DNA of 36,008 nt, taken from IMG/VR virus record IMGVR_UViG_3300032893_000184, positions 1-36,008 of that record. One strand, written 5' to 3'. Shown here one piece after another: positions 1-36,008 of the stretch. The position numbers and the translations under genes were made by a program. Position 1 is the stretch's first letter. The number at the start of each line of letters is the position of its first letter. This stretch comes from a virus. The notes under the pieces were generated by a model, which did not search any database, was not told the origin of the DNA, and was given only the letters and a program-made list of their open reading frames with translations.

Positions 1-1
1 A

Positions 2-994
2 GCCAATAGCCAAACACGTTATATGCATTACGATTTTAGCAAACAGCCAAAAGATCCCGATGGTGTGCCGCAATGTCCAAGTATTAACCCTGGCACTAGT
101 CCATGGGAATATATGGTAGGTGCATTCCATCAAGCTAAGTCATTTCACACGCCCACAAATAAAGAATTAGCATTTACTCAGATGCTTTTATCTTCTTTAA
201 AATCTGCAAACATAGCCGCTGCTATGAATGCAGCAAATGAGATTGATCTGCAAACCTGCCGCAATGAGAATAATGGCGATAGTTATGTGATCATGATCAC
301 TAAACCTGGCGTAACGACGTATGTCGGTCCTTTTTATACATACCGCGAAAAAGGAGCATCGCCATTAGTAATGCAAGATGGCCATGTAGAGGATTGTAAT
401 AGTGGAGATTATCCTCAAACGCTCTTTCAAAATACCCATTCTGTTCTGGCGATAACAAATGGATATCCTCGCGCCTTGGCAGGCGACAAGACTAAGACTT
501 GTTGGGGAGCTGCCTATCAATCTGATGGAACCCATAATGCCAATAATTTGTTTTATCATGCAAATGTTATAGTAGCCAATTTATGGCCAAATAGCGTCTT
601 TTTCCATTGGCATGGAATGGCAAAGAAAGGGGTGATAATTACAAATTCTTTAGGATTTAATGTAGGGCAACAGTCTCTACTTTATGCTTTTACCAAAGAG
701 CTTAAAGCAGTGTTGCAGCCAAAAATAGATAAAGATCCTGCATATTTAGATAATTTAAGAGTATGTGCCCCAGGTACGGTTTTACGAAATATGCGTTGTC
801 AAATAGTGGCTACTTGGATTGAAGGGCGATATATGACACGATCTAAGGATCCAGCATGCGGTAATGGACATCAGAATACTAACCGCTGGATTGGATTGGA
901 GCAAGGACCTGAGATTCGTTATAATCCACGGATCATGACAAAAGTTTTGCTTAATCTCGAGGATGGATACTTAAAGGGTGAGAAGGTAAATTAA
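2..994 (+). CDS. Unidentified protein with His/Asp motifs, 5' end cut by window edge
   Basis: The reading frame is already open at base 2, so the ATG at 23 may be internal and the gene probably starts outside the window. I do not recognise the family. Counting from the ATG at 23, three clusters look like metal-ligand or active-site motifs: DGHVED at 119-124, SDGTHN at 167-172 and HWHG at 195-198, separated by predicted alpha/beta segments such as SVLAITNGYPRAL. That order is reminiscent of zinc-dependent amidohydrolase/peptidase-like folds, but this is inference. At least nine Cys residues (near 18, 79, 125, 160, 249, 258, 278) would suit an exported, disulfide-bonded protein, but the N-terminus is missing and a signal peptide cannot be checked. 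It runs in the same direction as the terminase operon and is separated from it by about 285 bp. It could be a phage accessory gene or a flanking host gene. Confidence 0.6.
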   Translation, partial: ANSQTRYMHYDFSKQPKDPDGVPQCPSINPGTSPWEYMVGAFHQAKSFHTPTNKELAFTQMLLSSLKSANIAAAMNAANEIDLQTCRNENNGDSYVIMITKPGVTTYVGPFYTYREKGASPLVMQDGHVEDCNSGDYPQTLFQNTHSVLAITNGYPRALAGDKTKTCWGAAYQSDGTHNANNLFYHANVIVANLWPNSVFFHWHGMAKKGVIITNSLGFNVGQQSLLYAFTKELKAVLQPKIDKDPAYLDNLRVCAPGTVLRNMRCQIVATWIEGRYMTRSKDPACGNGHQNTNRWIGLEQGPEIRYNPRIMTKVLLNLEDGYLKGEKVN

Positions 995-1018
995 ATGTAT
1001 CGGAAAAGTGCGGTTATT

Positions 1019-1058
1019 TCGACATATGTTTAGTACATGCTTACCGCATCGACATATG
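1019..1058. repeat. Pair of 10-bp direct repeats TCGACATATG
   Basis: TCGACATATG occurs at 1019-1028 and again at 1049-1058, exactly 30 bp apart, in the gap between the first gene and the packaging operon. A short GC-rich inverted repeat (GGCGG at 1064-1068, CCGCC at 1082-1086) follows without a T-run. The rest of the gap up to 1181 shows nothing I can name. A protein-binding or packaging-recognition site next to the small terminase would fit, but this is only suggestive. Confidence 0.3.
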
Positions 1059-1181
1059 GAATGGGCGGCGATGGAACTCCACCGCCTATAGGCCAACTAC
1101 CCTCCCCTAATAATTCACAATTATGGTTTTAGCTTCGGAATTGCTTCCAGCAGAGTTGACCTGATAGTATTTTAGCAAAAA

Positions 1182-1208
1182 AACCTATCCATAATAAAAA
1201 TAAATATG
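1182..1208 (+). promoter_or_regulatory. Candidate phage promoter motif, copy 1
   Basis: AACCTATCCAT at 1182-1192 matches exactly the 11-base block found upstream of 7138 and 26476, and closely that upstream of 14005. The downstream half (ATCCC...) is not conserved here and is replaced by A-rich sequence, so this is the weakest copy. It lies about 85 bp before the first gene of the packaging operon. An imperfect stem-loop (AGTGGTT ... AATCACT, about 1224-1244) follows, as a hairpin follows each of the other copies. Confidence 0.5.
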
Positions 1209-1278
1209 ATAAAGTCCTCTTAAAGTGGTTAAAAAGTAATCACTACATGGGAAAAAAACAGCCATTTTTTACGGTGAA

Positions 1279-1716
1279 ATGGTGATGGCGGCATCAAAAT
1301 CACAACAAAATGAAAGTCCTGAAGGGCGGGAAATATCGCCGTCCACAATCGGTTTTAACGGGAGAAATCGTAATGGTACTTTTGCTAAGGGTAATCCTGG
1401 AGGAAATGGTAACCCTTATAACAAAAGAATTGCTACGCTGCGTTCAGCAGTGTTAGACGCTGTTAATGAAAATGATGTCAGAGAAATTGTTTCTACATTC
1501 AAAATGCAGGCCAAAGAAGGGGATGTTTTGGCTGCTAAATTCCTATTTTCCTATGCTATTGGAGCGCCTCTTTCTAATGAAGAAATAATGAGGATGCGCA
1601 ATGACCGTGAAGATGTGATTCGTCAATTGCCATATGCAGATCTTCTTGAATTGGCTAAAGATCTGATTGAACAAGAACAGCAAAAGAAATTGACTCCAAA
1701 AATCATTAATGTTTAA
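1279..1716 (+). CDS. DUF5681-like phage protein, candidate terminase small subunit
   Basis: 145 residues. The N-terminal third holds the signature GRNRNGTFAKGNPGGNGNPY, followed by an alpha-helical segment (LRSAVLDAVNENDVREI) and KEGDVLAAKFLF. This is the pattern of the DUF5681 family, common in phages and prophages just ahead of terminase genes. A DNA-recognition role in packaging is inferred from position: first gene of the operon that ends with the large terminase. The start is either ATG 1279 or ATG 1285 (M-V-M); the Shine-Dalgarno sequence is weak for both. A promoter-like motif lies about 85 bp upstream. A different small-terminase gene in the operon cannot be excluded. Confidence 0.75.
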   Translation: MVMAASKSQQNESPEGREISPSTIGFNGRNRNGTFAKGNPGGNGNPYNKRIATLRSAVLDAVNENDVREIVSTFKMQAKEGDVLAAKFLFSYAIGAPLSNEEIMRMRNDREDVIRQLPYADLLELAKDLIEQEQQKKLTPKIINV

Positions 1717-1726
1717 AGGATGAGAA

Positions 1727-2236
1727 ATGCTGACTAAATGGTTTTACCGGGTCTATGCGATATTAACACAAAGTAATACTGTATTTACGCCAGAGGAAGT
1801 AATCCTGGATCAGATGAAGGAGCCAAGACCTTTGCCATTGGGACGTAAGGATTTTGAAGACTGGAGCGATAGATTGATTGCAGGCGCAATGATACCTGGT
1901 GGCGAGGAAGAGCCTGAGAGATTTAAGAAAGGTCAGAAATTTGCATTGGCGGATATGATACTGCATTGCAAACCCACCGAATCTCATGTGCCGGATGCTC
2001 ATTTTATTCACAGTCTCAGGAAGATGGCGGCTAATCAAGTGGCTTTGATGATGAAGAATGAGATTCACACGGAGTTAAAGCCGGCAAAAGAAGAAAATGT
2101 TCCCTTAAAGAATGTGGTTAAAGATATGGCGAAAGAAACAGAGCTTGGAAATAAAATGCAAGAAATTCAGGCAAGTTTGGCTGCAAAAGAGAATATCGCA
2201 CAGCCTAATCTCAGTGTTGTGAAAGAGGGTATTTAA
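1727..2236 (+). CDS. Hypothetical phage protein (169 aa)
   Basis: Not recognised. The start ATG at 1727 has an AAAGGATGAG ribosome-binding site. The product is mixed alpha-helical, opens with an aromatic hydrophobic stretch (MLTKWFYRVYAIL) that is not followed by a signal cleavage site, and ends with a charged, probably coiled region (about residues 108-160). The stop overlaps the next gene's start as TAATG, so the two are likely translationally coupled. Its place in the packaging operon suggests a late or DNA-metabolism accessory role, but nothing in the sequence defines it. Confidence 0.8.
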   Translation: MLTKWFYRVYAILTQSNTVFTPEEVILDQMKEPRPLPLGRKDFEDWSDRLIAGAMIPGGEEEPERFKKGQKFALADMILHCKPTESHVPDAHFIHSLRKMAANQVALMMKNEIHTELKPAKEENVPLKNVVKDMAKETELGNKMQEIQASLAAKENIAQPNLSVVKEGI

Positions 2237-2565
2237 TGTTCAAAATAAAGACATTAGAGGTTCCTCCACATAAACTAGAAGACATTCCAGAATATAGTGA
2301 AAGTAAGCATGGTATTTGGCGAGATAGGATACGTAATCCTTCAGTAATTGCGCATAAATCCACGGCAGTGAAAATTGCAGAATGGTGTCAATCTAATCAA
2401 CCGCGCTCAGCCCTAAGCGGAGATTTGCCTCCGGATTGGGTGAAAGAAGATATAGATAAATGGTTGGCAAAACCAAGAGGCAAAGAAATATTGGCAATGA
2501 AAGTGCCTTGGCGGATATCAGCCAAAAGATATTTTCATGCTGATTTGATAGATCTGATTGGGTGA
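2236..2565 (+). CDS. Hypothetical phage protein (109 aa)
   Basis: Starts at the A shared with the previous gene's TAA. Basic and tryptophan-rich (GIWRDR, AEWC, PPDWVK, DKWLAKPRGKE, VPWRIS), without Cys pairs or membrane segments. No family recognised. It is followed after 7 bp by the next small gene. Confidence 0.75.
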   Translation: MFKIKTLEVPPHKLEDIPEYSESKHGIWRDRIRNPSVIAHKSTAVKIAEWCQSNQPRSALSGDLPPDWVKEDIDKWLAKPRGKEILAMKVPWRISAKRYFHADLIDLIG

Positions 2566-2572
2566 AAAAATA

Positions 2573-2872
2573 ATGTTATCCAGCCGCACATTTTTAGATA
2601 TCCCGCCAGCTCCTCACTATGAACAACAGATCAAGTGGGAGATCGAAGTTACTCATCCTGTTTTGACAACTAATGAGAAAATAGTAAAGTTTTGCCAAAT
2701 TGGCGGCTGTGGGACACAGGAATATAAGCCAGCTCCTGATTTACCAAAGGAATTTCTGGATTTCCTGCGAGAAACTCATGAGGCTGATAAAGAATGGGCA
2801 AGATCATGTATTGCATTAGATATAACTGAGAACTATTTCGAAAAGCGTGGAATGCTAAAGGAGAAAGCATGA
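2573..2872 (+). CDS. Hypothetical phage protein (99 aa)
   Basis: I prefer the ATG at 2573, preceded by GGGTGA with about 7-base spacing, over an in-frame TTG at 2558. The protein has a central Cys pair region (FCQIGGCGTQEY) after a beta-strand-like segment (QIKWEIEVTHPVL), then an acidic helical C-terminus. A small beta-sheet protein is plausible; the family is unknown. Its stop overlaps the next start (ATGA). Confidence 0.7.
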   Translation: MLSSRTFLDIPPAPHYEQQIKWEIEVTHPVLTTNEKIVKFCQIGGCGTQEYKPAPDLPKEFLDFLRETHEADKEWARSCIALDITENYFEKRGMLKEKA

Positions 2873-3099
2873 AATGGTTTGCATTTTCAACCTTCATTAT
2901 TGCATTGCCATTAATAATATTTACTTTGATATCATTAACTCTAATTCTCGGCGGGATAGGCTCCTCTGTGGAGGCTAAGCCAAAAGTTGATGAATTATGG
3001 CGGGTGGAAAATGATGAGATCATCTGTTATGGCCGAAAAAATCTAGGTCTCCAATGTAAATTTAAAGAAATCCCAGTCATTCCAAAGGAACAGGAATAA
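2869..3099 (+). CDS. Small membrane-anchored or exported protein (76 aa)
   Basis: The N-terminus has one Lys followed by a long hydrophobic stretch (about residues 4-32, FAFSTFIIALPLIIFTLISL then TLILGG), then SSVEAKPK, which could be a signal-peptidase site or the end of a membrane anchor. The remaining 40 residues are polar with two Cys residues (IICYGRK, LQCKFKE), consistent with a periplasmic disulfide. Coupled to the previous gene by an ATGA overlap. It could be a spanin-like or superinfection-exclusion protein; no function can be assigned. Confidence 0.7.
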   Translation: MKWFAFSTFIIALPLIIFTLISLTLILGGIGSSVEAKPKVDELWRVENDEIICYGRKNLGLQCKFKEIPVIPKEQE

Positions 3100-3107
3100 C
3101 GAAAGAT

Positions 3108-3260
3108 ATGAAGAAACGGCATAAAAAGAAGAATGCTAAAAGGGAATGGAAAGATACAAGTGCGGTATTTCAGGATAAGGTAAGAACATTGGCGGAACGG
3201 CTGGAAAAAAAACGCAAGGAGATGGTCAGTGAAAAAGGAAGCGCTGAACCAGTTAATTAG
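3108..3260 (+). CDS. Small very basic protein (50 aa)
   Basis: A short frame starting ATG AAG AAA CGG CAT. The first twelve residues (MKKRHKKKNAKR) are almost entirely basic and are followed by an amphipathic helix (VFQDKVRTLAERLEKKRKEM). It fills the gap between two operon genes with GAAAGAT ahead of the ATG, and overlaps the next gene, whose ribosome-binding site and GTG start lie inside it. A nucleic-acid-binding peptide is plausible. Moderate support only, because of its length. Confidence 0.5.
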   Translation: MKKRHKKKNAKREWKDTSAVFQDKVRTLAERLEKKRKEMVSEKGSAEPVN

Positions 3261-3663
3261 GGAATGGTATCAGATAGCCAAAGATTCTGGCTTTGAAGAC
3301 GCTGAAGAAATCACCAAAACAGGTGATATAAAGCTTAAACGATACGACTCCTTGAGGTTTAAAAAGAGAGATGATGGCCGCAAAGTGCGCGCGGTACTGC
3401 ATGACCGGGAATATTTAGATTTAGTACAAGAATATGTGAATGATCCTAACACGGAATATCGCAACAATGCGGAACGTGTCATTATGATGAAGCATGCTGA
3501 CCAATGGTTGATCAAGGATATAGTAGTTTACCTACGGAGAATGAGACTGTACAGACACCGCCATACAGTGCGGTTAGTCATCAGGAGGTATCTACATCGA
3601 TGGGGCATCAGGAACTTCACACTAGCTCAGTTGAAACGGTTAACGCAACGTACTCGATTCTAG
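3229..3663 (+). CDS. Putative HTH DNA-binding protein (144 aa)
   Basis: GTG start at 3229 with an AAGGAG ribosome-binding site 8-9 bases upstream. The C-terminal half resembles a helix-turn-helix module: a predicted helix with ADQWLIKDIVVYLRRM, a turn, then HTVRLVIRRYLHRWGIR, very rich in Arg/His. The N-terminal half is helical and charged. Small basic HTH proteins in packaging operons can be regulators or terminase small subunits, so this is an alternative candidate for the latter. Its 3' end overlaps the following acetyltransferase gene in another frame by about 64 bases. Confidence 0.65.
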   Translation: MKKEALNQLIREWYQIAKDSGFEDAEEITKTGDIKLKRYDSLRFKKRDDGRKVRAVLHDREYLDLVQEYVNDPNTEYRNNAERVIMMKHADQWLIKDIVVYLRRMRLYRHRHTVRLVIRRYLHRWGIRNFTLAQLKRLTQRTRF

Positions 3664-4055
3664 AATTCCATGGCGATCTGCCAAAAGAGTATGAGGCCTA
3701 TATATATTCTAAATGGCTGCTCTCTTTAAGATACGGCAGTAAATTCTTTAAACGGATAGAATCCCGCGCATATTACAGATCATATACAAAATATCTGGAG
3801 ACATTACTGGCGCGGCCAGATATGAAAATAAAGTTGGCGGTACTCAGTGATGATAAAGACGTAATCTTAGGCTTTTGTTGTTTCCGCGGCGATATACTTG
3901 ATTATATTTATGTTCATAAAGATCATCGACGGCAAGGGATAGCCAGGGCGCTCTTGCCAAAAAGTATTAAACAGTTTACCCATCTGACCAATATTGGAAC
4001 GATTATCTGGCAATTTCACTTTAAAAAAGCATGGAGTTTTAACCCCTTTGGATGA
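3600..4055 (+). CDS. GNAT-family N-acetyltransferase
   Basis: About 151 residues from the ATG at 3600, which has AGGAGG 11 bases upstream; an in-frame start at 3504 would lie deeper inside the upstream gene. The acetyl-CoA-binding signature of the GNAT fold is clear: ILDYIYVHKDHRRQGIARAL, with the RRQGIA loop that grips the pyrophosphate. The preceding strand LAVLSDDKDVILGFCCFRG matches the beta2-beta4 region. The N-terminal helical portion (PKEYEAYIYSKWLLSLRYG) is less typical. The substrate is unknown; it may modify a host or phage protein. The 3' end overlaps the next frame. Confidence 0.75.
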   Translation: MGHQELHTSSVETVNATYSILEFHGDLPKEYEAYIYSKWLLSLRYGSKFFKRIESRAYYRSYTKYLETLLARPDMKIKLAVLSDDKDVILGFCCFRGDILDYIYVHKDHRRQGIARALLPKSIKQFTHLTNIGTIIWQFHFKKAWSFNPFG

Positions 4056-4227
4056 AGTACCAGCATGGCATATTAATTGCCCTAATTGTAATCTGAAGTT
4101 AAGGCGTTTTTGTATCATTACGCCGTGTCAAGAATGTGAGAAAAAGATGTGTAAACGATGTCTCAGTGCTTTTTATCCGACACCGGAATACCATTTCCAA
4201 TATTGTAAACCTGAAAAGAAAGAATAA
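3994..4227 (+). CDS. Cys-rich putative zinc-finger protein (77 aa)
   Basis: Contains CPNC, FC, CQEC and CKRC within about 35 residues (near 29-63), enough to bind one or two zinc ions, and ends in a basic tail. It overlaps the end of the acetyltransferase gene. The start is uncertain: TTG 3994, or TTG 4048 with GGAG upstream. It joins the next gene by a TAATG overlap. Likely a protein- or nucleic-acid-binding zinc module; family not recognised. Confidence 0.6.
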   Translation: MERLSGNFTLKKHGVLTPLDEVPAWHINCPNCNLKLRRFCIITPCQECEKKMCKRCLSAFYPTPEYHFQYCKPEKKE

Positions 4228-4574
4228 TGAATAAATGGGATGATAATGACTATGTAAATGTTTTGGAAGCCGCTGGCGATGAAATTATCGCTTTTGAGAA
4301 ATTTGGGTCATATTCTGGAATGTGGGCAGCGATTGTTAAACATAATGATAAAGTGGCTGCTGTTATTAGTGATTACGGGAGCTGTTCGGGATGTGATTCG
4401 TATGAAATGTGGGCGCATTATAATCCAAAAACTCAGGCAGAATTAATGGAGTTTTATAAGACCATGGAATATAAATATTTATCTCTGGATGATGCATTGA
4501 TTCAATCGAAATGGGAAATTCCGATTGAGATAAATAATTGGTTGAAAGAAAATTGGCCAAAGGAGGCAACATGA
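4227..4574 (+). CDS. Hypothetical phage protein with SCSGCD motif (115 aa)
   Basis: Coupled by TAATG to the upstream gene and ATGA to the downstream gene. Acidic, with a central beta-like segment (MWAAIVKHNDKVAAVISDYG) followed by SCSGCDSYE, a Cys-containing loop that I associate with an uncharacterised phage/bacterial family. The C-terminal half is helical. The function is unknown. Confidence 0.75.
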   Translation: MNKWDDNDYVNVLEAAGDEIIAFEKFGSYSGMWAAIVKHNDKVAAVISDYGSCSGCDSYEMWAHYNPKTQAELMEFYKTMEYKYLSLDDALIQSKWEIPIEINNWLKENWPKEAT

Positions 4575-4879
4575 ACATAAAATGGGCAGAGTTACACAAT
4601 CCCTTGTTTCTTGGCGGGACTAATCTCCAGTTAAAGCTAGATCCAGCGAAGCGGACAGGGCTTAAAATGGAATACAACAGGAATGACAAAGAGCTTTTGG
4701 TGACCTGGAATAATCAAACTGCCATTGTGCCTATCTCAAATGTGGCCAGTATGGTGCCAGGAGAGGTAGAAGCTAAGCCTGCGCCTGCTCCGGCTCCAGC
4801 TCATCGCATTGTTGCTCAAGTGGACCATCCAACCCTTCATGCTCATAAGGGGCCTGGATATGGAAAGACTGGCAAATGA
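4571..4879 (+). CDS. Hypothetical phage protein with Ala-Pro linker (102 aa)
   Basis: Start chosen at ATG 4571 because it follows AAGGAGG and overlaps the previous stop (ATGA). The N-terminal 60 residues look like a small beta domain (KELLVTWNNQTAIVPISNV). They are followed by a PAPAPAPA linker at about 76-83 and a basic Gly-rich tail. Such linkers usually join a domain to a short binding peptide. Family not recognised. Confidence 0.7.
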   Translation: MNIKWAELHNPLFLGGTNLQLKLDPAKRTGLKMEYNRNDKELLVTWNNQTAIVPISNVASMVPGEVEAKPAPAPAPAHRIVAQVDHPTLHAHKGPGYGKTGK

Positions 4880-5139
4880 CAGAGTTAACGTTTCTCATAG
4901 AACTGCTTCTTAATCATGACTTGCCAAAAGCTACAAAAGATCTTGTGGCGACGAGGATTAAGGAAGTTGAGGAGAAACTGATAAGTGCTCCTCAACCACT
5001 GCAACGAGCTGTGTCCAACGATATGTCTCCAGGATTGCCAGTACAGAATAATGCGGCTGTACAAGCAGCATTGGCGGCTAGAGAGGCAGCGATGTCCGGA
5101 AAAGGCGATGTATCAATGTTTAAAGCCAAGCCAAAATGA
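4876..5139 (+). CDS. Hypothetical small helical protein (87 aa)
   Basis: ATGA overlaps join it to both neighbours. The first 36 residues are predicted helical and Leu-rich (LTFLIELLLNHDLPKATKDL); the rest is Ala/Gln-rich with a basic end. No family recognised. Its place between the linker protein and the membrane protein is typical of phage accessory genes. Confidence 0.7.
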   Translation: MTELTFLIELLLNHDLPKATKDLVATRIKEVEEKLISAPQPLQRAVSNDMSPGLPVQNNAAVQAALAAREAAMSGKGDVSMFKAKPK

Positions 5140-5456
5140 ATTTAATATTATTAATTATCGCATTTTTATTATGTTTATGTAAATCGTGGTTAACTTATGT
5201 ATATCGGCAACATTGGTTATATATATATACAACAATCCCCATCGGGGTTATAATGGCGATTATTTGGACGCGATATGCAAGATTAGCCTCGAATAATGCT
5301 AATATGTTTATTATGGGATTAATATGGGATATTGCCATAATGATGGCATATAATATTTTGCCATTTGTCATGTTTGGTGTTCGATTTAAATTATATCAAC
5401 ACATAGCAATTGGAATGATTTTTTTCGGATTGATCTTATTTAAGCTTAAACTATGA
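5136..5456 (+). CDS. Small integral membrane protein, about four helices (106 aa)
   Basis: Four hydrophobic stretches can be read: about residues 2-17, 29-46, 58-81 and 86-105, with polar turns (YRQHW, TRYARLASN, RFKLYQ). Almost no soluble domain remains. It sits directly ahead of the large terminase and overlaps it by ATGA. Candidates are a holin or a host-membrane modifier. No holin signature is decisive, and its distance from the endolysin gene argues weakly against. Confidence 0.7.
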   Translation: MNLILLIIAFLLCLCKSWLTYVYRQHWLYIYTTIPIGVIMAIIWTRYARLASNNANMFIMGLIWDIAIMMAYNILPFVMFGVRFKLYQHIAIGMIFFGLILFKLKL

Positions 5457-6952
5457 ATGAAGACGATGTCAGGGAAATAATCGCCGAATTACTCCGCCGT
5501 AAAGAAGAAGAGGATTCGCGCCCTGATATTTTAGAGCATACATTTGCTCAGCAAAAGAGGTTCATAACTGATCCAGCCAAGCTTAAGGCTTTATTCTGTA
5601 CACGCCGTTCAGCCAAATCCTTCACGGCTGGATTATATCTGGTCAAAGAAGCCATAGCTAATCCTGGCTGTAATTGTTTATTTGTTGGACTGACCAGAGC
5701 TTCTGCTAAAGCCATTATCTGGAAAGATATCCTGAGAGTTATAGATTCTAATTATCAGATTGGGGCTAGTTTTAATCAGTCAGAACTCACCATGACGTTT
5801 CCAAATGGCTCAGTTATCTATGTCGGCGGGATTGATGTAGATGAGTCTGAGATGTTGAAATTTCTGGGTAGGAAATACCGCCTTGCTTGCATTGACGAGG
5901 CTTCAATGTATACCATCAATCTTCACAATTTCGTGTATGGTATTCTCGCCCCCGCTATGGTTGATCCATCATTTGATAATGAGTCAGGCACGATCTGCCT
6001 TATGGGGACAGCCTCAGACTTTAGTCGTGGATTATTTTATGACATAACTCTAGGCAAAGAAGGCGGCTGGAAGCTCTTTACCTGGACCGCACATGATAAC
6101 CCTTATGTGGCGGCGAAATGGCAAGAAGCGCTGGAAAAGATCAGAACAGATCGACCAGCCTATATGGAAACCCCGCAATTTAAACAGTGGTATCTGAATG
6201 AGTGGGTAGTTGATGAAGATAAACTTGTCTACAAATTTAACGCAGAAAAGAATCTGCTGACATATGGGGATTGGCAAAATGTCTTCGCTCGCCATCATCA
6301 TGACGGCTGGTCTTTTGTACTCGGAAATGATACCGGCTGGGAGGATGCCAGCGCTTGCGTTCTCACTGCTTATCACATCCATAATCCTCATCTATATATT
6401 ATCGATAGTTACCGGCGGCAAAAAATGACCTTTGATGACCTTATCCGCAAAATTCAGGAATTTATGGCGGATGTCAATTATCCTGTTCATAGAGTTATAA
6501 TTGATGGGGCTAATAAGCAAGGGGTAGAATCCATGCGCTTTCGCAGCAATATTCCTTTTGAGTATGCTGACAAAAAAGATAAGGCGACATTTATTGAGTT
6601 GTTAAACTCAGATTTGATTGAGGGCAAGATTAAAATAGTTAATACAGAAGCAAATCGGCCATTATGGCAGGAAATGATGGCGCTAGTTTGGGTGACTGAT
6701 GGCGATAAGGTCAAGCTTCCTAAAAAAGAGCATCCTTCTCTGCAGAATCATCTCTGTGATGCCTTTCTGTATGCTTGGCGGTGTGGCTACCATTATAGCC
6801 ATACCAAGGCGATGACCAGAATTGTTAAATATAGTCCAGCTTGGTATAAAGAGCAGCAGGAAGGTATCTGGGAAAGAGAAAGAGAACATTTAGAAAAGCT
6901 CTATCAACAAACTGAATGGCCAGATCAAGGGACATTGGGGGAATTAGGATGA
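5453..6952 (+). CDS. terL: Terminase large subunit (ATPase and nuclease)
   Basis: The DNA-packaging motor, about the usual length at 499 residues. The N-terminal ATPase has the variant Walker A CTRRSAKSFT at 49-58, a strand-motif region NCLFVGLTRASA, and Walker B LACIDEA at 144-150 with the catalytic Glu. The RNase-H-like nuclease domain shows D293 in GNDTG, D351 in VIIDGA and D436 in LCDAFLYAWR, the expected acidic triad. It would dock on the portal and cut the concatemer at head filling. It is the last large gene of a long coupled operon; the start overlaps the membrane-protein stop by ATGA. Confidence 0.95.
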   Translation: MNEDDVREIIAELLRRKEEEDSRPDILEHTFAQQKRFITDPAKLKALFCTRRSAKSFTAGLYLVKEAIANPGCNCLFVGLTRASAKAIIWKDILRVIDSNYQIGASFNQSELTMTFPNGSVIYVGGIDVDESEMLKFLGRKYRLACIDEASMYTINLHNFVYGILAPAMVDPSFDNESGTICLMGTASDFSRGLFYDITLGKEGGWKLFTWTAHDNPYVAAKWQEALEKIRTDRPAYMETPQFKQWYLNEWVVDEDKLVYKFNAEKNLLTYGDWQNVFARHHHDGWSFVLGNDTGWEDASACVLTAYHIHNPHLYIIDSYRRQKMTFDDLIRKIQEFMADVNYPVHRVIIDGANKQGVESMRFRSNIPFEYADKKDKATFIELLNSDLIEGKIKIVNTEANRPLWQEMMALVWVTDGDKVKLPKKEHPSLQNHLCDAFLYAWRCGYHYSHTKAMTRIVKYSPAWYKEQQEGIWEREREHLEKLYQQTEWPDQGTLGELG

Positions 6953-7017
6953 CGATTGAAGAGATAGAGAAAAGATTTAAATCTATTTACACTTTTAAAA
7001 GTGGCGAGAATGGTTAG
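6949..7017 (+). CDS. Possible 22-aa peptide after terL
   Basis: ATGA overlap with the terminase stop and GGGGGAATTAGG just upstream, then a 22-codon frame rich in Glu, Lys and Ile (MTIEEIEKRFKSIY). It could be a coupled micropeptide or just the tail of the transcript. The remaining bases up to 7092 hold nothing else I can name. Confidence 0.25.
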   Translation: MTIEEIEKRFKSIYTFKSGENG

Positions 7018-7092
7018 TTATGCCAAGCAAAATAGTATGTACATATTGCCGTATGAGATAGTACTCTCATTACGAGAATTAGAAAAAGACTA

Positions 7093-7119
7093 AACCTATC
7101 CATCCGTATCCCTATTGAA
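7093..7119 (+). promoter_or_regulatory. Candidate phage promoter motif, copy 2
   Basis: AACCTATCCAT at 7093-7103, four variable bases, then ATCCCTATTGAA at 7108-7119. The 13895 copy keeps both blocks with the same spacing. A small stem-loop (AAAAT, GGGG, ATTTT at about 7122-7135) follows directly and ends just before the ATG at 7138, so the transcript would have a very short leader. It heads the head-gene block. No sigma70 -35/-10 pair is evident here, which favours a dedicated phage promoter or activator site. Confidence 0.6.
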
Positions 7120-7137
7120 TCAAAATGGGGATTTTCC

Positions 7138-7371
7138 ATGACATTGCCATTTATGAAAAACAAAGAAGGCGGTATGGCTGGCCCAATTGAGGTCAAGGAA
7201 CGTGAGCCAGACCATGAAGAATACGAGCTTTTAGACGCCGTGGCGGAAGACATCATGGCGGCGATAGAAGGTAAGAATCATGCCATGCTCAAAGAAGCCC
7301 TCGAAGCTCTCTGTGAATACATCAAAGAAGAAGACGAACAGCAAGATCAAGATTTAATGGAAATGGATTAA
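7138..7371 (+). CDS. Small acidic phage protein (77 aa)
   Basis: First gene after promoter motif 2. Starts MTLPFMKNKEGGMAGPIEV and continues as an acidic helical protein (LLDAVAEDIMAAIEGKNHAMLKEALEAL) ending in a Glu/Asp-rich tail. Similar small acidic proteins sit between terminase and portal genes in many podovirus-like genomes; the role is unknown. The Shine-Dalgarno sequence is weak (TGGGGA). Confidence 0.75.
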   Translation: MTLPFMKNKEGGMAGPIEVKEREPDHEEYELLDAVAEDIMAAIEGKNHAMLKEALEALCEYIKEEDEQQDQDLMEMD

Positions 7372-7393
7372 ACAATATATACAGGATTGAAAA

Positions 7394-8146
7394 ATGACTA
7401 ATGCATTGAGTCTAATTGCTAGCACGCCAGTAGGTGGCTTGGGAACGCAGGCCATTACTCTTCCTACTACTTCTTTGTGGACAATGACTTGTCAAAGCTT
7501 TTTGCCATATTTCCCCGCCGGAACTCCTGCGCAATCAACATCTGTTGCTAACAATGCGCAGCAAATAACTGCCGTTGCTGATTCAAGCGGAAGTTTAAAT
7601 AGCACTTTCTTTACCTTCTATGTAACGGGAAACGCATACGGCTATTATGTATGGTATAATATTAACTCCGCTGGAGTTGACCCAGCCCCGGCCGGCTTGA
7701 CTGGTATTCAAGTGACAGCTGCGACCAATGCTACTGCAAACACGATAGCAGGTAATACCAGAACGGCAATCACAGCCGCAGTTCCTTATGTCACAATAAG
7801 CGGAACTACCAGCCATGTTATTATTACGCAAAATTTCTATGGTGCGGTAACAGCAGCAGCGGATGGCACGGCTGCAACAGGATTCACATTTGCCGCGTCA
7901 AGCCCAGCGGGAACGTTTGGTACACCGCCAGCATCTGGATTGGTAATCCAGCTTTACCATGGTACTACGCTTCTTACTACGTCTTCATTTCCAACTCCTA
8001 CGCAACCAATGTTAAGTGCATCGGCTACGTTTTCAGCAACGGCGGGAGATGCGGCATCTGTTGTTCTTTCATCGCTTTCAACAGCTGATTCAGCTCCTAA
8101 TGCAATTAAATCTATTATGAATATTTTCCAAGGTCCAGCAGTCTAG
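7394..8146 (+). CDS. Putative virion decoration/structural protein (250 aa)
   Basis: Low in charged residues and rich in Ala, Thr, Ser and Gly, typical of beta-structured virion surface proteins. The middle section (FFTFYVTGNAYGYYVWYNIN, then DPAPAGLTGIQV) resembles a module seen in phage decoration and tail proteins, repeated in style by later fibre genes here. No charged linker or enzyme motif is seen. Its place between the terminase and portal genes suggests a head-surface or neck component; this is inference. Confidence 0.65.
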   Translation: MTNALSLIASTPVGGLGTQAITLPTTSLWTMTCQSFLPYFPAGTPAQSTSVANNAQQITAVADSSGSLNSTFFTFYVTGNAYGYYVWYNINSAGVDPAPAGLTGIQVTAATNATANTIAGNTRTAITAAVPYVTISGTTSHVIITQNFYGAVTAAADGTAATGFTFAASSPAGTFGTPPASGLVIQLYHGTTLLTTSSFPTPTQPMLSASATFSATAGDAASVVLSSLSTADSAPNAIKSIMNIFQGPAV

Positions 8147-8155
8147 GAGTAAAAG

Positions 8156-8827
8156 ATGCCTTTAATCGTAGGTAAAAGCCCTGCCTCATTTGGCAAAAAT
8201 GTAAGTACCGAGATGCATGCCGGTAAGCCACAAAAGCAAAGTCTGGCCATCGCATATGCTATGAAACGCAAAGCACAAAAAGAACATAAGGCCCATGGCG
8301 GTTTTGTAGAAGAAGAAAAAGCATCAGGATATGCAAACTGTCCACACTGTATGGCAAAAGGCGGGATGTGTGAAAAGCACATGGCAGCTGGTGGATTTGT
8401 CGAGGAAGAAAAAGCATCTGGCTGGGATGAATTTGATCATCCTGGCAAGAAAATGAACATGGCTGCCGAACATGAGTCTGAACATGAAGACATGATGCAC
8501 CATGAAGAAGATGAAGATGAAGATCTAGATATGGTGGACCGCATCATGCGCCAGCGCATGTCTCATGGCGGTATGATGCGAAAAGGCTATTCTGAAGGCG
8601 GCAGAGTAGCTAATAGAACAATGGATGAAGAAGATGAGTTTGAGCCTAATGAGTTTGATGACATGGTCAAAGATAATCATCTAGATCCAGAGTATCACGA
8701 TAATGAAGAAATTGGCGATGAACAAGAAGATGAAGATCGCCATGACATCATAAGTCGCATTATGCGCTCTCGTAGATTAAAAGCTGGGCATTATCCAAAA
8801 ACAGGACAACCAGGATACCCTGAGTGA
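8156..8827 (+). CDS. Phage protein with duplicated GGFVEEEKASG motif (223 aa)
   Basis: The N-terminus (KSPASFGKNVSTEMHAGKPQ then KQSLAIAYAMKRKA) matches a short segment common in phage head-gene regions. Two copies of GGFVEEEKASG follow (residues about 48-58 and 79-89), with CPHC and a further Cys/His-rich stretch (GGMCEKHM) between them that could hold zinc. The rest is extremely acidic, with two similar helices (DMVDRIMRQRM and DIISRIMRSRR). A packaged or portal-associated accessory protein is plausible. GGAG ribosome-binding site; GTGA overlap with the next gene. Confidence 0.75.
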   Translation: MPLIVGKSPASFGKNVSTEMHAGKPQKQSLAIAYAMKRKAQKEHKAHGGFVEEEKASGYANCPHCMAKGGMCEKHMAAGGFVEEEKASGWDEFDHPGKKMNMAAEHESEHEDMMHHEEDEDEDLDMVDRIMRQRMSHGGMMRKGYSEGGRVANRTMDEEDEFEPNEFDDMVKDNHLDPEYHDNEEIGDEQEDEDRHDIISRIMRSRRLKAGHYPKTGQPGYPE

Positions 8828-9033
8828 ATATCAAAGAACTAGAAAAGTTTCTTAAAATATGTCGTAAACGTGGAGTCGTAGAGATTAGCTGGAATGAGAA
8901 TGGCGTAACAGCTAAGTTTGGCGATCCTCCTATGGAAAAGCAGCATATAGCTGAAGATCTTGAACAAGAGATAGAAACAGATTCCCTTACTGATGAAGAG
9001 TTAGCCTTTTATCATGTACAGGCTGGAAAATGA
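8824..9033 (+). CDS. Small phage protein ahead of portal (69 aa)
   Basis: GTG start overlapping the previous stop (GTGA), and ATGA overlap with the portal start. The N-terminus is a basic helix (LEKFLKICRKRGVV) followed by a beta hairpin-like segment (EISWNENGVTAKFG) and an acidic helix. Small proteins with this start are frequent immediately before portal genes; the function is unknown. Confidence 0.7.
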   Translation: MNIKELEKFLKICRKRGVVEISWNENGVTAKFGDPPMEKQHIAEDLEQEIETDSLTDEELAFYHVQAGK

Positions 9034-10952
9034 AAATAAAAAAGATCAAAAAAGGTCCTGAAAAGATAGTTTTTAAGACCCGGCCAGTTGATGACAGCGG
9101 GAATGGTACCGCACTGCTTGCGGAATGGTGGAAAGCAGACAGTGAACCGCGGTTAGCTGTGGATCTTTGTTCAACTGCTTCTTATCTGAAGGAAACTCAG
9201 ACTTACCGTCTCCGTCAACTAGCAGTAGATGTGCGATTATATTCTGGTCTGCAAGTTTATGCCTATGCTGGCCAAAATGTGTCTAAAATGGATAAGACTA
9301 AGACACTACCGGATGATCGACCAACATTTAATCTTATTCAAGCCTGTACGGATACATTAACTTCCAAACTTTGCCAGAATGAGCCATCGCCAAGATTTTT
9401 AACTGATGGGGCGGACTATAAGCAGCGACATTTAGCTCAAGAATTGAATAAGTTTGTGGCCGGAGAATTTTATCAGACTGATGCCTATGCAATTGGCAAT
9501 AAATGCCTTCGCGATGCGATTGTCATGGGAACTGGTATTATCAAAGTCTATCGCAGCGATGATGACAAGGTCGCTCTCGATAGAGTTATGCCGACAGATA
9601 TTTATGTAGATACCAATGACAGTATAAATGGTGATCCCCGACAGATGATCCAGATTAAACTTATGGACAGGGACAAACTTTATGCTCAAAATCCCAAATC
9701 AAAAGACATCATTGCGGCCACGCCTAATTCATATCCTGATAATAGTCCTGATTCTGGTCGTACTATTGCTGATCAAGTTATGGTCGTTGAAGGATGGAAA
9801 TTACCAACAGGAGATAATGTTGAGTCTAAGGGATATGTTCCAGGAAGACACACAATTGCTACCGTAAATGGCGTTCTTCTTGACGAAGAATGGCATAAAC
9901 CCAAATTTCCTTTTGTAATCCTGAAATATTCAGAACCATTTCTAGATTATTGGGGCCAAGGTCTTGCTACCCAGCTCTTTGGTACACAAATGGCGATAAA
10001 CCGCATCATGTATACCATTACAAGAGCTATTAATCTCGTTGGCGTGCCTAGGGTCTTTATTGAGCAATCCTCAAAGATATCCAAAGCAGCTAATAATAAT
10101 GAGATTGGTGTTATTGTTACATATTCCGGAACAAAGCCGAGCTATGAAATAGCGCCATGTAATGCTCCGGAGCTTTATGCGGAACGGGATAAACTTATTG
10201 ACTATGGCTTCCGCCAGTGCGGTGTTTCCAGCCTCCAAGCTAGTTCTATGAAGCCGCAAGGGTTAGACTCTGGCGAAGCTTTGCGTACATATCAAGATAT
10301 TTCTAATGACCGTTTTGCACAGTTAGAAAAGAAATATGATCAGTTTTATATAGATTTGGCGTATATGATTACTGATTTAGCCAAAGATATCGCGGAGGAG
10401 ACTGGAAAATATGAAACAGTTTACCCTAATAAAGATGGCACAAAGCAAATATCCCTACCTCAGATGGGATTTCTCAAGGACCCATTTGTTATCCAGTGCT
10501 TTAGTGAGTCAAGTTTACCGAAGACACCTTCAGGAAGAATTGCGACGGTCACAGAGTGGGTTCAAGCCGGCATTGTTACGCTTAAAGAAGGACGTCGCCT
10601 TATGGGCGCGCCGGATCTTGAGGATAATGAAAAGCTGGCTAATGCATCTGAAGAGAGAATATTCCAAGTTCTAGATAAAATAGTAGAAGATGGTAAATAT
10701 ACGCCGCCAGATCCTTTTATGGATCTTCAATTAGCCACAACGTTGGTGGTTCAATATATCAATTTGTACCTCGCAGCCAATCTTGAAGAACACAAGGCTG
10801 ACATGCTGAGATTATTTTTTAAACAAGTACAAGCGTTGATTCAGGGCAGCCAACCTGTAGCACCGCAAGCTCCTCAAGCCGCGCCTACAGCTAATCCCAT
10901 GGCTGCCCCGGTCTCCCCGCTTGTGCCAAGAACCAGTCCGCAAGCCGCATAG
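9030..10952 (+). CDS. Portal (head-tail connector) protein
   Basis: 640 residues, the large size typical of podovirus/P22-type portals. It forms the ring through which DNA enters and leaves. Supporting features are the position between terminase and scaffold/capsid, a helical stem-like section (YAIGNKCLRDAIVMGTGIIK followed by VMPTDIYVDT), the WGQGLATQLFGTQMAINRIM segment typical of portal crown/stem regions, and a Pro/Gln/Ala-rich disordered C-terminus (about 600-640). Coupled to the gene upstream by ATGA. Confidence 0.85.
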   Translation: MKIKKIKKGPEKIVFKTRPVDDSGNGTALLAEWWKADSEPRLAVDLCSTASYLKETQTYRLRQLAVDVRLYSGLQVYAYAGQNVSKMDKTKTLPDDRPTFNLIQACTDTLTSKLCQNEPSPRFLTDGADYKQRHLAQELNKFVAGEFYQTDAYAIGNKCLRDAIVMGTGIIKVYRSDDDKVALDRVMPTDIYVDTNDSINGDPRQMIQIKLMDRDKLYAQNPKSKDIIAATPNSYPDNSPDSGRTIADQVMVVEGWKLPTGDNVESKGYVPGRHTIATVNGVLLDEEWHKPKFPFVILKYSEPFLDYWGQGLATQLFGTQMAINRIMYTITRAINLVGVPRVFIEQSSKISKAANNNEIGVIVTYSGTKPSYEIAPCNAPELYAERDKLIDYGFRQCGVSSLQASSMKPQGLDSGEALRTYQDISNDRFAQLEKKYDQFYIDLAYMITDLAKDIAEETGKYETVYPNKDGTKQISLPQMGFLKDPFVIQCFSESSLPKTPSGRIATVTEWVQAGIVTLKEGRRLMGAPDLEDNEKLANASEERIFQVLDKIVEDGKYTPPDPFMDLQLATTLVVQYINLYLAANLEEHKADMLRLFFKQVQALIQGSQPVAPQAPQAAPTANPMAAPVSPLVPRTSPQAA

Positions 10953-10961
10953 GAGTTAAAA

Positions 10962-11834
10962 ATGAAAATTAGTTCTGTAGGTCCTGGAAGTCACCAGGTT
11001 CCAAATGTTCTTAACCAATCTGGTCAGATCGCACCATCCAGTGTAGCCACATACAAGATGAAGATGAATACTCAGGCTACTCCTGGTTTTGCTGAACAGA
11101 CTATCCAGCAAAGTCAACTAGAAAATGTATCCACAAATGTCCTTAATGAAACTGAAAATAGGCCCAAAGAAGAAGTCAGGCCTATGAGCCCTCAGTTAGC
11201 CGCCCTAGCAAAGCAAAGGCGGGCTCTGCAGATAAAGGAAAGGGAGCTTAGAGCCAAAGAGCAAGCGCTGGCTACATCCGGCCAAGATGTAGTTAGTTTG
11301 GCTGATCTGAAGACTAAGCCGCTGAAGGTTCTGCTAGACCATGGCGTTACATATGATCAGCTAACCCAAGAAATTTTAGCTAATCAGAATAATGCAGAGG
11401 TTGCTGCTTTAAAGCAAGAAATCGCGGAACAAAAGAATTGGGTTATGGCTCAACTGGAAGAGCGCGAGAAACAAGCAGAGCAGCAAGCTTTAGCTCAAAT
11501 GCGAGCCGATGCTATGGCCTTAGCCAGGCAAGGTGATGAATTTGAGTTAGTCAGAGAAACAAGAAGAATCCCTGATGTGGTCCGGTTAATTGAAAAGACT
11601 TATCGACAAACAGGAGAAGTCCTGGATGTGCGAGAAGCTTTACAGTTAGTTGAAAATGAGCTTTTAAAAGACGCTCAAAAAATGGCCAGTTTCAATAAGT
11701 TAAAGGGGCAATTTGGCCAGGAGCAGCCCCCGGTGCAGACACAGCCGATGCGCACTTTAACAAGTAAACACACGGCGCAGCCTCTGATTGACAGAAAGGC
11801 GCGAGCACTAGCGGCATTCCGAGGAATGCTTTAA
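10962..11834 (+). CDS. Putative scaffolding protein
   Basis: Located directly between portal and capsid genes, where scaffold genes usually lie. 290 residues, highly charged, with long predicted coiled coils (about 75-105 around KQRRALQIKERELRAKEQAL, and about 145-190) and a basic C-terminal tail (LIDRKARALAAFRGML) of the sort that contacts capsid protein. Disordered, Gln/Thr-rich N-terminus. AGGAG ribosome-binding site. Assignment rests on position and helical character, not on a family signature. Confidence 0.75.
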   Translation: MKISSVGPGSHQVPNVLNQSGQIAPSSVATYKMKMNTQATPGFAEQTIQQSQLENVSTNVLNETENRPKEEVRPMSPQLAALAKQRRALQIKERELRAKEQALATSGQDVVSLADLKTKPLKVLLDHGVTYDQLTQEILANQNNAEVAALKQEIAEQKNWVMAQLEEREKQAEQQALAQMRADAMALARQGDEFELVRETRRIPDVVRLIEKTYRQTGEVLDVREALQLVENELLKDAQKMASFNKLKGQFGQEQPPVQTQPMRTLTSKHTAQPLIDRKARALAAFRGML

Positions 11835-11850
11835 CTAAAGGAAAAATAAA

Positions 11851-13158
11851 ATGGCTATATCACCGGTATATGCCAATAGCTCAAACCAGCTTGCGGCATT
11901 AAAAGAGCTTTATACGGATGATAAGGATTACATGAAAAATATCGTGTATTCCAAGAATCCATTGTTGGCGTTAGTTCCAAAAAATGAGAGTCCAGATGGT
12001 TTTGCTGGTAAGTATATTCCTGTGCCTCTGGAATATGGCAACCCACAAGGTCGTGCGCATACATTCGCCAATGCTCAAAATCAGCAAACGGCAACGGATG
12101 TTGTGAGCTACTTTGTATATGCCATTCAAGATTATCAATTGGTAACCATCACGAACCTTTTGATGGAGCAAACCAAGTCTAATGCCGGTGCATTTGTTGA
12201 TGAAGCATCACGTGTATTGGACAATGGTTTTAGAAACCTTTCTAATAACATGGCCTTTGAGTTGTTCTATGGTGGAACGGCAAGTCGTGGTCAAATTAGC
12301 TCGGCAGGAGTTTCATATTCCGCTCCGACATTGACCTTTACACTTTCTAATTCCCAGCAAGTTGTCCAGTTTGAAGTTGGTATGACCCTTCAAGCTTCGG
12401 CAACGGATGGTGGGGCGGCATTGCAAAACACCCCTGGCACTATTGATGCTATTCAGATCACTAGTGTTAACCGTGGGACTGGTGTTATCAGCGGTACGGT
12501 AGTTCAAGGCGCTCCTCAATCTTCTTGGGGCGCAAGTGACTATCTCCAAGTTCTCGGGGATATCGGTATCGGTGGATCCTCCACTATTGCCGGTATGCTT
12601 GGTATGTCTGGCTTGGCGGCATGGGTTCCTAATACAGATCCGCCTTCGACAGATAACTTCTGGGGAGTAAATAGATCAGCTGACCCTACACGTCTTGGTG
12701 GTCTTCGCTATAATGCTTCGGCGCAATCAATCTCTGAAGGGATTACGAATGCATTAGCATTTGGTAACCGAGAAGGTGCAAGCTTTGACCTTATCGTAAT
12801 TGACTTTGTAAGTTACTCTACATTGATCAATGAACTAGGGGCCAAGGTACAATACGTGATGCTTGAGCACGATGAAGTAGAAGTGGCATTTGAAGCAATT
12901 CATTTCCATTCTGCTTATGGCAAGATTCCAGTTCTTGCTGACCGTTCGTGCCAATCACAAACGGCTTGGTGTTTAACAATGGATACGTGGAAATTGCGTA
13001 CGCTTGGAAAAGCACCGCACATTCTTACGTATGGCATAGAAGGATTGGAGGGCTTGAGGATTGGGAATGCTGATGCGCTAGAAATTCGTATCGCATACTA
13101 CGGCAACCTTATATGCAGCGCACCAGGCTACAACATGCAAGTTGCATTGTCTGCATAA
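11851..13158 (+). CDS. Major capsid protein
   Basis: 435 residues. The N-terminal half has a segment typical of phage coat proteins (KYIPVPLEYG, then long helices QDYQLVTITNLLMEQTKSNA and FRNLSNNMAFELFYGG), followed by a beta-rich insertion (about 145-235) and a C-terminal region ending GNADALEIRIAYYGNLICSA. The HK97 fold is assumed from family knowledge. It has a strong AAAGGA ribosome-binding site and is followed within 45 bp by a strong terminator, as expected for the most abundantly made virion protein. Confidence 0.9.
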   Translation: MAISPVYANSSNQLAALKELYTDDKDYMKNIVYSKNPLLALVPKNESPDGFAGKYIPVPLEYGNPQGRAHTFANAQNQQTATDVVSYFVYAIQDYQLVTITNLLMEQTKSNAGAFVDEASRVLDNGFRNLSNNMAFELFYGGTASRGQISSAGVSYSAPTLTFTLSNSQQVVQFEVGMTLQASATDGGAALQNTPGTIDAIQITSVNRGTGVISGTVVQGAPQSSWGASDYLQVLGDIGIGGSSTIAGMLGMSGLAAWVPNTDPPSTDNFWGVNRSADPTRLGGLRYNASAQSISEGITNALAFGNREGASFDLIVIDFVSYSTLINELGAKVQYVMLEHDEVEVAFEAIHFHSAYGKIPVLADRSCQSQTAWCLTMDTWKLRTLGKAPHILTYGIEGLEGLRIGNADALEIRIAYYGNLICSAPGYNMQVALSA

Positions 13159-13199
13159 TCAGGTTACAAGAACATAGTTGTGGCAACACAGCGTGTGGG

Positions 13200-13239
13200 A
13201 AGGCGGTAGAATAAAAAAACTACCGCCTTTTTCTCTTTT
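13200..13239 (+). terminator. Rho-independent terminator after the capsid gene
   Basis: Perfect 10-bp stem, AAGGCGGTAG paired with CTACCGCCTT, around a 10-base A-rich loop, followed by a T-rich tract (TTTCTCTTTT). It would limit transcription beyond the head genes. Confidence 0.92.
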
Positions 13240-13251
13240 AAAGAGGGGAAA

Positions 13252-13482
13252 ATGACTATTCTCGGCGGGATGGATTGTCCAGATTGTAAAAATGATTTGC
13301 ATATTGCAAATAGAAATTATGAAGATCAAAAAGACTGGTCATTATTCTGTCCAGATTGTGCAAAAGATTTAGGAAAGGGGACATATTGGCTGCATTATGG
13401 CGGCAAAACCCCAGAAGAAGGTTATAAAATAGCCGCCGCCCATTTTGGTTGGGATGAGGATGTCGAACAAAATGAAAGTTAA
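13252..13482 (+). CDS. Small zinc-ribbon protein (76 aa)
   Basis: Two CPDC motifs (CPDCKNDL at about 9-16 and CPDCAKDL at about 33-40) separated by 20 residues form a classical zinc ribbon; the rest is acidic with aromatic residues (YWLHYGG, HFGWDED). The start has AGAGGGG upstream. It lies just after the capsid terminator without a recognisable promoter of its own, so it should be expressed by read-through. It overlaps the next gene by 11 bases. The function is unknown; it may bind protein or nucleic acid. Confidence 0.75.
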   Translation: MTILGGMDCPDCKNDLHIANRNYEDQKDWSLFCPDCAKDLGKGTYWLHYGGKTPEEGYKIAAAHFGWDEDVEQNES

Positions 13483-13825
13483 AGAATATCTATTTGTCTA
13501 TGGCAGCCTTCGGCCAAGTGAAGATCCGCCAAAGAGCATGACTGATCCAGAATCTGACTGGATAAATGGCGATGAAATACAAAAGGAATCCCGCCATCAC
13601 CACCATTGGGCGGAAGTGCGGTTACATGATGGCCATGATTTAAAAATAAAAGGTTATACTATGCTGATAGATGCTAATGAATTGTCAGACCTTGATAAAA
13701 GAGAGGCGCCAGAATATCGCCGAATTAGAGTCACCACTCATAATCGCCATGTGGCTTGGGTTTATGAATATGTTCCGGCGCATAATCGGCCAAAAGCTGG
13801 AAAGACCTTTTCAGTTAGTCATTAA
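13472..13825 (+). CDS. Gamma-glutamylcyclotransferase-like (AIG2/GGCT) protein
   Basis: The family signature YLFVYGSLRP lies at residues 6-15 of the 117-residue product and forms the substrate-binding loop. The general acid/base Glu is expected in LDKREAPEYRRI, the usual (L)D..E...Y.R pattern. These enzymes cleave gamma-glutamyl amines or peptides to 5-oxoproline. A HHHHW cluster at about 40-44 is unusual. The start at 13472 puts the conserved motif at the normal distance; an earlier ATG at 13460 is possible. The gene is enclosed with the zinc-ribbon gene between two terminators, which suggests a mobile accessory (moron-like) unit. Its physiological target in infection is unknown. Confidence 0.8.
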   Translation: MKVKEYLFVYGSLRPSEDPPKSMTDPESDWINGDEIQKESRHHHHWAEVRLHDGHDLKIKGYTMLIDANELSDLDKREAPEYRRIRVTTHNRHVAWVYEYVPAHNRPKAGKTFSVSH

Positions 13826-13857
13826 TTTTATAAATTGAATCATCCCAGGTCTCTGCA

Positions 13858-13895
13858 AGTAAGGCCAGATTTTAAATCTGGCCTTACTGTTTTTT
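13858..13895 (+). terminator. Strong rho-independent terminator
   Basis: A 15-base perfect inverted repeat (AGTAAGGCCAGATTT and its complement, separated by one T; the real loop would be larger) followed by six T residues at 13890-13895. The near-perfect symmetry means it could also work in the opposite direction. It abuts candidate promoter motif 3, so one transcription block ends where the next begins. Confidence 0.93.
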
Positions 13896-13921
13896 ATCTA
13901 TCCATAACAATCCCTATTGAA
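13895..13921 (+). promoter_or_regulatory. Candidate phage promoter motif, copy 3
   Basis: TATCTATCCAT (9 of 11 to the common block), four variable bases, then ATCCCTATTGAA at 13910-13921, identical over 12 bases to copy 2 with the same spacing. It begins at the last T of the terminator. A stem-loop follows at once (GACAAAA ... TTTTGTC, 13922-13938). It heads the tail/ejection block starting at 14005. The terminator-promoter junction is the best positional support for calling this a promoter. Confidence 0.65.
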
Positions 13922-14004
13922 GACAAAACGTTTTTGTCATACTGGCGCGCAAGTGAGCGAGGGCTACGCGCAGAGAAATACCTTGCCATCTTTGGAGATA
14001 GCCA

Positions 14005-14721
14005 ATGTCAGTAGCTCGCGGTTTCGGTCTAAATGGAAAATCCCTTTATACAAACATCGCAAAACCCATGGAAGTATGGTGTAACTTCATTGTTGACCAT
14101 TCCAATGGAAATGGTCTCGGTATTCGTTCACTGAAAAGTAACGGCTATATCGAGTATGTTTTTATGAATACTTCTGCCACTCCTGGCGTGGTGAATGGGT
14201 ATACTAATCCCAACCCACAAGCGGGATTTGCATTAGTTAAGTTTAAAAATAATTTCAATTATTATCTTGGCGGATTTTCTGGTCAGATTGTCCCACTTAC
14301 GAGCACAAGCACTACCTCGTTGACGGCAGGTCATGTTTATGTAATTACCAGTCTTGGCAATAGTACAACGGCTAACTGGCAAACGGCTGGAGTACTGCCT
14401 GGTTTTACGCCAGCAGTAGGAACGGCTTTTGTTTCGTTAATTACTGGATCTATCACGGGATCCGGAACAGTAGGGATTCCTGGCGTGGCATCCGCGACAG
14501 TGCTCAACATTGTTGGGGATCCTAATTTGACTATTGCTAATTCAAATATTGCATCAAACGCAGGCGCGTTCCAAATAGTCCAGTTCTCAGCTCCCACTAA
14601 CTCATCCACTACGACGCTTGTTGCTGCGGCACCTGCTGATGGAACAGTAATTGGTATGCAATTTTGTTTTGACGGTTCTACTGTGTCAATTCCAGATGCT
14701 GTAGGAGGAACAGGACTATAA
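14005..14721 (+). CDS. Putative structural protein (238 aa)
   Basis: First gene after promoter motif 3, GGAGA ribosome-binding site. Rich in Gly, Thr, Ser, Asn and Ala with few charged residues. A central module (TAGHVYVITSLGNSTTANWQ ... GTAFVSLITGSITGSGTV) is a repeat-type beta module found in other phage virion proteins. A decoration, neck or tail surface role is inferred from composition and from the adaptor gene that follows. Confidence 0.65.
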   Translation: MSVARGFGLNGKSLYTNIAKPMEVWCNFIVDHSNGNGLGIRSLKSNGYIEYVFMNTSATPGVVNGYTNPNPQAGFALVKFKNNFNYYLGGFSGQIVPLTSTSTTSLTAGHVYVITSLGNSTTANWQTAGVLPGFTPAVGTAFVSLITGSITGSGTVGIPGVASATVLNIVGDPNLTIANSNIASNAGAFQIVQFSAPTNSSTTTLVAAAPADGTVIGMQFCFDGSTVSIPDAVGGTGL

Positions 14722-14722
14722 A

Positions 14723-15781
14723 ATGGCAATTCCTTATCAGCCTCAGAATCCCGCGGCTGAACAGGCTGATGGGAATATATTAATCACTTGGACCCCAGCA
14801 CTGGGTGCTACTGGATATATTATCCAGCGCTCAACGGATGGGATCAATTTTAGTACGCTAGCCACTGTTGGGCAAGTTATTCAGTATCAGGATAGCTTGC
14901 CTGGCATTGGTATAATGTATTACTATCAGATCGCCGCGACGAATGTTTCAGGCACAAGCCCCTATTCCTCAATAGTACAGATGGTCGCGGCACCTCCCGC
15001 TGAAATGAGCCTTTACGAATTAAGGCTGCGATCACAACAAACGGCCAACCGGGAAAATGATAATTTCGTTACAACGCCAGAGTGGAATGCATTTATCAGA
15101 TTGGCGATGTACGAATTATATGATCTTTTAATCACATCCTATGAAGACTACGGCGCGAGTAGTATTGTCTACATAAATACGAATGGTACAACAAGTCTTT
15201 ATCCGTTACCGGATGGTGCAACAAACTATTTCGGCGGCCAGTATCCAAGTATTGGCACAAGTGATCCCGCGCCGGCCTTTTATAAATTGGCGGGTATAGA
15301 CCTGGGAATAAATACAAGCAATAATGCATGGGTGACATTACTCAAGTTCGACTTTATTGAGCGTAATAAATATGTATATCCAAACTCCACATCTACGATC
15401 TATGGCGTGTATAATATGCGTTATAGGCTCATGGATGGCAACTTATTCATTATTCCAACACCTGCTGGTAATCAACAGCTAAGGTTTTGGTATGCTCCAA
15501 GGTTACCTGCTCTTTTACAGGATCAGAACACGACGAATATTGGTATATCGGGGTGGCTCAGATACGTGATTGTGCGGTCAGCCAAATATGCATTGAATAA
15601 AGAAGAGGGTACGGACGCCGCACATTTAGATGCTGAGCTGTTATTCTTGAAACAAAGAATCGAGCAAGCTGCTCAGAATCGAGACTATGGTGTGGCTGAT
15701 ACCATTTCTAACACAAGAGTTGATCCGCTCTATGGCGGTAACGGTTTTGCGTCGGGCGGTGGCGGAAACGCTGGATGGTAA
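14723..15781 (+). CDS. Head-tail adaptor with N-terminal fibronectin type III domain
   Basis: Residues about 1-90 read as an FN3 domain: NILITWTPALGATGYIIQRS, TDGINFSTLATV and YYYQIAATNVSGTSPYS, the W, Y and terminal strand pattern of that fold. From about residue 95 (MSLYELRLRSQQTANREN, then FVTTPEWNAFIRLAMYELYD) the sequence looks like the adaptor proteins that sit under podovirus portals, with a C-terminal helical section and a Gly-rich tail. FN3 domains are common on virion surfaces; fusion to an adaptor would place one at the neck. The two-domain reading is inference from sequence pattern. Confidence 0.75.
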   Translation: MAIPYQPQNPAAEQADGNILITWTPALGATGYIIQRSTDGINFSTLATVGQVIQYQDSLPGIGIMYYYQIAATNVSGTSPYSSIVQMVAAPPAEMSLYELRLRSQQTANRENDNFVTTPEWNAFIRLAMYELYDLLITSYEDYGASSIVYINTNGTTSLYPLPDGATNYFGGQYPSIGTSDPAPAFYKLAGIDLGINTSNNAWVTLLKFDFIERNKYVYPNSTSTIYGVYNMRYRLMDGNLFIIPTPAGNQQLRFWYAPRLPALLQDQNTTNIGISGWLRYVIVRSAKYALNKEEGTDAAHLDAELLFLKQRIEQAAQNRDYGVADTISNTRVDPLYGGNGFASGGGGNAGW

Positions 15782-15782
15782 A

Positions 15783-16070
15783 ATGTCTCTTTCAACAAAT
15801 TTACCATGGTCATTAGCTAATCCAAAATGGGCCAGTGAAATCAACCCCATTCTGGCATTACCTATCCTTAAGGGTAATCAAATCGATTCAATCGTACTTG
15901 TAGCAAATAAGCCATCTGCTATTAATCACAAATTACAGAGGTTGCCGCAAGGATGGTTTTTGGTCGACAATAAAGCTAGTGCAACAATTTGGCGCGCGGC
16001 GGCATATACTACGACAACTATTACCCTTGAGGCAAGCGCTAATACAACCATTTCCATTTGGGTTTACTGA
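15783..16070 (+). CDS. Small tail/neck protein (95 aa)
   Basis: ATG at 15783 chosen because an earlier in-frame start lies inside the adaptor gene. The product has the pattern LPWSLANPKWASEINPIL, then INHKLQRLPQGWFLVDNKAS and a C-terminal beta strand (TTISIWVY), seen in small phage proteins next to tail hub genes. Likely a neck or fibre-attachment component. The stop overlaps the next start (TGATG). Confidence 0.7.
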   Translation: MSLSTNLPWSLANPKWASEINPILALPILKGNQIDSIVLVANKPSAINHKLQRLPQGWFLVDNKASATIWRAAAYTTTTITLEASANTTISIWVY

Positions 16071-17089
16071 TGCCAAACGTGATAATTAGTCCGAATATGA
16101 ATTTACCGGTGCCTGTCGTGGGTGTAGATCCAGGGCCAGATTATGCCACCAATATCAATTCCTGCATGTCGAACATTGACCAGCATAATCATAGTTTTGG
16201 CCAAGGTGTGCAAATTAATCCAACTGGAATTAACATAAATTCGGATCTGTCATTTAATAGTAACAATGCCACAAATCTTAGAACCAGCCGCTATTCAAGC
16301 CAATCAGCGGTTCTTACTAATCCAACGGATATTGACTGTGTCTATGTAGTTGGCGTGGATCTTTATTATAATGATGGCAACGGCAATAATATCCGGATTA
16401 CGCAAAGCGGATCTGTAACAGGTTCGGCAGGGACAATTACGGGGCTCCCAAGCGGAACAGCCTCCGCATCATTTAGCGCAGGCACGTTTACTTTCTTAGG
16501 CGCCACAAATACGCCTGCTACAATGGCGATAGGCCCTATCGTCCTTGGCAATGCAACAGCTAATTCTAAGACTATTACAATAGCGCCAAATAACAGTATT
16601 GCGTCAAATTATAACTTGACGCTTCCAGCCGCTCCTCCGGCGTCTACAAACTATGTAACTTTAGATAATTCGGGAAACTTATCATTTAATACTACTGGCT
16701 TTCTAGGGGAAAGCACTAATGCCGTAATGCTTGGCGCTGAGGGGACTTGGACACCAACATATGCCAACGTAAGCAATACAAGCGGTCCAACATTAGTAGC
16801 TGGAAGATATCAACAAATTGGCAATTATGTTTATTGCGGAGTAGTATTTCAAATAAACTTTACAAATCCTTCTCTTGGAACTGCCAATTGTACACTATCA
16901 TTGCCAGTAGCTCCTACTAATAATTTTAGCAATACAAATCAACTCTGGGGCACTCCATCCAATTCATCAAGCACGGCAACAATTAATGCTACCACGAGCG
17001 CAAAAACATTAAATTTATCCTTTATTTGGGGTGGAACAGTTAGCGGATTTAGTGGAACATTAGTTTTCACTTACATAACTAATACATAG
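16070..17089 (+). CDS. Tail fibre/appendage-like protein (339 aa)
   Basis: ATG 16070 overlaps the previous stop. The N-terminal part (GPDYATNINSCMSNIDQHNH then SFGQGVQINPTGININSDLS) is a recognisable phage tail-fibre attachment pattern, with a conserved HNHSFG loop. The remaining two thirds are Ser/Thr/Asn/Gly-rich beta repeats. Probably trimeric and exposed on the tail; receptor binding is possible. The family assignment is moderate. Confidence 0.7.
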   Translation: MPNVIISPNMNLPVPVVGVDPGPDYATNINSCMSNIDQHNHSFGQGVQINPTGININSDLSFNSNNATNLRTSRYSSQSAVLTNPTDIDCVYVVGVDLYYNDGNGNNIRITQSGSVTGSAGTITGLPSGTASASFSAGTFTFLGATNTPATMAIGPIVLGNATANSKTITIAPNNSIASNYNLTLPAAPPASTNYVTLDNSGNLSFNTTGFLGESTNAVMLGAEGTWTPTYANVSNTSGPTLVAGRYQQIGNYVYCGVVFQINFTNPSLGTANCTLSLPVAPTNNFSNTNQLWGTPSNSSSTATINATTSAKTLNLSFIWGGTVSGFSGTLVFTYITNT

Positions 17090-17095
17090 GAAATC

Positions 17096-20000
17096 ATGAA
17101 ACCATTTAAACAAGCGATAGATATTTCATTTGCCAAAGGTTTGGATACCAAGACAGATCCAAAACGGCTTTCTATTGGCAATTTTCTAGCGCTTAATAAT
17201 ATGGTTTTTACGAAAGGACAACAGCTTACAAAACGCAATGGATACCAACAACTATCAACCTTGCCAAATACCAGTTACTCATATCTCACGACATATCGCG
17301 ACAACTTAACGGCAATTGGGACTAATATTGCCGCCTATAATGAGACTAATGCTCAATGGGTCCAGAAAGGAAATATCCAGCCCCTTAGTCTTTTTACGCA
17401 ACCGGTACTTAGAAATAACTACAATCAAACAGTTGGCGATAGTGCGGTTGCCTCAAATGGCCTGGTTTGTACCGCATATTTAGAGAATCAAGGTGGATCC
17501 ATAGTTAACAAATATGTTATAGAAGATTCAGTGACAGGTCAGGTGATAGTTGCCCCAGCAGTTATTCCTGTGGCAAGTGGCACCGTTTCTGGCGGTATGC
17601 GAGTATTTGTTCTTGGCCAGTCATTTGTAATCGTATTTACAAACACGATTAGTGCCACCGCACATTTACAATATGTGGCCATAAGTATTCAAAATCCGTC
17701 AACCATTAGTGCCAATACTGATATTGCAAGTTCTTATATTTCCGCAACTACCCTTTCATGGGATGGATTTGTAGCTGACAATATACTTTATATTTCCTGG
17801 AATACCACATCAGGCGGCCAATCCGTCAAAATAACATATATTACGTCCGCCTTTGTCATTGCTACACCGGTTACTTTATCTGGCTATAAAAGCACGATGA
17901 CTAGCCTCACGGCAGATGTAACTGGAACAATGCCAGTTATATATCTTAGTTTTTATAATAGTAGTGCCAGTACTGGCTTTACTGCGGTGTTCAATGCTCA
18001 ATTGAATCTCATTCTTAATCCAATTGAGATAATTTCCAGCACTACGGTACTAAATCTCACGTCCGCGGCCCAAAATGGGGTTTGTTCTATATTCTATGAA
18101 GTTTCGAACGCCTATAGCTATGATTCAGGCATTCCCACAAACTATATAAATGGCGTAACGGTGACGCCTCTTGGCACGACATTCCATTCAGTCTTCAGCT
18201 CAGGAGCTGGTACTATTACCGCCTCTTCAGCCACTGGACTGGTAAATGGCATGCATCTTGTGGATAACACCACATCCGGTAATATTGCAGCTGGAACCAC
18301 TTTTACTATTTCAGGAACTACTTTAACATTATCAGCTAATACTGCTGGAAATTCCGCAAGTAGTCCTGGCGACTCTATGGCGGCGGCAACTGTTGGCTCA
18401 ACTGTTACGATTATTCGAAGTGTTGGACTAGCTTCCAAAGCTTTTATTATAAACGGCGTGATCTATTTCCTCTCCGCTTATCAAAGCACTTATCAGCCGA
18501 CTTATTTTGTTATTAATGGCTCAGTAAGTACGCAGGCAATGCCGGTAGTAACTGCCAAAATGGCATATCAAAATGGCGGTGGCTATTTAACGACAGGTCT
18601 TCCTGGCGTAACAGTTAATGGAACTACGGCCTGGATGCCTTATTTATTTAAAGATTTACTTGCAGCTGTTAATAAGGGCACGAATGTGCCAGCTGGTACT
18701 CAAACCGCGGGAGTATATAGCCAGACTGGAGTGAATTTAGCCAAAATCATTTTTGGCACACAAATGTTGGATACTGCGGAAATTGGCAATGATTTGCATC
18801 TTTCTGGCGGATTTCTTTGGATGTATGATGGCCAGATACCAGTTGAGCACAATTTCCTGCTATGGCCCGATATGGATACTACTACAACAACTGACGCGGC
18901 CAGTTGGTCTGCGAGCGGCGGCAGTATGGTCGCTAAACCAGATGGCAGTACGAATACCAATGCATATTATTACCAAGTAACTTATGAGTGGACGGATAAT
19001 CAGGGCAATGCATTTAGATCAGCTCCTTCAATACCTATTCCAGTTACTACTACAGGTTCTGGTTCTAGTGGCTCTGTTACTCTTAACATTCCGACTCTTA
19101 GATTGACTTACAAGATCGCGAGTCCAGTTAAGATTGTCATTTACCGCTGGAGTGTTGGCCAACAGATTTATTATCAGACTACTAGTATTACATCGCCACT
19201 TCTCAATGATACGACCACGGATCAAGTCCAATTTGTTGACACGAACTCAGATGCCACTATTTTAGGTAATAATATTATCTACACAAATGGCGGTGTCGTT
19301 GAGGATATAAATGCTCCGGCCAGCAACATCATGGCACTTTTTGATACCAGGCTCTGGCTTGTGGATGCAGAAGACCGGAATCTTCTCTGGTATTCCAAAC
19401 AGGTTATTGAAGCCACGCCAGTAGAGATGTCAGACCTATTTACTTTCTATATCCCGCCGACTACGGCGACGGAGACATCCAGCGGGAATATTGGCGCATT
19501 ATTCCCAATGGATGATAAACTTATCATTTTTAAAGAAAACTCAGCCATTTACTATATAAATGGCACCGGACCAGACAATACTGGGGCAAATAATAACTAT
19601 TCCCAGCCAATTTTCATAACGTCTACGATTGGCTGTTCTAATCAAAATAGTATTGTGCTTATCCCAATGGGCCTCATGTTCCAAAGCAATAAGGGTATTT
19701 GGCTACTTGGACGGGATCTGTCGACTACTTATATTGGAGCACCTGTAGAGCAGTATAATAGCGCGATTGTGGAAAGTGCAGATGCCATTCCAGGCACAAA
19801 TCAAGTGCGGTTTATACTAAATAATGGCATTACTCTCATGTATGACTATTATTATGGACAATGGGGCACTTTTTCAGGCGTTCCTGGAGTTTCTGCGTGT
19901 ATTTATCAGCAGCTTCATACATTTATTAATGCTCAAGGCGGAGTATTTCAGGAAAATGTGGGCTCGTACCTTGATGGCTCTAACCCTGTTCTTATGTCTT

Positions 20001-20440
20001 TTCAGACAGGACCACTCCGGTTGGGTGATCTGCAAAACTATCAGAGGACATATTGGTATTTTTTACTCGGCACATATTTATCGCCTCACAAGCTCTATAT
20101 GAGCAATTACTATGACTATTCCGTGAATCCCCAGGACAGTGTCCTAATCACGCCGAATAATTATGCTGCGACATGGGGTACTCCAGGTCCGTGGGGAGAA
20201 GCGATAGGCCCAGCATGGGGTGGACCGCATTATGCTACAGATAATCCAAGTTTAGAAAACTGGAAGATATTTAGTAATCGCCGATGTATGGCTTTAAGTA
20301 TCGGTATGGAGGAAATTTATGACCCTTCTTTTGGTGTTAGTGCTGGGGCTGGCCTTACTCTTAGTGGCATATCTTTGGTAGTAGGCTTTAAATCTTCTTA
20401 CAGAACTATTGCTGGTGCACGTCAGGCAGCGGCGGACTAA
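17096..20440 (+). CDS. Large tail stabilisation/hub protein, P22 gp10-like
   Basis: 1114 residues, the largest gene. The N-terminus (LDTKTDPKRLSIGNFLALNN, then QLTKRNGYQQL) matches the start of phage stabilisation proteins that plug the portal after packaging. The interior is beta-rich, with a low-charge region about 360-450 and a segment about 740-960 (RLWLVDAEDRNLLWYSK, PMDDKLIIFKENSAIYYING, MYDYYYGQWG) that looks like propeller blades. P22 gp10 is much shorter, so this is either a large variant or a fusion with a tail-hub domain. The stop is shared with the next gene as TAATG. Confidence 0.7.
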   Translation: MKPFKQAIDISFAKGLDTKTDPKRLSIGNFLALNNMVFTKGQQLTKRNGYQQLSTLPNTSYSYLTTYRDNLTAIGTNIAAYNETNAQWVQKGNIQPLSLFTQPVLRNNYNQTVGDSAVASNGLVCTAYLENQGGSIVNKYVIEDSVTGQVIVAPAVIPVASGTVSGGMRVFVLGQSFVIVFTNTISATAHLQYVAISIQNPSTISANTDIASSYISATTLSWDGFVADNILYISWNTTSGGQSVKITYITSAFVIATPVTLSGYKSTMTSLTADVTGTMPVIYLSFYNSSASTGFTAVFNAQLNLILNPIEIISSTTVLNLTSAAQNGVCSIFYEVSNAYSYDSGIPTNYINGVTVTPLGTTFHSVFSSGAGTITASSATGLVNGMHLVDNTTSGNIAAGTTFTISGTTLTLSANTAGNSASSPGDSMAAATVGSTVTIIRSVGLASKAFIINGVIYFLSAYQSTYQPTYFVINGSVSTQAMPVVTAKMAYQNGGGYLTTGLPGVTVNGTTAWMPYLFKDLLAAVNKGTNVPAGTQTAGVYSQTGVNLAKIIFGTQMLDTAEIGNDLHLSGGFLWMYDGQIPVEHNFLLWPDMDTTTTTDAASWSASGGSMVAKPDGSTNTNAYYYQVTYEWTDNQGNAFRSAPSIPIPVTTTGSGSSGSVTLNIPTLRLTYKIASPVKIVIYRWSVGQQIYYQTTSITSPLLNDTTTDQVQFVDTNSDATILGNNIIYTNGGVVEDINAPASNIMALFDTRLWLVDAEDRNLLWYSKQVIEATPVEMSDLFTFYIPPTTATETSSGNIGALFPMDDKLIIFKENSAIYYINGTGPDNTGANNNYSQPIFITSTIGCSNQNSIVLIPMGLMFQSNKGIWLLGRDLSTTYIGAPVEQYNSAIVESADAIPGTNQVRFILNNGITLMYDYYYGQWGTFSGVPGVSACIYQQLHTFINAQGGVFQENVGSYLDGSNPVLMSFQTGPLRLGDLQNYQRTYWYFLLGTYLSPHKLYMSNYYDYSVNPQDSVLITPNNYAATWGTPGPWGEAIGPAWGGPHYATDNPSLENWKIFSNRRCMALSIGMEEIYDPSFGVSAGAGLTLSGISLVVGFKSSYRTIAGARQAAAD

Positions 20441-20838
20441 TGCCCAGATATAAAGCATATTTAAAGTGGTTGGATGACCTAGAAAGTGGAGAAATGACAG
20501 AATTAATGCCAAGTATGTATGCAGAATATGTTATGGAACGTACAGATGACTTTATCAAAGAAACTGATAAAGGCTGGGTGACATGGCGGTATGTGAATGA
20601 TAAAACTGTATACATAATTGACATATATGTAAAGCCGGAATTTAGACAAATGGGTTATGCAAAAACTCTGGCTGATGAAGTGGCGGAAATTGCCAAACAA
20701 AATGGTTACAAAGAGATGATTGGAACCGTTATGTGCACGGCTAAAAATAGCGAACGTAGCATAAAAGTTCTTCTCGCTTATGGAATGACATTAAAAAATG
20801 CAAATTCCGATATAATTGTCCTCCACAAGGAATTATAA
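20440..20838 (+). CDS. GNAT-family N-acetyltransferase within tail operon (132 aa)
   Basis: Signature IDIYVKPEFRQMGYAKTLAD at about 66-85: the beta4 strand and the RQMGYA acetyl-CoA loop of the GNAT fold, followed by NSERSIKVLLAYGM, the usual N...A..LY-like segment near the C-terminus. Starts by TAATG overlap with the stabilisation gene and ends just before the first ejection-protein gene, so it is co-expressed with virion proteins. It may acetylate a virion or host protein. It is distinct from the acetyltransferase at 3600. Confidence 0.8.
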   Translation: MPRYKAYLKWLDDLESGEMTELMPSMYAEYVMERTDDFIKETDKGWVTWRYVNDKTVYIIDIYVKPEFRQMGYAKTLADEVAEIAKQNGYKEMIGTVMCTAKNSERSIKVLLAYGMTLKNANSDIIVLHKEL

Positions 20839-20839
20839 A

Positions 20840-22522
20840 ATGGGATCGATTGGGACAGAATTAGGACAGATCGGTCAAAATATTGTTACAGGTACTGGGC
20901 CACTTGGAACATTGCCTTGGGGAAAAGCTCCAGGCGCTGGTACCAATGGTGTTCCAGGTCCTACTCTTGCACAAGTTCAAAACCCTACCAGCGTTGGCCA
21001 GGTTCAACAACAAACCGGTGCAACTCAACAGTCTATTGCTCAACAACAAGCTCTTCTTAATGCATTACAAGCACAGCAAGGTTTAGGATCACAATCCGGA
21101 GCACTTGGACTTCAAGGCGCATTGGCAAATCAATATAATAATCTAGGTCCTATTGGTAATCAATTTTCTGCATATAATCAGACACAAAATCTTGCCAATC
21201 AATTAGGAAAAGCTGGTGGAATTAGCGCCCAACAAAACGCCATAGCTCAACAGCAACAGCTTAATAATCAATTAGCAGGTGGCGTGGGTACACAAAATGC
21301 AGCAATTAATCAACTACAAAATACGGCCAATGCTCTTCAGGGAGTGGCATTAGGTCAAGGTCCTAATCCCGCTCAAGCTCAATTGAATCAAGCTACTGGT
21401 CAAAATGTCGCCAACCAAGCAGCTTTGATGGCTGGGCAAAGAGGAGCTGGCGCTAATGTAGGGCTACTTGCAAGACAAGCAGCACAACAGGGAGCCGCAA
21501 CACAGCAGCAAGCTGTTGGACAAGGTGCAACTCTTCAAGCACAACAATCCTTAGGCGCTCTTGGCCAATTAGCTGGAGTCCAACAAGGTATTGGCCAATT
21601 AGGTACCGCTCAAGCGCAGCAACAACAAGCAGGGATTGGTCAACAAGCTGGCATTGGTGCTGGATTGACAAGTCAACAGCAAGCGCAACAGGCGCAATTG
21701 GCTGGGCAAGCTGCTAATCAAGTGGCTGCACAGCAAGCGGCCAACGCGGCATATGCGGGACAAGCAAATATTTTGGCTGGTCAACAATTGGGCCAAACCA
21801 ATGCAATTAACCAAGCGCAACAGGCGCAACAAAATGCTCTACTTGGTGGATTAGGAGCATACAATACTGCTCAAGTTGGGGCGCAAGGAAATGTTAATCA
21901 AGCCAATTCCGCTATTCAACAAGCACAATTGGCTGGCCAGTATGGAATTGGCGGTGGTTTATTGAATGCTGCTGGGGGCCTTGGCGCAGCTGCATTATTA
22001 GCTGGTGCTAAAGGTGGAGAAGTTAAGAAACCTAAAAAAATGGCAACTGGTGGAGATACTGATACTGCAGATAGCATGGCGGGAATCACAGCCGATCCAG
22101 GAGTTGATACAGCGGCTAGTATGGCAGGATTACCAAATTCAGGTTGGAATCTAGCTGTACAACAGGCACAAAGTCCAGCTAATCAACCAACTAGTTCTTA
22201 TGGTCAATTTCTGGTCAATAAGGCGCTTAATTCGGCCAATTTTAAAGTACCTGTTCAAGCTGAAAAAGTAGATCCATATGGACAAACATATAACAAAGGC
22301 GGCAATGTCAATTTAAAAGATAAAGGTGGCAAAGTAGAGGCTAAACCTAGTCAAAAGGCTGAGAAGGCAGGAAATAGCTATAAAAATGATAAAGTTCCCG
22401 CCATGCTTTCAGAACATGAGATAGTTTTGCCAAGATCTGTAACAATGAGTAAAGATCCAGTGCGATCAAGTGCCGAGTTTGTGTCGAAGATTATAGCGAA
22501 GAGGAGAAATGGCCGTGGCTGA
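20840..22522 (+). CDS. Gln/Ala-rich putative ejection (internal virion) protein (560 aa)
   Basis: Residues about 40-380 are a low-complexity Gln/Ala/Gly stretch (QQQAQQAQLAGQAANQVAAQ is typical), probably a long amphipathic helical region able to form a channel. A Gly-rich membrane-like segment follows (GGGLLNAAGGLGAAALLAGA, about 376-395), then a Lys/Gly region and a C-terminal motif (VPAMLSEHEIVLPRSV) found at the ends of many phage internal proteins. Its place after the tail hub and before two further similar genes matches the three-gene ejection block of P22-like phages. AAGGA ribosome-binding site. Confidence 0.75.
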   Translation: MGSIGTELGQIGQNIVTGTGPLGTLPWGKAPGAGTNGVPGPTLAQVQNPTSVGQVQQQTGATQQSIAQQQALLNALQAQQGLGSQSGALGLQGALANQYNNLGPIGNQFSAYNQTQNLANQLGKAGGISAQQNAIAQQQQLNNQLAGGVGTQNAAINQLQNTANALQGVALGQGPNPAQAQLNQATGQNVANQAALMAGQRGAGANVGLLARQAAQQGAATQQQAVGQGATLQAQQSLGALGQLAGVQQGIGQLGTAQAQQQQAGIGQQAGIGAGLTSQQQAQQAQLAGQAANQVAAQQAANAAYAGQANILAGQQLGQTNAINQAQQAQQNALLGGLGAYNTAQVGAQGNVNQANSAIQQAQLAGQYGIGGGLLNAAGGLGAAALLAGAKGGEVKKPKKMATGGDTDTADSMAGITADPGVDTAASMAGLPNSGWNLAVQQAQSPANQPTSSYGQFLVNKALNSANFKVPVQAEKVDPYGQTYNKGGNVNLKDKGGKVEAKPSQKAEKAGNSYKNDKVPAMLSEHEIVLPRSVTMSKDPVRSSAEFVSKIIAKRRNGRG

Positions 22523-23909
22523 TATTGATGACAATAGTCCAGCGCAAGCCTCAGGTGATCAGGCGGATATTAATATTCCGCCAATAGATCCTAATTATAT
22601 TCAACAAGATCAGGCACAACCAAATCAAACTCAGCAACCACAGGCTCAATCAGTTAGTAATTATTTGCAGCCAGGTCAGACTGATAGTCAGTTTATTCAT
22701 ACTTTGACTAATCCTAATGCTGATCAGATGAATCAAGAGGCATTGGCTTGGAATCAAGATATAGCTAACCGTCATATTACGCCGGAAACATATGGTAGTT
22801 TATTTGCTAAACAGGATACTCTAGGTAAAATTGGCTTAGGAATATCTATGCTTCTTTCTGGCGCTGGATCTGGTCTTGCTCATCAGCAAAATGCTGCTAT
22901 GCAAATAATGAACCAAGCCATTGACAATGATATGAAGGCGCAGCAACAAAGCAAGGAGAATGCTAACAATTTCTTGCGTACAGCATATGACCATGAAGTG
23001 CAAAAATCCCAGTCCGCATTGAATAATGCTCATGTTGCTTTAACCGGGGAGCAACTTCATGGAGTTGACCTAGATAATCAGATTAAATCACAAACAAAGG
23101 CTAGAAATGCAATGGATATTGCGGCCTATAATTATGCCTTGCAACAGGCAGGGATATTGCCGCCTGCGCAACAAGCTGCAGCTATACAAACTATTAATAA
23201 TACTATCGGCCAAGCAGTACAAAATAATGTCATGCAAAGAAATGCTCAAACTGCTGATCAATTGAATGCTAGAACCACTTTACGCAGTCATAATGAAACG
23301 CCTGCGTCAATGCCAACACAACAACTGCAAGGTCAAGATACTGGCATTAATCAGCCATTAATGCAAAAAGAAATAAATGTAGGTCGCGCATTAGAAAATG
23401 CCCATGCTCCAGTATCTGGGCAAGCCATTAGTGGCCAAGATTTACCAGAAGTTAATAAAGAAGCACAACTGGTTCAAGACAATAGAGCCATTGCAAAAAT
23501 GTATGCGGATTCATTCCAGAAACTCAACAATGTAACTGCGGACCAATTGCAGCCAAATGTCAGAGCTGCGGAAGTAAATTCCCTTGGAGCAGAGATAGCT
23601 CGGGCTACAGCAGGACGATACAATGCTCAAGAAGCTACCGCACAGGCTGATGCTTTATTCCCGCAAGCGTCTGATTTAGTGAATCCTGAAGCTAGAGCAG
23701 AAAAGTTTAGAAAGACCATGCAGTTTTTTCAAGCCCAAGAAGCCGCGACTCCTACGCTCAATAGGCTTGGATTGAAGACGCCATTTCCTAATCTTAGCCC
23801 GACAAAGCAGGGAGCAGATATAAATGCTCAAGCCGAGGCATGGGCTAAAGCTAATCCAGATGATCCTAGGGCACAAAAAATATTGGATAAGCTTAAAGGC
23901 AGTCAATAA
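22509..23909 (+). CDS. Putative ejection (internal virion) protein 2 (466 aa)
   Basis: Overlaps the previous gene by 14 bases; the ribosome-binding site GAGGAG lies inside it. The N-terminus is disordered and Gln/Pro-rich. A hydrophobic Gly-rich segment near 115-130 (GKIGLGISMLLSGAGSGLAH) could insert into membrane, followed by a long helical region (MNQAIDNDMKAQQQSKENAN). This segment pattern is common in podovirus internal proteins. The stop is shared with the next gene (TAATG). Confidence 0.72.
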   Translation: MAVADIDDNSPAQASGDQADINIPPIDPNYIQQDQAQPNQTQQPQAQSVSNYLQPGQTDSQFIHTLTNPNADQMNQEALAWNQDIANRHITPETYGSLFAKQDTLGKIGLGISMLLSGAGSGLAHQQNAAMQIMNQAIDNDMKAQQQSKENANNFLRTAYDHEVQKSQSALNNAHVALTGEQLHGVDLDNQIKSQTKARNAMDIAAYNYALQQAGILPPAQQAAAIQTINNTIGQAVQNNVMQRNAQTADQLNARTTLRSHNETPASMPTQQLQGQDTGINQPLMQKEINVGRALENAHAPVSGQAISGQDLPEVNKEAQLVQDNRAIAKMYADSFQKLNNVTADQLQPNVRAAEVNSLGAEIARATAGRYNAQEATAQADALFPQASDLVNPEARAEKFRKTMQFFQAQEAATPTLNRLGLKTPFPNLSPTKQGADINAQAEAWAKANPDDPRAQKILDKLKGSQ

Positions 23910-25816
23910 TGGCAGCTGGACCGTGTGAAAATCCTGATTGTCATAGCTATGGCAAAGCGCATCCCAACTGCGAATGCTATTTACGCATGGCTGGCGGTGG
24001 TGAAGCTACATTTGATCCAGACGCATTTTTAAAAGAAGGACAACCGGCTCCAGCGCCGGCGCAGCCAGCATTTGATCCAGATGCATTTCTTAAGGCAAAT
24101 ACAAAACCAGCATTTGATCCGGATGCATTTTTAAATAAGCCTGATTATTCCACACCATTACAGCAAGCAGCTACGATTGCCGAAGGCGCAGCGCAGGGAG
24201 TGCCGGGAGTTGGTCCAGCCGTTACAGCGGCGGAGCTTCAATTATCAAAATTAGGTGTGCCAGGAACCAGCGCAGAAGATATAAATGCGAGGGCTGCAGC
24301 TAATCCTTATGAGCACGATATATCTAAAGGTGCTACGGCCATCGGTTCAACATTGGCAGCGACCGCGGGATTATCAGCGCTAGGAACAGCGGCGACAAAT
24401 GCAGCGTTGCAAGGAAGTGATGAAGCGACTAATTACCTTCTAGGTAATCAAGATAAAAACGCACCTGTTGCATCAGCATTAGCCCATATTGGTGCCGCCG
24501 GATTATTCGGTGGTCTTGTAAGTAAAGCAGGAAGTTTGGCATCAGGAAAATTGGCATCAATTGCTAATGAGAATATCGGATCGAAATTTGCGCCATGGCT
24601 TGAAGGAGCTATTACCGCTGCAAATGGCCAACCAATTAATGCTCTTTCCGAAGAAGCAAATATCGCGGATAAGATAGCAGGTCATAACTTTTATAATAGT
24701 TTGACAGCAGGCTTAATTCCCCATGCAACTGGTATAGTTGGAGCTACTGAAGGTGGTATAAGAGGATATCAGGAAAATGGGGTGCCTGGTGCGGTAACTG
24801 GAGCGATTAAAGGTGGCGCAGAAGGAGCATTAGCTGGCTGGGTTGGCAAGAACGTAATTGGGAAAATATCGAGCACTTTGGGAAAAAATGCTGTTGCGCC
24901 ATTTTTAGCAAAAATCGCTAGTTCTGGTACTATGGAAGGATTAGGAGATGCGGTTAATTATGCTACTAGTGTTAGCCAAGGTCTTGGCAAAGTAAATGCC
25001 GCGATTGATGGATTAGTTGGCGCGACAGCAACTATTCCACAACAATATGTAAGCGATAAAGAAAGAGAATTTAATCGGCAACAAGTAAAAGATTACTTGG
25101 ATAATGGCGGTATTCAACAAAATATCAACCAAACCATAGAGAATATGAACCAAGCCAATCTAGAGCCCCAACTTTATGCTGGCGGCGGATTAGTGGAACA
25201 TATGCCACAGCCGCAGACAAGCCAAGGCGAGCCATTTATTAAAGAAAATGATGGGATGAATATCCATTTCCCAGAGCAAAATGCTTTGCTTGGGTCCGCA
25301 AAAATGCGCATTAGCAACTATTTATCAAATCTTAAGCCGAATAAAACAGTGCCAAAACTGCTATATGATGAAGCGCCGGATACCAGCAGTCAAGAAAAGA
25401 TTTATAATCGCGCCATAGATATCGCCAATGATCCATTGTCAATATTATCAGACGCTAAAAAAGGAATGCTTGAACCGCAAGACGTTCAGCATTTTAATAG
25501 TATGTATCCGGAAGTGTCGAATTTGGTGCAACAAAAGCTAACTCAGAAGATGGTGAAAAGTGCAGCAGAGAATAAACGACCACCCTATCATGTGCGTCAG
25601 AGTCTCTCCTTGCTCTTGGGGACTCCGCTCTCGGGGGAACTTACGCCTTCATATATACAAGCCGCTCAGAGAGTGTTTATGGCTGCTCAGCCACAGCCAC
25701 AGCCGCAACAGCAGCCGCCAACTAAGCCTAAAAAATCTACGGCACCACTTAAAAATAGTTCTAACCAATATATGACTCCTCAGCAGTCAAGAATTGCAGC
25801 TGAAAGCAAATCCTAA
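23909..25816 (+). CDS. Putative ejection protein 3 with FDPDAFL triple repeat (635 aa)
   Basis: The N-terminus carries CENPDCHSYGKAHPNCECYL (residues 5-24), four Cys and two His that could bind zinc. FDPDAFLK or FDPDAFLN then occurs three times at about 36, 56 and 69. The centre (about 85-370) alternates Gly/Ala-rich hydrophobic segments (GVPGAVTGAIKGGAEGALAG) consistent with membrane penetration; the C-terminal 200 residues are helical with a Pro/Gln-rich tail. Being third of three comparable genes supports an ejection role. Its stop lies within the 3' end of the convergent minus-strand gene. Confidence 0.7.
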   Translation: MAAGPCENPDCHSYGKAHPNCECYLRMAGGGEATFDPDAFLKEGQPAPAPAQPAFDPDAFLKANTKPAFDPDAFLNKPDYSTPLQQAATIAEGAAQGVPGVGPAVTAAELQLSKLGVPGTSAEDINARAAANPYEHDISKGATAIGSTLAATAGLSALGTAATNAALQGSDEATNYLLGNQDKNAPVASALAHIGAAGLFGGLVSKAGSLASGKLASIANENIGSKFAPWLEGAITAANGQPINALSEEANIADKIAGHNFYNSLTAGLIPHATGIVGATEGGIRGYQENGVPGAVTGAIKGGAEGALAGWVGKNVIGKISSTLGKNAVAPFLAKIASSGTMEGLGDAVNYATSVSQGLGKVNAAIDGLVGATATIPQQYVSDKEREFNRQQVKDYLDNGGIQQNINQTIENMNQANLEPQLYAGGGLVEHMPQPQTSQGEPFIKENDGMNIHFPEQNALLGSAKMRISNYLSNLKPNKTVPKLLYDEAPDTSSQEKIYNRAIDIANDPLSILSDAKKGMLEPQDVQHFNSMYPEVSNLVQQKLTQKMVKSAAENKRPPYHVRQSLSLLLGTPLSGELTPSYIQAAQRVFMAAQPQPQPQQQPPTKPKKSTAPLKNSSNQYMTPQQSRIAAESKS

Positions 25817-25992
25817 AGAAGGCCTACTGATTGGAGAAAGTTTAAAAGGTGATGTTCCCAGCCAATACACCACATAACGAATGCGTGCAAATAATGACTT
25901 TGCATCATGAAGAATTGTATCATTGCGCCAAAAACCATAACATATGGTATGATTTTAATTCGTTCTTTAAACGTCACTTGTTGGCGTTCCAT
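25813..25992 (-). CDS. Small membrane protein, 59 aa
   Basis: Minus-strand frame starting ATG GAA CGC CAA with AGGAG five bases upstream. The product begins MERQQVTFKERIK (charged), then a hydrophobic helix of about 17 residues (IIPYVMVFGAMIQFFMM) and a second moderately hydrophobic stretch (LHAFVMWCIGW). The stop overlaps by 4 bp the stop of the plus-strand ejection gene, so the genes converge. It follows 8 bp after the 104-aa gene and is cotranscribed with it. A holin, antiholin or membrane-exclusion protein are possibilities; no signature decides. Confidence 0.6.
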   Translation of the reverse strand: MERQQVTFKERIKIIPYVMVFGAMIQFFMMQSHYLHAFVMWCIGWEHHLLNFLQSVGLL

Positions 25993-26000
25993 AGATACTC

Positions 26001-26315
26001 CTAATCCATGCTCAAGATGCGATAATTATAAGAGAACACGATCCGATGCATCTGAGAATTAAGTTTCACCAAAAAGACGTGGTGAACATAATCCGGTTGA
26101 CAAGTGCTGCTGTAATGAAAACAACCGTCTGTATTATTAGCCGATCCATCAAAATTCCGGTTATTTACTGCAAAATGCTCGCTATCCCAAAGAAGCTGTT
26201 TTTCATCATGAGTTAGTTCGCTGTAATAAACTCCAACTTGGAACGATTTGTCAACTTTTGGAGTAGCGTCGAGTACTGGACTGAATAGCACTATATTTAA
26301 GATTGTAACCCACAT
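26001..26315 (-). CDS. Putative exported small protein (104 aa)
   Basis: Strong ribosome-binding site (AAGGAGG, 8-9 bases before the ATG). The N-terminus MWVTILNIVLFSPVLDATPK is hydrophobic and may be a signal peptide with cleavage near Ala-Thr, although it lacks the usual basic residues. The rest is polar, with two Cys (DGCFHYSSTCQPDY) suited to a periplasmic disulfide, and aromatic-rich. It runs against all surrounding structural genes and has its own promoter-like leader, shared with the gene at 30030-30221. The function is unknown; a lysogenic or early accessory role would fit its orientation. Confidence 0.7.
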   Translation of the reverse strand: MWVTILNIVLFSPVLDATPKVDKSFQVGVYYSELTHDEKQLLWDSEHFAVNNRNFDGSANNTDGCFHYSSTCQPDYVHHVFLVKLNSQMHRIVFSYNYRILSMD

Positions 26316-26322
26316 AGCCCTT

Positions 26323-26364
26323 CCTCCTTATATATGACTTATCGGGCTTCTGGCTATAAACTTT
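26323..26364 (-). promoter_or_regulatory. Minus-strand promoter/leader, copy A
   Basis: Read on the minus strand: TTAAAG, 17 bases, GATAAG, then the AAGGAGG ribosome-binding site of the 104-aa gene. It shares with the leader at 30227-30268 the elements AAAGTT, GCC, CCGATAAGT and TATAAGGAGG at nearly identical spacing. The -35/-10 spacing of 17 suits a sigma70-type promoter, although the hexamers are weak. It abuts plus-strand motif copy 4 (26365), so this 70-bp segment is a divergent promoter region. Confidence 0.55.
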
Positions 26365-26391
26365 AACCTATCCATATTTATCCCAGATAAC
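26365..26391 (+). promoter_or_regulatory. Candidate phage promoter motif, copy 4
   Basis: AACCTATCCAT at 26365-26375 is identical to copies 1 and 2. After four variable bases, ATCCC at 26380-26384 is kept, then the sequence diverges (AGATAA). It heads the tail-fibre block whose first gene starts at 26476. Confidence 0.6.
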
Positions 26392-26399
26392 AGGCAACT

Positions 26400-26458
26400 A
26401 GGCGGGAGACCCTCGCCAAAGTAAAAGGTGACCCCTGGCCGGCTAAGCCCGCCTTTAT
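26400..26458 (+). promoter_or_regulatory. Leader RNA with alternative stem-loops
   Basis: In the leader of the fibre block, GGCGGG at 26401-26406 can pair locally with CTCGCC at 26412-26417, or at longer range with CCCGCC at 26448-26453, which is followed by TTTATAT. The two pairings exclude each other, the layout of an attenuator or a structured 5' end. Function is unproven, and the T-tract is short. Confidence 0.35.
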
Positions 26459-26475
26459 ATGCAGGAAAATCTCCA

Positions 26476-26868
26476 ATGAGTACTAGAAGTAGGATAGCGC
26501 CTTATACGTTGCCGGCATTAGACTTGGCATCAAGTAGCAATTCTGCGGCTACATTACTTCAATCAAATACAGCATTTAGTTATGCCATTTTATGGACCGG
26601 AACGTCGCCAGTTGGCACTTTATCGCTACAAACTAGTAATGATTATTCCGTTGATGCGACGGGAAAAGTCCTTAATTCCGGAACATGGAATACCGCACCT
26701 TTGAATGTCAATGGTGCTTATGCCACATCCATTTCCATTTCCGGTAATTCAGGAAATGGCATGATTGATGGATTATGTACAACTGGCGTGAATGCCATAA
26801 GACTTAGTTATACCGCAGGAAGTGGCACTGGCACCATGACTGTTATCGTGACTGCGAAGGTGGCATAA
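26476..26868 (+). CDS. Small virion/fibre-associated protein (130 aa)
   Basis: Start at ATG 26476 (AGGA upstream). The frame continues upstream without an ATG; a GTG at 26428 lies in the structured leader and is less likely. Beta-rich with few charged residues: FSYAILWTGTSPVGTLSLQT ... SYTAGSGTGTMTVIVTAKVA at the C-terminus. Likely a fibre-tip, adaptor or decoration protein. The stop overlaps the next start (TAATG). Confidence 0.65.
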   Translation: MSTRSRIAPYTLPALDLASSSNSAATLLQSNTAFSYAILWTGTSPVGTLSLQTSNDYSVDATGKVLNSGTWNTAPLNVNGAYATSISISGNSGNGMIDGLCTTGVNAIRLSYTAGSGTGTMTVIVTAKVA

Positions 26869-27983
26869 TGACGAATTTTTACGCAACATATCCTGCATCA
26901 ACTCCCAGTTCCGTATCAGTAACTACTGTGCAAGGGGAAGGAACGCCTGGTTCTCAAACTGGCGGCCTATTAACTGTGCAAGGCGATCCCTCGGGAACAC
27001 CGATACCGATAAGTGGAGCTATTACAGCAACAAACCCATCAGTAAGTACGACAGGCTCGTCGGTCCCGGCATCAGCTACTTATGCTGGTATGAACGTCAG
27101 CGGCAACCTGACAGGATTAACCGGAACCTCAAACGGTCTGAAAGTAGATGGATCAGCTGTTACGCAACCTGTGAATGTCACGCAATTTGGAACTAATAAT
27201 GTCGTGACAGGTACAGGGACAAGTGGCTCAGGTATTCCGCGAGTCACTGTTTCAAATGATTCTAACATTCTTGCCACTCAATCTGGTGCATGGAATGTAA
27301 GCGGTACTGGTACTGCTGGAACACCTGCAACTGGTGTGCTGACAATCCAGGGGATCAATAGCATGACCCCTGTGAAGGTGGATCCTTCTGGTGGGACAGG
27401 TTCGGTAAACGTCGCCCAGTTTGGTGGCAACAATGTTGTCACAGGTACAGGGGCAAGTGGCTCAGGTATACCAAGAGTCACAGTTTCCAATGACTCAAAT
27501 ATTCTCGCCACCCAATCCGGCACATGGAATATAGGAACTGTCACAACTGTTACCACTGTTTCAACAGTTACCGCAGTAACAGCTATTAGCAATGCCTTAC
27601 CGGCAGGGACAAACCTTCTTGGTAAAGTGGGCATAGATCAGACAACACCAGGAACCACGAATGCTATTCAGTCGACATCAGGAACTACTGCAACATGGCA
27701 GGCTGAAGGATCAATCGCGTTTGGGTCAATTACAACATCATTTCAAACAGTTTTTACGCCAAGTTCTAGTACCAAAATGCTTTTTATGCGCAATAACACG
27801 AATGGAACAATTGTGGTATCTATGGACGCTGGTACAACAACGAATTTCGTTTTTGATCCAGGAGATCAAATATCAATGGATTTTGTAACAGATGGTTTGA
27901 TTTCTACAACCACCGCAATTCAGATTAAATATACAGGTAGTGCGCCAACATCAGGATCATTCAGAGTCAATGGGTGTCATTAA
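26868..27983 (+). CDS. Tail-fibre-like protein with internal repeat (371 aa)
   Basis: Coupled to the genes on both sides by TAATG overlaps. Very rich in Thr, Gly, Ser and Val, almost no Lys or Glu. It contains two copies of a 39-residue module starting QFG.NNVVTGTG.SGSGIPRV (about residues 106-144 and 184-222), then a Val/Thr tract and a C-terminal domain (SFQTVFTPSSSTKMLFMRNN ...) like small beta-sandwich tips of fibres. Probably a trimeric fibre or baseplate appendage. Confidence 0.7.
   Translation: MTNFYATYPASTPSSVSVTTVQGEGTPGSQTGGLLTVQGDPSGTPIPISGAITATNPSVSTTGSSVPASATYAGMNVSGNLTGLTGTSNGLKVDGSAVTQPVNVTQFGTNNVVTGTGTSGSGIPRVTVSNDSNILATQSGAWNVSGTGTAGTPATGVLTIQGINSMTPVKVDPSGGTGSVNVAQFGGNNVVTGTGASGSGIPRVTVSNDSNILATQSGTWNIGTVTTVTTVSTVTAVTAISNALPAGTNLLGKVGIDQTTPGTTNAIQSTSGTTATWQAEGSIAFGSITTSFQTVFTPSSSTKMLFMRNNTNGTIVVSMDAGTTTNFVFDPGDQISMDFVTDGLISTTTAIQIKYTGSAPTSGSFRVNGCH
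27183..27533 (+). repeat. Two 117-nt in-frame repeats, period 234
   Basis: Copy 1 at 27183-27299 and copy 2 at 27417-27533 encode nearly the same 39 residues, with differences mostly at third codon positions. The gap between copies is also 117 nt, so the true unit may be 78 residues with a diverged half. This indicates an old duplication kept under protein-level selection. Confidence 0.85.
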
Positions 27984-29092
27984 TGAGTAATATTATATCT
28001 AAATTAATTAATTTAGCTGGGAACATCACTGGAACATTAGGCGTTGTGAATGGCGGGACTGGTGACACAACATTAACAAGTAATGGTGTTTTGTATGGTA
28101 ATGGAACATCCGCTGTTGGTGCGGTGGCCGCTGGTAGCACGGGACAAGTACTTCAAGCCACTACTAGCTCGGCCCCAACTTGGGCGGCAATTGCAGGAAA
28201 TGGCACATTGTTAACGCCTGCATCGACCACGCTTTTGACTAATGGTACTAGATCAGGAACCGTATTTACTATCTCCACAACTACTACCTGTGCAACTGGT
28301 GATACATATAAAGATAATAATGGCTCAGGTAGCACATATACAGTAATCCAAGGGTTTACTAGCGAAAGTGGTCAAGTTCTTTTCATGTCAGGAACAGGAA
28401 CATCACCAATTACTCCACTCGCGCGGCAAACAGGTAGTGGAACGTCGAGTATTTCATTTACCGCCAGCCAAGCATTGACCAGCTATACAGTCCCAACACC
28501 TGCCCCGCTTTATATGATTGCAACAGCAGTCGGCGGCGGCGGTGGGGGGGGTAATGCTGTTGGAGATAGTACACACTGGATTGCTGGCGCTGGAGGTGGT
28601 GCGGCCTCAATAGGAATCAGCCAGATCAATAATCCGATTGCCGGAGCGACATATTATTATACAGTGGGTGCTGGTGGCGCTGGCGCCACAGGTAATGGAA
28701 GTTTAAATACTGGTGGAACTGGGACTAACAGTATTTTTAGTGTTAATACCGCAGTAGGAAATGGTGGTGCTGGTGGCAGTGGTTCCAATAACGGTATTAA
28801 TATTGGTTCATCATCGATTACTACGGCGGGAGTGGGAGGGATAAATGTTATACCTGGAGCTGCTGGTGCTAGCGGCACTGTGACAACGCAAGCCAGTAAC
28901 ATTAGCGGATATTTTCAAGGGGGAAGTTGTCTCTATGGCGCTGGGGCTCAATCATCATTAAATGCTGCTGGTAATACAGGTACTGGATATGGATCTGGAG
29001 GTTCTGGAGGACTCAGCGCCTCAAATAGTTCTAATTATGCGGGTGGAACTGGCGCAGCAGGCACAATTATTTTGCAATTGAATTATCAATAG
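27983..29092 (+). CDS. Glycine-rich adhesin-like tail-fibre protein (369 aa)
   Basis: ATG 27983 overlaps the previous stop; an in-frame GTG at 27974 is less likely. The N-terminal part (GTLGVVNGGTGDTTLTSNGV, GNGTSAVGAVAAGSTGQVLQ) is the fibre-shaft pattern found in many phage and prophage fibres. From about residue 180 the protein is dominated by glycine: GGGGGGG, GAGGGAA, GAGGAG, GGAGGSG, GSGGSGG and the end GAAGTIILQLNY. This resembles polyglycine-helix receptor-binding tips such as T-even gp38-type adhesins, but homology is not claimed. Likely receptor recognition. Confidence 0.75.
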   Translation: MSNIISKLINLAGNITGTLGVVNGGTGDTTLTSNGVLYGNGTSAVGAVAAGSTGQVLQATTSSAPTWAAIAGNGTLLTPASTTLLTNGTRSGTVFTISTTTTCATGDTYKDNNGSGSTYTVIQGFTSESGQVLFMSGTGTSPITPLARQTGSGTSSISFTASQALTSYTVPTPAPLYMIATAVGGGGGGGNAVGDSTHWIAGAGGGAASIGISQINNPIAGATYYYTVGAGGAGATGNGSLNTGGTGTNSIFSVNTAVGNGGAGGSGSNNGINIGSSSITTAGVGGINVIPGAAGASGTVTTQASNISGYFQGGSCLYGAGAQSSLNAAGNTGTGYGSGGSGGLSASNSSNYAGGTGAAGTIILQLNYQ

Positions 29093-29100
29093 GATAAAAA

Positions 29101-29622
29101 ATGACTACACCTTTCCCATTACAATTTAATCAGCAAAATGCGCAGAATTCCATTCTCGATGTTACTGGACTTCGCCAAACATATTTGGGGAATACATATA
29201 TTCTTCCATTTACAGGCCATAGCCTATCCGATGAAAATGAAAATGTTTTGGGAATTATTACAAATCCATCTGGCAGTGGGAAAGGATTATTCCTTTACAC
29301 CAGAAAAGTTTCAACCGATAACAATACGGTTTTGGTGCGGTTTTATTTAAATCCTACTGTAAGCGTTACAGGATCAGCTACTACCGCAGTTAATCTAAGA
29401 AGTGGTTATTCTACATTAAATTCCAGTATTGCGAAATGTTATTTGAGTCCTACCATTTCTGCTAATGGAACATTTGTAGCCGTGCTTCCAGCTACTATCT
29501 ATAGTATTACATCAAATGTATTGATAGTCATCGATCCCGGTGCCACAATTCTATTCACGGGTCAACAAACAGCCAGCGGCACTACAAATGCTTTTGTAGA
29601 TTTTTCTTGGTATGAAATCTAG
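29101..29622 (+). CDS. Putative fibre-associated/tail protein (173 aa)
   Basis: AGGAT ribosome-binding site, nine bases after the adhesin-like gene. Beta-rich (VLVRFYLNPTVSVTGSATTA, NVLIVIDPGATILFTGQQTA), neutral, no Cys pair. Probably a fibre-tip, chaperone or baseplate component. Family not recognised. Confidence 0.65.
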   Translation: MTTPFPLQFNQQNAQNSILDVTGLRQTYLGNTYILPFTGHSLSDENENVLGIITNPSGSGKGLFLYTRKVSTDNNTVLVRFYLNPTVSVTGSATTAVNLRSGYSTLNSSIAKCYLSPTISANGTFVAVLPATIYSITSNVLIVIDPGATILFTGQQTASGTTNAFVDFSWYEI

Positions 29623-29629
29623 AGGTAAT

Positions 29630-29797
29630 ATGGAAAAGAAACTTAAAATGTCCCAAATTCTGATTCAAAAGATTGTAAACTATCTTCAAATGCGGCCATA
29701 CAGTGAAGTACATAGCTTAATAGCAGATATTTTGACTGAAGCTAACGCAAAGGAGCAGGAAAATGGGAATAACGAACAGTGTGAAATTGTTGAATGA
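29630..29797 (+). CDS. Small helical phage protein (55 aa)
   Basis: ATG 29630 preceded by AGAGGTA; an upstream in-frame ATG overlaps the previous gene by 11 bases. The product (MEKKLKMSQILIQKIVNYLQ, then MRPYSEVHSLIADIL) is a short amphipathic helical protein of a type frequently seen after phage fibre genes. The role is unknown. It overlaps the next gene by 35 bases. Confidence 0.65.
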   Translation: MEKKLKMSQILIQKIVNYLQMRPYSEVHSLIADILTEANAKEQENGNNEQCEIVE

Positions 29798-30023
29798 TCT
29801 GACGACAGTTGTGATTGCGGGAATTAAAGTAGGGAGTGCGGCAAGGACCGGGAACTATTTTCAAGTAGCTATCCAAGCCACTTCTCTTATTCCTCTCCTC
29901 GAGCCGCTAGTGGCAGATGCCCGCGCTTCCTTGCCGGAGTTGGAGAGCCTCACAGCCGCGGAAACGGCTGATTTGGCACAAGCAGCACTCAACGCTATTA
30001 AGCAAATAGCATTAAGTGCTTAG
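29763..30023 (+). CDS. Small phage protein, possible lysis/tail-end factor (86 aa)
   Basis: AAAGGAG ribosome-binding site. Begins MGITNSVKLLNDLTTVVIAG with a weakly hydrophobic segment (about 11-24), continues as an Ala/Leu-rich helical protein and ends without charge. Similar small proteins lie at the end of phage structural operons near lysis genes; the segment is too short and polar to call a holin with confidence. Last plus-strand gene before the terminator at 30355. Confidence 0.65.
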   Translation: MGITNSVKLLNDLTTVVIAGIKVGSAARTGNYFQVAIQATSLIPLLEPLVADARASLPELESLTAAETADLAQAALNAIKQIALSA

Positions 30024-30029
30024 ATCAGA

Positions 30030-30221
30030 TTATTCAGTAAGACGTAGTTCGCAATAAGTGCTAATTACTTTTAATGTTTTCAAATCTAGCTGATCAAGAA
30101 TCATCAAAGCTTTCAGTAATGGACTAGTTTCATAACTCAGAGCAAATTCTTTAACTTTTTCATTATTTAAAAGACCAAATTCTTGAATGATTCGTGCGTC
30201 GATTTTTTGTGTGGTATCCAT
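30030..30221 (-). CDS. Small helical protein with own promoter (63 aa)
   Basis: Starts with AGGAGG four to five bases upstream of the ATG, on the strand opposite the fibre genes. Highly helical (ARIIQEFGLLNNEKVKEFAL, LLKALMILDQLDLKTLKVIS). No family recognised. It is a stand-alone gene: the hairpin at 30355-30390 separates it from the endolysin gene upstream, and it shares its leader with the 104-aa gene at 26001. Expression outside the late programme is inferred. Confidence 0.65.
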   Translation of the reverse strand: MDTTQKIDARIIQEFGLLNNEKVKEFALSYETSPLLKALMILDQLDLKTLKVISTYCELRLTE

Positions 30222-30226
30222 ACCGC

Positions 30227-30268
30227 CCTCCTTATAATTTACTTATCGGTGGCGGGGCAGAGAACTTT
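30227..30268 (-). promoter_or_regulatory. Minus-strand promoter/leader, copy B
   Basis: Minus-strand order: CTAAAG, 17 bases, GATAAG, then TATAAGGAGG and the ATG at 30221. AAAGTT, GCC and CCGATAAGT occur at the same spacing as in the leader at 26323-26364, 3.9 kb away, while the genes they serve are unrelated. A sigma70-like promoter with a short leader is the simplest reading. The rest of the gap to 30354 contains no gene; it has a weak long-range inverted repeat (GTTGG at 30295, CCAAC at 30348). Confidence 0.55.
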
Positions 30269-30354
30269 AGAACAATCTCTTGCTAAACGGGAAAGTTGGC
30301 GATACTATTGGCTTAGTCTTTTACAGTCGTCGAAACTGATAAGGCTCCCAACTA

Positions 30355-30397
30355 AACCCCGCGGGCCTTAATCCCTTGATTCGCGGGGTTTTTATTT
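30355..30397. terminator. Bidirectional terminator between fibre and lysis/replication blocks
   Basis: Stem AACCCCGCG at 30355-30363 paired with CGCGGGGTT at 30382-30390, 18-base loop, followed on the plus strand by TTTATTT. On the minus strand the same stem is followed by TTTAG, weaker. It closes the plus-strand fibre operon and lies 36 bases after the endolysin stop on the minus strand. Confidence 0.85.
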
Positions 30398-30425
30398 ACA
30401 TGATTTTACAATGGTTTACATGATT

Positions 30426-30875
30426 TTACGCAGTCTTAAATAGATCCACCTCCTGTTCCCTACGGGTCTTAAGTCCTGGCAGGACTTTACCGCCGGCTAG
30501 ATTATAAGACAGCATTTTGTCTGGTATTTTATCCACATCGATGGTTCTGTTCTGTTTGCGGCTTTCCGCCAGAACTCTAACCAAGGTGCCCCAGCCCAAA
30601 TTGTAGGCGAAGCTAGTAAGGGCAGCTAGCTGGTTGCTGGTGGGCTCAAAATGGGCTTCTGAGCACTTCTGCCAGATCCTCCTAGCCAACGCATCGGCGG
30701 TCTTAAAAAGATCATAGTCAGCCTGTTCTTGTGTCCATTTCATTCCTGGCTCTATTCCATTGGTCTGGCCATAACCGATAGTCCATGGAGCTTGGCCTGT
30801 ACTAGGGTCTGGATAAGCTTCAAGACGGCAACCTTCGAATTGTTTGATAAGATCGATTCCACGTTGGCTTATCAT
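30426..30875 (-). CDS. Endolysin, T4-type lysozyme (glycoside hydrolase 24)
   Basis: 149 residues, the family's usual length. It cleaves the N-acetylmuramic acid-N-acetylglucosamine bond of peptidoglycan at the end of infection. Catalytic residues match the family: E14 in LIKQFEGCRLEAY, D23 in PDPSTG and T32 in PWTIGYG. The start at 30875 has AAAGGA upstream and gives the standard N-terminus; an in-frame ATG at 30971 would add 32 residues with a weakly hydrophobic stretch, which might act as a signal anchor, but it has no good ribosome-binding site. It is the last gene of the minus-strand operon; no holin adjoins it. Confidence 0.93.
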   Translation of the reverse strand: MISQRGIDLIKQFEGCRLEAYPDPSTGQAPWTIGYGQTNGIEPGMKWTQEQADYDLFKTADALARRIWQKCSEAHFEPTSNQLAALTSFAYNLGWGTLVRVLAESRKQNRTIDVDKIPDKMLSYNLAGGKVLPGLKTRREQEVDLFKTA

Positions 30876-30981
30876 AAATCTCGTCCTTTCTAATGAAAGT
30901 TCAACATCAACGCAAAGGGGGTAAATCGTGACGCTAATCAATTTTATAATCGATCTGATAGATTCACTCATAGACTACTAC

Positions 30982-31389
30982 CTAGAGGGCGCGGAATGGG
31001 ATTTTACCCCTTTCTAGCATTATCACCACATCGTCTAGACTCCTGGCAATAAACGCCAAGGCTCCGGCGGCGTTTAAGGCTAGAATGCGTTCTTTTTGAT
31101 GGGCGGAAACAATGCCCTTTTTAGTCTTCACCTCAATGGCAAAAAGCCGCCCGGTACCATCAGGCATAATTCCCATGATATCCGGCATGCCACGCGCAGG
31201 ATTAGCGCTCATACGACGGTCTTTCCCGGAGCCATGCACAATGGGGCCAACATAGTTCCGCCATGAGTAATAGCCTTTGAGGCTTAAGTACTCGAGGATG
31301 GCGCGTTGGATGTCCCCTTCTTTTTCCGTTCCGGGCGTTTTTGCCACTTTATTTCTATTTCGCCGCTGCAGTTTTCCATGTGGTTCCAT
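30982..31389 (-). CDS. VRR-NUC domain nuclease
   Basis: 135 residues, close to the stand-alone VRR-NUC length. The PD-(D/E)xK-type active site is readable: E24 in TEKEGDIQRAIL, D70 in GMPDIMGI, E86 and K88 in AIEVKTKKG, Q98 in AHQKERI. These nucleases cut branched or single-stranded DNA; in phages they accompany replication/recombination genes. It lies downstream of the helicase loader. The N-terminal 35 codons overlap the small gene ending at 31284; a GTG 13 codons in is an alternative start. Confidence 0.88.
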   Translation of the reverse strand: MEPHGKLQRRNRNKVAKTPGTEKEGDIQRAILEYLSLKGYYSWRNYVGPIVHGSGKDRRMSANPARGMPDIMGIMPDGTGRLFAIEVKTKKGIVSAHQKERILALNAAGALAFIARSLDDVVIMLERGKIPFRAL

Positions 31390-31481
31390 ATGCCAATCCC
31401 CGGTGGTATTAGTTTAATCGTCATTGTCTCATTGACGGCTATCTCTATTGGCACCTTGCGTTTTGACTGCGGTGTAGTCAT
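31284..31481 (-). CDS. Small overlapping gene (65 aa)
   Basis: Starts with an ATGA overlap on the helicase-loader stop and runs 106 bases into the nuclease gene in another frame. The N-terminal 35 residues (VPIEIAVNETMTIKLIPPGI) look like a small beta domain; the C-terminus is basic and Ser-rich. Without it, about 88 bases between the loader and the nuclease would be empty in an otherwise packed operon, so I accept it. No family recognised. Confidence 0.55.
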   Translation of the reverse strand: MTTPQSKRKVPIEIAVNETMTIKLIPPGIGIWNHMENCSGEIEIKWQKRPERKKKGTSNAPSSST

Positions 31482-32200
31482 ATATCATTCCTATGCTGGC
31501 CGATGCGGAATGAAGGACCTTTGCATTCCACGATTGAACAGTGTTTCAAAATCCGATCGATTATGCGGGGATGAACTTTGGGAGATAGTTCATCTAAAGA
31601 ATAGTTACTGCTGAGAAAGGTTGGCATGGATTGCGCGACTCGATGGTCAAAGATCTGAAAAAACACAGTTTCACCCCATTCAGTTAATTTTTCGGCTCCA
31701 AAATCATCTATGAATAAAAGATTAACATTTCGCAATTTCGCTAATTCTATCTCAGGCGTAGTCTGATCATTATCAAAACTATCTTTTTGCTTGCTTAATA
31801 TGTCGGCAAAGGTTATAAACTTGCACCGATAAGTTTCAGACGCAAATCGATTGATGATACAGAGTCCTAGCCGTGACTTGCCTCTTCCAGGCTTGCCATG
31901 CAGTAGAACTCCTCGTTTCATCTCGGGACGCCATTTGCTTAATCGGTTCACATGGTCGCATGGGATAGCGGTTTCGAAGGTCACATCCCATTCGGCCGGA
32001 GCCAAACTCGAGTATCCGGCGCGGCGTATCATAGCTGTTTCGTTCAATCTTTGTTGACCGGCAGCTCGATCCCGCGCTAGACGCTCATCCTCCGTCTCCG
32101 ATATCGGTGGGGCCGAGGTGAGAATTTTTGAGGATATTGGCGATAAGTTCTGCATCCTCCGGCGCGCATTGAGGTCGTCCAGTAGTTTTTGAATTCCCAT
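31478..32200 (-). CDS. DnaC-like helicase loader (AAA+ ATPase)
   Basis: 240 residues. Walker A GKPGRGKS at 102-109, Walker B LLFIDDFG at 161-168, sensor-1-like LSSNYS at 196-201 and the arginine-containing box RIIDRIL at 212-218: the DnaC/IstB-type AAA+ set. In phage replication it delivers the host replicative helicase to the origin, the job of lambda P or host DnaC. Start has AAAGGAGA upstream. It begins 116 bases before the initiator gene ends, in another frame. Confidence 0.9.
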   Translation of the reverse strand: MGIQKLLDDLNARRRMQNLSPISSKILTSAPPISETEDERLARDRAAGQQRLNETAMIRRAGYSSLAPAEWDVTFETAIPCDHVNRLSKWRPEMKRGVLLHGKPGRGKSRLGLCIINRFASETYRCKFITFADILSKQKDSFDNDQTTPEIELAKLRNVNLLFIDDFGAEKLTEWGETVFFQIFDHRVAQSMPTFLSSNYSLDELSPKVHPRIIDRILKHCSIVECKGPSFRIGQHRNDI

Positions 32201-33059
32201 AACCCGTTTCTCCTTTCTTGCCGAAATCTCGGCGGATCCAGTTACCTAAACTAGCCAGTGGATTTTTAACGTACGCACCTGGGGTGGAATAATATCCCGC
32301 CCACTCGCTCGTAATGCGCTCTATGTCTTCCAATGTTTTGTGCTCAGCCTCTATGATCTCCTCCAGCCATCGCCTCACCCTCTCCCGAGCAAATCTTCTT
32401 TTACAAATCGGAATCTGGCAAATGTTAGTGAATACTTTAGCGAAGCGGTCATTGTCCTCCCACTTAAGAGAATTTAAAGATGTATCGCCAGATGAGTGTG
32501 CGGCCGGCTTGCCGGCCATATTGTGTTCATCCGATCGTGTCATTTTGACATGATCGTACATAGTATGACTCTCTTTATGACTCTCTGTAGAGGAAGAACA
32601 TGTCAATTTGACATGATCTGATCGTGTCAATTTGACATCATCGATCGTGTCATTTTGACATGATCTGATCGTGTCATTTTGACATGATCGGATCGTGTCA
32701 TTTTGTCCAGTTAACTTACCATAACGTGCCAAGTCGATTGAGTACCATTTCTGGTGATCGCTATGTTTGGCATTCTTTTTAAAAGAAATCAAAATGTCAT
32801 CTTGTTCAAGATCTAAGATGGCACGATTTATGGTACTTTTACTCAAAACCCCATTGAAAGCTTCGACAAGGGCATCATAGGTATTACACATCCACCAACG
32901 GTCATTGATAAAATAGCGTTTATAATCATTTGGAGACTCTGAATGCATTTTTAGCGACCAAGCTATTCGGTTGAGCACCAAGGCCGCAGAAACCCCATAT
33001 TTGCGCGCTACAACACTATGTAGATGCAAATCCGATAAAACGGATATTTTCTCACTCAT
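32085..33059 (-). CDS. Replication initiator (O-like) containing the origin iterons
   Basis: 324 residues from ATG 33059; an upstream in-frame TTG is not preferred. Residues about 1-110 form a winged-helix domain (VLNRIAWSLKMHSESPNDYK ... LSKSTINRAILDLEQDDIL) as in phage initiators. Residues 117-176 are repetitive because the DNA there carries iterons: QNDTIRSC occurs nearly three times, then variants of DHVKLTRSD. The C-terminal domain (KRRFARERVRRWLEEIIEAE, then a region with AYVKNPLASLGNWIRRDF) is typical of phage/plasmid initiators and would contact the loader encoded next. By analogy with lambda O, the protein binds repeats within its own gene. Confidence 0.82.
   Translation of the reverse strand: MSEKISVLSDLHLHSVVARKYGVSAALVLNRIAWSLKMHSESPNDYKRYFINDRWWMCNTYDALVEAFNGVLSKSTINRAILDLEQDDILISFKKNAKHSDHQKWYSIDLARYGKLTGQNDTIRSCQNDTIRSCQNDTIDDVKLTRSDHVKLTCSSSTESHKESHTMYDHVKMTRSDEHNMAGKPAAHSSGDTSLNSLKWEDNDRFAKVFTNICQIPICKRRFARERVRRWLEEIIEAEHKTLEDIERITSEWAGYYSTPGAYVKNPLASLGNWIRRDFGKKGETGYGNSKTTGRPQCAPEDAELIANILKNSHLGPTDIGDGG
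32533..32710. repeat. Iteron cluster, probable replication origin
   Basis: Six copies of a roughly 24-bp unit with core GTGTCA(A/T)TTTGACATGATC: 32533, 32597, 32620, 32643, 32667 and a half copy at 32691. The last four start 23-24 bp apart. The core TGTCANNNTGACA is an inverted repeat, so each iteron could bind a dimer. The whole cluster lies inside the initiator gene and encodes its interdomain linker. Confidence 0.85.
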
Positions 33060-33063
33060 GGAC

Positions 33064-33336
33064 CTATTCCTCAATTAGTAAAACTTTATAACTGTTACTC
33101 AGACTATGGCCCTTACCGCTGGCGCGGATTATTAGCCGCTTGGCGATAAGTAAATTTAAAAGCTTGCCGATGTGACTTTTGCTAAATCCTGTTGCATCCA
33201 TCAGCTCCTTCAACGGCATGGTGAAATTTTGACTATATCCACCCTTCTCGGCAAGATAGAGATATAGGAACTTGGCGTCGGATTTGATGGTTTTGTCGAA
33301 GAAAAGACCGCGGGAAATCATAATAGGGTTAATCAT
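33064..33336 (-). CDS. Winged-helix DNA-binding protein (90 aa)
   Basis: A HTH_36-like replication/regulatory winged helix: KSDAKFLYLYLAEKGG (helix 1), PLKELMDATGFSKSHIGKLL (turn and recognition helix), NLLIAKRLIIRASGKG (wing). GAGAGGT ribosome-binding site. First gene of the minus-strand replication operon, immediately before the initiator, across from a divergent plus-strand operon. It may regulate the region or assist initiation. Confidence 0.8.
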   Translation of the reverse strand: MINPIMISRGLFFDKTIKSDAKFLYLYLAEKGGYSQNFTMPLKELMDATGFSKSHIGKLLNLLIAKRLIIRASGKGHSLSNSYKVLLIEE

Positions 33337-33470
33337 ACATACCTCTCAAATGGTTAAGAGTTAATCGACAATCAATGGAATCATATAAAAATATCGCCTG
33401 ATAGATAAAAATGAAAAAAGGTAGACCGCGATAAAAATATATATTATATATATAGTCAAGGAGGATTCAT
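33337..33470. promoter_or_regulatory. Divergent early promoter region
   Basis: 134 bp between two outward-facing operons. Very AT-rich, with an alternating TA tract (about 33438-33456) upstream of the plus-strand ribosome-binding site and a TATATGAT-like -10 for the minus strand near 33380. The plus-strand motif found ahead of the late blocks is absent. It is the natural place for an early regulatory switch. No operator can be defined confidently. Confidence 0.5.
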
Positions 33471-33656
33471 ATGACAGAAGAACACGAAAAATTAATAACA
33501 ATTGCGACACAAACAAGCGCACAGATGAAATTGGCGATAAATGAAGCCGCATGGAAGCGGCGTCAGCGGATAGCGCACTTGATGAGATCGATAATTGAAG
33601 ATTGGCTAGATGCCAATGAGCCAGATTGGCGGGAATGGAGAGAACAAGTCGGATGA
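33471..33656 (+). CDS. Small ribbon-helix-helix-like protein (61 aa)
   Basis: Strong AAGGAGG ribosome-binding site. Residues about 17-50 (QMKLAINEAAWKRRQRIAHL, MRSIIEDWLDA) fit the beta-helix-helix order of Arc/CopG DNA-binding proteins: a strand, a helix with basic residues, then a second amphipathic helix. Tail rich in Trp/Glu. Probably an early transcription regulator of this operon or the divergent one. Its stop overlaps the Erf start. Confidence 0.6.
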   Translation: MTEEHEKLITIATQTSAQMKLAINEAAWKRRQRIAHLMRSIIEDWLDANEPDWREWREQVG

Positions 33657-34111
33657 AGACAAGTGGAAGCATAGAACTATTGGCGACGGCCCTTTCAGCC
33701 GCTCAAGGGGAATTTCCTAAGATTGAGAAGAACCGCACTAACAGCTTTTTCAAAAGCAGTTATGCAGATCTTGAGATTATCATCGCAACATGTAAGCCAG
33801 TTCTGGGAAAATATGGTCTAGCAGTAATCCAGCCGATTTCATTTCATTCTGATGGGTTTTTGGTTATCACAACGGTGATTCTTCACAAATCTGGCCAATG
33901 GCTAAGTGAAGAATTGTGGCTTAGACCTAAGTCACAAGATGTCCAAGAGATCGGCAAGGTAATTACTTATGGCCGTCGGTATGCCTATCAGAGCATGGTA
34001 GGAGTGGTGGCGGAAGATGACGATGATGGCAATTCGGCGAGTGTGGCGAATGCGCCAGTTAGAACAGCAAATCCAGCCCCAGTGCAAAAACCTGAAGGGA
34101 AGATGTTTTGA
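33653..34111 (+). CDS. erf: Erf-family single-strand annealing recombinase
   Basis: ATG 33653 overlaps the previous stop (ATGA). 152 residues, matching the core of the ERF family. The conserved FFKSSYADLEIII (about 32-44) and YGRRYAYQSMVGVVAEDDDD (about 111-130) are textbook ERF motifs. The protein anneals complementary single strands, helping circularise or recombine phage DNA. The C-terminus is short and Pro/Ala-rich. Its neighbour has an SSB-like tail, a common partnership. Confidence 0.92.
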   Translation: MKTSGSIELLATALSAAQGEFPKIEKNRTNSFFKSSYADLEIIIATCKPVLGKYGLAVIQPISFHSDGFLVITTVILHKSGQWLSEELWLRPKSQDVQEIGKVITYGRRYAYQSMVGVVAEDDDDGNSASVANAPVRTANPAPVQKPEGKMF

Positions 34112-34389
34112 TGGAAGAAAAACCGAAACAGATTAAAGCGTGCGGTCTTTGGCAGAATACGACGAAAAATGGGATCACATTTCTATCGGGCAATCTCGGA
34201 TATGGTCTAACTGTACAGATCTGGCCGAATAAGAAAAGAGAAGGGAAAAAAGACCCAGATTATAATCTGGTTTTTGCTGAACCTTATAAGAAGCCAACAG
34301 GTGAGATACAGAAGAATTTTATACAGGAAGAGCCAAAAGCTCCGGCAGAAGACATTCAAGATCCATGGGATGGAGCGCCTCCATTCTAA
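34111..34389 (+). CDS. Small protein with SSB-like acidic C-terminal tail (92 aa)
   Basis: ATG 34111 overlaps the Erf stop (TGATG); an in-frame TTG just before is ignored. The N-terminal domain (LWQNTTKNGITFLSGNLGYG, VQIWPNKKREGKKDPDYNLV) belongs to a small beta-rich phage family I have seen but cannot name. The end, DIQDPWDGAPPF, resembles the acidic, Phe-terminated tail by which SSB recruits partner proteins. A function in ssDNA binding or recombination alongside Erf is plausible. Confidence 0.75.
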   Translation: MEEKPKQIKACGLWQNTTKNGITFLSGNLGYGLTVQIWPNKKREGKKDPDYNLVFAEPYKKPTGEIQKNFIQEEPKAPAEDIQDPWDGAPPF

Positions 34390-34427
34390 ATTGGTATGAA
34401 TATTGCATTAATGGGTTGGGAGTCTTT

Positions 34428-34610
34428 ATGCAAAAAAATCCAAGGCAAGAATTGAGTAGTGAATTGAATCAGTTAATAGCTGAATGCCTAAAAGATATAC
34501 AGGCACAATATGCTAAAGATCAGATCAGCTTTCGAACATACAAGATCGGTATGGATAGGCTGAGAAAGATTAGAGAAAAGATTCAAGAAATACTAGAAAA
34601 TGATGAATAA
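34428..34610 (+). CDS. Small helical protein (60 aa)
   Basis: ATG 34428 follows TTGGGAG; a longer frame starting at 34365 would overlap the previous gene. Entirely helical and charged (ELNQLIAECLKDIQAQYAKD, RLRKIREKIQEILENDE), likely a coiled coil. No family recognised. Accessory gene of the early operon. Confidence 0.6.
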   Translation: MQKNPRQELSSELNQLIAECLKDIQAQYAKDQISFRTYKIGMDRLRKIREKIQEILENDE

Positions 34611-34654
34611 ACATTAAAGTTTAGGCGACAAAAGGCCGATTATTGGAGTAAGGG

Positions 34655-34939
34655 ATGAAACGAAAGAATGAACAGGAAAAGTTAAGAGAATATCTAAAGA
34701 AAGTTATTGAGAGTAAATTCTGTAATGAAAAGTTTACCATTTCGGACAGGGCAAGACTTGTAGCGATTGGATGCGGCATGGGGGAAAGGAGGGTAAAGAA
34801 ATTTCTTACCACTAGCAGTGGTCATGATTTAGCTATTTCCTTAGAAGATCTAAGATATATTGCAAAACTGTGTGAAATCCCAGTTTATACACTCGTGAAA
34901 TTTATAGAAGATGATGGCATTTTAGAAACCAAAATATAA
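34655..34939 (+). CDS. Small helix-turn-helix protein (94 aa)
   Basis: GGAG and AAGGG upstream of the ATG. Residues about 28-85 read as a Cro/XRE-like domain: ISDRARLVAIGCGMGERRVK (first helices), SLEDLRYIAKLCEIPVYTLV (later helices), although the second helix is not canonical. N-terminus basic and helical. A regulator is inferred. An anti-CRISPR-associated or lysogeny regulator are unproven possibilities. Confidence 0.6.
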   Translation: MKRKNEQEKLREYLKKVIESKFCNEKFTISDRARLVAIGCGMGERRVKKFLTTSSGHDLAISLEDLRYIAKLCEIPVYTLVKFIEDDGILETKI

Positions 34940-34949
34940 GGAAGACATC

Positions 34950-35228
34950 ATGTGGCCTTTGTGGGCAAAGCTTAAAATGTGTTTTATTGGATATAATTGT
35001 GCATGGCATGGATCTGAGGTAGAAGCGCCAAGACAAAACGTACGACCAGCCAATTTTCATTGGCCGAGTAATTTTCGTGATGATTCTGAATACATCAGAG
35101 CCTTGATGGATGAGTTGCCGGTATCAAGACGGCCAACTGCGGAGATTAGGACGCAAGATCTGTCCGAAGTTTCAGAATCAGATTCTGATATAGGCGACGG
35201 AGAAGAAGAAAATCAACATGCAGAATAA
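34950..35228 (+). CDS. Hypothetical protein (92 aa)
   Basis: AAGGAAG upstream of ATG 34950. The first 20 residues are aromatic and partly hydrophobic (MWPLWAKLKMCFIGYNCAWH), the rest is polar and ends in an acidic Ser/Asp/Glu tail. No family recognised. The end overlaps the next gene by 11 bases. Confidence 0.6.
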   Translation: MWPLWAKLKMCFIGYNCAWHGSEVEAPRQNVRPANFHWPSNFRDDSEYIRALMDELPVSRRPTAEIRTQDLSEVSESDSDIGDGEEENQHAE

Positions 35229-35595
35229 ATGCTGCGAGAAAATAATGAGTCTCAAAGAAGTTGCAAAAATGACGGGATTATCAGAGCATATCCTTATGCG
35301 AATGAGGACGCGTAATAGTCATTCCTTAAAATCAGGGCCGCCATTTTGTAAGAAATTAATTAATGGGGAATTAGTCTATATCTATGATCGCATCGAAGTT
35401 AAGAAATGGCTGGAACAGCGGCATTGCCTAATCACTGCTTTGGATGCTGCCCAACTTTTGGGCATTTCAAGAGAAGAGCTTTTAAACTTTTATGGGTTGA
35501 AGTCTTTCGATATCCGCCAAGGACGGCGGAAAAGCAAGCTGATAATACAGAACAGTAAGAATATTTATATTTGGATTAGGAAAAAGGCGGCATGA
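35218..35595 (+). CDS. Tandem excisionase/MerR-like HTH protein (125 aa)
   Basis: Two successive HTH_17-like units: SLKEVAKMTGLSEHILMRMR with wing ELVYIYDRIEVKKWLEQR, then LITALDAAQLLGISREELLN followed by a second wing ending NIYIWIRKK. Such modules are found in excisionases and small regulators. Start ATG 35218 or 35245. A role in directing a recombinase would imply an integrase outside this window. Confidence 0.65.
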   Translation: MQNKCCEKIMSLKEVAKMTGLSEHILMRMRTRNSHSLKSGPPFCKKLINGELVYIYDRIEVKKWLEQRHCLITALDAAQLLGISREELLNFYGLKSFDIRQGRRKSKLIIQNSKNIYIWIRKKAA

Positions 35596-35846
35596 GAGAA
35601 TTTGACAGTGAAGTTATGATGCATATTCAAATTTTAAGGAAAAATCTTGTAAAAATTATTGAACAATATTGTGAATATATGCGTAAAAAACAAAAATGGC
35701 AGTTTGATGAGATTAATCTTTTAATGTTAATTGTCAGCGAAGCTACTCATTTAAACATAGTTAGCCATACCGTTGCGCAGGAAGCGCTTGATGCGTATAT
35801 AGAACATTATAGTAGTCAGCTGAGGAATATTGACCAAACAATTTAG
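35592..35846 (+). CDS. Small helical protein (84 aa)
   Basis: ATGA overlap with the previous gene. All-helical (MMHIQILRKNLVKIIEQYCE, then NLLMLIVSEATHLNIVSHTV), mildly basic N-terminus, no membrane segment. No family recognised. Confidence 0.6.
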   Translation: MREFDSEVMMHIQILRKNLVKIIEQYCEYMRKKQKWQFDEINLLMLIVSEATHLNIVSHTVAQEALDAYIEHYSSQLRNIDQTI

Positions 35847-35855
35847 GAGATTATC

Positions 35856-36008
35856 ATGCCCGCTTCAGTCATTGTATGGTTCTTGCTAGTTGCCCAGATT
35901 TGTGTTAATGCCGATCTCTCCAACACATGTAATAATGAAACTCTGACTTGTAATAATGAAGAAGCGGAACTTAGTGGTAATATTGAATTGCCTTTGCCAG
36001 ATGTTACA
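35856..36008 (+). CDS. Putative exported protein, 3' end cut by window edge
   Basis: TTAGGAG ribosome-binding site. The product opens MPASVIVWFLLVAQICVNAD, a probable signal peptide with cleavage near N-A-D, followed by Cys/Asn-rich sequence (TCNNETLTCNNEEAE). 51 codons are visible. A periplasmic or surface protein; family unknown. The signal peptide without basic residues recalls that of the 104-aa gene at 26001. Confidence 0.55.
   Translation, partial: MPASVIVWFLLVAQICVNADLSNTCNNETLTCNNEEAELSGNIELPLPDVT

Follow-up and report, generated by a model that had tools for sequence, protein, structure and literature searches.

The window analysed here is a whole virus record of 36,008 bases, and searches for terminase and capsid relatives yielded well over 100 loci, all from uncultured viruses, which share its gene order. 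Nine contigs with terminal repeats of 20–127 bases (33–39 kb) were treated as complete genomes, the cases with 20 and 23 bases being less sure; the relative G006 is circular and complete. The portal protein matches P22/SPP1 portal models, and tblastn of the portal and capsid proteins against 50,697 phage records returned no match. A search of genome_contigs for hosts with a capsid relative found none, and a literature search found nothing published on this phage family.

The plus strand carries a repeated element, which an initial annotation had proposed as a phage-specific late promoter in four copies. The 27-bp pattern is exact at 7093–7119 and has 2 mismatches at 13895–13921 (0 expected, 100 shuffles), and the first block AACCTATCCAT occurs without mismatch at 1182, 7093 and 26365, the last of which also keeps ATCCC; these are the four copies as annotated. 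When the window was scored on both strands with a 26-mer taken from the 13896 site, at least 19 of 26 matches were found at three places (13896, 7094 and 11125) versus 0.07 expected, so the list of copies was incomplete, as 11125 had been missed. The scores were 17/26 at 26366 (2.9 expected at 17 or more) and 15/26 at 1183.

Site 1 (AACCTATCCATCCGTATCCCTATTGAA, 7093–7119), a late promoter-like element after the terminase gene, agrees with site 2 in 21 of 26 bases. Site M (ATGTATCCACAAATGTCCTTAATGAA, 11125–11150, 19/26) lies inside a gene before the MCP gene, in ORF 10962–11834, and at both places relatives have their own motif. Site 2 (TATCTATCCATAACAATCCCTATTGAA, 13895–13921) follows the MCP block, and directly upstream of it is an intrinsic terminator of 14 pairs (13858–13888, plus strand), as annotated. 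Site 3 (AACCTATCCATATTTATCCCAGATAAC, 26365–26391), before the distal tail block, has a weaker downstream half; because its 26-mer score is only 17/26, the evidence for it, taken alone, is the exact first block together with synteny. The copy at 1182–1192 is doubtful: with 15/26 it stands alone on the exact 11-mer only, and it is without a counterpart in relatives. The four copies are correctly oriented in gaps between plus-strand genes, as had been stated, but the element is also intragenic, at 11125. No sigma70-type pair (TTGACA and TATAAT at 16–18 bp) was found at any of the four, in agreement with the annotation, and a position weight matrix of 34 genomes shows no TATAAT.

The element and its leader RNA across relatives

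An exact scan of viral contigs with the 27-bp pattern, a search that the annotation had suggested, gave nothing because the motif is genome-specific: relatives have it at the same syntenic positions, with a different sequence in each genome. Each genome's own 26-mer recurs downstream of the terminase gene, within the gene that precedes the capsid gene, ahead of 14005 and ahead of the 26428/29101 block. A further copy precedes 20440 in some genomes, and some contigs have no second motif site. In nearly all close relatives, the homologue of gene 14005 is preceded by a block that mostly ends in C(C)AT and lies about 13 nt ahead of GA(A/G) (GAR), with a block-to-GAR distance that differs by 1–2 nt in some genomes. 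The summed score with a genome's own motif versus motifs permuted between genomes was 364 versus 277 ± 6.7 at site 1, 630 versus 500 ± 8.2 at site M and 307 versus 236 ± 6.1 at site 3, a drop of more than 10 SD at each of the three site types. Two distant genomes repeat the arrangement with motifs unrelated in sequence (AAACAACCAAT and TTAATTAAACAAT): the complete G034 has its motif at four of these places with 23, 21, 19 and 17 of 23 matches (0.1 expected for scores of 17 and above), and in G035 the same four places reach 22, 19, 18 and 17 of 22.

The motif is real and not a product of chance. It is kept in the same places in about 30 relatives, including a clade whose capsid protein is only about 60–65% identical, and the element is therefore functional; this conservation at block boundaries supports the annotated view of a phage-specific late promoter-like element. 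Along the motif, agreement at positions -21 to -15 is 0.89–0.98 within genomes versus 0.28–0.71 between genomes and within-genome agreement is high again at -9/-8, while the last bases before GAR are not fixed within genomes; picking sites by overall similarity lifts all within-genome values and should not create this profile.

In close relatives, site 2 is followed by a hairpin that begins at GAR and then by a pseudoknot. In the window, this 5' leader of gene 14005 (13919–14004, plus strand) consists of hairpin P1 (13922–13928 with 13932–13938), stem P2 (13945–13949 with 13967–13971), pseudoknot stem P3 (helix 2, 13957–13962 with 13981–13986) and then a ribosome-binding site. P2 and P3 are paired in 94% and 90% of cells, with both-side changes in 5/5 and 6/7 pairs, respectively. 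Together, 91.9% of their cells are paired versus 58.7% in shuffles and 38–45% when slid, and 122 cells versus 34.9 are changed on both sides. P1 also covaries: its first pair is G-C in 38/38 sequences, and compensatory changes are seen in the others. The two purines that flank it, the R of GAR and the one following P1, are the same base in every sequence (A.A in 17, G.G in 21), pointing to a non-canonical pair; for these counts, anchors were chosen by best pairing and not by R identity, and the alignment requiring equal R was not used.

Since P1 pairing begins at GAR, a transcript with this fold contains GAR and has its 5' end there or further upstream, and a start at or near GA(A/G) would fit. 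At site 3, the first 40 nt fold with a lower energy than shuffles do (mean z -1.9, n 14), with a smaller drop at sites 1 and M, in support of the stem-loops annotated near presumed transcript starts. The leader resembles structured mRNA leaders of Rfam in that its ribosome-binding site is preceded by a hairpin and a pseudoknot; it differs in that none of Rfam 15 matches it at E up to 1, and it is a well-supported structured RNA absent from that collection.

A small helix-turn-helix protein as candidate reader

Among the conserved small genes upstream of the terminase gene, ORF 3229–3663 (plus strand) stands out. It encodes a 144-aa helix-turn-helix (HTH) protein, the best candidate for the factor reading the element, and the annotated placement of such a factor outside the window is not supported. 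HMM matches to its family were found in 36 assembled records, plus further loci, and the protein is fast-evolving, being only 18–38% identical to relatives. The HTH is seen in a profile match to DesR (E 5e-4) and also in the structure model (pLDDT 85.5; residues 41–60 of low confidence), where it is C-terminal as in Q proteins. Two of 31 family members match Sigma70_r4_2 (best E 8e-4), and the structural matches are a sigma54 chain (Z 7.0) and GerE/TraR/RcsB (about 5.5); the Sigma70_r4_2 and sigma54 matches are both within the range of the common HTH arrangement, and the structural matches of the model do not decide its family. Foldseek with the model gave no confident match, and a Q protein is absent from the Foldseek and VIA rows, by which a 21Q-like fold with an N-terminal ring segment is not excluded.

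The spelling of the motif appears to change together with this protein. Full-length Mantel tests of motif against protein were not significant, and whole-protein similarity barely tracks the motif (rho 0.07–0.14). When shifts are allowed, motif similarity does correlate with the HTH part of the protein (rho 0.19, p 0.0085) and shows no correlation with the N-terminal half; of about 16 windows, the one where the recognition helix begins gave the strongest correlation (rho 0.25, p 0.0005). Four recognition residues against five block positions gave a partial Mantel value of 0.26 (p 0.005) given six control proteins, by which phylogeny is corrected for, the four residues having been picked after the alignment was seen. 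For this reason, predictions were noted before L060 and L114/L162 were inspected.

Within this correspondence, HRET goes with the block CGCCAT, HRQT/HKQT with GTGCCAT, GTGTCAT or GTGCCTT, and CRNT/CRTT with TGA(G/A)CAT. The prior predictions held for L060 (HRET, CCGCCAT) and for L114/L162 (RYRRT, TAG(C)(A/C)CCA), and by the same table CRNA of L186/L189 agreed with TGAGCAT; at site 1 of L114/L162 and in L186, the predicted block was only tied for best among 19 blocks. The check comprises these three lineages, with L019, L020 and L176 left out. The rule is incomplete: the window's own RHRHT resembles the HRET/HRQT proteins and its block is different, and G003 and G006 have the same block with different residues. 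One complete genome, G002, is without the HTH protein, and the repeated motif was not found there either; at its site 2, TGCTATAAT ends 6 nt before GAA, without a -35, in what is a single lineage. From this comparison, the small HTH protein probably reads the motif. The matched protein and site pairs of about 25 lineages form a natural data set, in which an HTH factor and its 3–5 sites change specificity together.

Late transcription and alternative explanations

We consider it reasonably probable that the sites are late promoters of an uncultured tailed-phage family, to which the HTH factor of ORF 3229–3663 directs the host RNA polymerase. The motif would be the recognition part of these promoters; the factor, made from the genes upstream of the terminase gene, would bind the block of its lineage some 21 to 15 bp before the transcript start and make another contact, lineage-specific as well, at about -9 to -7; the host polymerase would thereby be made to initiate at GA(A/G) or close to it. 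In this way, the blocks for packaging, capsid and tail and the distal block could be turned on together from 3–5 sites, and as factor and sites would evolve together, each lineage would have a private late-promoter code. An activator at -21 to -15 would be unusual, since it would occupy the place of the polymerase. A bolder form, which we regard as doubtful, is that proteins of the 3229 family form a new class of phage transcription-initiation factors, which by themselves bring the host polymerase to a compact -21/-8 promoter lacking -35/-10 and have a readable recognition-helix-to-DNA code diversified across dozens of lineages. Late promoters of T4 with gp55, and other phage sigma factors, likewise combine a short element lacking a -35 with a small phage factor and the host polymerase; here, the element is further upstream and differs between relatives.

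Of the mechanisms found in the literature, the Q family is by analogy the closest. Phage 21 Q, AlpA and GafZ have in common with the candidate factor a small protein, a C-terminal (sigma-region-4-like) HTH and a short late-promoter element; 21Q contacts -21 and -13, the 6-bp AlpA element starts at -25, and both these and the GafZ element lie between -35 and -10 (PMC6606751, PMC9371919, PMC11150451). If the HTH protein were an antiterminator of this type, the block would sit between the -35 and -10 of weak sigma70 promoters, from which the protein would load onto paused host polymerase and pass terminators. The late blocks do contain terminators, two contact blocks spaced by about one turn are a feature of the motif as well, and Q proteins, which are small, are mutually unrelated in sequence. 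The genomes studied here instead have 3–5 sites, some directly after terminators, rather than one, with lineage-specific spelling; Q proteins are also missing among the Foldseek matches, with the above reservation on the fold. Because of the missing -35/-10 and the several sites, we did not file the factor under the Q family, and we rate this alternative as unlikely. Repeated sites and an HTH protein would also suit a repressor that binds the block as an operator and holds late genes off until needed. This seems distinctly improbable, since such operators would overlap ordinary promoters, of which none is seen at the sites, and since G002, which has no HTH protein, has a consensus -10 instead.

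The hairpins after the sites, and above all the strong leader RNA at site 2, could mean that the repeats are RNA elements, i.e., antitermination or processing signals in a read-through transcript, and not promoters. At site 2, the block directly follows the U-tract of the terminator, site M is within coding sequence, and the block covaries with an HTH, a domain that as a rule reads DNA, which leaves this explanation very little probability. Still less is left for a T7-type single-subunit RNA polymerase, one of the factors that the annotation had envisaged. The element does resemble T7/SP6-type promoters in being compact, repeated, lineage-specific in its core, placed against terminators and followed by a GAR start, and its downstream half, GAYA..TAT|GAAG, is similar to the SP6 promoter. 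Against this, the complete G006 has no unassigned gene over 331 aa, all its larger ORFs being homologues of structural or packaging genes, and the block-to-GAR spacing is not constant. A PF00940 search of 39 records gave no match and its control was also silent, for which reason ORF size is the stronger argument. The large tail protein at 17096 was weighed as a possible hidden polymerase. Comparing its profile with PDB chains gave no match, a result that speaks neither for nor against this, but the protein is conserved as part of the tail block. The T7-type reading is nearly refuted, and use of the host polymerase with the HTH factor appears the better reading of the comparison. For a family without a relative in the searched phage records, a late regulon would thereby be revealed by comparison alone, with its probable regulator identified.

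Further features of the genomes

In many relatives, the MCP gene is split into 2–5 pieces by inserts of about 140–800 nt that contain stop codons. The insertion points recur (following residues near 57–63, 104–115 and 343–357), and the pieces stay highly similar. Such genes are present in L097 4711–6498 (G006), L005/G003 12773–14737, L006/G004 8290–8484, G025 5467–7606 and some 12 others. Like group I introns, the inserts contain stretches similar to GACTAAGTGAGAA...GATAGTCTGA, and the G003 insert has a gene for an endonuclease-VII/HNH-like protein; no intron family was found for the inserts in Rfam. The terminase gene of L019 (4210–6444) is interrupted by an intein-like stretch (Hint-like and HNH-like), and in L012 (5861–6013), L186, L189 and L194 tRNA-like genes are placed between the terminase gene and the one that follows it, close to site 1.

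At 32509–32713, the window has a tandem array rich in inverted repeats, with GATCGTGTCAATTTGACATGATC units, inside the minus-strand replication-initiator ORF 32085–33074, possibly replication-origin iterons. An Rfam match to MIR4371, far below the gathering score and within the tandem repeat 32596–32689, was judged to be chance. ORF 26868–27983 contains a 161-nt direct repeat (27139–27533), the copies of which are 74% identical.
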